Source: Lineus longissimus (Eukaryota; Nemertea; Pilidiophora; Heteronemertea; Lineidae). Taken from it: 64,000 nt of DNA. Made by a program: the position numbers and the translations under genes. The notes below the pieces were generated by a model, which saw nothing but the letters and a program-made list of their open reading frames with translations, was not told the origin of the DNA and searched no databases. Shown here in pieces: positions 1-64,000 of this stretch. The DNA lies in assembly GCF_910592395.1 (NCBI RefSeq), contig NC_088319.1:6696001-6760000 (forward strand), in the 5' to 3' direction. Position 1 is the stretch's first letter; every line of letters begins with the position of its first letter.

Positions 1-1424
1 GCTACAGCTGCATATAAAAGGCAATGCCCATCACCCCTTACCCCGACAATCTCCCCAGGCAATGATTCTAGGCAATCATTTGAAACTATACGGTTCACAG
101 TTGATGGGCTACCATGGCCAGTGGCCATTGTTTCATCTTGGGCTGGGGCCTGCTGTTCAGATCTATCAGAAGGATTAGGGCGGTCAGTGACAGCAGATGG
201 GGCAAAATCGATATCAGTAAAGATGTCAGGGTTGTAGGGATATAAACCTGCCTTCCTAAACCCTGCCGTTATGTTGCCAATGGTAAAGGAATCTTGCCGT
301 GGTTGGCTTATCAAACTAGGTATATCATAAATGGTCATCGACCTGCCAGGGTTGTTTCTTAGCCAAATAGATTGGGCTTGAGCAATTCTAGTTTTGAATG
401 GTCCAAACACTGACAAGTCCAATGGTTGCAGTCTATGCGAGCAATGGGGTGGAAAGGACAACATTATCACACCGTTATCTGAAGCAAAGTCCAGGACATC
501 TAACGAAAGGTGAGAGTCATGGTTGTCCAGTAGGAGCAAGACAGGGGCCTCTTTGGATGGCTTCACGTGTTCCACGAAGTGACGAAGGAAGACGAGGAAA
601 TTTTCGTCCGTCATCCAGCCAGACTTGTGCGCTACTCCAACTGACCCAGTGGGACCTCCATTCACAAAATGGGATCTGTAATTCACTCTTGGGAATATGA
701 AAAATGGAGGAATCGTCTGACCGCCAGCTGAGATAGCAGCGCAGAATGTGACCAGTTGCCCTCTCTCAGCTGATGTCAGAGACCCTATTTGCTTCACACC
801 TGTAGATGCAACTACCTTTGGCGGTTTTTGCACAGTGGTTACCCCAGTCTCATCAACGTTCCAAATATCCTTTGCAGCAAAACTATGTCGATCCATAACA
901 GTAGACAGTTTGGTGAAGAAATCCTTTACATTGGCCCGGTTAAATGCCGTCGCTCTGCCGATACTGGTGGCTTCAGGAATTCGTATTGATAGTGACGCGT
1001 GCCTCTTCAGAAAACCGGTGAACCAGTCGGCACCCGCCCGCTCCTTTTCAGCCCATGAGACGGGCACCGACAAGCCATAATGTTTGGCACACTGATATGC
1101 CAACGCGCGGACTTCAAATGGGCTGAGCCCAAAGTATATATCTGCAGCTGCTTTGAGATATCTTTCAAGTTCTTTCTCTTGATCGTCGTTGAAAATCCGT
1201 CTATGGCTCACATAGCCTACATGAAGCGATGAAGTGGAAGCCTGGGCCGGTGGTGCGTTCCTCATTTTGGCGATATAACCTCTGAGGGTCGAGCGAGGGA
1301 CTTGATACATGTCTGCGGTTGTTTTCGTTCCATCTTCGCTATTCATATAATGATCAACCGCCTGTCTCACGACATCCGGCTGGACTCTAGCCCTGTCGGT
1401 CTTTCTAGTATATTTACGTACCAT
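1..1424 (-). CDS. pogo/jerky-like DDE transposase with C-terminal OTU-like motif (partial)
   Basis: The open frame runs from ATG at 1424 to the window edge, 474 codons without a stop. Residues 1-60 look like a psq/CENP-B type helix-turn-helix (TTADMYQVPRSTLRGYI). The central part is a DDE_1 superfamily nuclease: NVDETGV carries the first catalytic aspartate, LLLLDNHDSH the second, followed by SFPPHCSHRLQPLDLSVFGPFK-type sequence that is diagnostic for pogo/Tigger transposases. The last residues before the edge, VRGDGHCLLYAAVA, match the nucleophile motif of OTU cysteine proteases (GDG-x-C), with Cys as the candidate nucleophile. The transposase call is firm. The OTU domain rests on one motif because the rest lies outside. 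No intron is needed. Confidence 0.9.
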   Translation of the reverse strand, partial: MVRKYTRKTDRARVQPDVVRQAVDHYMNSEDGTKTTADMYQVPRSTLRGYIAKMRNAPPAQASTSSLHVGYVSHRRIFNDDQEKELERYLKAAADIYFGLSPFEVRALAYQCAKHYGLSVPVSWAEKERAGADWFTGFLKRHASLSIRIPEATSIGRATAFNRANVKDFFTKLSTVMDRHSFAAKDIWNVDETGVTTVQKPPKVVASTGVKQIGSLTSAERGQLVTFCAAISAGGQTIPPFFIFPRVNYRSHFVNGGPTGSVGVAHKSGWMTDENFLVFLRHFVEHVKPSKEAPVLLLLDNHDSHLSLDVLDFASDNGVIMLSFPPHCSHRLQPLDLSVFGPFKTRIAQAQSIWLRNNPGRSMTIYDIPSLISQPRQDSFTIGNITAGFRKAGLYPYNPDIFTDIDFAPSAVTDRPNPSDRSEQQAPAQDETMATGHGSPSTVNRIVSNDCLESLPGEIVGVRGDGHCLLYAAV

Positions 1425-2012
1425 CCTGCAATATATAAAAAACACACAATAAGTGTTATGTTTAGTGGTTAAAAGAAGAAAACCATAGTACTAAAACCAT
1501 GTCAGAACTACCATTAGGTCTTCAAAAACCATGCCTATAAAGGTTTTCAAAACTAGTTGCAACGGGGCAGGTCCGCCCCCAGGGTGGGGCAAGTTCGCCC
1601 CCTAGGCGAATGTGCCCCGTGGGTTGGTGGGCGAACCTGCCCCACAAGACCATTTTCTGCATGGATGACGATGTGGCAAAACTGGTGCATGCATGTATAT
1701 ATTTTTACTTGGAATGTGATTTACAACAAACTCAACATTTACGGTGCATATAGATGATTTTCAGAGTCTATAGGTATAAGACCAAAAAATTAACTTCAAA
1801 ATCATATAAAATTTTGACTTACGTGGGTCGAAAATCGTTTTTTTCTGCTCGAAAACCAACAGGGCGTGGAAGGCGTGGTTAACCTTGGTCAGGGCACGCG
1901 TACTGGATCACGTGACAAGGCTAGAGGGCGGGAATTCATCGGAGGGCACTGGTTTTCGAAAAAAACGCAAGTGGCGAACGTGCCCCGTATGCGAACTAGC
2001 CCCGGTCTCCCC
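1425..2012. other. non-coding subterminal region of the pogo element with repeated GC-rich motif
   Basis: No gene is seen. The stretch contains at least five degenerate copies, in both orientations, of a motif close to GGGCGAANNTGCCCC (around 1565, 1586, 1605, 1633 and 1973). Copies concentrated next to a transposon end are what transposase-binding sites look like. That role is inferred. Confidence 0.55.
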
Positions 2013-2988
2013 TATTCTTTGTCCGTTTGTATTTGCGTTTCGGCCTCTTTATCTCCCACGTTTCTGTAGCTTTTTGTAATCCTAGTGGGATATGGTTTGC
2101 TGGTAATTGAACAGTGCTTTTTAGTGTCTTTTTCGACGGTGTTGCTCTTGGCGTAGTTTGTGAATCAGCTGAGGCTTCGCTCTCGCTGTCGTGCCCCCTC
2201 TTGCTAGTTGCAGTCGATATTGTCGACATCTTGTCTTCTTCTTTCTCTTTCTCTGCTTTGTTTGTTGTTTCCACATCTTGCAGCGTCACCTCCATTTGGG
2301 GATCGGCATCTGGTACTGGTGCGTTATCAGCTTTGTCGGCAGCGTTTCGTCCTTCTAGTACCAGTTGATTAACTTGCTCTCTGCGGTATGCTCGCTGCCT
2401 GCAGTCTTCTTCACGATGATTCGGATGAAGGCATTCCTCCCTGCACTCGAACCACATGTGATCATCTTGTTTGCATATGCCGCACATCTTCGGCTGATCT
2501 TTGTAAAAAGCTCTAAATGAGACCTGCTCACCGTTATTTTTTTCTGCCCAGCAGGTCCTTGGTATAGGGGTTTTCAGCTCAATTTCAATAATCCGTTTAG
2601 ATACATTGTACAGTTTCGTTCCATTAATAAGGGTAAAGCGGCATGGCGACGTTATCTTTCCATATTTCGCCAGTACATTATCGACATTTTCGTGCGCAAC
2701 TATTGGGGATATCCCCTCCAGCGTAATGAAAGTTGCCAATTTCTCTGGGTCCTTGGCTTGAAGTGAAACGTTTTTGTATTTAAACACTTTCTCCAGAATG
2801 TTCTCTTTCGACTCCTCAGATTTGCAGAAAATTTTAAAGGAAAAGCGTTGTTGCTCAATCCCAATAATATCCTCCGGAAAAGTGGCCTCGAGATCACCCG
2901 CAAAGTCCTCCAGAGTTGCCTTTTGAATAGCGGCCCTTGAAACCACGACCGCATACCGTTTAATTACATTGCTAGCCATTGTATACAC
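2013..2988 (-). pseudogene. LINE D1 ORF1, C-terminus replaced by pogo insertion
   Basis: The frame matches the 341-aa ORF1 of D2 with a handful of substitutions (for example NGTKL for KGTKL). A CCHC zinc knuckle lies at residues 169-182 (CGICKQDDHMWFEC), followed by a second Cys/His cluster CLHPNHREEDC at 186-196, then an acidic/Lys-rich tail. ORF1 proteins of APE-type LINEs bind the element RNA. The last 17 or so residues of the D2 protein are replaced by read-through into the pogo end, with a stop near 1996. It may still make a near-complete ORF1 protein. Confidence 0.85.
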
Positions 2989-3030
2989 TACACATGCAAG
3001 GAGGAGCGGAACAAAAACACGTCCGCTCAG
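2013..3030 (-). mobile_element. LINE family D, copy D1 (5' part only)
   Basis: The 5' end at 3030 joins U1 snRNA nt 39 exactly as in full-length D2, so this copy was inserted at the family D site in U1. The 5' UTR (2989-3030) begins CTGAGCGGACGTGTTTTTG. The element continues through most of ORF1 and is then cut by the pogo transposon at 2013. ORF2 and the 3' end must lie to the left of the window, if they survive. Confidence 0.88.
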
Positions 3031-3066
3031 CCTTATTGATCAACGTTAACTCCTGTGCCAGGTAAG
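3031..3066 (-). pseudogene. U1 snRNA fragment, nt 4-39, between LINE A1 and LINE D1
   Basis: On the minus strand this reads CTTACCTGGCACAGGAGT... through ...GATCAATAAGG, identical to nt 4-39 of the intact U1 genes. It abuts the poly-A tail of A1 on one side and the 5' end of D1 on the other. Both LINEs are therefore in the same U1 gene, whose promoter is at 20085. Confidence 0.93.
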
Positions 3067-3612
3067 TTTTTTTTTTTTTTTGAAAAATAATTTTATTCAC
3101 AGAATAAAATTGAAAACAATAAGTGCATCTCATATACAAGCAATATAACTCTGGCTACAAATACACCAGGGTTCCTACATAGTTCTTACATATTTCTATT
3201 TTTAAATAGTCAGTTCTAATAAATGACTATATCAAGTTCGCCATTTCACCCTTGCGGGGTACTTTGGTTTAATTATAAAAATCAGTTCAGTAAGTGACTA
3301 TATTCTCCCTTTTCGCCGTGAGGTTACTCAGGTTATTTCCGGAAGTAAAACAATCTATTATTTGGCTATCCCTATACATATGTTGGTTTATATTTAGTCG
3401 GCAGCCTGCCTTTGATGATTGGTATTTATCTTCCATTATTTTGGAAGATTAATTACGAAGCCAAATACATAGGCCTAAATGCTGAGCCTACTACTACATA
3501 TAATATACAGACAGGTTTATACGAAAATGTTAAGCATACACTTTTATCCCAAACTGTGTTCAAACAGGTGGAGTTATGAAATTCACTTAATGGTGAATTC
3601 GGTTTTGCCATT

Positions 3613-6168
3613 TTAATCCTTTTCCAGCCACTTAGGCTTTGTCAGTACATTTGTATAATACCATAGCCCGGACGAGGCAATGCTTTCAATCACAACCGAC
3701 TTCCCTTTGAGGCTTAAATTCCTCTGTTTCCATATGGTCAATACCGACCTTAATTTGTCAAGTTTTGCCCTCAAATTTGTTTCTTCCAAGGGGATATTTC
3801 CCAAATGTATACCGACAAGTTTTAGTGAATCCGATACCCATTTTATGCCTAAAGGCTGGTCCTGGCGATTTTTCCAGGCTCCAGCCCATAGACCTTCCGT
3901 TTTCTGTGCATTTAGCTTGGCCCCACTGGCCAGCTCATATTTTCGTATCACCTCAAAGGAATTTCTTATACCGTGGTTAGTGGTTATAAACAAGACGGTA
4001 TCATCAGCATATTGTTTTATACGTAGTTGTGTATCTGAGTCAGGGAAGGTAAATCCTTTGATATCAGCTTTCCTAATATTACAAGCCAAAATTTCTGCCG
4101 TTACAATGTATAATAATGCACTGAGCGGGCAGCCTTGCCTTAACCCTCTAGTGGGGAAAAGTTTGTCCGATGTGAAACCATTACATAATATACTACTAGA
4201 GATATTGTTATACAGGATTTTAATCCATTTTTTGAAGTTCGTACCGAATTGGAATTTCTCTAACACTCTGTGGACAAATGTCCATTCTACTCTGTCAAAA
4301 GCTTTTTCCTGGTCAAGCGCAATGAGGGCCAGTGGTATGTTTTCAGAATTAGAGTATTCAAGAATATCCCTAATCATGTGTATATTAGTTTCAATATATC
4401 GATCTTGTATGGCACATGTTTGATCCTCATTAATTATAATAGGTAAAACTTTGCCTAGCCTCTTGGCCAGAACCTTTGTGATTATCTTGTAATCAATATT
4501 GAGGAGGGTGATTGGCCTCCAATTTTTTAACTCGTCCCTGGGACCTTTCTTGTACAACAATGTAATTAAACCTTCCTTTTGAGAGCGGGACAAAGTACCC
4601 GTTTCAAAAACCGTTTGAACCATTTTGATGAAGTAAACCTCTAATTTACGCCAAAAGTGTTTATAAAACTCAGCCCCGAGTCCATCTGAACCAGGACTTT
4701 TATGATTGTCAAATGATTTAATTGCTTTGAGGATTTCCTCAGTTGAAAATTCATTGTCAATCGACTTGGCTTGCGTCTCATTTAGCTTCAACTCAACAGC
4801 GTCCAAGAAATCTACCATTACATTTTCATCAATGTTGCCTTTGCTGTACAGGTCAGAATAAAACTTCACCTGTTCTTTCATAATCTCCTGGGTTGTGTCA
4901 ACCACAGTACCGTCACCTTTTCTAACAGATCTAAACAATCTGTCTTGTCCCCTAGTTTTTTCCAGTTTGCAAAAATACCGACTGGAAGTTTCTCCCTCTT
5001 CATGCCATTGCGCTTTAGACCTTATTTTGGTGCCTTTCGCCTCCTGTAATTCAAGTTTCTTTAATTGGTCCCTGAGGTATTGAGCTTTCACCTCTTGTTT
5101 GTTATCAGTAGCTTTATTTAGGTCGTTCAATAATTTTCTCTTGTGCTTATGGAGTTTTTTACTAATTTTCTTGGAGAATGCTCTAGATTTTTCCTTGACT
5201 TGGGATTTGAAGTAATCCCACCTTTCTAGATAATTTTCAAATTTATGTGTTCCTGATACCAGAATTTCTGATATCAGGTCTTCAACTATTGTATTATATT
5301 CATCCTTCTCCAGGAGAGAAGTGTTTAATTTCCAAACTCCTGGACCTTTGAAAATGTTGGAATTCTCAATGCTCAAAGACACACAGTCATGATCACTATG
5401 CACGAAGGGCATAATTACAGTTTCATGTACATTATGATCTAAAATGTTACAGTAAAACCTATCGATTCTACTCCACTTTCCATTGTTATCTGACCATGTT
5501 CCTTGTAATCTATCAGGATTAGCCCGCCGCCAGTAATCGCTAAGATTAAACTGATTTTTTATCTCATCTAAAGTTATAACCCCCTCTGTGCCATAGGTTT
5601 GTGCTCCGTTTTTATCCAGCTTGACGTCTTCAACACAGTTGAAGTCTCCACCAAGAATTACATTATCATCAGCTGTAATCCACCCATTTTTTAGTTTTTC
5701 AAATAGTGGTTTCCTGTTTCTATTTGGAGCATAGACATTTAAAGCAGTGTATGTTTTTCCTTCCCATTCAAATTTTATTCGGACCATCCTCCCCTCGTTG
5801 TCTTTTTTAAAGGAATCTTTTACAATTTTCATTTTATTTGACACCAGAATGGCTACACCCCTGGCATGAGTTGTCCCATTAGACCAGAAAGATTCACTAC
5901 CCCATTCTCTTCCCCAAATCTTATTGTCATAATCAGTTTCGGCGTGGGTTTCCTGTAGGAACATAACGTCAAATTTGTTATCTTTTATCCAATTAAAAGT
6001 TGCCGATCTTTTATCTGAGTCAACACTCCTTAACCCAGCTGTGTTAAGAGTGCCAGTTTTAAATTTTGGGGTACTCATTGTGAGTAGAAATAGCAATATA
6101 AATAACAGTATCCTATACATTACTACAATGGAAAGTGAAGGAGATTTACAATACATTGATAAATACAT
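3613..6168 (-). CDS. LINE A1 ORF2: APE endonuclease + reverse transcriptase, C-terminally truncated
   Basis: The product is 851 aa against 1287 in A2. The APE endonuclease fills about residues 35-260: LNTAGL, FLQETHAE, ALNVYAPN, LGGDFNCV, RIDRFY and SDHDCVSL. The reverse transcriptase fills about residues 480-790, with NWRPITLLNIDYKIITK, GLRQGCPLSALLY and the catalytic YADD at 720-723. The internal deletion removes the C-terminal region with the Cys/His zinc-finger-like motif, and the frame stops shortly after LTKPKWLEKD. The start overlaps the ORF1 stop as TAATG. Catalytic residues are intact, but loss of the C-terminus probably impairs retrotransposition (inference). Confidence 0.93.
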   Translation of the reverse strand: MYLSMYCKSPSLSIVVMYRILLFILLFLLTMSTPKFKTGTLNTAGLRSVDSDKRSATFNWIKDNKFDVMFLQETHAETDYDNKIWGREWGSESFWSNGTTHARGVAILVSNKMKIVKDSFKKDNEGRMVRIKFEWEGKTYTALNVYAPNRNRKPLFEKLKNGWITADDNVILGGDFNCVEDVKLDKNGAQTYGTEGVITLDEIKNQFNLSDYWRRANPDRLQGTWSDNNGKWSRIDRFYCNILDHNVHETVIMPFVHSDHDCVSLSIENSNIFKGPGVWKLNTSLLEKDEYNTIVEDLISEILVSGTHKFENYLERWDYFKSQVKEKSRAFSKKISKKLHKHKRKLLNDLNKATDNKQEVKAQYLRDQLKKLELQEAKGTKIRSKAQWHEEGETSSRYFCKLEKTRGQDRLFRSVRKGDGTVVDTTQEIMKEQVKFYSDLYSKGNIDENVMVDFLDAVELKLNETQAKSIDNEFSTEEILKAIKSFDNHKSPGSDGLGAEFYKHFWRKLEVYFIKMVQTVFETGTLSRSQKEGLITLLYKKGPRDELKNWRPITLLNIDYKIITKVLAKRLGKVLPIIINEDQTCAIQDRYIETNIHMIRDILEYSNSENIPLALIALDQEKAFDRVEWTFVHRVLEKFQFGTNFKKWIKILYNNISSSILCNGFTSDKLFPTRGLRQGCPLSALLYIVTAEILACNIRKADIKGFTFPDSDTQLRIKQYADDTVLFITTNHGIRNSFEVIRKYELASGAKLNAQKTEGLWAGAWKNRQDQPLGIKWVSDSLKLVGIHLGNIPLEETNLRAKLDKLRSVLTIWKQRNLSLKGKSVVIESIASSGLWYYTNVLTKPKWLEKD

Positions 6169-6170
6169 TA
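6166..6170 (-). promoter_or_regulatory. TAATG stop-start overlap between ORF1 and ORF2 (family A)
   Basis: The ORF1 stop TAA and the ORF2 start ATG share the A. The same pentanucleotide is at 11726-11730, 24397-24401 and 27925-27929. UAAUG coupling (termination then re-initiation) has been shown for ORF2 translation of the silkworm LINE SART1. The same use here is inference. Confidence 0.7.
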
Positions 6171-7244
6171 CTTATAAGTTAGGAAGCCAAGCTTCTTCTG
6201 TGATTTCTTTTCTTCTTTCATCTTCTTCTTTTCCTCTTTCGTTGGTGTGGCATCCAGGGGTCTTTTAGATGGTCCACCAATTTGAAGTGATAAAGGTGAG
6301 TGCATGTAATGCAATGGCTGTTGCACTGGCTGAACGAGAGTCCCTATGCCCTGGGTCCCTATGTGCTGAGGCTGAGGCGGAGCAGCGTCTGCCTCCTCTT
6401 CCGCTTTCTTTTCATCGATAACCAGTCGCTCCCCCTCCTCGTCATCACTGTCCTCGATTTCACCTTCCTCCTGTTGTTGGCTTTCTTCCGATTTTTTATC
6501 TGGCTTGGCCCAGACTACCTTGTCAGGACATCGAGAGGACTTGTGGCCCTCTTTGCCACAGGTCCCGCACGGTGCCATACATTCTCTGGCCAAGTGCCCT
6601 TTCTCGTTGCAGTTTCTGCATCTCAACTCATTTTTACAGTTCTTTGCCAGGTGGCCCTTTTCTAAACACTTGTTACATTTGGCTTTCTCGCATTTCGCGG
6701 CTACGTGCCCGAAACCTTTGCAAATGTTGCAGCTTACAGGCTGCCCTGTGTAAATAACTTGGACATTTGCACCGTCTCCTCTCACCATGATGTAATTGGG
6801 AATGTGTTCCTTAATGAACATCCTGATCATCCTCGTTCCGGTCTTTATAGTGGGTGCCTGTTTGTAGACGTTTTCCTTTAGACCAACGACCTCGCCGTAT
6901 GTTTCAAGTGTTCTTATTAAGTCATTATTATCTCCTGATGCAGGGTAGTAGAGGATGCTGACCACCGTTGGTCGCCTTCTTTTCTCAACAAAAGGGAGTT
7001 GTTCTTCTTTTACCTTAACGTTTTTTTCCTTTAGCTTCTGGTATGACTCCTCATCATCCACAGTCACGTGCCACTCTCCATGGTGCATCTGCTGCACCCA
7101 TCCTATTTTGATTGACGTATCGCCTTTCGTTGCTCCCAAGATGATGTCCTGGGCCGTAACGTAATTTCCTTTAATCAATAGAGTTAAGTCCTCCTTGTGG
7201 TGAACCACCTTCCCCGCTTTAATCTTATCCGCATAAGAAGCCAT
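6168..7244 (-). CDS. LINE A1 ORF1: gag-like protein with four CCHC zinc knuckles
   Basis: The product is 358 aa and intact. Four consecutive CCHC knuckles occupy residues 172-185, 190-203, 209-222 and 226-239 (first: CNICKGFGHVAAKC). They are preceded by a domain of about 170 aa without an obvious motif and followed by an acidic stretch (EEGEIEDSDDEEGE) and a Lys-rich end. Zinc-knuckle ORF1 proteins bind element RNA and form the ribonucleoprotein with ORF2. Stop and ORF2 start overlap in TAATG at 6166-6170. The same protein is intact in A3 and A4 and interrupted in A2. Confidence 0.93.
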   Translation of the reverse strand: MASYADKIKAGKVVHHKEDLTLLIKGNYVTAQDIILGATKGDTSIKIGWVQQMHHGEWHVTVDDEESYQKLKEKNVKVKEEQLPFVEKRRRPTVVSILYYPASGDNNDLIRTLETYGEVVGLKENVYKQAPTIKTGTRMIRMFIKEHIPNYIMVRGDGANVQVIYTGQPVSCNICKGFGHVAAKCEKAKCNKCLEKGHLAKNCKNELRCRNCNEKGHLARECMAPCGTCGKEGHKSSRCPDKVVWAKPDKKSEESQQQEEGEIEDSDDEEGERLVIDEKKAEEEADAAPPQPQHIGTQGIGTLVQPVQQPLHYMHSPLSLQIGGPSKRPLDATPTKEEKKKMKEEKKSQKKLGFLTYK

Positions 7245-7331
7245 AATGAACGATCGAAAAACAAATCGGCTTGGCCTAATCTAGGTAGAGTTTACCCGCG
7301 CAGGAGCTCTGCGAAAACACGTCCGCTCGCT

Positions 7332-7349
7332 ACTCCTGTGCCAGGTAAG
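7332..7349 (-). repeat. 18-bp U1 TSD between tandem LINEs A2 and A1
   Basis: CTTACCTGGCACAGGAGT on the minus strand, U1 nt 4-21, separates the poly-A of A2 from the 5' end of A1. It shows that one A element inserted beside another using the duplicated target. Confidence 0.95.
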
Positions 7350-7371
7350 TTTTTTTTTTTTTTGAAAAATA

Positions 7372-7392
7372 ATTTTATTCACAGAATAAAAT
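7372..7392 (-). other. 3'-terminal hairpin with polyadenylation signal, family A
   Basis: ATTTTATTC-TGT-GAATAAAAT is a perfect 9-bp stem with a 3-nt loop, about 10 nt before the poly-A tail. It is present in A1 and A4 as well, and also in A3, which lost nearly all the rest of the 3' UTR. This makes it the likely minimal 3' signal read by the reverse transcriptase (inference). Confidence 0.65.
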
Positions 7393-7864
7393 TGAAAACA
7401 ATAAGTGCATCTCATATACAAGCAATATAACTCTGGCTACAAATACACCAGGGTTCCTACATAGTTCTTACATATTTCTATTTTTAAATAGTCAGTTCTA
7501 ATAAATGACTATATCAAGTTCGCCATTTCACCCTTGCGGGGTACTTTGGTTTAATTATAAAAATCAGTTCAGTAAGTGACTATATTCTCCCTTTTCGCCG
7601 TGAGGTTACTCAGGTTATTTCCGGAAGTAAAACAATCTATTATTTGGCTATCCCTATACATATGTTGGTTTATAATTAGTCGGCAGCCTGCCTTTGATGA
7701 TTGGTATTTATCTTCCATTATTTTGGAAGATTAATTACGAAGCCAAATACATAGGCCTAAATGCTGAGCCTACTACTACATATAATATACAGACAGGTTT
7801 ATACGAAAATGTTAAGCATACACTTTTATCCCAAACTGTGTTCAAACAGGTGGAGTTATGAAAT

Positions 7865-10800
7865 TCACTTAATGGTGAATTCGGTTTTGCCATTTTCAAC
7901 CTTGGCTATAGCATTATTAATGCACCATAACTTTCTATCAAACTTGTGTGAATACAATTGCCTTGCCATGTTGGCTTTAACTATTGAAACGAATTTCCCT
8001 TTCATATCTATTCTCTTATCATGGAACCTGATGTTATTTCGATATTGCCAAATCACGTATTTGGCTACCACTAATAAGTAATTCGCTAGCAGTATGTTCT
8101 TGTCACCATACCTCTGGTCGTGAATACCAAGTATTATAGTTTTTCTCATGAAAGGGATTTGAGGACATAGTAATTGCAAGAAAGTAAATACATACATTAA
8201 GAACCGGATTGAAACCTGGCACCTTGTAAAAAGGTGACATACACTTTCCTTTTTTTGTCGACATATTGAACATAGTGGGTCGTTAGTGACTCCAATTTTT
8301 TGTAACCTTTTGCCTGTCGGCAAAATCTCATGAATGATTTTGTAGCTGACATCACTGATCTGCCGATCGTGAATTTTGTGCCTCAAGTTGGCATACACCC
8401 TTTCCCAGTAGTTTTCTGGGAAGATTTCACCAAGTTTGGCCTGCCATGCTTCGTGTGCCCTGGGCTTGTTGTTGTTAAACTTAATATACCGTACTTCTTT
8501 GAATTGTTTACTCTGAAGTTTTTGGATCGTTATGAATTCCTTTTTGTTTCCGGACTCGTCCATAATTCCCAGCTCTGGTTTATTATCTTGTATGTTACCA
8601 ATCTTGCTTGGATCTCTTAGATCAGGAAATGCATTCAAGATTGTATTTCTTAGCTCAAGGCTTCGGGCATGATAACCTCGACGCCAAGCTGGCGGCCTAT
8701 CTAAAGCCTCTCCTACTCTGGTGTAATTATTTACCGTAGTGAATTGGTTTGGCCTTAATGGATTACCATTGTTGTTTAACAATTCCGTATTTGAAAGTAA
8801 ATGTTCACTTCTTATCTTCTGGTGATTATCCAATTTTCTACACCCGCCTGATCTTGTCCATGACTGGACTAGTTCAAGGTAAAATTTCGGTAGAGCCTTC
8901 AAACTATCCACACGTAAATTTGTGTGAAAAACCTCAAGACCTAACCTCGTGTTTGTACCTTTCAACATTACTTTGTTGAACCAATGTTTGGGCAAAAGTG
9001 TCCATTTCTCATTACTTCTGACTAGTTTCTTAAGTAACATTATCCTCTGTGTCTCGATCTTGAAGTCAAGATCGACAATGTTTTGACCTCCTTTACTAAC
9101 CGGTAATTGTGCAGACTTGTCCTTCATGGGCCTGCCCTTGCCTGACCACAAGAAGTCAAAAATAATTGTTTTGAAATCCTTTTCCAGCCACTTAGGCTTT
9201 GTCAGTACATTTGTATAATACCATAGCCCGGACGAGGCAATGCTTTCAATCACAACCGACTTCCCTTTGAGGCTTAAATTCCTCTGTTTCCATATGGTCA
9301 ATACCGACCTTAATTTGTCAAGTTTTGCCCTCAAATTTGTTTCTTCCAAGGGGATATTTCCCAAATGTATACCGACAAGTTTTAGTGAATCCGATACCCA
9401 TTTTATGCCTAAAGGCTGGTCCTGGCGATTTTTCCAGGCTCCAGCCCATAGACCTTCCGTTTTCTGTGCATTTAGCTTGGCCCCACTGGCCAGCTCATAT
9501 TTTCGTATCACCTCAAAGGAATTTCTTATACCGTGGTTAGTGGTTATAAACAAGACGGTATCATCCGCATATTGTTTTATACGTAGTTGTGTATCTGAGT
9601 CAGGGAAGGTAAATCCTTTGATATCAGCTTTCCTAATATTACAAGCCAAAATTTCTGCCGTTACAATGTATAATAATGCACTGAGCGGGCAGCCTTGCCT
9701 TAACCCTCTAGTGGGGAAAAGTTTGTCCGATGTGAAACCATTACATAATATACTACTAGAGATATTGTTATACAGGATTTTAATCCATTTTTTGAAGTTC
9801 GTACCGAATTGGAATTTCTCTAACACTCTGTGGACAAATGTCCATTCTACTCTGTCAAAAGCTTTTTCCTGGTCAAGCGCAATGAGGGCCAGTGGTATGT
9901 TTTCAGAATTAGAGTATTCAAGAATATCCCTAATCATGTGTATATTAGTTTCAATATATCGATCTTGTATGGCACATGTTTGATCCTCATTAATTATAAT
10001 AGGTAAAACTTTGCCTAGCCTCTTGGCCAGAACCTTTGTGATTATCTTGTAATCAATATTGAGGAGGGTGATTGGCCTCCAATTTTTTAACTCGTCCCTG
10101 GGACCTTTCTTGTACAACAATGTAATTAAACCTTCCTTTTGAGAGCGGGACAAAGTACCCGTTTCAAAAACCGTTTGAACCATTTTGATGAAATAAACCT
10201 CTAATTTACGCCAAAAGTGTTTATAAAACTCAGCCCCGAGTCCATCTGAACCAGGACTTTTATGATTGTCAAATGATTTAATTGCTTTGAGGATTTCCTC
10301 AGTTGAAAATTCATTGTCAATCGACTTGGCTTGCGTCTCATTTAGCTTCAACTCAACAGCGTCCAAGAAATCTACCATTACATTTTCATCAATGTTGCCT
10401 TTGCTGTACAGGTCAGAATAAAACTTCACCTGTTCTTTCATAATCTCCTGGGTTGTGTCAACCACAGTACCGTCACCTTTTCTAACAGATCTAAACAATC
10501 TGTCTTGTCCCCTAGTTTTTTCTAGTTTGCAAAAATACCGACTGGAAGTTTCTCCCTCTTCATGCCATTGCGCTTTAGACCTTATTTTGGTGCCTTTCGC
10601 CTCCTGTAATTCAAGTTTCTTTAATTGGTCCCTGAGGTATTGAGCTTTCACCTCTTGTTTGTTATCAGTAGCTTTATTTAGGTCGTTCAATAATTTTCTC
10701 TTGTGCTTATGGAGTTTTTTACTAATTTTCTTGGAGAATGCTCTAGATTTTTCCTTGACTTGGGATTTGAAGTAATCCCACCTTTCTAGATAATTTTCAA

Positions 10801-11728
10801 ATTTATGTGTTCCTGATACCAGAATTTCTGATATCAGGTCTTCAACTATTGTATTATATTCATCCTTCTCCAGGAGAGAAGTGTTTAATTTCCAAACTCC
10901 TGGACCTTTGAAAATGTTGGAATTCTCAATGCTCAAAGACACACAGTCATGATCACTATGCACGAAGGGCATAATTACAGTTTCATGTACATTATGATCT
11001 AAAATGTTACAGTAAAACCTATCGATTCTACTCCACTTTCCATTGTTATCTGACCATGTTCCTTGTAATCTATCAGGATTAGCCCGCCGCCAGTAGTCGC
11101 TAAGATTAAACTGATTTTTTATCTCATCTAAAGTTATAACCCCCTCTGTGCCATAGGTTTGTGCTCCGTTTTTATCCAGCTTGACGTCTTCAACACAGTT
11201 GAAGTCTCCACCAAGAATTACATTATCATCAGCTGTAATCCACCCATTTTTTAGTTTTTCAAATAGTGGTTTCCTGTTTCTATTTGGAGCATAGACATTT
11301 AAAGCAGTGTATGTTTTTCCTTCCCATTCAAATTTTATTCGGACCATCCTCCCCTCGTTGTCTTTTTTAAAGGAATCTTTTACAATTTTCATTTTATTTG
11401 ACACCAGAATGGCTACACCCCTGGCATGAGTTGTCCCATTAGACCAGAAAGATTCACTACCCCATTCTCTTCCCCAAATCTTATTGTCATAATCAGTTTC
11501 GGCGTGGGTTTCCTGTAGGAACATAACGTCAAATTTGTTATCTTTTATCCAATTAAAAGTTGCCGATCTTTTATCTGAGTCAACACTCCTTAACCCAGCT
11601 GTGTTAAGAGTGCCAGTTTTAAATTTTGGGGTACTCATTGTGAGTAGAAATAGCAATATAAATAACAGTATCCTATACATTACTACAATGGAAAGTGAAG
11701 GAGATTTACAATACATTGATAAATACAT
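7865..11728 (-). CDS. LINE A2 ORF2: full-length APE endonuclease/reverse transcriptase
   Basis: The product is 1287 aa with all parts open. The N-terminal APE endonuclease (LNTAGL, LQETHAE, NVYAPN, GGDFNCV, SDHDC) is expected to nick U1 DNA. The reverse transcriptase has YADD at 720-723. A C-terminal CCHC-like motif (CSICRQKKESVCHLFTRC, about residues 1150-1170) is typical of L1/Tx1-type ORF2 proteins. The predicted N-terminus before the endonuclease is hydrophobic (VVMYRILLFILLFLLT), and the MSTPKFK methionine at residue 31 could be an alternative start. Domain order and site specificity for a small-RNA gene fit the Tx1 clade (from memory, Keno elements use U2 and Mutsu uses 5S genes). The clade is inferred without a tree. 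Confidence 0.95.
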   Translation of the reverse strand: MYLSMYCKSPSLSIVVMYRILLFILLFLLTMSTPKFKTGTLNTAGLRSVDSDKRSATFNWIKDNKFDVMFLQETHAETDYDNKIWGREWGSESFWSNGTTHARGVAILVSNKMKIVKDSFKKDNEGRMVRIKFEWEGKTYTALNVYAPNRNRKPLFEKLKNGWITADDNVILGGDFNCVEDVKLDKNGAQTYGTEGVITLDEIKNQFNLSDYWRRANPDRLQGTWSDNNGKWSRIDRFYCNILDHNVHETVIMPFVHSDHDCVSLSIENSNIFKGPGVWKLNTSLLEKDEYNTIVEDLISEILVSGTHKFENYLERWDYFKSQVKEKSRAFSKKISKKLHKHKRKLLNDLNKATDNKQEVKAQYLRDQLKKLELQEAKGTKIRSKAQWHEEGETSSRYFCKLEKTRGQDRLFRSVRKGDGTVVDTTQEIMKEQVKFYSDLYSKGNIDENVMVDFLDAVELKLNETQAKSIDNEFSTEEILKAIKSFDNHKSPGSDGLGAEFYKHFWRKLEVYFIKMVQTVFETGTLSRSQKEGLITLLYKKGPRDELKNWRPITLLNIDYKIITKVLAKRLGKVLPIIINEDQTCAIQDRYIETNIHMIRDILEYSNSENIPLALIALDQEKAFDRVEWTFVHRVLEKFQFGTNFKKWIKILYNNISSSILCNGFTSDKLFPTRGLRQGCPLSALLYIVTAEILACNIRKADIKGFTFPDSDTQLRIKQYADDTVLFITTNHGIRNSFEVIRKYELASGAKLNAQKTEGLWAGAWKNRQDQPLGIKWVSDSLKLVGIHLGNIPLEETNLRAKLDKLRSVLTIWKQRNLSLKGKSVVIESIASSGLWYYTNVLTKPKWLEKDFKTIIFDFLWSGKGRPMKDKSAQLPVSKGGQNIVDLDFKIETQRIMLLKKLVRSNEKWTLLPKHWFNKVMLKGTNTRLGLEVFHTNLRVDSLKALPKFYLELVQSWTRSGGCRKLDNHQKIRSEHLLSNTELLNNNGNPLRPNQFTTVNNYTRVGEALDRPPAWRRGYHARSLELRNTILNAFPDLRDPSKIGNIQDNKPELGIMDESGNKKEFITIQKLQSKQFKEVRYIKFNNNKPRAHEAWQAKLGEIFPENYWERVYANLRHKIHDRQISDVSYKIIHEILPTGKRLQKIGVTNDPLCSICRQKKESVCHLFTRCQVSIRFLMYVFTFLQLLCPQIPFMRKTIILGIHDQRYGDKNILLANYLLVVAKYVIWQYRNNIRFHDKRIDMKGKFVSIVKANMARQLYSHKFDRKLWCINNAIAKVENGKTEFTIK

Positions 11729-12578
11729 TACTTATAAGTTAGGAAGCCAAGCTTCTTCTGTGATTTCTTTTCTTCTTTCATCTTCTTCTTTTCCTCTTTC
11801 GTTGGTGTGGCATCCAGGGGTCTTTTAGATGGTCCACCAATTTGAAGTGATAAAGGTGAGTGCATGTAATGCAATGGCTGTTGCACTGGCTGAACGAGAG
11901 TCCCTATGCCCTGGGTCCCTATGTGCTGAGGCTGAGGCGGAGCAGCGTCTGCCTCCTCTTCCGCTTTCTTTTCATCGATAACCAGTCGCTCCCCCTCCTC
12001 GTCATCACTGTCCTCGATTTCACCTTCCTCCTGTTGTTGGCTTTCTTCCGATTTTTTATCTGGCTTGGCCCAGACTACCTTGTCAGGACATCGAGAGGAC
12101 TTGTGGCCCTCTTTGCCACAGGTCCCGCACGGTGCCATACATTCTCTGGCCAAGTGCCCTTTCTCGTTGCAGTTTCTGCATCTCAACTCATTTTTACAGT
12201 TCTTTGCCAGGTGGCCCTTTTCTAAACACTTGTTACATTTGGCTTTCTCGCATTTCGCGGCTACGTGCCCGAAACCTTTGCAAATGTTGCAGCTTACAGG
12301 CTGCCCTGTGTAAATAACTTGGACATTTGCACCGTCTCCTCTCACCATGATGTAATTGGGAATGTGTTCCTTAATGAACATCCTGATCATCCTCGTTCCG
12401 GTCTTTATAGTGGGTGCCTGTTTGTAGACGTTTTCCTTTAGACCAACGACCTCGCCGTATGTTTCAAGTGTTCTTATTAAGTCATTATTATCTCCTGATG
12501 CAGGGTAGTAGAGGATGCTGACCACCGTTGGTCGCCTTCTTTTCTCAACAAAAGGGAGTTGTTCTTCTTTTACCTTAA

Positions 12579-13551
12579 AGGAAAGGGCCCGCCAAAAAAT
12601 GGGGAGTTTTGGACGGCCCGGTCAAAACCTTAGGCGGGAATAAGGTTTCATTGATAAATATAAGGAGTTTCAAGGCCCCCAAATTACTTGTAAGGTTCAA
12701 TAGATACTGGCCTTTCATTGGTTTACCGTTTGCGTATCATTTACATACTCTCATCTTGAAAAATATGACAATATTTACGATCACGTTATTGATTTTTGCA
12801 ACATTTTCGGTAACGCGCCCCTTGCGGATCTGTAAGGTACCATTCGGATGCTTGAAAAATGTTAGTGGCGTGGCTCCATCTGCTACAGCTGTCACCGCGC
12901 CGGTGTTAGTCTCACGTCTTGGCGTCTGCACCACCCTTGGGGAACACCTCAATGCCGTTGGCGTACTGACGAGACCAGCGTCTCTAGAGGCTCCGACATT
13001 CGCCATGAGCAGTGACAGCTAGGTCACTTGGCTGGAATGTCCCCATCTCCTCTTTATTTATGTTCATTGCCGGCAATTCTGGCAAATATCTTGAGTCGTC
13101 ATGGTTGTCAAACAAGTCTTGGATAATATGCTGCTCCATTTCTTCTGTACTGTTCGGATCAGGGGCCTAGCTCTCCACCGGCCCAGAATCCACCGGCGAC
13201 TCGAAATCCATACTACTATTCTCTCCATTTTCCATTTTCTCCTCTCTCCAACTCACTACTATCGCTATTGACTGCGTAACATACACTAACATTCTTTCGC
13301 TATCATTGCTAACTTCATTTACTAGAAAACTGGCCTCTTTGTAGCCGATTATGTAACCCATAGTGGAAACACCTGACAGCGCCGCCCGGCATGATACACG
13401 TGCTACTGGCATATTTATAACTCGTAGTAAATAAGGTTGTAAAAATAGGCAAATGAGATGCCGTATATGGAAACCATGACGTCACTAAGCAGTGCTTATT
13501 TCTGCTACGGGTGGCGCTGTTGCTTGCTTCTGGAGGCGCTATTCAACCTCT
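12579..13551. mobile_element. unclassified TTAA-flanked insertion in LINE A2 ORF1
   Basis: The 973-bp insert is bounded by TTAA at 12575-12578 and 13552-13555, where uninterrupted copies have a single TTAA. TTAA duplication is used by piggyBac and Kolobok elements, but the ends (AGGAAAGGGCCCG and, from the other side, AGAGGTTGAATAG) share only AG-rich starts, so no clear inverted repeat supports either. Two short minus-strand frames lie inside, at 13167-13412 (81 aa) and 12737-13006 (89 aa), neither recognised. A TGACGTCA site near 13479 and TATAAAT near 13414 precede the 81-aa frame like a promoter. Confidence 0.6.
13167..13412 (-). CDS. small unrecognised ORF in the TTAA-flanked insertion
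   Basis: The product is 81 aa, starting MPVARVSCRAALSGV, with an acidic Ser-rich end (MENGENSSMDFESPVDSGP). A TATAAAT sequence lies directly upstream of its ATG and a CRE-like TGACGTCA is about 65 bp further up. A second frame starting MEQHIIQDLFDNHDD (from about 13138) follows immediately. Together they could be exons or fragments of a captured gene. No family is recognised, and it may not be translated. Confidence 0.25.
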   Translation of the reverse strand: MPVARVSCRAALSGVSTMGYIIGYKEASFLVNEVSNDSERMLVYVTQSIAIVVSWREEKMENGENSSMDFESPVDSGPVES

Positions 13552-13840
13552 TTAACGTTTTTTTCCTTTAGCTTCTGGTATGACTCCTCATCATCCACAG
13601 TCACGTGCCACTCTCCATGGTGCATCTGCTGCACCCATCCTATTTTGATTGACGTATCGCCTTTCGTTGCTCCCAAGATGATGTCCTGGGCCGTAACGTA
13701 ATTTCCTTTAATCAATAGAGTTAAGTCCTCCTTGTGGTGAACCACCTTCCCCGCTTTAATCTTATCCGCATAAGAAGCCATAATGAACGATCGAAAAACA
13801 AATCGGCTTGGCCTAATCTAGGTAGAGTTTACCCGCGCAG

Positions 13841-13855
13841 GAGCTCTGCGAAAAC
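13841..13855. repeat. 15-bp TSD of LINE B1 (left copy)
   Basis: On the minus strand GTTTTCGCAGAGCTC is present here and at 20037-20051. It belongs to the 5' UTR of LINE A2, which proves B1 is nested in A2. Confidence 0.92.
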
Positions 13856-14672
13856 TTTTTTTTTTTGCAGCATAAACCCGCAGTGGGTATCTTTTATTTC
13901 ACGTATCCAAACGGGCATATACAATTATTCATTTACAATTACTGTATACAGGGGTTTTACAAAAGATGTATCTATTTGTTTAAAATTTTTCATTATTTTA
14001 CTGTGAGCCCGTCCGGTGCCGTCCCGACGCCCGTGCTGAAAGCCCTATTGGCGAGACAGCACTCGGCGTCGCGACGGCCCCGTCGATCCCACAGTACTCC
14101 ATATGGAATTGGGGGACTACTGCGAAGCCGCCCCCGAACCGTCCCGATGCCCAGACCGACGTCATACTTTGTGTCGCCGACCCCGGCACCGAAACGGCCC
14201 GTTGCCGTCCTCACAGTACTCCCCTTACGCTCTCTGTGAACCCAGACTTAGTATTTACAAAACATACATACATATACGCCTTCCAAATAATGTCCATTGA
14301 AACTAATTTTCACTTTATAATCTTAACTGTTTACTTTTTTTGTTTTAGCACCAATGGAAGAATTAATTAACATGTGAGCACCAAGTATATACGTGTACGG
14401 AATATTCAAAACTATTGGCACCACTTATTGCATTTTGATATTTAACATTTTATTATTTTTGTTGTAGCACCAATAGAAACGGAACATTTAATTATCTGAT
14501 TAAATCAATGTGGATAAAACGTGCCAGTGTAAATTGAAGGCATACTAACATAAAATAATAACATAATAACATAAAACATAAAGGTTTAAAACATAAATTA
14601 ATAACATAATTCATAACTCATGTTTAAAACAATGTGCCTATAGTGCTCAATGGCAAGTATATACATATGTGC

Positions 14673-14736
14673 GCCCAGTGCAAGGGGTCGAGACCATCCA
14701 TCTGGTCTCATTCTGACCCCTGCTTGGGAACTGGGC
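14673..14736 (-). other. conserved 3' UTR hairpin, LINE B1
   Basis: The outer stem is GCCCAGT/ACTGGGC, the middle stem AGGGGTC/GACCCCT and the inner stem GAGACC/GGTCTC. The related element C has the same outer and middle stems (36628-36689) with a different inner loop, including one G-U exchange in the outer stem. Stem retention across diverged copies points to an RNA function, perhaps recognition by the reverse transcriptase. Confidence 0.65.
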
Positions 14737-14934
14737 TAATCTAAGTCGCCAAAAAATTTTATACTATGTTTTAAAATTCACATTTCTGTGCGTGCGTTCA
14801 ATTAATACCCTATATACATATATTTACAATATTTACAACTAACTATGCAAAGTGTAAAATGCAAAAAGAATGAATGAAAAAGAAAACAAGAGGGAAAAAA
14901 ATATATTTTTGAAGGAAATTGAACAGTGGAATAT

Positions 14935-15013
14935 GGCAGGTTCGAACCCGGGACCTCCCGCGTCCGAATCATGCACGTTCCCGACAGGCTAGCAAGCCGA
15001 TACGCTAACGACG
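14935..15013 (-). other. tRNA-like segment in LINE B1 3' UTR
   Basis: Read on the minus strand it has an A-box-like stretch (TTAGCGTATCGGCTTGCT) and a textbook B box inside a T-arm (CCCGGGTTCGAACC). The A-to-B spacing is as in tRNA. The acceptor stem is not convincing, so this is not called as a working tRNA gene. It lies about 50 nt after the ORF2 stop. B2 (30750-30829) and C (36890-36950) have the counterpart in the same place. Confidence 0.55.
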
Positions 15014-15059
15014 TGAATTTTTAAAATCGTATACCATTCCCACATTGTGGGGAATCCCC

Positions 15060-18000
15060 TTACAGTCTGTTTTGAACTCTGTTGTCGAATTCGTTTTGCT
15101 CATTTCGATTTTTCCCCTGCCAAAGACTGGCTCTCCCTGTCCAAATCGTGTGAATATAAATCCCCAAAACCCCCACTATTTTATCTACCCCTTTGCTATT
15201 TGCAAAAACCGGACATGTGATATTTTCCCAGGTTGGCGCTGGCCATCCTTGTATTCTTGACAAATTTGACAACGAGTTCAAAACAGGCTGTATCGTAGCG
15301 CAATCATAAAAAGCATGTTTCATGGATTCCGTCTGCATTTTACACCTCGCACAGTTCTTCTGGATATTTGGCAAATATTTAAACAAGGATTTTACAGGTA
15401 ATGCTCTGTGTACAAATTTATAAAATAGTTCTTTCTCATTATTATATAAAATTTTGTTGTGCCATATGTTTTTCCATATCTTTTTCCAGTTGATATTATG
15501 CATTTTGGTACACACGGTATGTGGGATTTGAACCCCATTTTTCATAATTTTCTCATATAAAGCAGCAGCTGTGATTTTAACCCATTGTGACCTACCCATA
15601 CCCAACTTTGCCGCTTTACACTGGTATAAAACCTCTTCCCACACACCGTGTCTACCAATAACTCTGTGCATATAAGTATTTTTGGCGATTTCGGGGCAGT
15701 GATGCCGCAGTGTTATGCCCGCTTTGTAAATGCCGTACCCTATCCATGGCTGTGTGACCCCCTCGTCTTGTACGTGGTAGAGTCTTTTTAACCTTTCCAT
15801 GAACAGGGCCCGACATTTACTGGCTACATGCGGCATCCCTACCCCTCCATCTTCAATTGCCTGCACCATAGTGCTTCTTTTAATCAATTCCATTTTGTTT
15901 GACCATAAAAATTTAAACAATAATTTCACAAACCCGGTACAATATTTCATTGGCAATTTCATAATTCTCGCTCCGTACCATAATTTAGAAACGAGGACGG
16001 TTTTTATCACCAAAACTTTCCCTATAAAGGACAGGTGTCTATTTTCCCATAACTTTATTGTTTTCCCCACTTTTTCCATGATTTTCTTCCAATATGTCTT
16101 CCCACAAGGCCCTGCCTTGTTCCAGGGTATCCCCAAAATGTTTGAAATTTTCACTATATATTTCCTGTACTCTATAGGGATGTTTTGGTGCGAAAAACCG
16201 CCTAACAATAATATTTCTGTCTTTGATATATTTATATCAGACCCCGAGGCTTGGCCGAAATCATTGTATATGGAGAATAGAGCTCGTATACAGGGTGCTG
16301 CAATCGGGTGCGTGGCATCATCCGCAAAGGCAATGTTTTTAACCTCTTGTTTTACGTTAGGCAGCTTAATGCCCCGCACCCGTTCGTCGGAGCGCACGGC
16401 GCAGGCGAGCGGCTCCTGGCAGAGTACAAACAGCAGCGGGGACAGACTGCAGCCCTGTCTAACTGATCTGCCCACCCTGAATGTCCCTGACAGGAATCCA
16501 TTCACCAGCACCCTACTCTCCGGCGCATCATACAGCACCCTCATCCATCTCATAAAATTTCGGCCAAACCTCATGGTCTCTAAACATTGAAATAGCCATT
16601 CATGAGATACTAAATCGAAGGCTTTTCGGAGGTCAACGGCCACCAGTGCACCCCCGGAGTCCGCCGCATGTTCGATGACGGTTTGAATATTGAACAGTTG
16701 ATCATTGATTGATCTTTTGGGGACTCCGCATGCCTGATCCGGGTGCACTAGGTCGCCCATGACCCCCGACAGTCTCGACTTTAAAACTTTGGTGATAATC
16801 TTATAATCTACCGTTAGCAAACTTACAGGTCTATAATTTTTAATATCCCTCGGATCCCCTTTTTTGAACAAAATAGATATCACTGCCGTTTTCATCGTTC
16901 CCCCCAGTTTTTCCCGTAAAAATACATTATTTATAGTCTCTACCAAATCGTCCCCCAATAGCTCCCAGTAATACAAATAAAACTCTTTTCCTAACCCATC
17001 AATCCCCGGTGATTTTCCCGCCTTCATATTTTTTAATTCCCTCAAAACCTCCCCTGTAGATAACAAACCCTCCAATTTATTTTGTTGTTCCCCAGTTAGT
17101 TTCTTATGGATTTTTGATGCGAACCTGTCCCTAGCCACCTTTACCGTATCACCTTTCCTATATAAATTCTCGTAAAACCTTTGTACCTCTTTTAAAATTT
17201 CATCTTGTTCTTCTAAAACCTTTCCATTTTCATCCTTTAACTGATCAATAACTGTCTTTGTCCTCACTTCTACCTTGAAAAAATCAGTGGTCGGTGCTTC
17301 CCTCTCCTCTATGAATTTTGCCCCCGCCCTGACTTTTGCCCCCTCCAAATCTGCCATTTCCAATTTGCTCAATTCCCCTCTTACTTCCCCCCACCGCCTT
17401 GTAATGTCCACCCCTCTGTCCCTCTCCTTCCCCAAAAAGTCCAACTCCCTCTCCAAAGCTAAAATACCTTCCCCTCTCTCCCTGTTCACCCTCTTACCAT
17501 TCCTTTTGAAGATCCCCTGTAACTTTTGTTTCCCCTTCTCCCACCACTCTATTGGACACCCAAAATTTCCCTTCCTTTTTTGCCAACCCTTCCAAAACTG
17601 TGTTACCTCCCTTACTGTCCCCTCTTCCCCTAATAGGCTATTATTAATTTTCCAAAATCCCTTTCCCATTTTCTTCTTCCCTGTACTTTCTACCGCACCC
17701 AACACACCGTAATGGTCTGTAAAAACCAGTGGGACATGATCTACCTTACCTACCTTTAAATTCGTATAAATACGGTCAATTCTGGACCTAGTTTGGCCTC
17801 TATAAAAAGTGAAACTATCTACCGTGGGATTTAAATCCCTAAATGCATCTTTAATATTTAATAAATCTATAATCTCCTGCCAAAGCTTTTTATACAAGAT
17901 GTCCCCTGGTAACAAAGTCCCCGTCCCTCTATCGTTCCTTCCCGAAGCAAAATTAAAGTCCCCCCCTAAAATCCACTGTTCCCCCCTAAATTTCCTCACA

Positions 18001-18443
18001 TACTCTTTTAGCTTTTGACAGAAGATTATAGCTTTATCGTGGTTTTTAATTGGATTCTGTGTGGGCATGTATACAGAGAGAACATGCGTGCCGGACCCCA
18101 GGCGCACATGGCATATTCTCCCCTCTAACCCCCCTGGAACCACAAACTCCCTTTCTACAGCAGTTCTGGTAATGATGGCCGCGCCTGCGTGGGCCTGGCT
18201 ACTGCTATAGAAATGAAGTCCGTAGTTCCGATTAATCCATGGTCCCAAATTGTCCGGCACCACATGCACTTCCTGTATACATGCCACATCACACTTTAAC
18301 CTTACTATTTTGTTTAAAACACTCGTCCTTTTTTCATATAACCCGTTCACATTCATTGAGACCACAGTTACCGCCATTAATATACAGATGAAAATAAAGA
18401 GAGGATCCATTAAATTAATGTTTGAAGGGTTTTGCAGGCACAT
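15060..18443 (-). CDS. LINE B1 ORF2: APE endonuclease/reverse transcriptase
   Basis: The product is up to 1127 aa. The N-terminal APE endonuclease has SMNVNGLYEKR, CIQEVHV, YMPTQN, LGGDFNFAS, SRIDRIYTN and TDHYGV. The reverse transcriptase has NYRPVSLLTVDYKIITK, VAVDLRKAFD, SVRQGCSLSPLLF and FADD at about residues 690-700. The C-terminal zinc-finger-like motif is CARCKMQTESMKHAFYDC. The first ATG (18443) overlaps ORF1 by 29 nt. The ATG at residue 12 lies five bases after the ORF1 stop (TAATTTAATG) and aligns with the start region of element C, so it is the likelier start. A hydrophobic run (LFIFICILMAVTVV) precedes the endonuclease. Confidence 0.94.
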   Translation of the reverse strand: MCLQNPSNINLMDPLFIFICILMAVTVVSMNVNGLYEKRTSVLNKIVRLKCDVACIQEVHVVPDNLGPWINRNYGLHFYSSSQAHAGAAIITRTAVEREFVVPGGLEGRICHVRLGSGTHVLSVYMPTQNPIKNHDKAIIFCQKLKEYVRKFRGEQWILGGDFNFASGRNDRGTGTLLPGDILYKKLWQEIIDLLNIKDAFRDLNPTVDSFTFYRGQTRSRIDRIYTNLKVGKVDHVPLVFTDHYGVLGAVESTGKKKMGKGFWKINNSLLGEEGTVREVTQFWKGWQKRKGNFGCPIEWWEKGKQKLQGIFKRNGKRVNRERGEGILALERELDFLGKERDRGVDITRRWGEVRGELSKLEMADLEGAKVRAGAKFIEEREAPTTDFFKVEVRTKTVIDQLKDENGKVLEEQDEILKEVQRFYENLYRKGDTVKVARDRFASKIHKKLTGEQQNKLEGLLSTGEVLRELKNMKAGKSPGIDGLGKEFYLYYWELLGDDLVETINNVFLREKLGGTMKTAVISILFKKGDPRDIKNYRPVSLLTVDYKIITKVLKSRLSGVMGDLVHPDQACGVPKRSINDQLFNIQTVIEHAADSGGALVAVDLRKAFDLVSHEWLFQCLETMRFGRNFMRWMRVLYDAPESRVLVNGFLSGTFRVGRSVRQGCSLSPLLFVLCQEPLACAVRSDERVRGIKLPNVKQEVKNIAFADDATHPIAAPCIRALFSIYNDFGQASGSDINISKTEILLLGGFSHQNIPIEYRKYIVKISNILGIPWNKAGPCGKTYWKKIMEKVGKTIKLWENRHLSFIGKVLVIKTVLVSKLWYGARIMKLPMKYCTGFVKLLFKFLWSNKMELIKRSTMVQAIEDGGVGMPHVASKCRALFMERLKRLYHVQDEGVTQPWIGYGIYKAGITLRHHCPEIAKNTYMHRVIGRHGVWEEVLYQCKAAKLGMGRSQWVKITAAALYEKIMKNGVQIPHTVCTKMHNINWKKIWKNIWHNKILYNNEKELFYKFVHRALPVKSLFKYLPNIQKNCARCKMQTESMKHAFYDCATIQPVLNSLSNLSRIQGWPAPTWENITCPVFANSKGVDKIVGVLGIYIHTIWTGRASLWQGKNRNEQNEFDNRVQNRL

Positions 18444-19710
18444 TCCGACCCCTCCCTGGCGGGCTACGCCTCGGGCGTGGTGGCACCCCCAAGTTGGGCT
18501 TTTTGACCACCGGTGTAGTTTGATCTTTAACAGATCGGTCTTCTGGGCTTTTTTCTACCCTATCATTGCCCCTCTTGGCAGTGCCCTCACGCCGCTCTGC
18601 ATCCCCGTCGGGAGTAGTCGGCCTGCTACCCGCAAAACCCTTCAAAATTCTTTCCACATTCGTTGGTGAATCTAAATCGATGCTTAGGGGTCTCGATAAG
18701 TCCCTTACTTCATTGTCACTGTCTTCTAACACTTCTTTTGCTGTTCTCAACCTATCTTGCACTTCTGTGGGCGTATCCCACACCGACTCTTCCCCTCTCC
18801 TCCTATTCTTCACCACTTTCTTCCATTCTCCCGGTTTCACGACATTCGTTTCTCCCGCGCCTCCATTTCCTTCCCCGTCACCCTTCTCCGTCTCGCCATC
18901 TTCGACACACACTCCCAACTCCTCAGACCTGCCAGCTACGTTCTCTTCTTTCCCGTCAATCGACTCCTTCTCGTTGTTCACCATGCTTCTCTCTCCTTCC
19001 TTTTCCACACTCCTCACCACACTTTTCACCCGTCTCTCTTCCTTCTCACTCTGCTCCTCTCCTACTCCTAACAGTTCTGTACATTCATATCGATAGTGCC
19101 CCTTTCTCCTACATCTATAACACGTGGATTCACCCCTTAGCTCATCTTCTTGTCCCCTGTACCATGTTCGGAATCGGTTTCCTTTGATGTATATCACCTT
19201 GGGGACCTTTGCCCCCACATTCATTATAGCCGTCACAGTTCCACTTTCAACCGTCCCGTATTCTCTTAACATCTCCCTCTTTACTGCCTTCACCAGTCCG
19301 TATTTTTGCAACCCTTCCCTCACCCATTCTACATCACACTCTCCCGGATAGTTATGGATTTTTACATAGCGACTAGTGTGGAATCTCTTAACCTCAAAGT
19401 CAATGGCCTTTTCCATCCATAACCCTACCCCGTCTACTTCTAGCACTGCAGGGGCTTCCTCCATTTGGGGGTCCCCCTTCTCGAATCTCACACTAAAGTG
19501 CCCTTGGCTTACTTTCATCACTGTTTTTATACTTTCTATGGGGATTCCCCTTTCTACCAATGCCTTCACAATCTTGTACTGTTTAATTTCACCATCGTCC
19601 TTATTAGTTCTATAGTCAACCGACCTATCGCTTCTATTAATGACTTCAATAACTTCTGCCTCATAGGCCCCATCTTGATATGCCACGGCGCCGGCATACG
19701 TCGACGCCAT
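18415..19710 (-). CDS. LINE B1 ORF1: zinc-knuckle RNA-binding protein
   Basis: The product is 431 aa and intact. A single CCHC knuckle, CYRCRRKGHYRYEC, lies at residues 197-210. The preceding region (about 20-190) is the conserved domain shared with element C. The C-terminal half is low-complexity, rich in Glu, Lys and Arg (charged linker), ending in NVPAKPFKH. It differs from family A, which has four knuckles. Expected to coat B RNA. Confidence 0.92.
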   Translation of the reverse strand: MASTYAGAVAYQDGAYEAEVIEVINRSDRSVDYRTNKDDGEIKQYKIVKALVERGIPIESIKTVMKVSQGHFSVRFEKGDPQMEEAPAVLEVDGVGLWMEKAIDFEVKRFHTSRYVKIHNYPGECDVEWVREGLQKYGLVKAVKREMLREYGTVESGTVTAIMNVGAKVPKVIYIKGNRFRTWYRGQEDELRGESTCYRCRRKGHYRYECTELLGVGEEQSEKEERRVKSVVRSVEKEGERSMVNNEKESIDGKEENVAGRSEELGVCVEDGETEKGDGEGNGGAGETNVVKPGEWKKVVKNRRRGEESVWDTPTEVQDRLRTAKEVLEDSDNEVRDLSRPLSIDLDSPTNVERILKGFAGSRPTTPDGDAERREGTAKRGNDRVEKSPEDRSVKDQTTPVVKKPNLGVPPRPRRSPPGRGRNVPAKPFKH

Positions 19711-19989
19711 GACTTAAAACGTTATTTACAGTGTATGTACAGTGTATGTACACCCTAGGCGTTGGCAAGTTAAAATAATTGATGCAGAAACACAAAGGCT
19801 TAAAACTCGGTCCACACAAAGGCTCCAGCCAACTGAATAAAACGAATTGTTCACAAAAGGTCCAACTAAAACGGAATCGGTGCTGTAAAACGTCACATAG
19901 TGCTAAACGAAATCAACGAAATCAACGAAATAAATAAACGAATATGGCACGTGCTGCTCCCCGACCTGACTTGGAGTAAACTTGGAGTA

Positions 19990-20036
19990 AACAGATAAGA
20001 ACAGATACTACACTTTGATCTTAGCCAATAGGCCGA
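19990..20036 (-). other. U2 snRNA-like 5' head of LINE B1
   Basis: The minus strand reads CTCGGCCTATTGGCTAAGAT followed by CAAAGTGTAGTATCTGTTCTTATC, matching about nt 8-50 of animal U2 snRNA (which begins ATCGCTTCTCGGCC). It is the outermost part of the element at its 5' end, directly against the TSD. Only the 5' quarter of U2 is present, so this is not a U2 gene. It then passes into B 5' UTR sequence. Confidence 0.88.
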
Positions 20037-20064
20037 GAGCTCTGCGAAAACACGTCCGCTCGCT

Positions 20065-20085
20065 ACTCCTGTGCCAGGTAAGTAT
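20065..20085 (-). pseudogene. U1 snRNA nt 1-21, start of the gene interrupted by A2, A1 and D1
   Basis: The promoter and transcription start (20085) are intact, then family A sequence begins after nt 21. The continuation of this gene is at 3031-3066, 17 kb away. A transcript from this promoter would carry the U1 5' end joined to LINE A2. Confidence 0.93.
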
Positions 20086-20498
20086 GCTTGATTTTCGCCA
20101 CACGCGACCGTAAACATCACGGTAAATTCATCCCTCACGTGGTTTTCGAACTCGAAAGGACACAGTTTGGTTGGCAACTTCAACGTCGAATGGAACGACA
20201 CACAGGAGGAGGCCTATACGCAGAGGCAAAGCTCGAGACAGCCTATGTATTCTCATGGAGGCCTTCACCGACCAATGCATGTGCTTGAATATAAGATTTC
20301 GGACACGTTATTTTCATTCATACTCGCTTGAACAGCTTCGTCGCATTACAGACGTGGTTGCGTGGTTGGGGCGCCCATCACACGACGAGTTCACGCGCAC
20401 GTTCAATTGCTGCACGCGTACCAGCATTTATACCTCCCGACAATTGGCCCTTGTGATAACCCAAGGGTGTTTTCCTAGAGGGAGCAAAGAGGGTCTCT

Positions 20499-20507
20499 TC
20501 TTTCTTT
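20499..20507 (-). terminator. snRNA 3' box (representative)
   Basis: AAAGAAAGA on the minus strand fits the AAARNNAGA core of the snRNA 3' box that directs 3'-end formation by the Integrator complex. It starts 10 nt after the U1 3' end and recurs at the same offset in all units. Confidence 0.65.
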
Positions 20508-20516
20508 TAGTTTGTA

Positions 20517-20680
20517 AGGGGATAGCGCGTACGCAGTCCCCCACTACCATAAATGCTGCACCCGAGTCACCCACATTTGGGGTGATCGCAAGGGTCAGCC
20601 CAACCGAAGTGCAATGGAAAGGCCTCGCCCTGGGAGAACGTCCTTATTGATCAACGTTAACTCCTGTGCCAGGTAAGTAT
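20517..20680 (-). ncRNA. U1: U1 spliceosomal snRNA (intact copy 1)
   Basis: The 164-nt RNA base-pairs with 5' splice sites through nt 1-11, ATACTTACCTG, identical to the canonical U1 end. Stem-loop I has an AACGU/ACGUU stem with loop GAUCAAUAAGG; the usual U1-70K loop is GAUCACGAAGG. Stem-loop II keeps the U1A-binding AUUGCAC. Stem-loop III shows paired changes (UCACCC/GGGUGA around CAAAUGU). The Sm-like site is AUUUAUGG. Stem-loop IV keeps GGUAGUGGGGGACUGCG with a UACG tetraloop, and the RNA ends CCCCUU. Paired changes in stems I and III argue for selection on the RNA fold. Stem II has two U-U mismatches, which is unusual. The 3' box lies 10 nt downstream. Confidence 0.97.
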
Positions 20681-20760
20681 GCTTGATTTTCGCCACACGC
20701 GACCGTAAACATCACGGTAAATTCATCCCTCACGTGGTTTTCGAACTCGAAAGGACACAG
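20681..20760 (-). promoter_or_regulatory. U1 gene upstream region (representative)
   Basis: The 80 bp before the start include an E-box CACGTG at 20731-20736 (about -51 to -56) and TTACCGTGATGTTTACGG around -25 to -42, a candidate proximal sequence element. It is identical before every U1 copy. The element assignment is a guess from position. Confidence 0.4.
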
Positions 20761-21111
20761 TTTGGTTGGCAACTTCAACGTCGAATGGAACGACACACAG
20801 GAGGAGGCCTATACGCAGAGGCAAAGCTCGAGACAGCCTATGTATTCTCATGGAGGCCTTCACCGACCAATGCATGTGCTTGAATATAAGATTTCGGACA
20901 CGTTATTTTCATTCATACTCGCTTGAACAGCTTCGTCGCATTACAGACGTGGTTGCGTGGTTGGGGCGCCCATCACACGACGAGTTCACGCGCACGTTCA
21001 ATTGCTGCACGCGTACCAGCATTTATACCTCCCGACAATTGGCCCTTGTGATAACCCAAGGGTGTTTTCCTAGAGGGAGCAAAGAGGGTCTCTTCTTTCT
21101 TTTAGTTTGTA

Positions 21112-21275
21112 AGGGGATAGCGCGTACGCAGTCCCCCACTACCATAAATGCTGCACCCGAGTCACCCACATTTGGGGTGATCGCAAGGGTCAGCCCAACC
21201 GAAGTGCAATGGAAAGGCCTCGCCCTGGGAGAACGTCCTTATTGATCAACGTTAACTCCTGTGCCAGGTAAGTAT
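21112..21275 (-). ncRNA. U1: U1 snRNA (intact copy 2)
   Basis: Second complete gene of block 1, same sequence as copy 1, with its own promoter at 21276 and up. Confidence 0.96.
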
Positions 21276-21706
21276 GCTTGATTTTCGCCACACGCGACCG
21301 TAAACATCACGGTAAATTCATCCCTCACGTGGTTTTCGAACTCGAAAGGACACAGTTTGGTTGGCAACTTCAACGTCGAATGGAACGACACACAGGAGGA
21401 GGCCTATACGCAGAGGCAAAGCTCGAGACAGCCTATGTATTCTCATGGAGGCCTTCACCGACCAATGCATGTGCTTGAATATAAGATTTCGGACACGTTA
21501 TTTTCATTCATACTCGCTTGAACAGCTTCGTCGCATTACAGACGTGGTTGCGTGGTTGGGGCGCCCATCACACGACGAGTTCACGCGCACGTTCAATTGC
21601 TGCACGCGTACCAGCATTTATACCTCCCGACAATTGGCCCTTGTGATAACCCAAGGGTGTTTTCCTAGAGGGAGCAAAGAGGGTCTCTTCTTTCTTTTAG
21701 TTTGTA

Positions 21707-21870
21707 AGGGGATAGCGCGTACGCAGTCCCCCACTACCATAAATGCTGCACCCGAGTCACCCACATTTGGGGTGATCGCAAGGGTCAGCCCAACCGAAGT
21801 GCAATGGAAAGGCCTCGCCCTGGGAGAACGTCCTTATTGATCAACGTTAACTCCTGTGCCAGGTAAGTAT
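21707..21870 (-). ncRNA. U1: U1 snRNA (intact copy 3)
   Basis: Third complete gene of block 1. No difference from copy 1 noticed. Confidence 0.96.
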
Positions 21871-22301
21871 GCTTGATTTTCGCCACACGCGACCGTAAAC
21901 ATCACGGTAAATTCATCCCTCACGTGGTTTTCGAACTCGAAAGGACACAGTTTGGTTGGCAACTTCAACGTCGAATGGAACGACACACAGGAGGAGGCCT
22001 ATACGCAGAGGCAAAGCTCGAGACAGCCTATGTATTCTCATGGAGGCCTTCACCGACCAATGCATGTGCTTGAATATAAGATTTCGGACACGTTATTTTC
22101 ATTCATACTCGCTTGAACAGCTTCGTCGCATTACAGACGTGGTTGCGTGGTTGGGGCGCCCATCACACGACGAGTTCACGCGCACGTTCAATTGCTGCAC
22201 GCGTACCAGCATTTATACCTCCCGACAATTGGCCCTTGTGATAACCCAAGGGTGTTTTCCTAGAGGGAGCAAAGAGGGTCTCTTCTTTCTTTTAGTTTGT
22301 A

Positions 22302-22465
22302 AGGGGATAGCGCGTACGCAGTCCCCCACTACCATAAATGCTGCACCCGAGTCACCCACATTTGGGGTGATCGCAAGGGTCAGCCCAACCGAAGTGCAAT
22401 GGAAAGGCCTCGCCCTGGGAGAACGTCCTTATTGATCAACGTTAACTCCTGTGCCAGGTAAGTAT
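22302..22465 (-). ncRNA. U1: U1 snRNA (intact copy 4)
   Basis: Last complete gene of block 1. The next gene upstream in the array (22897-23057) is the one broken by LINE A3. Confidence 0.96.
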
Positions 22466-22896
22466 GCTTGATTTTCGCCACACGCGACCGTAAACATCAC
22501 GGTAAATTCATCCCTCACGTGGTTTTCGAACTCGAAAGGACACAGTTTGGTTGGCAACTTCAACGTCGAATGGAACGACACACAGGAGGAGGCCTATACG
22601 CAGAGGCAAAGCTCGAGACAGCCTATGTATTCTCATGGAGGCCTTCACCGACCAATGCATGTGCTTGAATATAAGATTTCGGACACGTTATTTTCATTCA
22701 TACTCGCTTGAACAGCTTCGTCGCATTACAGACGTGGTTGCGTGGTTGGGGCGCCCATCACACGACGAGTTCACGCGCACGTTCAATTGCTGCACGCGTA
22801 CCAGCATTTATACCTCCCGACAATTGGCCCTTGTGATAACCCAAGGGTGTTTTCCTAGAGGGAGCAAAGAGGGTCTCTTCTTTCTTTTAGTTTGTA

Positions 22897-23057
22897 AGGG
22901 GATAGCGCGTACGCAGTCCCCCACTACCATAAATGCTGCACCCGAGTCACCCACATTTGGGGTGATCGCAAGGGTCAGCCCAACCGAAGTGCAATGGAAA
23001 GGCCTCGCCCTGGGAGAACGTCCTTATTGATCAACGTTAACTCCTGTGCCAGGTAAG
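22897..23057 (-). pseudogene. U1 snRNA nt 4-164, severed from its promoter by LINE A3
   Basis: The U1 body is complete except nt 1-3 and directly follows the A3 poly-A tail. The promoter and nt 1-21 are at 25563-25583 on the other side of A3. Confidence 0.94.
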
Positions 23058-23124
23058 TTTTTTTTTTTTTTTTTTTGAAAAATAATTTTATTCACAGAAT
23101 AAAATTGAAAACAATAAGTGCATC

Positions 23125-24399
23125 TCATATACAAGCAATATCGTCACCTTTTCTAACAGATCTAAACAATCTGTCTTGTCCCCTAGTTTTTTCCAGTTTG
23201 CAAAAATACCGACTGGAAGTTTCTCCCTCTTCATGCCATTGCGCTTTAGACCTTATTTTGGTGCCTTTCGCCTCCTGTAATTCAAGTTTCTTTAATTGGT
23301 CCCTGAGGTATTGAGCTTTCACCTCTTGTTTGTTATCAGTAGCTTTATTTAGGTCGTTCAATAATTTTCTCTTGTGCTTATGGAGTTTTTTACTAATTTT
23401 CTTGGAGAATGCTCTAGATTTTTCCTTGACTTGGGATTTGAAGTAATCCCACCTTTCTAGATGATTTTCAAATTTATGTGTTCCTGATACCAGAATTTCT
23501 GATATCAGGTCTTCAACTATTGTATTATATTCATCCTTCTCCAGGAGAGAAGTGTTTAATTTCCAAACTCCTGGACCTTTGAAAATGTTGGAATTCTCAA
23601 TGCTCAAAGACACACAGTCATGATCACTATGCACGAAGGGCATAATTACAGTTTCATGTACATTATGATCTAAGATGTTACAGTAAAACCTATCGATTCT
23701 ACTCCACTTTCCATTGTTATCTGACCATGTTCCTTGTAATCTATCAGGATTAGCCCGCCGCCAGTAGTCGCTAAGATTAAACTGATTTTTTATCTCATCT
23801 AAAGTTATAACCCCCTCTGTGCCATAGGTTTGTGCTCCGTTTTTATCCAGCTTGACGTCTTCAACACAGTTGAAGTCTCCACCAAGAATTACATTATCAT
23901 CAGCTGTAATCCACCCATTTTTTAGTTTTTCAAATAGTGGTTTCCTGTTTCTATTTGGAGCATAGACATTTAAAGCAGTGTATGTTTTTCTTTCCCATTC
24001 AAATTTTATTCGGACCATCCTCCCCTCGTTGTCTTTTTTAAAGGAATCTTTTACAATTTTCATTTTATTTGACACCAGAATGGCTACACCCCTGGCATGA
24101 GTTGTCCCATTAGACCAGAAAGATTCACTACCCCATTCTCTTCCCCAAATCTTATTGTCATAATCAGTTTCGGCGTGGGTTTCCTGTAGGAACATAACGT
24201 CAAATTTGTTATCTTTTATCCAATTAAAAGTTGCCGATCTTTTATCTGAGTCAACACTCCTTAACCCAGCTGTGTTAAGAGTGCCAGTTTTAAATTTTGG
24301 GGTACTCATTGTGAGTAGAAATAGCAATATAAATAACAGTATCCTATACATTACTACAATGGAAAGTGAAGGAGATTTACAATACATTGATAAATACAT
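23125..24399 (-). CDS. LINE A3 ORF2 remnant: APE endonuclease only
   Basis: The product is 424 aa. It keeps the whole endonuclease domain (LNTAGL, LQETHAE, LGGDFNCV, SDHDC) and the basic linker, then ends DDIACI-stop in former 3' UTR. Small differences from A2 (RKTYTAL for GKTYTAL, ENHLERW for ENYLERW) show it is an independent copy. Possibly a free endonuclease if translated. Confidence 0.9.
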   Translation of the reverse strand: MYLSMYCKSPSLSIVVMYRILLFILLFLLTMSTPKFKTGTLNTAGLRSVDSDKRSATFNWIKDNKFDVMFLQETHAETDYDNKIWGREWGSESFWSNGTTHARGVAILVSNKMKIVKDSFKKDNEGRMVRIKFEWERKTYTALNVYAPNRNRKPLFEKLKNGWITADDNVILGGDFNCVEDVKLDKNGAQTYGTEGVITLDEIKNQFNLSDYWRRANPDRLQGTWSDNNGKWSRIDRFYCNILDHNVHETVIMPFVHSDHDCVSLSIENSNIFKGPGVWKLNTSLLEKDEYNTIVEDLISEILVSGTHKFENHLERWDYFKSQVKEKSRAFSKKISKKLHKHKRKLLNDLNKATDNKQEVKAQYLRDQLKKLELQEAKGTKIRSKAQWHEEGETSSRYFCKLEKTRGQDRLFRSVRKGDDIACI

Positions 24400-25475
24400 T
24401 ACTTATAAGTTAGGAAGCCAAGCTTCTTCTGTGATTTCTTTTCTTCTTTCATCTTCTTCTTTTCCTCTTTCGTTGGTGTGGCATCCAGGGGTCTTTTAGA
24501 TGGTCCACCAATTTGAAGTGATAAAGGTGAGTGCATGTAATGCAATGGCTGTTGCACTGGCTGAACGAGAGTCCCTATGCCCTGGGTCCCTATGTGCTGA
24601 GGCTGAGGCGGAGCAGCGTCTGCCTCCTCTTCCGCTTTCTTTTCATCGATAACCAGTCGCTCCCCCTCCTCGTCATCACTGTCCTCGATTTCACCTTCCT
24701 CCTGTTGTTGGCTTTCTTCCGATTTTTTATCTGGCTTGGCCCAGACTACCTTGTCAGGACATCGAGAGGACTTGTGGCCCTCTTTGCCACAGGTCCCGCA
24801 CGGTGCCATACATTCTCTGGCCAAGTGCCCTTTCTCGTTGCAGTTTCTGCATCTCAACTCATTTTTACAGTTCTTTGCCAGGTGGCCCTTTTCTAAACAC
24901 TTGTTACATTTGGCTTTCTCGCATTTCGCGGCTACGTGCCCGAAACCTTTGCAAATGTTGCAGCTTACAGGCTGCCCTGTGTAAATAACTTGGACATTTG
25001 CACCGTCTCCTCTCACCATGATGTAATTGGGAATGTGTTCCTTAATGAACATCCTGATCATCCTCGTTCCGGTCTTTATAGTGGGTGCCTGTTTGTAGAC
25101 GTTTTCCTTTAGACCAACGACCTCGCCGTATGTTTCAAGTGTTCTTATTAAGTCATTATTATCTCCTGATGCAGGGTAGTAGAGGATGCTGACCACCGTT
25201 GGTCGCCTTCTTTTCTCAACAAAAGGGAGTTGTTCTTCTTTTACCTTAACGTTTTTTTCCTTTAGCTTCTGGTATGACTCCTCATCATCCACAGTCACGT
25301 GCCACTCTCCATGGTGCATCTGCTGCACCCATCCTATTTTGATTGACGTATCGCCTTTCGTTGCTCCCAAGATGATGTCCTGGGCCGTAACGTAATTTCC
25401 TTTAATCAATAGAGTTAAGTCCTCCTTGTGGTGAACCACCTTCCCCGCTTTAATCTTATCCGCATAAGAAGCCAT
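24399..25475 (-). CDS. LINE A3 ORF1: four-knuckle gag-like protein
   Basis: The 358-aa protein is the same as A1 ORF1 over its length as far as I can see, including all four CCHC knuckles (172-239) and the acidic tail. Coupled to the ORF2 remnant by TAATG. Intactness in an element that lost its reverse transcriptase suggests either recent origin or selection for ORF1. Confidence 0.93.
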   Translation of the reverse strand: MASYADKIKAGKVVHHKEDLTLLIKGNYVTAQDIILGATKGDTSIKIGWVQQMHHGEWHVTVDDEESYQKLKEKNVKVKEEQLPFVEKRRRPTVVSILYYPASGDNNDLIRTLETYGEVVGLKENVYKQAPTIKTGTRMIRMFIKEHIPNYIMVRGDGANVQVIYTGQPVSCNICKGFGHVAAKCEKAKCNKCLEKGHLAKNCKNELRCRNCNEKGHLARECMAPCGTCGKEGHKSSRCPDKVVWAKPDKKSEESQQQEEGEIEDSDDEEGERLVIDEKKAEEEADAAPPQPQHIGTQGIGTLVQPVQQPLHYMHSPLSLQIGGPSKRPLDATPTKEEKKKMKEEKKSQKKLGFLTYK

Positions 25476-25562
25476 AATGAACGATCGAAAAACAAATCGG
25501 CTTGGCCTAATCTAGGTAGAGTTTACCCGCGCAGGAGCTCTGCGAAAACACGTCCGCTCGCT

Positions 25563-25583
25563 ACTCCTGTGCCAGGTAAGTAT
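25563..25583 (-). pseudogene. U1 snRNA nt 1-21 upstream of LINE A3
   Basis: U1 start with intact promoter, joined to the A3 5' end. Its body is at 22897-23057. Confidence 0.93.
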
Positions 25584-26014
25584 GCTTGATTTTCGCCACA
25601 CGCGACCGTAAACATCACGGTAAATTCATCCCTCACGTGGTTTTCGAACTCGAAAGGACACAGTTTGGTTGGCAACTTCAACGTCGAATGGAACGACACA
25701 CAGGAGGAGGCCTATACGCAGAGGCAAAGCTCGAGACAGCCTATGTATTCTCATGGAGGCCTTCACCGACCAATGCATGTGCTTGAATATAAGATTTCGG
25801 ACACGTTATTTTCATTCATACTCGCTTGAACAGCTTCGTCGCATTACAGACGTGGTTGCGTGGTTGGGGCGCCCATCACACGACGAGTTCACGCGCACGT
25901 TCAATTGCTGCACGCGTACCAGCATTTATACCTCCCGACAATTGGCCCTTGTGATAACCCAAGGGTGTTTTCCTAGAGGGAGCAAAGAGGGTCTCTTCTT
26001 TCTTTTAGTTTGTA

Positions 26015-26178
26015 AGGGGATAGCGCGTACGCAGTCCCCCACTACCATAAATGCTGCACCCGAGTCACCCACATTTGGGGTGATCGCAAGGGTCAGCCCA
26101 ACCGAAGTGCAATGGAAAGGCCTCGCCCTGGGAGAACGTCCTTATTGATCAACGTTAACTCCTGTGCCAGGTAAGTAT
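26015..26178 (-). ncRNA. U1: U1 snRNA (intact copy 5)
   Basis: Single uninterrupted gene between two LINE-disrupted ones. Sequence as copy 1. Confidence 0.96.
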
Positions 26179-26609
26179 GCTTGATTTTCGCCACACGCGA
26201 CCGTAAACATCACGGTAAATTCATCCCTCACGTGGTTTTCGAACTCGAAAGGACACAGTTTGGTTGGCAACTTCAACGTCGAATGGAACGACACACAGGA
26301 GGAGGCCTATACGCAGAGGCAAAGCTCGAGACAGCCTATGTATTCTCATGGAGGCCTTCACCGACCAATGCATGTGCTTGAATATAAGATTTCGGACACG
26401 TTATTTTCATTCATACTCGCTTGAACAGCTTCGTCGCATTACAGACGTGGTTGCGTGGTTGGGGCGCCCATCACACGACGAGTTCACGCGCACGTTCAAT
26501 TGCTGCACGCGTACCAGCATTTATACCTCCCGACAATTGGCCCTTGTGATAACCCAAGGGTGTTTTCCTAGAGGGAGCAAAGAGGGTCTCTTCTTTCTTT
26601 TAGTTTGTA

Positions 26610-26770
26610 AGGGGATAGCGCGTACGCAGTCCCCCACTACCATAAATGCTGCACCCGAGTCACCCACATTTGGGGTGATCGCAAGGGTCAGCCCAACCGA
26701 AGTGCAATGGAAAGGCCTCGCCCTGGGAGAACGTCCTTATTGATCAACGTTAACTCCTGTGCCAGGTAAG
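26610..26770 (-). pseudogene. U1 snRNA nt 4-164, severed by LINE A4
   Basis: Body directly after the A4 poly-A tail. Its start is at 29091-29111. Confidence 0.94.
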
Positions 26771-27287
26771 TTTTTTTTTTTTTTTTGAAAAATAATTTTA
26801 TTCACAGAATAAAATTGAAAACAATAAGTGCATCTCATATACAAGCAATATAACTCTGGCTACAAATACACCAGGGTTCCTACATAGTTCTTACATATTT
26901 CTATTTTTAAATAGTCAGTTCTAATAAATGACTATATCAAGTTCGCCATTTCACCCTTGCGGGGTACTTTGGTTTAATTATAAAAATCAGTTCAGTAAGT
27001 GACTATATTCTCCCTTTTCGCCGTGAGGTTACTCAGGTTATTTCCGGAAGTAAAACAATCTATTATTTGGCTATCCCTATACATATGTTGGTTTATAATT
27101 AGTCGGCAGCCTGCCTTTGATGATTGGTATTTATCTTCCATTATTTTGGAAGATTAATTACGAAGCCAAATACATAGGCCTAAATGCTGAGCCTACTACT
27201 ACATATAATATACAGACAGGTTTATACGAAAATGTTAAGCATACACTTTTATTCCAAACTGTGTTCAAACAGGTGGAGTTATGAAAT

Positions 27288-27927
27288 TCACTTAATGGTG
27301 AATTCGGTTTTGCCATTTTCAACCTTGGCTATAGCATTATTAATGCACCATAACTTTCTATCAAACTTGTGTGAATACAATTGCCTTGCCATGTTGGCTT
27401 TAACTATTGAAACGAATTTCCCTTTCATATCTATTCTCTTATCATGGAACCTGATGTTATTTCGATATTGCCAAATCACGTATTTGGCTACAGACATTTA
27501 AAGCAGTGTATGTTTTTCCTTCCCATTCAAATTTTATTCGGACCATCCTCCCCTCGTTGTCTTTTTTAAAGGAATCTTTTACAATTTTCATTTTATTTGA
27601 CACCAGAATGGCTACACCCCTGGCATGAGTTGTCCCATTAGACCAGAAAGATTCACTACCCCATTCTCTTCCCCAAATCTTATTGTCATAATCAGTTTCG
27701 GCGTGGGTTTCCTGTAGGAACATAACGTCAAATTTGTTATCTTTTATCCAATTAAAAGTTGCCGATCTTTTATCTGAGTCAACACTCCTTAACCCAGCTG
27801 TGTTAAGAGTGCCAGTTTTAAATTTTGGGGTACTCATTGTGAGTAGAAATAGCAATATAAATAACAGTATCCTATACATTACTACAATGGAAAGTGAAGG
27901 AGATTTACAATACATTGATAAATACAT
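27288..27927 (-). pseudogene. LINE A4 ORF2 remnant (N-terminal endonuclease part fused to C-terminal end, out of frame)
   Basis: The N-terminal frame (27457-27927, 156 aa) includes LNTAGL and LQETHAE but stops after TALNV, before the GGDFN and SDH motifs, so the endonuclease is incomplete. The C-terminal 65 or so codons (27288-27490) follow in another frame. No reverse transcriptase. Confidence 0.92.
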
Positions 27928-29003
27928 TACTTATAAGTTAGGAAGCCAAGCTTCTTCTGTGATTTCTTTTCTTCTTTCATCTTCTTCTTTTCCTCTTTCG
28001 TTGGTGTGGCATCCAGGGGTCTTTTAGATGGTCCACCAATTTGAAGTGATAAAGGTGAGTGCATGTAATGCAATGGCTGTTGCACTGGCTGAACGAGAGT
28101 CCCTATGCCCTGGGTCCCTATGTGCTGAGGCTGAGGCGGAGCAGCGTCTGCCTCCTCTTCCGCTTTCTTTTCATCGATAACCAGTCGCTCCCCCTCCTCG
28201 TCATCACTGTCCTCGATTTCACCTTCCTCCTGTTGTTGGCTTTCTTCCGATTTTTTATCTGGCTTGGCCCAGACTACCTTGTCAGGACATCGAGAGGACT
28301 TGTGGCCCTCTTTGCCACAGGTCCCGCACGGTGCCATACATTCTCTGGCCAAGTGCCCTTTCTCGTTGCAGTTTCTGCATCTCAACTCATTTTTACAGTT
28401 CTTTGCCAGGTGGCCCTTTTCTAAACACTTGTTACATTTGGCTTTCTCGCATTTCGCGGCTACGTGCCCGAAACCTTTGCAAATGTTGCAGCTTACAGGC
28501 TGCCCTGTGTAAATAACTTGGACATTTGCACCGTCTCCTCTCACCATGATGTAATTGGGAATGTGTTCCTTAATGAACATCCTGATCATCCTCGTTCCGG
28601 TCTTTATAGTGGGTGCCTGTTTGTAGACGTTTTCCTTTAGACCAACGACCTCGCCGTATGTTTCAAGTGTTCTTATTAAGTCATTATTATCTCCTGATGC
28701 AGGGTAGTAGAGGATGCTGACCACCGTTGGTCGCCTTCTTTTCTCAACAAAAGGGAGTTGTTCTTCTTTTACCTTAACGTTTTTTTCCTTTAGCTTCTGG
28801 TATGACTCCTCATCATCCACAGTCACGTGCCACTCTCCATGGTGCATCTGCTGCACCCATCCTATTTTGATTGACGTATCGCCTTTCGTTGCTCCCAAGA
28901 TGATGTCCTGGGCCGTAACGTAATTTCCTTTAATCAATAGAGTTAAGTCCTCCTTGTGGTGAACCACCTTCCCCGATTTAATCTTATCCGCATAAGAAGC
29001 CAT
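27927..29003 (-). CDS. LINE A4 ORF1: four-knuckle gag-like protein
   Basis: The product is 358 aa and intact. It has a single visible change from A1 (IKSGKVV for IKAGKVV near residue 10). All four zinc knuckles are kept. This is the third A copy with an open ORF1 but a damaged ORF2. Confidence 0.93.
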   Translation of the reverse strand: MASYADKIKSGKVVHHKEDLTLLIKGNYVTAQDIILGATKGDTSIKIGWVQQMHHGEWHVTVDDEESYQKLKEKNVKVKEEQLPFVEKRRRPTVVSILYYPASGDNNDLIRTLETYGEVVGLKENVYKQAPTIKTGTRMIRMFIKEHIPNYIMVRGDGANVQVIYTGQPVSCNICKGFGHVAAKCEKAKCNKCLEKGHLAKNCKNELRCRNCNEKGHLARECMAPCGTCGKEGHKSSRCPDKVVWAKPDKKSEESQQQEEGEIEDSDDEEGERLVIDEKKAEEEADAAPPQPQHIGTQGIGTLVQPVQQPLHYMHSPLSLQIGGPSKRPLDATPTKEEKKKMKEEKKSQKKLGFLTYK

Positions 29004-29090
29004 AATGAACGATCGAAAAACAAATCGGCTTGGCCTAATCTAGGTAGAGTTTACCCGCGCAGGAGCTCTGCGAAAACACGTCCGCTCGCT

Positions 29091-29111
29091 ACTCCTGTGC
29101 CAGGTAAGTAT
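29091..29111 (-). pseudogene. U1 snRNA nt 1-21 upstream of LINE A4
   Basis: Promoter-proximal U1 end joined to the A4 5' end. Confidence 0.93.
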
Positions 29112-29672
29112 GCTTGATTTTCGCCACACGCGACCGTAAACATCACGGTAAATTCATCCCTCACGTGGTTTTCGAACTCGAAAGGACACAGTTTGGTTGG
29201 CAACTTCAACGTCGAATGGAACGACACACAGGAGGAGGCCTATACGCAGAGGCAAAGCTCGAGACAGCCTATGTATTCTCATGGAGGCCTTCACCGACCA
29301 ATGCATGTGCTTGAATATAAGATTTCGGACACGTTATTTTCATTCATACTCGCTTGAACAGCTTCGTCGCATTACAGACGTGGTTGCGTGGTTGGGGCGC
29401 CCATCACACGACGAGTTCACGCGCACGTTCAATTGCTGCACGCGTACCAGCATTTATACCTCCCGACAATTGGCCCTTGTGATAACCCAAGGGTGTTTTC
29501 CTAGAGGGAGCAAAGAGGGTCTCTTCTTTCTTTTAGTTTGTAAGGGGATAGCGCGTACGCAGTCCCCCACTACCATAAATGCTGCACCCGAGTCACCCAC
29601 ATTTGGGGTGATCGCAAGGGTCAGCCCAACCGAAGTGCAATGGAAAGGCCTCGCCCTGGGAGAACGTCCTTA
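29109..29672 (-). repeat. U1 snRNA tandem array, block 3 (one spacer and a broken gene)
   Basis: One spacer with promoter, then U1 nt 35-164 (29543-29672), cut by LINE B2. No intact gene here. Confidence 0.94.
29543..29672 (-). pseudogene. U1 snRNA nt 35-164, severed by LINE B2
   Basis: The remaining 5' part, nt 1-50, is at 31780-31829. The overlap (nt 35-50) is the B2 TSD. Confidence 0.93.
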
Positions 29673-30749
29673 TTTTTTTTTGCAGCATAAACCCGCAGTG
29701 GGTATCTTTTATTTCACGTATCCAAACGGGCATATACAATTATTCATTTACAATTACTGTATACAGGGGTTTTACAAAAGATGTATCTATTTGTTTAAAA
29801 TTTTTCATTATTTTACTGTGAGCCCGTCCGGTGCCGTCCCGACGCCCGTGCTGAAAGCCCTATTGGCGAGACAGCACTCGGCGTCGCGACGGCCCCGTCG
29901 ATCCCACAGTACTCCATATGGAATTGGGGGACTACTGCGAAGCCGCCCCCGAACCGTCCCGATGCCCAGACCGACGTCATACTTTGTGTCGCCGACCCCG
30001 GCACCGAAACGGCCCGTTGCCGTCCTCACAGTACTCCCCTTACGCTCTCTGTGAACCCAGACTTAGTATTTACAAAACATACATACATATACGCCTTCCA
30101 AATAATGTCCATTGAAACTAATTTTCACTTTATAATCTTAACTGTTTACTTTTTTTGTTTTAGCACCAATGGAAGAATTAATTAACATGTGAGCACCAAG
30201 TATATACGTGTACGGAATATTCAAAACTATTGGCACCACTTATTGCATTTTGATATTTAACATTTTATTATTTTTGTTGTAGCACCAATAGAAACGGAAC
30301 ATTTAATTATCTGATTAAATCAATGTGTATAAAACGTGCTAGTGTAAATTGAAGGCATACTAACATAAAATAATAACATAATAACATAAAACATAAAGGT
30401 TTAAAACATAAATTAATAACATAATTCATAACTCATGTTTAAAACAATGTGCCTATAGTGCTCAATGGCAAGTATATACATATGTGCGCCCAGTGCAAGG
30501 GGTCGAGACCATCCATCTGGTCTCATTCTGACCCCTGCTTGGGAACTGGGCTAATCTAAGTCGCCAAAAAATTTTATACTATGTTTTAAAATTCACATTT
30601 CTGTGCGTGCGTTCAATTAATACCCTATATACATATATTTACAATATTTACAACTAACTATGCAAGATGTAAAATGCAAAAAGAATGAAGGAAAAAGAAA
30701 ACAAGAGGGAAAAAAATATATTTTTGAAGGAAATTGAACAGTGGAATAT

Positions 30750-30829
30750 GGCAGGTTCGAACCCGGGACCTCCCGCGTCCGAATCATGCACGTTCCCGAC
30801 AGGCTAGCAAGCCGATACGCTAACGACGT
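30750..30829 (-). other. tRNA-like segment in LINE B2 3' UTR
   Basis: Same as in B1, with intact B box GGTTCGAACC on the minus strand. Confidence 0.5.
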
Positions 30830-30874
30830 GAATTTTTAAAATCGTATACCATTCCCACATTGTGGGGAATCCCC

Positions 30875-31777
30875 TTACAGTCTGTTTTGAACTCTGTTGT
30901 CGAATTCGTTTTGCTCATTTCGATTTTTCCCCTGCCAAAGACTGGCTCTCCCTGTCCAAATCGTGTGAATATAAATCCCCAAAACCCCCACTATTTTATC
31001 TACCCCTTTGCTATTTGCAAAAACCGGACATGTGATATTTTCCCAGGTTGGCGCTGGCCATCCTTGTATTCTTGACAAATTTGACAACGAGTTCAAAACA
31101 GGCTGTATCGTAGCGCAATCATAAAAAGCATGTTTCATGGATTCCGTCTGCATTTTACACCTCGCACAGTTCTTCTGGATATTTGGCAAATATTTAAACA
31201 AGGATTTTACAGGTAATGCTCTGTGTACAAATTTATAAAATAGTTCTTTCTCATTATTATATAAAATTTTGTTGTGCCATATGTTTTTCCATATCTTTTT
31301 CCAGTTGATATTATACATTTTGGTACACACGGTATGTGGGATTTGAACCCCATTTTTCATAATTTTCTCATATAAAGCAGCAGCTGTGATTTTAACCCAT
31401 TGTGACCTACCCATACCCAACTTTGCCGCTTTACACTGGTATAAAACCTCTTCCCACACACCGTGTCTACCAATAACTCTGTGCATATAAGTATTTTTGG
31501 CAATTTCGGGGCAGTGATGCCGCAGTGTTATGCCCGCTTTGTAAATGCCGTACCCTATCCATGGCTGTGTGACTCCCTCGTCTTGTACGTGGTAGAGTCT
31601 TTTTAACCTTTCCATGAACAGGGCCCGACATTTACTGGCTACATGCGGCATCCCTACCCCTCCATCTTCAATTGCCTGCACCATAGTGCTTCTTTTAATC
31701 AATTCCATTTTGTTTGACCATAAAAATTTAAACAATAATTTCACAAACCCGGTACAATATTTCATTGGCAATTTCAT
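30875..31777 (-). pseudogene. LINE B2 ORF2, C-terminal 300 aa
   Basis: Covers the region after the reverse transcriptase and the Cys/His motif CARCKMQTESMKHAFYDC, matching B1 residues ~828-1127 with a His-to-Tyr change (KMYNINW for KMHNINW). The upstream part is missing through 5' truncation, so no enzyme is expected. Confidence 0.92.
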
Positions 31778-31779
31778 GA

Positions 31780-31829
31780 TGGGAGAACGTCCTTATTGAT
31801 CAACGTTAACTCCTGTGCCAGGTAAGTAT
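31780..31829 (-). pseudogene. U1 snRNA nt 1-50 upstream of LINE B2
   Basis: Promoter and stem-loop I are retained, then B2 sequence begins. Together with 29543-29672 this was one U1 gene. Confidence 0.93.
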
Positions 31830-32260
31830 GCTTGATTTTCGCCACACGCGACCGTAAACATCACGGTAAATTCATCCCTCACGTGGTTTTCGAACTCGAA
31901 AGGACACAGTTTGGTTGGCAACTTCAACGTCGAATGGAACGACACACAGGAGGAGGCCTATACGCAGAGGCAAAGCTCGAGACAGCCTATGTATTCTCAT
32001 GGAGGCCTTCACCGACCAATGCATGTGCTTGAATATAAGATTTCGGACACGTTATTTTCATTCATACTCGCTTGAACAGCTTCGTCGCATTACAGACGTG
32101 GTTGCGTGGTTGGGGCGCCCATCACACGACGAGTTCACGCGCACGTTCAATTGCTGCACGCGTACCAGCATTTATACCTCCCGACAATTGGCCCTTGTGA
32201 TAACCCAAGGGTGTTTTCCTAGAGGGAGCAAAGAGGGTCTCTTCTTTCTTTTAGTTTGTA

Positions 32261-32424
32261 AGGGGATAGCGCGTACGCAGTCCCCCACTACCATAAATGC
32301 TGCACCCGAGTCACCCACATTTGGGGTGATCGCAAGGGTCAGCCCAACCGAAGTGCAATGGAAAGGCCTCGCCCTGGGAGAACGTCCTTATTGATCAACG
32401 TTAACTCCTGTGCCAGGTAAGTAT
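32261..32424 (-). ncRNA. U1: U1 snRNA (intact copy 6)
   Basis: First complete gene after LINE B2. Sequence as copy 1. Confidence 0.96.
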
Positions 32425-32855
32425 GCTTGATTTTCGCCACACGCGACCGTAAACATCACGGTAAATTCATCCCTCACGTGGTTTTCGAACTCGAAAGGAC
32501 ACAGTTTGGTTGGCAACTTCAACGTCGAATGGAACGACACACAGGAGGAGGCCTATACGCAGAGGCAAAGCTCGAGACAGCCTATGTATTCTCATGGAGG
32601 CCTTCACCGACCAATGCATGTGCTTGAATATAAGATTTCGGACACGTTATTTTCATTCATACTCGCTTGAACAGCTTCGTCGCATTACAGACGTGGTTGC
32701 GTGGTTGGGGCGCCCATCACACGACGAGTTCACGCGCACGTTCAATTGCTGCACGCGTACCAGCATTTATACCTCCCGACAATTGGCCCTTGTGATAACC
32801 CAAGGGTGTTTTCCTAGAGGGAGCAAAGAGGGTCTCTTCTTTCTTTTAGTTTGTA

Positions 32856-33019
32856 AGGGGATAGCGCGTACGCAGTCCCCCACTACCATAAATGCTGCAC
32901 CCGAGTCACCCACATTTGGGGTGATCGCAAGGGTCAGCCCAACCGAAGTGCAATGGAAAGGCCTCGCCCTGGGAGAACGTCCTTATTGATCAACGTTAAC
33001 TCCTGTGCCAGGTAAGTAT
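32856..33019 (-). ncRNA. U1: U1 snRNA (intact copy 7)
   Basis: Block 4, second complete gene. Confidence 0.96.
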
Positions 33020-33450
33020 GCTTGATTTTCGCCACACGCGACCGTAAACATCACGGTAAATTCATCCCTCACGTGGTTTTCGAACTCGAAAGGACACAGT
33101 TTGGTTGGCAACTTCAACGTCGAATGGAACGACACACAGGAGGAGGCCTATACGCAGAGGCAAAGCTCGAGACAGCCTATGTATTCTCATGGAGGCCTTC
33201 ACCGACCAATGCATGTGCTTGAATATAAGATTTCGGACACGTTATTTTCATTCATACTCGCTTGAACAGCTTCGTCGCATTACAGACGTGGTTGCGTGGT
33301 TGGGGCGCCCATCACACGACGAGTTCACGCGCACGTTCAATTGCTGCACGCGTACCAGCATTTATACCTCCCGACAATTGGCCCTTGTGATAACCCAAGG
33401 GTGTTTTCCTAGAGGGAGCAAAGAGGGTCTCTTCTTTCTTTTAGTTTGTA

Positions 33451-33614
33451 AGGGGATAGCGCGTACGCAGTCCCCCACTACCATAAATGCTGCACCCGAG
33501 TCACCCACATTTGGGGTGATCGCAAGGGTCAGCCCAACCGAAGTGCAATGGAAAGGCCTCGCCCTGGGAGAACGTCCTTATTGATCAACGTTAACTCCTG
33601 TGCCAGGTAAGTAT
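33451..33614 (-). ncRNA. U1: U1 snRNA (intact copy 8)
   Basis: Block 4, third complete gene. Confidence 0.96.
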
Positions 33615-34045
33615 GCTTGATTTTCGCCACACGCGACCGTAAACATCACGGTAAATTCATCCCTCACGTGGTTTTCGAACTCGAAAGGACACAGTTTGGT
33701 TGGCAACTTCAACGTCGAATGGAACGACACACAGGAGGAGGCCTATACGCAGAGGCAAAGCTCGAGACAGCCTATGTATTCTCATGGAGGCCTTCACCGA
33801 CCAATGCATGTGCTTGAATATAAGATTTCGGACACGTTATTTTCATTCATACTCGCTTGAACAGCTTCGTCGCATTACAGACGTGGTTGCGTGGTTGGGG
33901 CGCCCATCACACGACGAGTTCACGCGCACGTTCAATTGCTGCACGCGTACCAGCATTTATACCTCCCGACAATTGGCCCTTGTGATAACCCAAGGGTGTT
34001 TTCCTAGAGGGAGCAAAGAGGGTCTCTTCTTTCTTTTAGTTTGTA

Positions 34046-34209
34046 AGGGGATAGCGCGTACGCAGTCCCCCACTACCATAAATGCTGCACCCGAGTCACC
34101 CACATTTGGGGTGATCGCAAGGGTCAGCCCAACCGAAGTGCAATGGAAAGGCCTCGCCCTGGGAGAACGTCCTTATTGATCAACGTTAACTCCTGTGCCA
34201 GGTAAGTAT
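34046..34209 (-). ncRNA. U1: U1 snRNA (intact copy 9)
   Basis: Block 4, fourth complete gene. Confidence 0.96.
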
Positions 34210-34640
34210 GCTTGATTTTCGCCACACGCGACCGTAAACATCACGGTAAATTCATCCCTCACGTGGTTTTCGAACTCGAAAGGACACAGTTTGGTTGGCA
34301 ACTTCAACGTCGAATGGAACGACACACAGGAGGAGGCCTATACGCAGAGGCAAAGCTCGAGACAGCCTATGTATTCTCATGGAGGCCTTCACCGACCAAT
34401 GCATGTGCTTGAATATAAGATTTCGGACACGTTATTTTCATTCATACTCGCTTGAACAGCTTCGTCGCATTACAGACGTGGTTGCGTGGTTGGGGCGCCC
34501 ATCACACGACGAGTTCACGCGCACGTTCAATTGCTGCACGCGTACCAGCATTTATACCTCCCGACAATTGGCCCTTGTGATAACCCAAGGGTGTTTTCCT
34601 AGAGGGAGCAAAGAGGGTCTCTTCTTTCTTTTAGTTTGTA

Positions 34641-34804
34641 AGGGGATAGCGCGTACGCAGTCCCCCACTACCATAAATGCTGCACCCGAGTCACCCACAT
34701 TTGGGGTGATCGCAAGGGTCAGCCCAACCGAAGTGCAATGGAAAGGCCTCGCCCTGGGAGAACGTCCTTATTGATCAACGTTAACTCCTGTGCCAGGTAA
34801 GTAT
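34641..34804 (-). ncRNA. U1: U1 snRNA (intact copy 10)
   Basis: Block 4, fifth complete gene. Confidence 0.96.
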
Positions 34805-35235
34805 GCTTGATTTTCGCCACACGCGACCGTAAACATCACGGTAAATTCATCCCTCACGTGGTTTTCGAACTCGAAAGGACACAGTTTGGTTGGCAACTTC
34901 AACGTCGAATGGAACGACACACAGGAGGAGGCCTATACGCAGAGGCAAAGCTCGAGACAGCCTATGTATTCTCATGGAGGCCTTCACCGACCAATGCATG
35001 TGCTTGAATATAAGATTTCGGACACGTTATTTTCATTCATACTCGCTTGAACAGCTTCGTCGCATTACAGACGTGGTTGCGTGGTTGGGGCGCCCATCAC
35101 ACGACGAGTTCACGCGCACGTTCAATTGCTGCACGCGTACCAGCATTTATACCTCCCGACAATTGGCCCTTGTGATAACCCAAGGGTGTTTTCCTAGAGG
35201 GAGCAAAGAGGGTCTCTTCTTTCTTTTAGTTTGTA

Positions 35236-35399
35236 AGGGGATAGCGCGTACGCAGTCCCCCACTACCATAAATGCTGCACCCGAGTCACCCACATTTGGG
35301 GTGATCGCAAGGGTCAGCCCAACCGAAGTGCAATGGAAAGGCCTCGCCCTGGGAGAACGTCCTTATTGATCAACGTTAACTCCTGTGCCAGGTAAGTAT
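35236..35399 (-). ncRNA. U1: U1 snRNA (intact copy 11)
   Basis: Block 4, last complete gene. The next gene is split by LINE C. Confidence 0.96.
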
Positions 35400-35830
35400 G
35401 CTTGATTTTCGCCACACGCGACCGTAAACATCACGGTAAATTCATCCCTCACGTGGTTTTCGAACTCGAAAGGACACAGTTTGGTTGGCAACTTCAACGT
35501 CGAATGGAACGACACACAGGAGGAGGCCTATACGCAGAGGCAAAGCTCGAGACAGCCTATGTATTCTCATGGAGGCCTTCACCGACCAATGCATGTGCTT
35601 GAATATAAGATTTCGGACACGTTATTTTCATTCATACTCGCTTGAACAGCTTCGTCGCATTACAGACGTGGTTGCGTGGTTGGGGCGCCCATCACACGAC
35701 GAGTTCACGCGCACGTTCAATTGCTGCACGCGTACCAGCATTTATACCTCCCGACAATTGGCCCTTGTGATAACCCAAGGGTGTTTTCCTAGAGGGAGCA
35801 AAGAGGGTCTCTTCTTTCTTTTAGTTTGTA

Positions 35831-35957
35831 AGGGGATAGCGCGTACGCAGTCCCCCACTACCATAAATGCTGCACCCGAGTCACCCACATTTGGGGTGAT
35901 CGCAAGGGTCAGCCCAACCGAAGTGCAATGGAAAGGCCTCGCCCTGGGAGAACGTCC
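35831..35957 (-). pseudogene. U1 snRNA nt 38-164, severed by LINE C
   Basis: Body follows the poly-A tail of C. The start with nt 1-52 is at 41979-42030. Confidence 0.93.
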
Positions 35958-36627
35958 TTTTTTTTTTGAGCTTGAACCCGCAGTGGGTGTCATTTATTGT
36001 CATATATCCTATACAAATCACATACACAATAACATGGTTCTGCATTTTCCTATACAATACACCAATTACACCAATCTCCCTACTACAATATATAACTAAC
36101 ACAATCACTGTGACATCGTCCGGTGCCGTCCCGTCGCCGGTGTTGACAGCTTATGAGCGAGACCGCACTCGGCGCCGCGACGGCACGTCGATCCCACAGC
36201 CGAGTGTGTTTACACAATATGAATAAAACACCAATGTTACATGTGAGCTTAGTTAAAGTAAGTGTTTAAAACTGTGGGAGCACCATTGTTGACTAGCGTT
36301 TTCTATTATATCAATATATAAACATGTTCTTTTTTTGATATAGCACCAATGGATAATTGTGTACAACTAACGTAAAATAAAATGTGATTCATAATAAATA
36401 TGAGTGTTTAATTCTCGTGAAAGCACCATTGCCGACTAATTTTCTCTTTAATGTCGATAAATATGTTATTTTTGATCTAGCACCAATGGATAATAATTGT
36501 ATAAAGTAAACAGTGAATAAATGTGCTTTAGTTTCTAAGTTACTCCAATATTAAATAAATTAACAATATAATAGTATAAAACAATGTGCTTCCAAGTGCT
36601 CAATGGCCGCTATTTACAATTATGTTT

Positions 36628-36689
36628 GCCCAGTTCAGGGGTCGATCCCAACTCATTGTCTCATTTTGACCCCTGATGGTGCACTGAGC
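36628..36689 (-). other. conserved 3' UTR hairpin, LINE C
   Basis: Stems GCTCAGT/ACTGGGC (one G-U pair) and CAGGGGTC/GACCCCTG correspond to those of B1 while the loop sequence has changed. Confidence 0.65.
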
Positions 36690-36889
36690 TAATGTATGTT
36701 GCCAATAATTTCTATATTTATAAAACTTATTATCTGTGTGGTGCTCATTCAAAATTTACATCTATTTACAAACATTTCTCTCGCTATTTACAGTACTGTG
36801 TGAGATGTTTAACCCAGTCAAAACAAAAGAAATGTAAATGAAAAATAAAAAGATAAAAAGGAAAAAGACAAATAAATAAACATGCGCCC

Positions 36890-36950
36890 AGTGGCGGAAT
36901 CGAACCTGGGTCTTCTAGTTTGCAAGCCCCGACAATCCGCTTGAGCCACT
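36890..36950 (-). other. tRNA-like segment in LINE C 3' UTR
   Basis: The minus strand has an A-box-like TGGCTCAAGCGGA and B box GGTTCGATTCC. The flanks AGTGG and CCACT could pair. The position after ORF2 matches the tRNA-like segment of B although the sequence differs a good deal. Confidence 0.55.
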
Positions 36951-37035
36951 TTGATTACATGCTACCTGCTCGTTTATTTTAACAGAAGTTCAGATTATAG
37001 TGAAGTGGGGAATCCCCATATTTGTGACCTTGACC

Positions 37036-40000
37036 TTACAGTCTGTTTTGAATTCGTTTTTCAAACTCGTTCAGGCTATTATCTTGGTTCCCCCGCCAAA
37101 TGCTGGCGCGTCCCCCCCAAATAACGTGTATATAAATTCCCAAAGCACCCACAATTTTATCCTTCCCCTTGCAATTTGCAAATTCTGGGCATATAATGCG
37201 CTCAAAATTTATATCTGGCCAATTTTTCCTTCTGAACAAATTTATCAACGAGTTCAAAACAGGCTGTATTGTCACACACTCATAAAACGCATGTTTTATG
37301 GTTTCAGTTTGACTGGGATAACATCTCGCACAGTTTCTCTGGATATTAGGAAGACCTTTGAACATGGCTTTTACAGGTAAGGCTCTATGAACGAGCTTGT
37401 AGTACAGTTCTTTTTCATTATTGTATAAAATGTTGTTGTTCCATACATTGTTCCATATCCGACTCCAGTTTACATTGAAAATCTTGGTACACACCGTGTG
37501 TGGGATGTTAGGCCCACTTTTCATTATCTCCCCGTATAAGCTAGCTGCGGTGATATTAACCCATTGGGACCTACCCATTTTCAATTTTGCAGCTTTGCAT
37601 TGGTATAAAATTTCTTCCCACACACCGTGTGTACCAATTACTCTATGCATATAAGTATTTTTGGCGATCTCGGGGCAGTGATGCCGCAAAGTGATGCCTA
37701 CTTTGTAAATGCCGTACCCTATCCATGGCTGGGCGACACCCCCCTCTTGTACTTTGTAGAGTTGTTTCAACCTTTCCATGAACAGGGCCCGACATTTACT
37801 GGCTACATGCGGCATCCCTACCCCTCCATCGCCAAACGATTGAACCATGGTACTCCTTTTAATTAATTCCATTTTGTTGGACCACAAAAATTTAAAAATA
37901 GTTTTTACGAATTTTATACAGTACTTCTTTGGTAATTTCATAACCCTGGCCCCATACCATAATTTCGATACTAGGACGGTCTTAACCACCAAAACTTTCC
38001 CAACGAAGGACAGGCGTCTGTTTTCCCATAGTTTGACCGTTTTCCCCATTTTTTCCCCAATTTTCTTCCAATACGTTTCCCCACAAGGTCCTGCCTTTGT
38101 CCACGGTATCCCTAAAATATTTGAAATTTTCACGATATATTGCCTGTACTCTATCGGGATGTTTTGGCGGGAAAAACCGCCCAACAATAAAATCTCTGTT
38201 TTCGCTATATTTATATCAGACCCTGAGGCTTGGCCAAAATCGTTATAGACCGAAAAAAGAGCCCGTATGCAAGGTGTTGCAATCGGGTGCGTGGCATCAT
38301 CCGCGAAAGCGATATTTTTAACCTGTTGTTTAACGTTCGGCAGCCTAATGCCACGCACCCGCTCGTCGGAGCGTATGGCGCAGGCGAGCGGCTCCTGACA
38401 GAGGACAAACAGCAAAGGGGACAGACTGCAACCTTGTCTGACAGATCTGCCCACCCTGAATGACTCTGACAGGAAACCATTCACCAGCACCCTACTCTCC
38501 GGCGCATCATACAAGACTCTCATCCATCTCATAAAGTTATGGCCAAACCTCATGGTCTCTAAACATTGAAATAGCCATTCATGCGATACAAGATCAAATG
38601 CTTTTCGGAGGTCAACAGCCACCAATGCCCCTCCAGAATCCGATGCATGCTCTATGATGGTTTGAATATTAAATAATTGATCATTAATTGACCTTTTTGG
38701 AATTCCACATGCTTGATCTGGGTGCACCAGGTCGCTCATGACCCCCGAAAGCCTCGATTTCAAAACTTTAGTGATTATCTTGTAATCTACTGTTAACAAA
38801 CTTACAGGCCTATAATTTTTGATATCCCTTGGGTCCCCTTTTTTGAATAAAATAGAAATTACCGCCGTTTTCATTGTTCCCCCCAACTTTTCCCGCAAGA
38901 ATACATTATTTATTGTTTCTACCAAATCGTCACCCAAAATATCCCAATAATACACGTAAAATTCTTTCCCTAACCCGTCTATCCCTGGTGATTTTCCGAC
39001 CTTCATATTTTTCAATTCCCTTTGTACCTCCCCCGTAGTTATTAACCCCTCCAGTGTGTTTTGCTGCTCCCCTGTCAGTTTTTTTACAATTTTTGCCGCA
39101 AACCTATCTTTATACACTTTGTCAGTCTCTTTCTTCCTATATAATTCCTCATAAAATTTTTTTACCTCATTTAAAATATCCTCTTGTTTTTCTAACACAA
39201 CATCCTCACTATTCTTCAATTGGTTGATAACTGTTTTGGACCTTACTTCTACCTTAAAAAACTCAGTGGTGGGTGCCTCTCTCTCCTCTATGAACCTTGC
39301 CCCCGCCCTCACTTTTGCCCCCTCCAGATCCCTCATTTCCAAATTGTTCAGTTCCTCACGTATTTCCTCCCACCTCTCCCTGTTATCCACCCCTCTATCC
39401 CTCTCTTTCCCCAGGTTATCCAATTCTTTTTCCAGTTCCCAAATACGTGCTCCCCTTTCCCTATTCACCCTCTTACCATTCTTTTTAAAAATCCCCTGTA
39501 ATTTCTGTTTCCCCTTCTCCCACCAGTCTATTGGGCACTCAAAATCCCCTTTCCGTTTCTGCCACCCCCTCCAAAATTGTGTTACCTCCCTTTCTGTGCC
39601 TTCATCCCTCAACAAGCTATTATTTAATTTCCAAAAACCTTTGCCCATTTTCCTTTTCCCTATGGTCTCCACTGCACCCCACACGCCATAATGGTCTGTA
39701 AAAACTAACGCTACATGGTCCATTTTCTTAACTATACAATTTGTAAAAATTCTATCTAGCCTCGACCTCACGTTTCCTCTATGATAGGTGTAACTCTTTG
39801 TAGTTGGATTCAATTCCCTATAGCTGTCCTTGATGTTTAATAAGTCCATAATCTCCTGCCAAAGTCTTTTATATAAAATGTCCCCTGGAAATAAAGTACC
39901 TGTCCCTCTGTCCTCCCTCGACGATGCAAAATTAAAATCCCCCCCTAGAATCAGGTTTTCCCCTCTTAATTTCCTGACGTATTCTTTAAAACTTTGACAA

Positions 40001-40404
40001 AAGATTATGGCCTTATCATGATTTTTAGGATTCTGTGTGGGCATGTATACAGAAAGTACATGTGTGCCAGACATCAATTTCACATGGCATACCCTCCCCT
40101 GTAAACCCCCTGGAACTACGAACTCCCTCTCCACAGCTGCCCTGGTTATAATAGCTGTGCCGGCGTGAGCCTGGCCACTGCTGTAGAAATAAAGTCCATA
40201 GTTCCGATTAACCCATGGTCCCAAATTGTCCGGCACCACATGCACTTCCTGTAAACATGCCACATCACACTTGAGTCTTACAATTTTGTTTAAAACACTT
40301 ATTCTCTTTTCATACAAACCATTCACATTCATTGTTATTACATTAGATGCCATGATTAATATACTGATGAGGGTGAAAAGGTGATTCATAGACTTAATAT
40401 GCAT
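37036..40404 (-). CDS. LINE C ORF2: APE endonuclease/reverse transcriptase
   Basis: The product is 1122 aa and open throughout. Endonuclease motifs are TMNVNGLYEKR, LQEVHVV, YMPTQN, LGGDFNFAS, RLDRIFTN and TDHYGV. The reverse transcriptase has NYRPVSLLTVDYKIITK, VRQGCSLSPLLF and FADD. The C-terminal motif is CARCYPSQTETIKHAFYEC. Best alignment in the window is with B1 ORF2. The first ATG (40404) is 13 bases after the ORF1 stop, across an A-run; a second ATG at residue 6 aligns with the B1 start. A short hydrophobic run (LFTLISILIMA) precedes the endonuclease, as in A and B. Confidence 0.94.
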   Translation of the reverse strand: MHIKSMNHLFTLISILIMASNVITMNVNGLYEKRISVLNKIVRLKCDVACLQEVHVVPDNLGPWVNRNYGLYFYSSGQAHAGTAIITRAAVEREFVVPGGLQGRVCHVKLMSGTHVLSVYMPTQNPKNHDKAIIFCQSFKEYVRKLRGENLILGGDFNFASSREDRGTGTLFPGDILYKRLWQEIMDLLNIKDSYRELNPTTKSYTYHRGNVRSRLDRIFTNCIVKKMDHVALVFTDHYGVWGAVETIGKRKMGKGFWKLNNSLLRDEGTEREVTQFWRGWQKRKGDFECPIDWWEKGKQKLQGIFKKNGKRVNRERGARIWELEKELDNLGKERDRGVDNRERWEEIREELNNLEMRDLEGAKVRAGARFIEEREAPTTEFFKVEVRSKTVINQLKNSEDVVLEKQEDILNEVKKFYEELYRKKETDKVYKDRFAAKIVKKLTGEQQNTLEGLITTGEVQRELKNMKVGKSPGIDGLGKEFYVYYWDILGDDLVETINNVFLREKLGGTMKTAVISILFKKGDPRDIKNYRPVSLLTVDYKIITKVLKSRLSGVMSDLVHPDQACGIPKRSINDQLFNIQTIIEHASDSGGALVAVDLRKAFDLVSHEWLFQCLETMRFGHNFMRWMRVLYDAPESRVLVNGFLSESFRVGRSVRQGCSLSPLLFVLCQEPLACAIRSDERVRGIRLPNVKQQVKNIAFADDATHPIATPCIRALFSVYNDFGQASGSDINIAKTEILLLGGFSRQNIPIEYRQYIVKISNILGIPWTKAGPCGETYWKKIGEKMGKTVKLWENRRLSFVGKVLVVKTVLVSKLWYGARVMKLPKKYCIKFVKTIFKFLWSNKMELIKRSTMVQSFGDGGVGMPHVASKCRALFMERLKQLYKVQEGGVAQPWIGYGIYKVGITLRHHCPEIAKNTYMHRVIGTHGVWEEILYQCKAAKLKMGRSQWVNITAASLYGEIMKSGPNIPHTVCTKIFNVNWSRIWNNVWNNNILYNNEKELYYKLVHRALPVKAMFKGLPNIQRNCARCYPSQTETIKHAFYECVTIQPVLNSLINLFRRKNWPDINFERIICPEFANCKGKDKIVGALGIYIHVIWGGRASIWRGNQDNSLNEFEKRIQNRL

Positions 40405-40420
40405 TTTTTTTTTTTTTTTA
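40405..40420 (-). other. A-run between ORF1 stop and ORF2 start of LINE C
   Basis: The ORF1 stop TAA is followed by an uninterrupted A-tract of about 13 nt and then ATG of ORF2. B1 has TAATTTAATG at this place, so the tract has expanded in C. It may affect ORF2 re-initiation (inference). Confidence 0.7.
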
Positions 40421-41713
40421 ATATTTGAAAGGCTTCGCAGATGTAACCCGACTCTTACCTGGCGAGGTACGCCTTGTTCTTGATGGCACTCCCAAGTTGG
40501 GCTTTTTGTTGTTTTGTTTGTTTTGGGCCTTGTTCGTTAAGTCCTCTGGGCTTTTTTCAACCCTATCATTTCCCCTCTTGACAGTGCCAACAAGCCGCTC
40601 GGCATCCCCGTCAGGAGTCGTCGGCCTACTACCTGCGAAACCTTTCAAAATTACATTGACATTAGTTGGAGAGTCTAGGTCTATACTTAACGGCTTGGAA
40701 AGGTCTCTCAGCTCATCATCCGTACTCTCCTCTACACTGTCCTTTGCTTCTTTTAGCCGGTTTGCCACCTCTGTGGGCGTGTCCCAAACTGACTGTTCCC
40801 CTCTCCTCCTAGCCTTCACTACACCTCGCCATTCTCCATCTCTAGCTGCCTCCTTCCCTGTTTCGTCACTATTCTCTTTCTCGCCATCCTCGACACTCTC
40901 TCCCATCTCCTCACACCTGCCCGCTGCACTACTCTCGCTCTCTTCGCCTAACTCCTTCTCACCATCTTCGACCTTCTCTCCCTGCTCAACTCTCTGCACT
41001 ACACTTCGTACTCTTCCTTCCGCGTCATCTTCCTTCTCATTCTCCTTTTCGTCTGCTCTATCCCCCAACTGCTCTGTACATTCATATCGATAATGCCCTT
41101 TTCTCCGGCAGCGAAAGCACGTGGCGTCTCCCCTCAGTTCGTCTTCTTGGCCTCTATACCAAGTCCGGAATCTGTTGCCCTTTACATAAATTACTTTTGG
41201 GACTTTAGCCCCCACATTCATGACAACTGTCACCGTGCCACTCTCTACCGTGTTATACTCCCTCAACATCTCTCTCTTTGCTGCTTTCACTAAGCCATAC
41301 TTTTGTAATGTCTCTCTTATCCATCCAATGTCACACTCTCCCGGGTAATTGTGCACCTTTACGTACCTGCTCGTGTGGAATCTTTTGATTTCAAAGTCAG
41401 CTGCTTTTTCGAGCCAAAATCCTACCCCGTTAATGTCCAAAACCGCTGGGACCTCATCCATTTGCGGGTCCCCCTTTTGGAACCTGACACTAAAATGTCC
41501 TTGACCCACTTTTAAAACTGTTTTAATACTTCCTATGGGGATCCCATTCTCAATTAAAGCCTTCACAATCATATATTGTTTTATATCTCCATCATCATGG
41601 TTCGTTCTATAATCTACTGAAACCAAGCTTCGTTTAATAATATCAACCACCTCTGCCTCATAGGGCCCATCCTGTTGCTGCTGGGCCACGGCGCCGGCAT
41701 ACGACGACGCCAT
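40418..41713 (-). CDS. LINE C ORF1: zinc-knuckle RNA-binding protein
   Basis: The product is 431 aa, the same length as B1 ORF1. The CCHC knuckle is CFRCRRKGHYRYEC near residue 197-210. The N-terminal domain is well conserved with B1, while the charged C-terminal half varies and ends SRVTSAKPFKY. Intact. Confidence 0.92.
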   Translation of the reverse strand: MASSYAGAVAQQQQDGPYEAEVVDIIKRSLVSVDYRTNHDDGDIKQYMIVKALIENGIPIGSIKTVLKVGQGHFSVRFQKGDPQMDEVPAVLDINGVGFWLEKAADFEIKRFHTSRYVKVHNYPGECDIGWIRETLQKYGLVKAAKREMLREYNTVESGTVTVVMNVGAKVPKVIYVKGNRFRTWYRGQEDELRGDATCFRCRRKGHYRYECTEQLGDRADEKENEKEDDAEGRVRSVVQRVEQGEKVEDGEKELGEESESSAAGRCEEMGESVEDGEKENSDETGKEAARDGEWRGVVKARRRGEQSVWDTPTEVANRLKEAKDSVEESTDDELRDLSKPLSIDLDSPTNVNVILKGFAGSRPTTPDGDAERLVGTVKRGNDRVEKSPEDLTNKAQNKQNNKKPNLGVPSRTRRTSPGKSRVTSAKPFKY

Positions 41714-41934
41714 GGCTTAAGGCTAAAATCTATGTACAGTGTAGTGTATATGTAAGGGTGCGGTCGAGGTAAAAGCAAAGTAAACAAGTGCGGTCAACAC
41801 AAAGGATCGAACACAAAGGAATCCCACAACGAATAAGGACGAAATTCCACGAAATCTAATGAATAAAATGAATATTGCACGTACTGCTCCCCGGTCCTTC
41901 TGAAATTTACGATATTGTAGCAAAGATGAAAAAT

Positions 41935-41974
41935 GATACTGATACTTTTATCTTAGCCAACGGGCCGAGAAGCG
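41935..41974 (-). other. U2 snRNA-like 5' head of LINE C
   Basis: The minus strand reads CGCTTCTCGGCCCGTTGGCT followed by AAGATAAAAGTATCAGTATC. It matches U2 from nt 3 (CGCTTCTCGGCC) to about nt 28, then drifts. It is the extreme 5' end of C, next to the TSD. It is more diverged from U2 than the B1 head. Confidence 0.82.
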
Positions 41975-41978
41975 GGTA

Positions 41979-42030
41979 CCTGGGAGAACGTCCTTATTGA
42001 TCAACGTTAACTCCTGTGCCAGGTAAGTAT
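41979..42030 (-). pseudogene. U1 snRNA nt 1-52 upstream of LINE C
   Basis: Complete stem-loop I and promoter, joined to the U2-like head of C. A transcript from here would start as U1 and continue as U2-like sequence. Confidence 0.93.
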
Positions 42031-42601
42031 GCTTGATTTTCGCCACACGCGACCGTAAACATCACGGTAAATTCATCCCTCACGTGGTTTTCGAACTCGA
42101 AAGGACACAGTTTGGTTGGCAACTTCAACGTCGAATGGAACGACACACAGGAGGAGGCCTATACGCAGAGGCAAAGCTCGAGACAGCCTATGTATTCTCA
42201 TGGAGGCCTTCACCGACCAATGCATGTGCTTGAATATAAGATTTCGGACACGTTATTTTCATTCATACTCGCTTGAACAGCTTCGTCGCATTACAGACGT
42301 GGTTGCGTGGTTGGGGCGCCCATCACACGACGAGTTCACGCGCACGTTCAATTGCTGCACGCGTACCAGCATTTATACCTCCCGACAATTGGCCCTTGTG
42401 ATAACCCAAGGGTGTTTTCCTAGAGGGAGCAAAGAGGGTCTCTTCTTTCTTTTAGTTTGTAAGGGGATAGCGCGTACGCAGTCCCCCACTACCATAAATG
42501 CTGCACCCGAGTCACCCACATTTGGGGTGATCGCAAGGGTCAGCCCAACCGAAGTGCAATGGAAAGGCCTCGCCCTGGGAGAACGTCCTTATTGATCAAC
42601 G
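42031..42601 (-). repeat. U1 snRNA tandem array, block 5 (one spacer, broken gene)
   Basis: The spacer with promoter belongs to the C-disrupted gene. U1 nt 25-164 (42462-42601) belongs to the gene split by LINE D2. Confidence 0.94.
42462..42601 (-). pseudogene. U1 snRNA nt 25-164, severed by LINE D2
   Basis: Body after the D2 poly-A tail. Start with nt 1-39 at 48069-48107. Confidence 0.93.
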
Positions 42602-43023
42602 TTTTTTTTTTTTTTTTTTATCTTTTATTGTAACAACATGTAAAAGTAACAATGATAATGAGCTAGCTATCCCTTACAAAGCTCAGGGAGTGGTCTACAT
42701 CTCTTAGCAATCTAGGCGGCGCAAATCGGCCTGCGGAGGTTTTACAGTTTGTTCTGCCTAACGAGCTGTAGTTGAAAAGAAACACTTGACATTATTTTTA
42801 CAGGTGATGCAGTTCTGTGATGGCTTGCTTGCTGGCCATATTGTTGTGCTGGAAGAGGGGATGGTTAGGCATTCATTGTACAAACAGTGGCTTAGAAATT
42901 CTTTTATTGTGCTGAATAGTTATTTCAGGAGTGATTTTGGTGGAGGAAGTCGTGGTAACACTTAAGTTAAACGTGTTGTTGTTAATGAATGAATGTCGCC
43001 AGAGTTAATAGGCTTATATACAG

Positions 43024-46000
43024 TTAGATGAAGTTTCTTCTGAGTTCAAAGGTATCCGTGTTACACAGGATGTTATTGCAACACCAGTCGGTTTGGAAGA
43101 CTAGACTTTGTGTCGGGGAACTTCCGGCTTTGGTCAATTCTTGTTTTAATCTGCTGATTACGTTTGCTTTGAATATTTGTACTAAGTTTGCCTTGGGTTT
43201 ATCTGGTTCAGTGAGAATAATATTTCGGTTTCTCCATAGTATGTGTTTTGCAAGAAAGATGAGGAAATTTGAAAGTTGTAGGTTTGGTTTGTCTGCCGCG
43301 ATGGTGTTTTGAAATGAGATTCCGAAACAGATTTTATGCAAGTCTAACCTGCAGGGTTTGCCTAGAATCTGTTCGATTAAAGGGTTTATGCGCCCCCATA
43401 GGTTGAAAGCAACTGGGCAGTCTGTGAATATGTGCAAATTAGTTTCTTCTATATTAGTTGCACATGTTTCGCATGTGTCGTTTTCTGTCATTCCCCACTT
43501 TTTAAGTTTATCCTTGGTCGCAAGCGTCAAGTGGGAGAACCTCCATTGTAATTCTCTAGTTTTGTTGGCACTTAAGGGGTTTTGTGCATTAAGCCAATTA
43601 ATTTTCCAGTTGATTTCATCATTTATGATTTCTTGAAATGTTTGGTACGACTTGGGTGTGAAATCTCGTGTTGTTTCACTGATCAAGTGGTTGTAAATAT
43701 CTGTTGATTTGAGTTTGTTGATGGATTTTTTGTTTAGATTAATACTAAAATTTTGCGCTCCCTTTGTTTCGCTTGCTGTTATGAGTTTGATTTTCCATTC
43801 TCTAGGGATTTTAGAGTACAGATTTTCAAGTTTTTCTTCTCCATTTGGGATGTGTTTTATCTTGTCATTTTCCTCAAACTCTATGCGTTCGCCATTACAG
43901 AATATGTCTTTGACTTGTACCACATTAGCCTTTATAAACTGTTTTTCCGTGAGGTTCAGCTGGGTCTTTAGTTCCGTGTTATTGAAGAGGTTTTGGTGTA
44001 GCAGGTCACGGGCATTCCTGTATTTTGGCAGCTTAAAGCTTCTGTGTATTTGTTCCCAGTAACCTAAGGTTTGATTGAGGAATTTGCTTCCTGTTGTTTT
44101 GGCTTTGAAGTTCTTTTCCAGTAGAATATTGTCTTTGTTGTGGGCCCCGTATTGTGTTTGGAGTCTTTGATCGATGAAGCATTTCCATGCATAATTGTGG
44201 TTGTCCAGGTATCTCAGGATATGTTTAACTCTTTGGGTTTTTATTTTGTTTGTTATGTTAGTGAGATTTATACCTCCTTCGTTGAGAGGTTTATATAGAA
44301 TATCTTTTTTCACCCAGTGCTTCCGGTTTTTCCAAATGAAGTTTTCGAAAGATGTCTGGATTTTGTTAATGTATTTGTCCGGCATTGGGTAGACCGCTGA
44401 TAGGTACCAGATCTGTGAGGTTAAAAAGGTGTTGATGACTGTTGTTTTCCCCGTTATAGAAAGGTCCCTTTGTTTCCAAAGGTTCAGGATTCGCTGAATT
44501 TTTAGAATTTTGGGGGCCCAATTGTCTTCATCGTACCTTGTATTTCCGAAGAACATGCCGTATATTTTTATCTTGTCATTCTTCCAAGTTAAATTCATTG
44601 GCTTGTTCATGTTATTTTTGAAGGAGCCTATCCAGAGGCCTTCCGTTTTTTCTTTGTTTACTTTGGAACCGCTGGCCTGTTCGTATGTTTCTAGTACATC
44701 AAAGACGTGGGGTAGTGATTCAATTGTTGAAAGTGTTAATGTGTTATCGTCTGCATACTGTTTTATTTTGCTTGTTTTTTGGTTTGGTAGTTTTATGCCT
44801 TTGATGTTTTTATTTTTTCGTATTGTTTCTGCCAGTGTTTCCGCCACTAGTATATACAGCAGGGCAGATAAGCAACACCCCTGTCTGACTCCTTGTTCTA
44901 GTTTAAAGGCGCCTGATAGCCAGCCGTTGTTTTTTATGTGTGATTTTATGTCCGTGTAAAATAGTGTAACCCAGTTGATGAAATCTTCTCGAAAGTTGAA
45001 GGTTTGAAGTGTCTTGTACAGATAGTCCCACGAGACTTTATCAAAGGCCTTCATTTGGTCAAGGCACAACAAAAAGCCAGGTTTATTAGTTTGATTAACG
45101 TATTCAATAAGGTCTCTCGTGAAATGCGCATTATCGTGTATTTGTCGACCTTCTATGCCACATGTTTGGTCACTGTGTATGATATGAGGAAGGACTTTCT
45201 TTAATCTGTTTGCTAGACATTTTGTGATGATTTTATAATCAATACAGAGTAGTGAAATGGGTCGCCAGTTTTTTAACAGAGTTTTGTCTCCTTTTTTATA
45301 GAGGAGGGTTATGACTCCTGTTCGCATTGTATTTGATAAGAGTTTATTTTCAAAGCAATAGTTTGCCACTTCTAAGAGGTCTGGCCCAAAGAGATCCCAA
45401 AATGTTCGGTAAAACTCAATTGGAAGCCCATCTACTCCCGGGGATTTCCCAAGTTGGAAGCTTTTTTGTGAGATTGTTAGTTCTTTCAGAGTAAGTTTTC
45501 CCTCACAGGATTTACTTTGTGGTTCAGTTAGTTTTTTGTCTATGTTTTTGAGAATCTTTGTTTGTGCTTTGGGAGATGTTGGTGTTCTTTTGTATAATTC
45601 GGTATAAAAGCGAATTTGTTCTTTCGAGATTTCCTCTTGTGAGGTCACTCTTTTCCCTTCCGGGGTAGTGAGTTCATCGATTACTTTCTTTTCAGCATTT
45701 AATGTTTCCAAATTAGCGAAAAACTTCGTACATTTTTCCCCTTCCTCACGCCATTGTATTTTGCTTCTGATTTTGATTCCTTCAAGCTTTTTCTCTTCTA
45801 TTGATTTAATTAATTCTTTTACCTGGGTGTATCTGTTTATGTGATATTCTGATTGATTTTCTGCCAAAGGCGTTATTTGTTCAAGTTCTTTAAGGAGTTT
45901 TTCTTTAAGTCTGTTTTCGTTTTTCCGTTTTTCTTTTGAGTATTGTATTGAGAGGTATTTTATCTTATTTTTACCAATGTCCCACCATTTTGCAAGGTCA

Positions 46001-46878
46001 TCATATTCATGCCTCTTGGATTGCCATGATGCCCAGAGAGTATTTACTTTTTCTCGATATAGTGAGCTTTTTAGTATTTCTGTATTTAGATGCCACGTGT
46101 TTGGTCCTCTTGGCCTTGTGGCGGGTGTTTTCAGTTGTAAGCTGGCTAAGTTATGATCTGATAATGGATATGGTTCGATTTTAACGTTTACACAAGAATG
46201 GATTAAATTTTCTGAAACATAGATTCTATCAATACGTGAGCTAGTGTCAAAGTTTTTGGAGTGTCTTGAGAAGACTTTTAAATTTGGGAATTGATACCTT
46301 AAGATGTCAGTCAAGTTTAGATCAGATGTTAGTTTTTGAATCTCATTTTTACCAATTAGACATTTTTTATTCTGCGAGAGACCGAGTCTGTCTAGTTCAA
46401 AGTTTTCAATGCAATTGAAATCACCGCCTAAGATGAATTCAGTGGGTAGGTTACCAGTATTCTCAGCGTTTGTAGGTTTTAGTGTGAAGTTTTTGATACT
46501 ACTTAGGAAGCGTTGGCGTTCGGCCGGAATATTTGGTGCGTAAATATTTATCACATTTATAAATTTGTCTACAAGTTTATAAAGTACACTAAGGATTCGG
46601 CCATTTTTGTCTCTTTTCATTTTCGTTACATGTAGATTTTCACTTGAGATAGTGGCCACACCATGTTTTCGGTTGTCTTCTGGTATGTTTGATGTGAGAA
46701 TTTGTTTATTTTTTAGGTGTTTTAGAAGGCCCATAGCTTCTTCATGGGTTTTAAAATGGGTTTCCTGTAAAAGAGTGATGGTAAATTTATTGGTAATTTC
46801 AGAGAGGGTATTCCGTTTTGTGTCTGATGACACTAGACCGTCTACATTTAACGACACAACGCTTAGATCGTACTCCAT
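43024..46878 (-). CDS. LINE D2 ORF2: APE endonuclease/reverse transcriptase
   Basis: The product is 1284 aa. The endonuclease starts at the N-terminus without the hydrophobic leader of A-C: VVSLNVDGLV, LLQETHFKT, VINIYAPN, LGGDFNCIE, SRIDRIYVS and LSDHNLASL. The reverse transcriptase has NWRPISLLCIDYKIITK, LDQMKAFDKV, GVRQGCCLSALLY and YADD. The C-terminal Cys/His motif is CETCATNIEETNLHIFTDC. It is closer in motif wording to A than to B/C. Intact, so D2 may be active. Confidence 0.95.
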   Translation of the reverse strand: MEYDLSVVSLNVDGLVSSDTKRNTLSEITNKFTITLLQETHFKTHEEAMGLLKHLKNKQILTSNIPEDNRKHGVATISSENLHVTKMKRDKNGRILSVLYKLVDKFINVINIYAPNIPAERQRFLSSIKNFTLKPTNAENTGNLPTEFILGGDFNCIENFELDRLGLSQNKKCLIGKNEIQKLTSDLNLTDILRYQFPNLKVFSRHSKNFDTSSRIDRIYVSENLIHSCVNVKIEPYPLSDHNLASLQLKTPATRPRGPNTWHLNTEILKSSLYREKVNTLWASWQSKRHEYDDLAKWWDIGKNKIKYLSIQYSKEKRKNENRLKEKLLKELEQITPLAENQSEYHINRYTQVKELIKSIEEKKLEGIKIRSKIQWREEGEKCTKFFANLETLNAEKKVIDELTTPEGKRVTSQEEISKEQIRFYTELYKRTPTSPKAQTKILKNIDKKLTEPQSKSCEGKLTLKELTISQKSFQLGKSPGVDGLPIEFYRTFWDLFGPDLLEVANYCFENKLLSNTMRTGVITLLYKKGDKTLLKNWRPISLLCIDYKIITKCLANRLKKVLPHIIHSDQTCGIEGRQIHDNAHFTRDLIEYVNQTNKPGFLLCLDQMKAFDKVSWDYLYKTLQTFNFREDFINWVTLFYTDIKSHIKNNGWLSGAFKLEQGVRQGCCLSALLYILVAETLAETIRKNKNIKGIKLPNQKTSKIKQYADDNTLTLSTIESLPHVFDVLETYEQASGSKVNKEKTEGLWIGSFKNNMNKPMNLTWKNDKIKIYGMFFGNTRYDEDNWAPKILKIQRILNLWKQRDLSITGKTTVINTFLTSQIWYLSAVYPMPDKYINKIQTSFENFIWKNRKHWVKKDILYKPLNEGGINLTNITNKIKTQRVKHILRYLDNHNYAWKCFIDQRLQTQYGAHNKDNILLEKNFKAKTTGSKFLNQTLGYWEQIHRSFKLPKYRNARDLLHQNLFNNTELKTQLNLTEKQFIKANVVQVKDIFCNGERIEFEENDKIKHIPNGEEKLENLYSKIPREWKIKLITASETKGAQNFSINLNKKSINKLKSTDIYNHLISETTRDFTPKSYQTFQEIINDEINWKINWLNAQNPLSANKTRELQWRFSHLTLATKDKLKKWGMTENDTCETCATNIEETNLHIFTDCPVAFNLWGRINPLIEQILGKPCRLDLHKICFGISFQNTIAADKPNLQLSNFLIFLAKHILWRNRNIILTEPDKPKANLVQIFKANVISRLKQELTKAGSSPTQSLVFQTDWCCNNILCNTDTFELRRNFI

Positions 46879-47000
46879 TTTAAATGATAAAACAACCTAC
46901 ACCAAGTAATATCCTATGCTTATGAATACGGGTTTGGATCTCATTTGCCAATTCAGTCAGGATTTTTATGTCGATCACATTTTTATGTTGAAAGTCACGT

Positions 47001-48026
47001 TTATTCTGTTTTGTAGCCATTACCGTCCTCCTTTGAAATGGTGTCAGGGTTATTCTTTGTCCGTTTGTTTTTGCGTTTCGGCCTCTTTATCTCCCACGTT
47101 TCTGTAGCTTTTTGTAATCCTAGTGGGATATGGTTTGCTGGTAATTGAACAGTGCTTTTTAGTGTCTTTTTCGACGGTGTTGCTTTTGGCGTAGTTTGTG
47201 AATCAGCTGAGGCTTCGCTCTCGCTGTCGCGCCCCCTCTTGCTAGTTGCAGTCGATATTGTCGACATCTTGTCTTCTTCTTTCTCTTTCTCTGCTTTGTT
47301 TGTTGTTTCCACATCCTGCAGCGTCACCTCCATTTGGGGATCGGCATCTGGTACTGGTGCGTTATCAGCTTTGTCGGCAGCGTTTCGTCCTTCTAGTACC
47401 AGTTGATTAACTTGCTCTCTGCGGTATGCTCGCTGCCTGCAGTCTTCTTCACGATGATTCGGATGAAGGCATTCCTCCCTGCACTCGAACCACATGTGAT
47501 CATCTTGTTTGCATATGCCGCACATCTTCGGCTGATCTTTGTAAAAAGCTCTGAATGAGACCTGCTCACCGTTATTTTTTTCTGCCCAGCAGGTCCTTGG
47601 TATGGGGGTTTTCAGCTCAATTTCAATAATCCGTTTAGATACATTGTACAGTTTCGTTCCTTTAATCAGGGTAAAGCGGCATGGCGACGTTATCTTTCCA
47701 TATTTCGCCAGTACATTATCGACATTTTCGTGCGCAACTATTGGGGATATCCCCTCCAGCGTAATGAAAGTTGCCAATTTCTCTGGGTCCTTGGCTTGAA
47801 GTGAAACGTTTTTGTATTTAAACACTTTCTCCAGAATGTTCTCTTTCGACTCCTCAGATTTGCAGAAAATTTTAAAGGAAAAGCGTTGTTGCTCAATCCC
47901 AATAATATCCTCCGGAAAAGTGGCCTCGAGATCACCCGCAAAGTCCTCCAGAGTTGCCTTTTGAATAGCGGCCCTTGAAACCACGACCGCATACCGTTTA
48001 ATTACATTGCTAGCCATTGTATACAC
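47001..48026 (-). CDS. LINE D2 ORF1: RNA-binding protein with CCHC knuckle
   Basis: The product is 341 aa. A CCHC knuckle lies at 169-182 (CGICKQDDHMWFEC) and a neighbouring Cys/His cluster at 186-196. A Glu/Lys-rich tail ends NPDTISKEDGNGYKTE. The gap of 122 nt to ORF2 means family D does not use the stop-start overlap seen in A. Confidence 0.92.
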   Translation of the reverse strand: MYTMASNVIKRYAVVVSRAAIQKATLEDFAGDLEATFPEDIIGIEQQRFSFKIFCKSEESKENILEKVFKYKNVSLQAKDPEKLATFITLEGISPIVAHENVDNVLAKYGKITSPCRFTLIKGTKLYNVSKRIIEIELKTPIPRTCWAEKNNGEQVSFRAFYKDQPKMCGICKQDDHMWFECREECLHPNHREEDCRQRAYRREQVNQLVLEGRNAADKADNAPVPDADPQMEVTLQDVETTNKAEKEKEEDKMSTISTATSKRGRDSESEASADSQTTPKATPSKKTLKSTVQLPANHIPLGLQKATETWEIKRPKRKNKRTKNNPDTISKEDGNGYKTE

Positions 48027-48068
48027 TACACATGCAAGGAGGAGCGGAACAAAAACACGTCCGCTCAG

Positions 48069-48107
48069 CCTTATTGATCAACGTTAACTCCTGTGCCAGG
48101 TAAGTAT
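48069..48107 (-). pseudogene. U1 snRNA nt 1-39 upstream of LINE D2
   Basis: Promoter plus the 5' splice-site-pairing end and most of stem-loop I, joined to D2. Confidence 0.93.
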
Positions 48108-48538
48108 GCTTGATTTTCGCCACACGCGACCGTAAACATCACGGTAAATTCATCCCTCACGTGGTTTTCGAACTCGAAAGGACACAGTTTGGTTGGCAAC
48201 TTCAACGTCGAATGGAACGACACACAGGAGGAGGCCTATACGCAGAGGCAAAGCTCGAGACAGCCTATGTATTCTCATGGAGGCCTTCACCGACCAATGC
48301 ATGTGCTTGAATATAAGATTTCGGACACGTTATTTTCATTCATACTCGCTTGAACAGCTTCGTCGCATTACAGACGTGGTTGCGTGGTTGGGGCGCCCAT
48401 CACACGACGAGTTCACGCGCACGTTCAATTGCTGCACGCGTACCAGCATTTATACCTCCCGACAATTGGCCCTTGTGATAACCCAAGGGTGTTTTCCTAG
48501 AGGGAGCAAAGAGGGTCTCTTCTTTCTTTTAGTTTGTA

Positions 48539-48702
48539 AGGGGATAGCGCGTACGCAGTCCCCCACTACCATAAATGCTGCACCCGAGTCACCCACATTT
48601 GGGGTGATCGCAAGGGTCAGCCCAACCGAAGTGCAATGGAAAGGCCTCGCCCTGGGAGAACGTCCTTATTGATCAACGTTAACTCCTGTGCCAGGTAAGT
48701 AT
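48539..48702 (-). ncRNA. U1: U1 snRNA (intact copy 12)
   Basis: Block 6, first complete gene after LINE D2. Confidence 0.96.
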
Positions 48703-49133
48703 GCTTGATTTTCGCCACACGCGACCGTAAACATCACGGTAAATTCATCCCTCACGTGGTTTTCGAACTCGAAAGGACACAGTTTGGTTGGCAACTTCAA
48801 CGTCGAATGGAACGACACACAGGAGGAGGCCTATACGCAGAGGCAAAGCTCGAGACAGCCTATGTATTCTCATGGAGGCCTTCACCGACCAATGCATGTG
48901 CTTGAATATAAGATTTCGGACACGTTATTTTCATTCATACTCGCTTGAACAGCTTCGTCGCATTACAGACGTGGTTGCGTGGTTGGGGCGCCCATCACAC
49001 GACGAGTTCACGCGCACGTTCAATTGCTGCACGCGTACCAGCATTTATACCTCCCGACAATTGGCCCTTGTGATAACCCAAGGGTGTTTTCCTAGAGGGA
49101 GCAAAGAGGGTCTCTTCTTTCTTTTAGTTTGTA

Positions 49134-49297
49134 AGGGGATAGCGCGTACGCAGTCCCCCACTACCATAAATGCTGCACCCGAGTCACCCACATTTGGGGT
49201 GATCGCAAGGGTCAGCCCAACCGAAGTGCAATGGAAAGGCCTCGCCCTGGGAGAACGTCCTTATTGATCAACGTTAACTCCTGTGCCAGGTAAGTAT
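49134..49297 (-). ncRNA. U1: U1 snRNA (intact copy 13)
   Basis: Block 6, second. Confidence 0.96.
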
Positions 49298-49728
49298 GCT
49301 TGATTTTCGCCACACGCGACCGTAAACATCACGGTAAATTCATCCCTCACGTGGTTTTCGAACTCGAAAGGACACAGTTTGGTTGGCAACTTCAACGTCG
49401 AATGGAACGACACACAGGAGGAGGCCTATACGCAGAGGCAAAGCTCGAGACAGCCTATGTATTCTCATGGAGGCCTTCACCGACCAATGCATGTGCTTGA
49501 ATATAAGATTTCGGACACGTTATTTTCATTCATACTCGCTTGAACAGCTTCGTCGCATTACAGACGTGGTTGCGTGGTTGGGGCGCCCATCACACGACGA
49601 GTTCACGCGCACGTTCAATTGCTGCACGCGTACCAGCATTTATACCTCCCGACAATTGGCCCTTGTGATAACCCAAGGGTGTTTTCCTAGAGGGAGCAAA
49701 GAGGGTCTCTTCTTTCTTTTAGTTTGTA

Positions 49729-49892
49729 AGGGGATAGCGCGTACGCAGTCCCCCACTACCATAAATGCTGCACCCGAGTCACCCACATTTGGGGTGATCG
49801 CAAGGGTCAGCCCAACCGAAGTGCAATGGAAAGGCCTCGCCCTGGGAGAACGTCCTTATTGATCAACGTTAACTCCTGTGCCAGGTAAGTAT
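49729..49892 (-). ncRNA. U1: U1 snRNA (intact copy 14)
   Basis: Block 6, third. Confidence 0.96.
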
Positions 49893-50323
49893 GCTTGATT
49901 TTCGCCACACGCGACCGTAAACATCACGGTAAATTCATCCCTCACGTGGTTTTCGAACTCGAAAGGACACAGTTTGGTTGGCAACTTCAACGTCGAATGG
50001 AACGACACACAGGAGGAGGCCTATACGCAGAGGCAAAGCTCGAGACAGCCTATGTATTCTCATGGAGGCCTTCACCGACCAATGCATGTGCTTGAATATA
50101 AGATTTCGGACACGTTATTTTCATTCATACTCGCTTGAACAGCTTCGTCGCATTACAGACGTGGTTGCGTGGTTGGGGCGCCCATCACACGACGAGTTCA
50201 CGCGCACGTTCAATTGCTGCACGCGTACCAGCATTTATACCTCCCGACAATTGGCCCTTGTGATAACCCAAGGGTGTTTTCCTAGAGGGAGCAAAGAGGG
50301 TCTCTTCTTTCTTTTAGTTTGTA

Positions 50324-50487
50324 AGGGGATAGCGCGTACGCAGTCCCCCACTACCATAAATGCTGCACCCGAGTCACCCACATTTGGGGTGATCGCAAGG
50401 GTCAGCCCAACCGAAGTGCAATGGAAAGGCCTCGCCCTGGGAGAACGTCCTTATTGATCAACGTTAACTCCTGTGCCAGGTAAGTAT
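50324..50487 (-). ncRNA. U1: U1 snRNA (intact copy 15)
   Basis: Block 6, fourth. Confidence 0.96.
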
Positions 50488-50918
50488 GCTTGATTTTCGC
50501 CACACGCGACCGTAAACATCACGGTAAATTCATCCCTCACGTGGTTTTCGAACTCGAAAGGACACAGTTTGGTTGGCAACTTCAACGTCGAATGGAACGA
50601 CACACAGGAGGAGGCCTATACGCAGAGGCAAAGCTCGAGACAGCCTATGTATTCTCATGGAGGCCTTCACCGACCAATGCATGTGCTTGAATATAAGATT
50701 TCGGACACGTTATTTTCATTCATACTCGCTTGAACAGCTTCGTCGCATTACAGACGTGGTTGCGTGGTTGGGGCGCCCATCACACGACGAGTTCACGCGC
50801 ACGTTCAATTGCTGCACGCGTACCAGCATTTATACCTCCCGACAATTGGCCCTTGTGATAACCCAAGGGTGTTTTCCTAGAGGGAGCAAAGAGGGTCTCT
50901 TCTTTCTTTTAGTTTGTA

Positions 50919-51082
50919 AGGGGATAGCGCGTACGCAGTCCCCCACTACCATAAATGCTGCACCCGAGTCACCCACATTTGGGGTGATCGCAAGGGTCAG
51001 CCCAACCGAAGTGCAATGGAAAGGCCTCGCCCTGGGAGAACGTCCTTATTGATCAACGTTAACTCCTGTGCCAGGTAAGTAT
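50919..51082 (-). ncRNA. U1: U1 snRNA (intact copy 16)
   Basis: Block 6, fifth. Confidence 0.96.
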
Positions 51083-51513
51083 GCTTGATTTTCGCCACAC
51101 GCGACCGTAAACATCACGGTAAATTCATCCCTCACGTGGTTTTCGAACTCGAAAGGACACAGTTTGGTTGGCAACTTCAACGTCGAATGGAACGACACAC
51201 AGGAGGAGGCCTATACGCAGAGGCAAAGCTCGAGACAGCCTATGTATTCTCATGGAGGCCTTCACCGACCAATGCATGTGCTTGAATATAAGATTTCGGA
51301 CACGTTATTTTCATTCATACTCGCTTGAACAGCTTCGTCGCATTACAGACGTGGTTGCGTGGTTGGGGCGCCCATCACACGACGAGTTCACGCGCACGTT
51401 CAATTGCTGCACGCGTACCAGCATTTATACCTCCCGACAATTGGCCCTTGTGATAACCCAAGGGTGTTTTCCTAGAGGGAGCAAAGAGGGTCTCTTCTTT
51501 CTTTTAGTTTGTA

Positions 51514-51677
51514 AGGGGATAGCGCGTACGCAGTCCCCCACTACCATAAATGCTGCACCCGAGTCACCCACATTTGGGGTGATCGCAAGGGTCAGCCCAA
51601 CCGAAGTGCAATGGAAAGGCCTCGCCCTGGGAGAACGTCCTTATTGATCAACGTTAACTCCTGTGCCAGGTAAGTAT
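51514..51677 (-). ncRNA. U1: U1 snRNA (intact copy 17)
   Basis: Block 6, sixth. Confidence 0.96.
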
Positions 51678-52108
51678 GCTTGATTTTCGCCACACGCGAC
51701 CGTAAACATCACGGTAAATTCATCCCTCACGTGGTTTTCGAACTCGAAAGGACACAGTTTGGTTGGCAACTTCAACGTCGAATGGAACGACACACAGGAG
51801 GAGGCCTATACGCAGAGGCAAAGCTCGAGACAGCCTATGTATTCTCATGGAGGCCTTCACCGACCAATGCATGTGCTTGAATATAAGATTTCGGACACGT
51901 TATTTTCATTCATACTCGCTTGAACAGCTTCGTCGCATTACAGACGTGGTTGCGTGGTTGGGGCGCCCATCACACGACGAGTTCACGCGCACGTTCAATT
52001 GCTGCACGCGTACCAGCATTTATACCTCCCGACAATTGGCCCTTGTGATAACCCAAGGGTGTTTTCCTAGAGGGAGCAAAGAGGGTCTCTTCTTTCTTTT
52101 AGTTTGTA

Positions 52109-52272
52109 AGGGGATAGCGCGTACGCAGTCCCCCACTACCATAAATGCTGCACCCGAGTCACCCACATTTGGGGTGATCGCAAGGGTCAGCCCAACCGAA
52201 GTGCAATGGAAAGGCCTCGCCCTGGGAGAACGTCCTTATTGATCAACGTTAACTCCTGTGCCAGGTAAGTAT
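52109..52272 (-). ncRNA. U1: U1 snRNA (intact copy 18)
   Basis: Block 6, seventh. Confidence 0.96.
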
Positions 52273-52703
52273 GCTTGATTTTCGCCACACGCGACCGTAA
52301 ACATCACGGTAAATTCATCCCTCACGTGGTTTTCGAACTCGAAAGGACACAGTTTGGTTGGCAACTTCAACGTCGAATGGAACGACACACAGGAGGAGGC
52401 CTATACGCAGAGGCAAAGCTCGAGACAGCCTATGTATTCTCATGGAGGCCTTCACCGACCAATGCATGTGCTTGAATATAAGATTTCGGACACGTTATTT
52501 TCATTCATACTCGCTTGAACAGCTTCGTCGCATTACAGACGTGGTTGCGTGGTTGGGGCGCCCATCACACGACGAGTTCACGCGCACGTTCAATTGCTGC
52601 ACGCGTACCAGCATTTATACCTCCCGACAATTGGCCCTTGTGATAACCCAAGGGTGTTTTCCTAGAGGGAGCAAAGAGGGTCTCTTCTTTCTTTTAGTTT
52701 GTA

Positions 52704-52867
52704 AGGGGATAGCGCGTACGCAGTCCCCCACTACCATAAATGCTGCACCCGAGTCACCCACATTTGGGGTGATCGCAAGGGTCAGCCCAACCGAAGTGCA
52801 ATGGAAAGGCCTCGCCCTGGGAGAACGTCCTTATTGATCAACGTTAACTCCTGTGCCAGGTAAGTAT
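52704..52867 (-). ncRNA. U1: U1 snRNA (intact copy 19)
   Basis: Block 6, eighth. Confidence 0.96.
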
Positions 52868-53298
52868 GCTTGATTTTCGCCACACGCGACCGTAAACATC
52901 ACGGTAAATTCATCCCTCACGTGGTTTTCGAACTCGAAAGGACACAGTTTGGTTGGCAACTTCAACGTCGAATGGAACGACACACAGGAGGAGGCCTATA
53001 CGCAGAGGCAAAGCTCGAGACAGCCTATGTATTCTCATGGAGGCCTTCACCGACCAATGCATGTGCTTGAATATAAGATTTCGGACACGTTATTTTCATT
53101 CATACTCGCTTGAACAGCTTCGTCGCATTACAGACGTGGTTGCGTGGTTGGGGCGCCCATCACACGACGAGTTCACGCGCACGTTCAATTGCTGCACGCG
53201 TACCAGCATTTATACCTCCCGACAATTGGCCCTTGTGATAACCCAAGGGTGTTTTCCTAGAGGGAGCAAAGAGGGTCTCTTCTTTCTTTTAGTTTGTA

Positions 53299-53462
53299 AG
53301 GGGATAGCGCGTACGCAGTCCCCCACTACCATAAATGCTGCACCCGAGTCACCCACATTTGGGGTGATCGCAAGGGTCAGCCCAACCGAAGTGCAATGGA
53401 AAGGCCTCGCCCTGGGAGAACGTCCTTATTGATCAACGTTAACTCCTGTGCCAGGTAAGTAT
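53299..53462 (-). ncRNA. U1: U1 snRNA (intact copy 20)
   Basis: Block 6, ninth. Confidence 0.96.
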
Positions 53463-53893
53463 GCTTGATTTTCGCCACACGCGACCGTAAACATCACGGT
53501 AAATTCATCCCTCACGTGGTTTTCGAACTCGAAAGGACACAGTTTGGTTGGCAACTTCAACGTCGAATGGAACGACACACAGGAGGAGGCCTATACGCAG
53601 AGGCAAAGCTCGAGACAGCCTATGTATTCTCATGGAGGCCTTCACCGACCAATGCATGTGCTTGAATATAAGATTTCGGACACGTTATTTTCATTCATAC
53701 TCGCTTGAACAGCTTCGTCGCATTACAGACGTGGTTGCGTGGTTGGGGCGCCCATCACACGACGAGTTCACGCGCACGTTCAATTGCTGCACGCGTACCA
53801 GCATTTATACCTCCCGACAATTGGCCCTTGTGATAACCCAAGGGTGTTTTCCTAGAGGGAGCAAAGAGGGTCTCTTCTTTCTTTTAGTTTGTA

Positions 53894-54057
53894 AGGGGAT
53901 AGCGCGTACGCAGTCCCCCACTACCATAAATGCTGCACCCGAGTCACCCACATTTGGGGTGATCGCAAGGGTCAGCCCAACCGAAGTGCAATGGAAAGGC
54001 CTCGCCCTGGGAGAACGTCCTTATTGATCAACGTTAACTCCTGTGCCAGGTAAGTAT
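53894..54057 (-). ncRNA. U1: U1 snRNA (intact copy 21)
   Basis: Block 6, tenth. Confidence 0.96.
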
Positions 54058-54488
54058 GCTTGATTTTCGCCACACGCGACCGTAAACATCACGGTAAATT
54101 CATCCCTCACGTGGTTTTCGAACTCGAAAGGACACAGTTTGGTTGGCAACTTCAACGTCGAATGGAACGACACACAGGAGGAGGCCTATACGCAGAGGCA
54201 AAGCTCGAGACAGCCTATGTATTCTCATGGAGGCCTTCACCGACCAATGCATGTGCTTGAATATAAGATTTCGGACACGTTATTTTCATTCATACTCGCT
54301 TGAACAGCTTCGTCGCATTACAGACGTGGTTGCGTGGTTGGGGCGCCCATCACACGACGAGTTCACGCGCACGTTCAATTGCTGCACGCGTACCAGCATT
54401 TATACCTCCCGACAATTGGCCCTTGTGATAACCCAAGGGTGTTTTCCTAGAGGGAGCAAAGAGGGTCTCTTCTTTCTTTTAGTTTGTA

Positions 54489-54652
54489 AGGGGATAGCGC
54501 GTACGCAGTCCCCCACTACCATAAATGCTGCACCCGAGTCACCCACATTTGGGGTGATCGCAAGGGTCAGCCCAACCGAAGTGCAATGGAAAGGCCTCGC
54601 CCTGGGAGAACGTCCTTATTGATCAACGTTAACTCCTGTGCCAGGTAAGTAT
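54489..54652 (-). ncRNA. U1: U1 snRNA (intact copy 22, shortened promoter)
   Basis: The RNA-coding part is complete, but only 109 bp of the usual upstream spacer remain (54653-54761) before unrelated sequence. The proximal promoter region is kept; any distal element in the rest of the spacer is lost. Confidence 0.95.
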
Positions 54653-54761
54653 GCTTGATTTTCGCCACACGCGACCGTAAACATCACGGTAAATTCATCC
54701 CTCACGTGGTTTTCGAACTCGAAAGGACACAGTTTGGTTGGCAACTTCAACGTCGAATGGA

Positions 54762-55199
54762 CATTACGTGTACATGTACATTGTTGTGCATAGGTTTTGG
54801 TAAAAAAAGTACTCATTGGACAAATCAATCTGCACAAAATTTTATATGTGTCAAGAAGAACCCTTTGCCAATAGCATAATAAAGTTTTAAAAAATTCCAA
54901 TTGCCTGAGAAAAAAAGATTTCCGTACACCATATCCATCAAAACGTCACTGGCGCATTGATATGGCCCTGTCAAAGTACAAGTTCTAAACTGACCAGTGA
55001 GACCACATTTTCTTAAATATATTATCAAAAAGCATATTTCTGTGATGGCCTGACTCTGTAGATTAAGAATCAACCACAGATTGAGAATTAATTCCACTTT
55101 GGTCCATCCCAGCCATGTATTTACCACAACTTGACATTTTGATAAGCTCTATGTGACTGTGCCACACTTCCGGTCGTGGATGAATACAGGTCTCTGCCC
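54762..55199. other. unrecognised sequence at the array edge
   Basis: 438 bp, AT-rich, with no U1 similarity, no convincing ORF and no repeat that I can see. It lies between the broken U1 spacer and the 3' end of LINE D3. It may be true flanking DNA of the array or part of another insertion. Confidence 0.5.
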
Positions 55200-55208
55200 T
55201 GATCAACG
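55200..55208 (-). other. 9-bp U1-like sequence at the LINE D3 3' junction
   Basis: CGTTGATCA on the minus strand equals U1 nt 25-33, the start of the family D target, but the following bases (GGGCAG) are not U1 (which has ATAAGG). Confidence 0.6.
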
Positions 55209-55623
55209 TTTTTTGTTTTTTTTTAATCTTTTATTGTAACAACATGTAAAAGTAACAATGATAATGAGCTAGCTATCCCTTACATATCTCAGGGAGTGGT
55301 CAACATATCTTAGCAATCTAGGCGGCGCAAATCGGCCTGCGGAGGTTTTACAGTTTTGTTCTGCCTAACGAGCTGTAGTTGAAAAGAAACACTTGACATT
55401 ATTTTTACAGGTGATGCAGTTCTGTGATGGCTTGCTTGCTGGCCATATTGTTGTGCTGGGGATGGTTAGGCATTCATTGTACAAACAGTGGCTTAGAAGT
55501 TCTTTTATTGTGCTGAATAGTTATTTCAGGAGTGATTTTGGTGGAGGAAGTCGTGGTAACACAAAGTTAATCGTGTTGTTGTTAATGAATGAATGTCGCC
55601 AGAGTTAATAGGCTTACATACAG

Positions 55624-56119
55624 TTAGATGAAGTTTTTTTCTGAGTTCAAAGGTATCCGTGTCACACAGGATGTTATTGCAACACCAGTCGGTTTGGAAG
55701 ACTAGACTTTGCGTCGGAGAACTTCCGGCTTTGGTCAATTCTTGTTTTAATCTGCTGATTACGTTTGCTTTGAATATTTGTACTAAGTTTGCCTTGGGTT
55801 TATGTGTTCTCCAGAGTATGTGTTTTGCAAGAAAGATGAGGAAATTTGAAAGTTGTAGTTTTGGTTTGTCTGCCGCGATGGTGTTTTGAAATGAGATTCC
55901 GAAACAGATTTTATGCAAGTCTAACCTGCAGGGTTTGCCTAGAATCTGTTCAATTAAAGGGTTTATGCGCCCCCATAGGTTGAAAGCAACTGGGCAGTCT
56001 GTGAATATGTGCAAATTAGTTTCGTCTATGTTAGTTGCACATGTTTCGCATGTGTCGTTTTCTGTCATTCCCCACTTTTTAAGTTTATCCTTGGTCGCAA
56101 GCGTCAAGTGGAGAACCTC
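55624..56119 (-). pseudogene. LINE D3 ORF2, C-terminal part
   Basis: Matches the last ~165 residues of D2 ORF2, including CETCATNIDETNLHIFTDC. A short in-frame loss follows ILWR, and an altered T-run shifts the original stop. The frame is opened into the inserted transposon at its upstream side, so no normal protein is made. Confidence 0.9.
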
Positions 56120-56336
56120 CGGCGGGCAGAAAATGCATGCTGCATACCGTCTGCAGACTGGGGGTTTTCTCATGAGTCAATAGAATCTAAGGTTTGGAAT
56201 TAGGGGACCATATCAGTAGTTGCTTTGCACCAACCTTTTTTCAAAGTTTGTTTTCTTATATTTGAATTACCTGTGAATCGGGTGTCTATAAACCGAAGAC
56301 CAAAGACCGAAGACCGAAGATCGAAGATGGAAGACC

Positions 56337-56930
56337 CCCCCCAAAACTATAAAACGAAGATCCCCCCAACTATAAAAGGAAGACCCTGATGTCAACTATA
56401 AAACGAAGATCCCCCAACTATAAAAGGAAGACCCTAATGTCAACTATAAAACGAAGATCCCCCAACTATAAAAGGAAGACCCTGATGTCAACTATAAAAC
56501 GAAGATCCCCCCAACTATAAAAGGAAGACCCTGATGTCAACTATAAAACGAAGATCCCCCCAACTATAAAAGGAAGACCCTAATGTCAACTATAAAACGA
56601 AGATCCCCCAACTATAAAAGGAAGACCCTGATGTCAACTATAAAACGAAGATCCCCCCAACTATAAAAGGAAGACCCTGATGTCAACTATAAAACGAAGA
56701 TCCCCCCAACTATAAAAGGAAGACCCTAATGTCAACTATAAAACGAAGATCCCCCCAACTAGAAAAGGAAGACCCTGATGTCAACTATAAAACGAAGATC
56801 CCCCCAACTATAAAAGGAAGACCCTAATGTCAACTATAAAACGAAGATCCCCAATCTATAAAAGGAAGACCCTAATGTCAACTATAAAACGAAGATCCCC
56901 CCATCTATAAAAGGAAGACCCTGATGGTTT
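56337..56930 (+). repeat. minisatellite, left arm, ~12 units of 49-50 bp
   Basis: The unit is ACTATAAAACGAAGATCCCC followed by CCAACTATAAAAGGAAGACC and CTRATGTCA. Each unit is two half-repeats that both start CTATAAAA, and variants differ in C-run length and the R position. Confidence 0.92.
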
Positions 56931-57229
56931 TCATTCTCATGTTCAGTTACTGCACAGTTTGTTTTCATTTTCGGTCCATGCTACATTAATGATTTGAGAA
57001 AGTAAGTGTACCGGGTACTACACCAGTCGTGTCTAGCCTTAGCAGCTTAGTGGCACAGTTTACATAAGGCGGGGAGCCCCGTACCTGTTACCATGCAGCC
57101 GTGCTCCAATATGACCTAGTTTCTCACTGTACTCATCATAGCCAGCCCTCAGCTTCGTCCAGAAGCTGTTTCTATGTGCATGTGTGTGTATCGTCATAGG
57201 CTCCCAGCAGGTTAGTTGATCACACGGCC

Positions 57230-57890
57230 AATTAGGGTCTTCCTTTTATAGATTGGGGGATCTTCGTTTTATAGTTGACATTAGGGTCTTCCTTTTATAG
57301 TTGGGGGGATCTTCGTTTTATAGTTGACATCAGGGTCTTCCTTTTATAGTTGGGGGATCTTCGTTTTATAGTTGACATTAGGGTCTTCCTTTTATAGTTG
57401 GGGGATCTTCGTTTTATAGTTGACATTAGGGTCTTCCTTTTATAGTTGGGGGGATCTTCGTTTTATAGTTGACATCAGGGTCTTCCTTTTATAGTTGGGG
57501 GATCTTCGTTTTATAGTTGACATTAGGGTCTTCCTTTTATAGTTGGGGGGATCTTCGTTTTATAGTTGACATTAGGGTCTTCCTTTTATAGATGGGGGGA
57601 TCTTCGTTTTATAGTTGACATCAGGGTCTTCCTTTTCTAGTTGGGGGGATCTTCGTTTTATAGTTGACATTAGGGTCTTCCTTTTCTAGTTGGGGGGATC
57701 TTCGTTTTATAGTTGACATTAGGGTCTTCCTTTTATAGTTGGGGGGATCTTCGTTTTATAGTTGACATTAGGGTCTTCCTTTTATAGTTGGGGGGATCTT
57801 CGTTTTATAGTTGACATTAGGGTCTTCCTTTTATAGTTGGGGGTCTTCCTTTTATAGTTGGGGGGATCTTCGTTTTATAGTTTTGGGGGG
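57230..57890 (-). repeat. minisatellite, right arm, ~12-13 units, inverted
   Basis: Same unit as the left arm in reverse orientation, with scattered TATAG/TCTAG variants and one half-unit irregularity near 57840. Confidence 0.92.
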
Positions 57891-58316
57891 GGTCTTCCAT
57901 CTTCGATCTTCGGTCTTCGGTCTTTGGTCTTCGGTTTATAGACACCCCCTGTGAATCATCTTGCAGGAAGATTTTTTTTGGGTGTGCATGACAGATGACG
58001 TACTTAATACAGAACATGTATATTGGGTGAGGTCAAGTCTTGAGTAAAACCGGATTGAGTTAACTTTGAGTTTACATTGAGTTAACCTGAGATCTTTACC
58101 CCAGATACAGGTAAACTCTGAGTAAACTCTTAGTATACCTTAGGGTAACTCTAAAGTAACTATAAGATAACTCCTTAGTAACCCTTGGGAATTCCCCATT
58201 TCTACACACAGATTCCTTGAATCTTTACTCTGATAAGCACATGCTTCATGTGCATGCTCTATGTCATAAGCAGTGCTACTTGTATTATTCCGAAGTACAG
58301 ACACACAGAAAGAAGT

Positions 58317-59095
58317 ATGACTGCCTCCAGTATGGACCAAGGGAAGAAAAGATTTCGTTGGAATGAACAGAAAATGATCGAGGCTCTAAGTTACCTCACT
58401 GATAATCATGAACGGTTCAAGCAGGCCAAAAGAAATCAAACAGTGAGTTTTTCAATGAGGTAGGAGATCTTTTTTCTGTGGCAGGAACTGTTGTTGAAAA
58501 CATGGTCAAAAACCTGGCTAAAGAGTTCCGTACGGTCATCAAGGAGAACATGAAGTCGGGGACTGGCACTGAACTACGGCCAAGTCTGAAATTGAGGGAC
58601 TCGGAGGAACTTTTTGATTGCTTTCAGACTTACTATGACTTGTACTTTCCAAAAGGGGGAGCAGCACGTCCAGATGTCGTCATTACACCAACATCTAGTG
58701 TAGTCAGACCAGTCCAACTTTTCAAGGCGGGAAAGAAACGGTCCATCAGCCCATGCCCATCATCAGTAGATTTGGGAGACGAAGATTTGGAGATTGACGA
58801 GGGGCCTGTTTCATGTAGTAGCCGCAGTTCTACCCCGACAGCCTCTGGATCTGCACGTGTGACAACTCAAGGTCGTGAAAAAGCTACAACAAGTTCAGGA
58901 TCAAAGAAAGCAAAGCCTGATCTCCTGGATTCAGCTGTTAATGCGCAAGAGAAATACCTGGAGATACTGCAGAAACAAAATGCAATCCTTCAATCCCTTG
59001 TTGGGGAAGTTCGCTTGATCAGGGAAGCATTTGCTCACTCCACTGGAATCCAGTTTGAAAACGTTGTCTTGGATAACGTTTCGGATATGGATTAA
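58317..59095 (+). pseudogene. Harbinger Myb/SANT-like DNA-binding protein, one frameshift
   Basis: ATG at 58317 opens MTASSMDQGKKRFRWNEQKM, the start of a Myb/SANT-like domain. The frame ends early (stop at 58461-58463), while the continuation (FFNEVGDLFSVAGTVVENMV and on to 59095) is in another frame. The switch falls in the A-rich stretch around 58428-58440, where a one-base change would join the halves. The C-terminal part has a Ser-rich linker and a short coiled-coil-like end (QEKYLEILQKQNAILQSLV). In Harbinger elements this protein helps the nuclease reach the nucleus and the element ends. A 42-nt GT-AG intron was considered but leads to the wrong frame. Confidence 0.85.
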
Positions 59096-59603
59096 AACAT
59101 TTCGATTGATCGAGAGAAACTTCTTTGAAAGAACAAGTTATTTTCTCGTTTATGATACATAACTGTGCTAAATACAGGATACTTACAGGACATTCCTACA
59201 TTCCGATAAAGACGCGTCTCATTCATAAAACTGGTAAAAACACAAACTGATGGTGTGTAACATTTAGCAAGAGTATTTGCGATTGGACATTTTTCTGTTC
59301 ACTGGCGTATCCATGAGTAATTATCAATATCATGATTAATTAAGAATGATTCTTGATTCTATCCACTGATTAGCACTTGCCTTAATCATATTTTGTACCG
59401 GCATATTTTAGTTGTTTCTCGTGTAGAGGTAAGAAATGAAAGCAAAAATATTTTTTGATGGAAGATAATCACCGTCTTTAGAGTACAGGTTGTGCATTTT
59501 GCTTAGAGTTTTTATTGAACAAAGTTCAGAGTTAATACAAACTATTATCTTTGTTTTCTATAACTTAGTAATTAGGTTCATCTTGGGGTTGTGACCACAG
59601 ATG

Positions 59604-60562
59604 TTACCCCAAGAAATTGGTGTATCGATTATGTAACACACAAGTTGCAATGGTACATTTGGCAGCAAATAAGGGGCCATACTTGGCAGGATACCTATTC
59701 TCCTTCATTTGATTCATGCGCCATTTGAGTTCAGATGCCCCAATGGTACGTTCAACAATTTGACGAATTCTGGTACAGCGATTGTTGAAAGCGAACTGGT
59801 CTGGTTGAAGGTTATTTCCTATAAATGGGACCAAAACAGCAGGATGCAAATTCCGGTAAGCAGCATCACCAAGCACAACATCATCGTCCGGAAGTTGATC
59901 CAAGTATCTCATGAAGTCATCACCCCATTCTGTAGCAGTCTTGTCATGTGTTGCTCCTGGAAGCCCTGTGATGAGATGACGTACTCTGCCAAACTTGTCA
60001 ACAATATACTGGGTGTTTATAGAGTCACAGCTTTTACCAGGCCGGCCACAGTAGTAAGCGTCTCCAGCATGATCTGGACGCTGAATTTTTATGATTACAC
60101 CATCCAAATACATGACAACATGTTTTTCAACACCATCTATATCCCGAAGGCTAGTGCTTAACTGGTCAAGTTCTTCCCTCCGTGGAAATGCAATGTGCTC
60201 GCCAGCTATATCCACAAAGAAGTCTGAAACTTCCCTACTGTGTAATATGGCTGTTGATTTGGCTATACTTGTGTGTATCCAATTTGTCGGTGGTAGCCAC
60301 CAGAGGCCAAATACAGCAAAAATGTCTCCATTCTCTTCACAGAGAATAAATACCTCCTGTTTCCTCCTCCTTGTTGTTGTCTCCAATTATGGTATTCCGC
60401 ACATATTTCATCGAATTGTCCATCTGTTAGCCGTAAATGTCTGTGCACCGGTTCTTCACTATAAGCTGGCCTCCTAAAATAATTCTCATGCCTTTGTTGG
60501 GCAAGAGCATGAACATAGACTGGCATAAAAAACATGTCTGACAGGTTCTTTCTTGCCTCCAA
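59604..60562 (-). pseudogene. Harbinger DDE nuclease (HARBI1-like), one frameshift
   Basis: ATG at 60562 (MEARKNLSDMFF) starts the N-terminal part, with HLRLTDGQFDEI and METFLLYLASGGYHRQIG. The frame breaks near 60265-60275, at a repeated CA (ACACAC), and the nuclease continues in the next frame as SIAKSTAILHSREV. The DDE_4 catalytic residues are visible: MYLDGV (first D), VLGDAAYR (second D) and VERTIGASELKWR (E). It ends at 59604 with ATCVLHNRYTNFLG. Length after allowing for the shift is normal for the family (about 320 aa). Confidence 0.9.
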
Positions 60563-61568
60563 ATGGTTACCCCAAACTTGACTTCTTTCCGAGTAAACTA
60601 TGAGTTAACACCCATAGTGTAAAGATTACCCTAATGCATTTTTCCTTCTACTTTTAACAAAGATGGCTGCTTTGCTCAGGTAGACTTTACCCTGGGGTAT
60701 AATTTGAGTAAAACTTACCAACTTACCAGCGTTTACTCCGGGTTAACTCAAGGTAAACTTTACCCTCGGAGAGAAGTCAAGTTTTGAGTTTATTAGGGGT
60801 TACCTTTACCCTAGGGTAAAAATCTGAGGGTTATCTTTACTTTACTCAAAACTTGACCTCACCCATTGTATCGGCCTGTTGTGCCTCGTGCGCCTGGTTG
60901 ATTGGCCGGCAAGGTTGGGTTCGTTTCAAAGGCAGCATTTCATGATAAAAAGTGCTGAATGACATAGGTAAATATAATTAAAGATAACAGAATGAAGAAA
61001 CCCAGGGAACAGAAAACCATTGTATATCAAACACCCACCTTGACAGTTCTCCTCTGTCTCTTGATGTTAAGTGAAAATACCGGCCTCTTTGACATTCTAA
61101 ACAGGTGTTGTTAGGCCAAATAAAAAATGTTTTCAGGCAAATGTTTATTACTACAGTCCTGGTCACAAGATACATCCTAGCTGATTAGCATCATGTAGGC
61201 CCTACGTGCTAAATCCGTGCGAGTCACACAGACATGTAGCGTGCCAGTGGATGCACTTGGTTCACAGTTAAAGGAATTTAGGCCTACACCCCAACTCGTG
61301 GTGTATCGCAAAGCCTGTTTGCACAACGGCCTAGATAATCTCTGTTCTACCGTTTGGCATATACCTGAAATGGCCTCTTATTTTTTAGTGTGAAAATCAC
61401 ATGGCAACTGTTGAGATGGTCCCCTAATTCCAGATCTTAATTTTAATACAGAAGTTGGCTGAAAGCAACTGCTGATATGGTCCCCTAATTCCAGACCTTA
61501 GATTCTATTGACTCATGAGAAAACCCCCAGTCTGCAGACGGTATGCAGCATGCATTTTCTGCCCGCCG

Positions 61569-64000
61569 GGAGAACCTCCATTGCAATTATCTAGTTTTGT
61601 TGGCACTTAAGGGGTTTTGTGCATTCAGCCAATTTATTTTCCAGTTGATCTCATCATTTATGATTTCTTGAAATTTTTGGTACGACTTGGGTGTGCAATC
61701 TCGTGTTGTTTCACTGATCAGGTGGTTGCAAATATCTGTTGATTTGAGTTTGTTGATGGATTTTTTGTTTAGATTAATACTGAAATTTTGCGCTCCCTTT
61801 GTTTCGCCTGCTGTTATGAGTTTGATTTTCCATTCTCTAGGGATTTTAGAGTACAGATTTTCAAGTTTTTCTTCTCCATTTGGGATGTGTTTTATCTTGT
61901 CATTTTCCTCAAACTCTATGCGTTCACCATTACTGAATATGTCTTTGACTTGTACAACATTAGCCTTTATAAACTGTTTTTTCGTGAGGTTCAGCTGGGT
62001 CTTTAGTTCCGTGTTATTAAAGAGGTTTTGGTGTAGCAGGTCACGGGCATTCCTGTATTTTGGCAGCTGAAAGCTTTTGTGTATTTGTTCCCAGTAACCT
62101 AAGGTTTGATTGAGGAATTTGCTTCCTGTTTTTTTGGCTTTGAAGTTCTTTTCCAGTAGAATATTGTCTTTGTTGTGGGCCCCGTATTGTGTTTGGAGTC
62201 TTTGATCGATGAAGCATTTCCATGCATAATTGTGGTTGTCCAGGTATCTCAGGATATGTTTAACTCTTTGGGTTTTTATTTTGTTTGTTATGTTAGTGAG
62301 ATTTATACCTCCTTCGTTGAGAGGTTTATATAGAATCTCTTTTTTCACCCAGTGTTTCCGGTTTTTCCAAATGAAGTTTTCGAAAGATGTCTGGATTTTG
62401 TTAATGTATTTGTCTGGCATTGGGTAGACCGCTGATAGGTACCAGATCTGTGAGGTTAAAAAGGTGTTGATGACTGTTGTTTTCCCCGTTATAGAAAGGT
62501 CCCTTTGTTTCCAAAGGTTTAGGATTCGCTGAATTTTGGGGGCCCAATTGTCTTCATCGTAACTTGTATTTCCGAAGAACTTGCCGTATATTTTTATCTT
62601 GTCATTCTTCCAAGTTAAATTCATTGGCTTGTTCATGTTATTTTTGAAGGAGCCTATCCAGAGGCCTTCCGTTTTTTCTTTGTTTACTTTGGAACCGCTG
62701 GCCTGTTCGTATATTTCTAGTACATCAAAGACGTGGGGTAGTGATTCAATTGTTGAAAGTGTTAGTGTGTTATCGTCTGCGTACTGTTTTATTTTGCTTG
62801 TTTTTTGGTTTGGTAGTTTTATGCCTTTGATGTTGTTATTTTTTCGTATTGTTTCTGCCAGTGTTTCCGCCACTAGTATATACAGCAGGGCAGATAAGCA
62901 ACACCCCTGTCTGACTCCTTGTTCTAGTTTAAAGGCGCCTGATAGCCAGCCGTTGTTTTTTATGTGTGATTTTATGTCCGTGTAAAATAGTGTAACCCAG
63001 TTGATGAAATCTTCTCGAAAGTTGAAAGTTTGAAGTGTCTTGTACAGATAGTCCCACGAGACTTTATCAAAGGCCTTCATTTGGTCAAGGCACAACAAAA
63101 AGCCAGGTTTATTAGTTTGATTAACGTATTCAATAAGGTCTCTCGTGAAATGCGCATTATCGTGTATTTGTCGACCTTCTATGCCACATGTTTGGTCACT
63201 GTGTATGATATGAGGAAGGACTTTCTTTAATCGGTTTGCTAGACATTTTGTGATGATTTTATAATCAATACAGAGTAGTGAAATGGATCTCCAGTTTTTT
63301 AACAGAGTTTTGTCTCCTTTTTTATAGAGGAGGGTTATGACTCCTGTTCGCATTGTATTTGATAAGAGTTTATTTTCAAAGCAATAGTTTGCCACCTTTA
63401 AGAGGTCTGGCCCAAAGAGATCCCAAAATGTTCGGTAAAACTCAATTGGAAGCCTATCTACTCCTGGGGATTTCCCAAGTTGGAAGCTTTTTTGTGAGAT
63501 TGTTAGTTCTTTCAGAGTAAGTTTTCCCTCACAGGATTTACTTTGTGGTTCAGTTAGTTTTTTGTCTGTTTTTGAGAATCTTTGTTTGTGCTTTGGGAGA
63601 TGTTTGTGTTCTTTTGTATAATTCGGTATAAAAGCGAATTTGTTCTTTCGAGATTTCCTCTTGAGATGTCACTCTTTTCCCTTCCGGGGTAGTGAGTTCA
63701 TCGATTACTTTCTTTTCAGCATTTAATTTTTCCAAATTAGCGAAAAACTTCGTACATTTTTCCCCTTCCTCACGCCATTGTTTTGCTTCTGATTTTGATT
63801 CCTTCAAGCTTTTTCTCTTCTATTGATTTAATTAATTCTTTTACCTGGGTGTATCTGTTTATGTGATATTCTGATAGATTTTCTGCCAGAGGCGTTATTT
63901 GTTCAAGTTCTTTAAGGAGTTTTTCTTTAAGTCTGTTTTCGTTTTTCCGTTTTTCTTTTGAGTATTGTATTGAGAGGTATTTTATCTTATTTTTACCAAT
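61569..64000 (-). pseudogene. LINE D3 ORF2, central part with frameshifts
   Basis: The uninterrupted stretch 61587-63395 matches D2 from just before the reverse transcriptase core through residues before the C-terminus, with YADD and GVRQGCCLSALLY preserved. Small deletions near 63565 and 63780 shift the frame upstream. The ORF continues beyond the window. There is no functional product because of the frameshifts and the transposon between this part and 55624-56119. Confidence 0.9.

Follow-up and report, generated by a model that had tools for sequence, protein, structure and literature searches.

Retrotransposons of snRNA genes

Keno is a Tx1-type LINE located in U2 genes. Sharing of a multicopy RNA gene by different site-specific LINEs, whose transcription is linked to that gene, is exemplified by the R1/R2-type LINEs of rDNA and by SLACS/CZAR, which occupy other genes and belong to other clades than the elements analyzed here; off-target leader scars that record origin are not known for either group. 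The elements of snRNA genes reported by 2015 were only Keno, Utopia, Dada-U1, and Dada-U6 (PMC4640811). Utopia, as described in the same source, resembles the elements reported below in that it targets U2 genes and several of its families may share one array, but it has a restriction-like endonuclease, and its families use a common site rather than different sites in one gene. Dada-U1 also targets U1 genes (PMC3706591, PMC8869645) but is a DNA transposon that generates a 6-7 bp duplication and recognizes another U1 sequence, GCGAAT (PMC3706591). The open-licence literature, as far as its text was accessible, yielded neither a U1-specific LINE nor snRNA leader scars on LINEs, which is weak evidence of absence.

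We analyzed a window of 64,000 nt (the whole stretch, C12:6696001-6760000) from Lineus longissimus and searched the 391-Mb assembly, which consists of 30 contigs. The window contains a tandem array of U1 genes and LINEs that we assigned to families A, B, C, and D. Unlike Keno, families A, D, and C reside in U1.

LINE insertions in the U1 array

20065..54761, minus strand: tandem U1 snRNA gene array of 595-bp units, broken up by LINEs

Exact 165-nt U1 genes, one per 595-bp unit on the minus strand, number 22 in the window, and 6 more U1 genes are interrupted by LINEs. The LINEs in the array are poly(A)-tailed, lie in the U1 orientation, and are flanked by target duplications. In U1 numbering, the longest left/right duplications comprise nt 3-21 for three A copies (A1, A3, and A4), nt 23-39 for D2, nt 33-50 for B2, and nt 36-52 for C, with the ends of these intervals including A's that are indistinguishable from the poly(A) tail. 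A preliminary description of this DNA gave shorter duplications (nt 4-21, 25-39, 35-50, and 38-52), which differ from those measured here only by the ambiguous A's. Every junction that it listed is present in the sequence, and all the listed copies are in the U1 orientation; likewise confirmed are the common 5' junction of D1 and D2 (U1 nt 3-39 left of D1) and the tandem pair A1-A2, which is real because only U1 nt 3-21 separates the two copies.

Under uniform insertion, the probability that only five independent insertions all fall within nt 1-52 of the 595-bp unit is 5.1e-6. Thus, the clustering in U1 nt 1-52 exceeds chance, and array duplication may be behind some of the copies. Identical units are hard to assemble, and their number may be wrong, but it is extremely improbable that the junctions are assembly artefacts of the repeat array, given that they carry target duplications and poly(A) tails and that the D site recurs on another contig.

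Families A and D

The following copies of family A were identified in the window:

7351..20064, minus strand: LINE A1, divided by B1 and by an insert between TTAA sites; open ORF2 (7865-11731) and interrupted ORF1; duplication of U1 nt 3-21 at 20065-20083 and 7332-7350
3068..7331, minus strand: LINE A2, in tandem behind A1; a 1.3-kb deletion shortens ORF2; ORF1 (6168-7280) open
26772..29090, minus strand: LINE A3, with an internal deletion; duplication of U1 nt 3-21 at 29091-29109 and 26753-26771
23059..25562, minus strand: LINE A4, with an internal deletion; duplication of U1 nt 3-21 at 25563-25581 and 23040-23058

A 300-base probe from the 3' end of A (5 candidates scored) had four matches in the genome, all of which are in this U1 array and share one U1 site, so that family A looks U1-directed genome-wide. 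The 5' ends of A1 to A4 are identical, and the copies differ in their internal deletions and in poly(A) length; all being in one array, the four may partly be duplicates. Splicing was considered as the origin of the internal deletions in A2 to A4 and rejected, the breakpoints not being GT-AG. The insert of about 1 kb in A1 (12579-13551) has TTAA on either side, as in piggyBac-type transposons.

Family D is represented in the window by three copies:

42604..48068, minus strand: LINE D2, full length; ORF1 (47001-48077) and ORF2 (43024-46896) frames open; duplication of U1 nt 23-39 at 48069-48085 and 42587-42603
1..3030, minus strand: LINE D1, 5' part, behind A2 and preceded by U1 nt 3-39 (3031-3067); interrupted at about 2012; runs on left of the window
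55211..64000, minus strand: LINE D3, an older copy at the array edge, split by a DNA transposon (56121-61567); U1-like 3' flank of only 11 nt, AACGTTGATCA

Seven matches to the D probe were found genome-wide, of which four (D1, D2, D4, and D5) lie exactly at U1 nt 23-39 and one (D3) partially matches the site. D1, D2, and D4 belong to this U1 array, D4 being in tandem behind D1 across U1 nt 23-39. D5, a full-length copy on contig C16 in which both long frames are open, occupies a U1 gene that stands alone. Both copies of its duplication read AACGTTGATCACTAAGG and contain a SNP private to that U1 gene; because the SNP is present in both, D5 is an independent insertion at the D site. The two other matches are older copies, D6 (94%, 3' end missing) and D7 (77%); in neither did the 301 bases read contain a U1 10-mer. 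With four of the seven matches at the site, family D may be U1-directed genome-wide. As in family A, the 5' ends are identical across the copies, here D1, D2, D4, and D5.

The 5' ends of A and D have GAGCGGACGTGTTTT in common (15/15; from 29090 downward in A3 and from 48068 downward in D2), despite an ORF2 identity of 36%. When these 5' ends were compared with U1, the likeness was at the level of shuffled sequences, and Rfam gave no hit above the gathering score.

The 3' flank of D3 was also considered as a decayed U1 gene and rejected, its score being reached by 468 of 500 shuffles. The DNA transposon in D3 has long terminal inverted repeats, internal inverted repeats, and an 11-12 bp duplication, and the insert in D1 (3-2012) contains a DDE_1 transposase frame.

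Family B and the U2 genes

Two copies of family B are present in the window, one of them with a U2 leader:

29675..31779, minus strand: LINE B2, 5'-truncated; duplication of U1 nt 33-50 at 31780-31797 and 29657-29674
13856..20036, minus strand: LINE B1, nested in A1; open ORF1 (18415-19713) and open ORF2 (15060-18554); duplication of A nt 14-28 (15 nt)
19994..20036, minus strand: U2 leader of B1, corresponding to host U2 nt 9-51; the exact match extends over nt 7-51, of which nt 7-8 also belong to the A target

B1 and D3 are absent from the list in the preliminary description; the target of B1 is element A (A nt 14-28) and not U1. Genome-wide, the C 3' probe gave at least 40 matches (40 of 46 candidates scored), 30 of which were made into loci; of the ten matches outside the loci read, six fall within the span of the U2 array on contig C7, and the other four are on contig C6. 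By their 3' flanks, the 30 loci are 25 of B type, two close C copies (L052 and L053), and three distant relatives (L054-L056). Among the 25 B-type loci, 20 join U2 at nt 37, one is in U1 (B2), one in A (B1), and three in other sequence. These last three, on contig C14 (L057, L058, and L059), have a common non-U2 3' flank; a short stretch resembling U2 nt 6-26 follows about 60 nt downstream. Judged by these sequences, family B is a U2-gene family (U2 36/37..51), since most of the loci read join U2, that now and then inserts in U1 and elsewhere; with a single locus at the U1 site, it is not U1-specific.

Like Keno, family B is an AP-endonuclease LINE, and the two occupy nearly coincident positions in U2. 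According to PMC6136364, the Keno target begins with TCTGTTC, whereas the 3' flank of B begins with (A)GTATCTGTTC, 3 nt upstream of the TCTGTTCTTATC of Keno, and the Keno-type flank start is not found in B.

The U2 array on contig C7, which is partly masked in the fetched loci, comprises 46 or more U2 genes that reach the full score. B starts after U2 nt 51 in two truncated forms (14 and 7 loci) and one full-length form (L076), with another joint in L072. Three 5' structures and A-runs that range from 8 to 30 argue for several insertion events among the U2-resident B copies, many of which are plainly array duplicates. Extending the latter view, most copies in all families could be array duplicates of very few insertions, with site specificity overstated. 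The single truncation point common to many U2-resident B copies (14 loci with the same joint) and the confinement of all A copies to one array would fit, but D5 is independent, the A copies are unlike in internal deletions and poly(A) length, and the U2-resident B copies vary as described, so that we consider this explanation quite unlikely.

B1 opens with host U2 nt 7-51, which is free of mismatches and ends at nt 51, the start point of the full-length B in a U2 gene (L076). With this exact leader, B1 appears to derive from the RNA of a B element resident in U2.

A poly(A)-ended sequence that belongs to none of the four families precedes U2 nt 37-193 in another locus on contig C7 (L018, positions 1-419) and is perhaps another U2-directed element.

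Family C and a probable change of target

35960..41978, minus strand: full-length LINE C, with open ORF1 (40418-41716) and open ORF2 (37036-40536); duplication of U1 nt 36-52 at 41979-41995 and 35943-35959
41935..41974, minus strand: U2-like head of C, aligned with host U2 nt 3-41 and identical to it in 35 of 40 columns

The score of the C head against the human U2 sequence was reached by none of 1,000 shuffles. Of the two close C copies, that of the window is in U1, and the other, 96% identical, is at a non-U1 site on contig C5; the three distant relatives are located at other sites. The contig C5 copy begins in L054, and its 3' end lies about 6 kb away in L053; the sequence read covers the two ends, on either side of a middle of about 3.5 kb, and their spacing suggests one element. 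The C start of this copy coincides with that of the window copy and directly follows an exact U1 nt 1-52, which is preceded by sequence other than the U1 spacer. Compared with the neighboring intact repeats, about 11 nt of the target are missing, and 5 extra bases precede U1 nt 1. The order outward from the element is the old U2 head and then a U1 leader that ends at C's own U1 cut. The 5' ends of both C copies are identical.

C is probably the sister of B, and the C lineage probably changed its target, leaving U2 genes for U1 genes. The combination of a decayed U2 head with location in U1 (36..52) suggests that C records this change; its apparent link to U1 consists of one U1 copy and one leader.

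Alternatively, both types of head might have arisen when the reverse transcriptase switched its template to U1 or U2 RNA, without transcription from an snRNA gene. LINE-snRNA chimeras of such origin are known, as for L1 chimeras, and the heads begin at or near snRNA nt 1. Template switching does not predict, though, that the leader of B1 ends at U2 nt 51 and that of the contig C5 copy at U1 nt 52, which are the elements' own cut positions, and we regard it as very unlikely.

In L053 and L054 (C5:18700053-18709969), the C copy and a distant relative end nearly at one place in a 641-bp tandem repeat. Near another distant relative, on contig C12, a histone 3' stem-loop was detected (L055, 823-868; 36.9 bits).

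A proposed model of snRNA-gene transcription and leader-aided integration

The reading that we favor, and consider likely, is that L1-like AP-endonuclease LINEs use target-primed reverse transcription to integrate at fixed positions within snRNA genes, A and D being U1 families, B a U2 family, and C a family that moved from U2 to U1, with transcription presumably from the snRNA promoter. An element in sense within an snRNA gene would be transcribed from this promoter, and because of that, the element RNA would start at snRNA nt 1 and carry a leader. The endonuclease would nick the bottom strand at a fixed site; the cuts would be around the boundaries between U1 nt 2 and 3 and between nt 21 and 22 for A, and between nt 22 and 23 and between nt 39 and 40 for D. 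In A, D, B2, and C, if the ambiguous A's are part of the target, the nick would leave a 3' T able to pair with the poly(A) tail; the B1 site does not fit this pattern.

The copied leader could then pair with the upstream flank of the target, yielding an exact 5' join. On target, the leader would coincide with the upstream flank and hence be traceless; off target, it would persist as a scar from which the source gene can be read. Such pairing fits the 5' ends, which are identical among A1 to A4, among D1, D2, D4, and D5, and between the two C copies. The leader would not always secure a complete 5' end, B2 being 5'-truncated, and since most of the U2-resident B copies read are truncated as well, its pairing would not be the whole story. 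Off the expected sites are D3, D6, and D7, which lie outside recognizable U1, and three of the 25 B loci.

For the fuller proposal, we would put the chances as about even: snRNA-gene LINEs would borrow both the snRNA promoter and a leader, the leader would aid integration by flank pairing or else persist as a scar, and the contig C5 copy, in which U1 nt 1-52, the old U2 head, and the element are stacked, would preserve the history of a target switch from U2 to U1. U1-fixed LINE families would add a niche. Leader scars would matter more, making site-specific LINE transcription and target change testable from genome sequence.

Relationships among the four families

In all four families, the full ORF2 contains the Pfam domains Exo_endo_phos and RVT_1, that is, an AP-type endonuclease and a reverse transcriptase. 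ORF2 identity is 80% between B and C, 36% between A and D, and 29-32% between A or D and B or C. The best solved relatives of the two queries searched are LINE-1 ORF2 proteins (240.7 bits for C ORF2 and 489.2 bits for the A-family profile), with R2 scoring far lower (59.6 and 102.7 bits, respectively).

Phylogenetic trees were built from 109 of the 211 proteins found, together with the four ORF2s of the window, and also from 45 and 26 of the 211, the other proteins being unnamed. In the two larger trees, B groups with C and, apart from them, A with D; the A-D grouping has support of 95, 85, and 92 in the 109-, 45-, and 26-protein trees, respectively. A single clade of A, B, C, D, and their five nearest relatives was rejected (p 2e-6; AU test, 30-row set, simple model), whereas a tree in which A, D, and their relatives were held together was not (p 0.35).

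Three diverged LINE lineages (ORF2 identity of 29-36% between them) do occupy different fixed U1 positions, as had been proposed for this window. The further proposal that each of the three is specialized on its own U1 position, so that together they share out one U1 stem-loop, agrees with the separate site of each lineage in the window and with the rejection of a single clade of the U1 lineages and their five nearest relatives. It conflicts with the prevalence of U2 among the B-type loci and with the other close C copy being outside U1, and we deem it unlikely. Genome-wide tabulation of the flanks placed in U1 all four A matches, 4/7 of D, 1/2 of C, and 1/25 of B. Partitioning of U1 thus agrees with A and D and fails for B, with 20/25 loci in U2, while C was found once in U1 and probably came from U2; accordingly, U1 is a niche for two families and, in addition, for one lineage with a U2 history. 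A, D, B, and C also provide related nucleases whose sites are separated by a few bases to tens of bases, a set suited to studying how such enzymes read DNA.

Four scans of a viral contig collection confirmed no relatives. In a genome-contig collection, one locus with 27% identity was found in a bacterial bin and set aside as a probable contaminant.

None of families A, B, C, and D was detected in a second U1 cluster (L012, C11:18654001-18661000), in which three U1 genes at 98% are interspersed with, and flanked by, diverged U1 copies.
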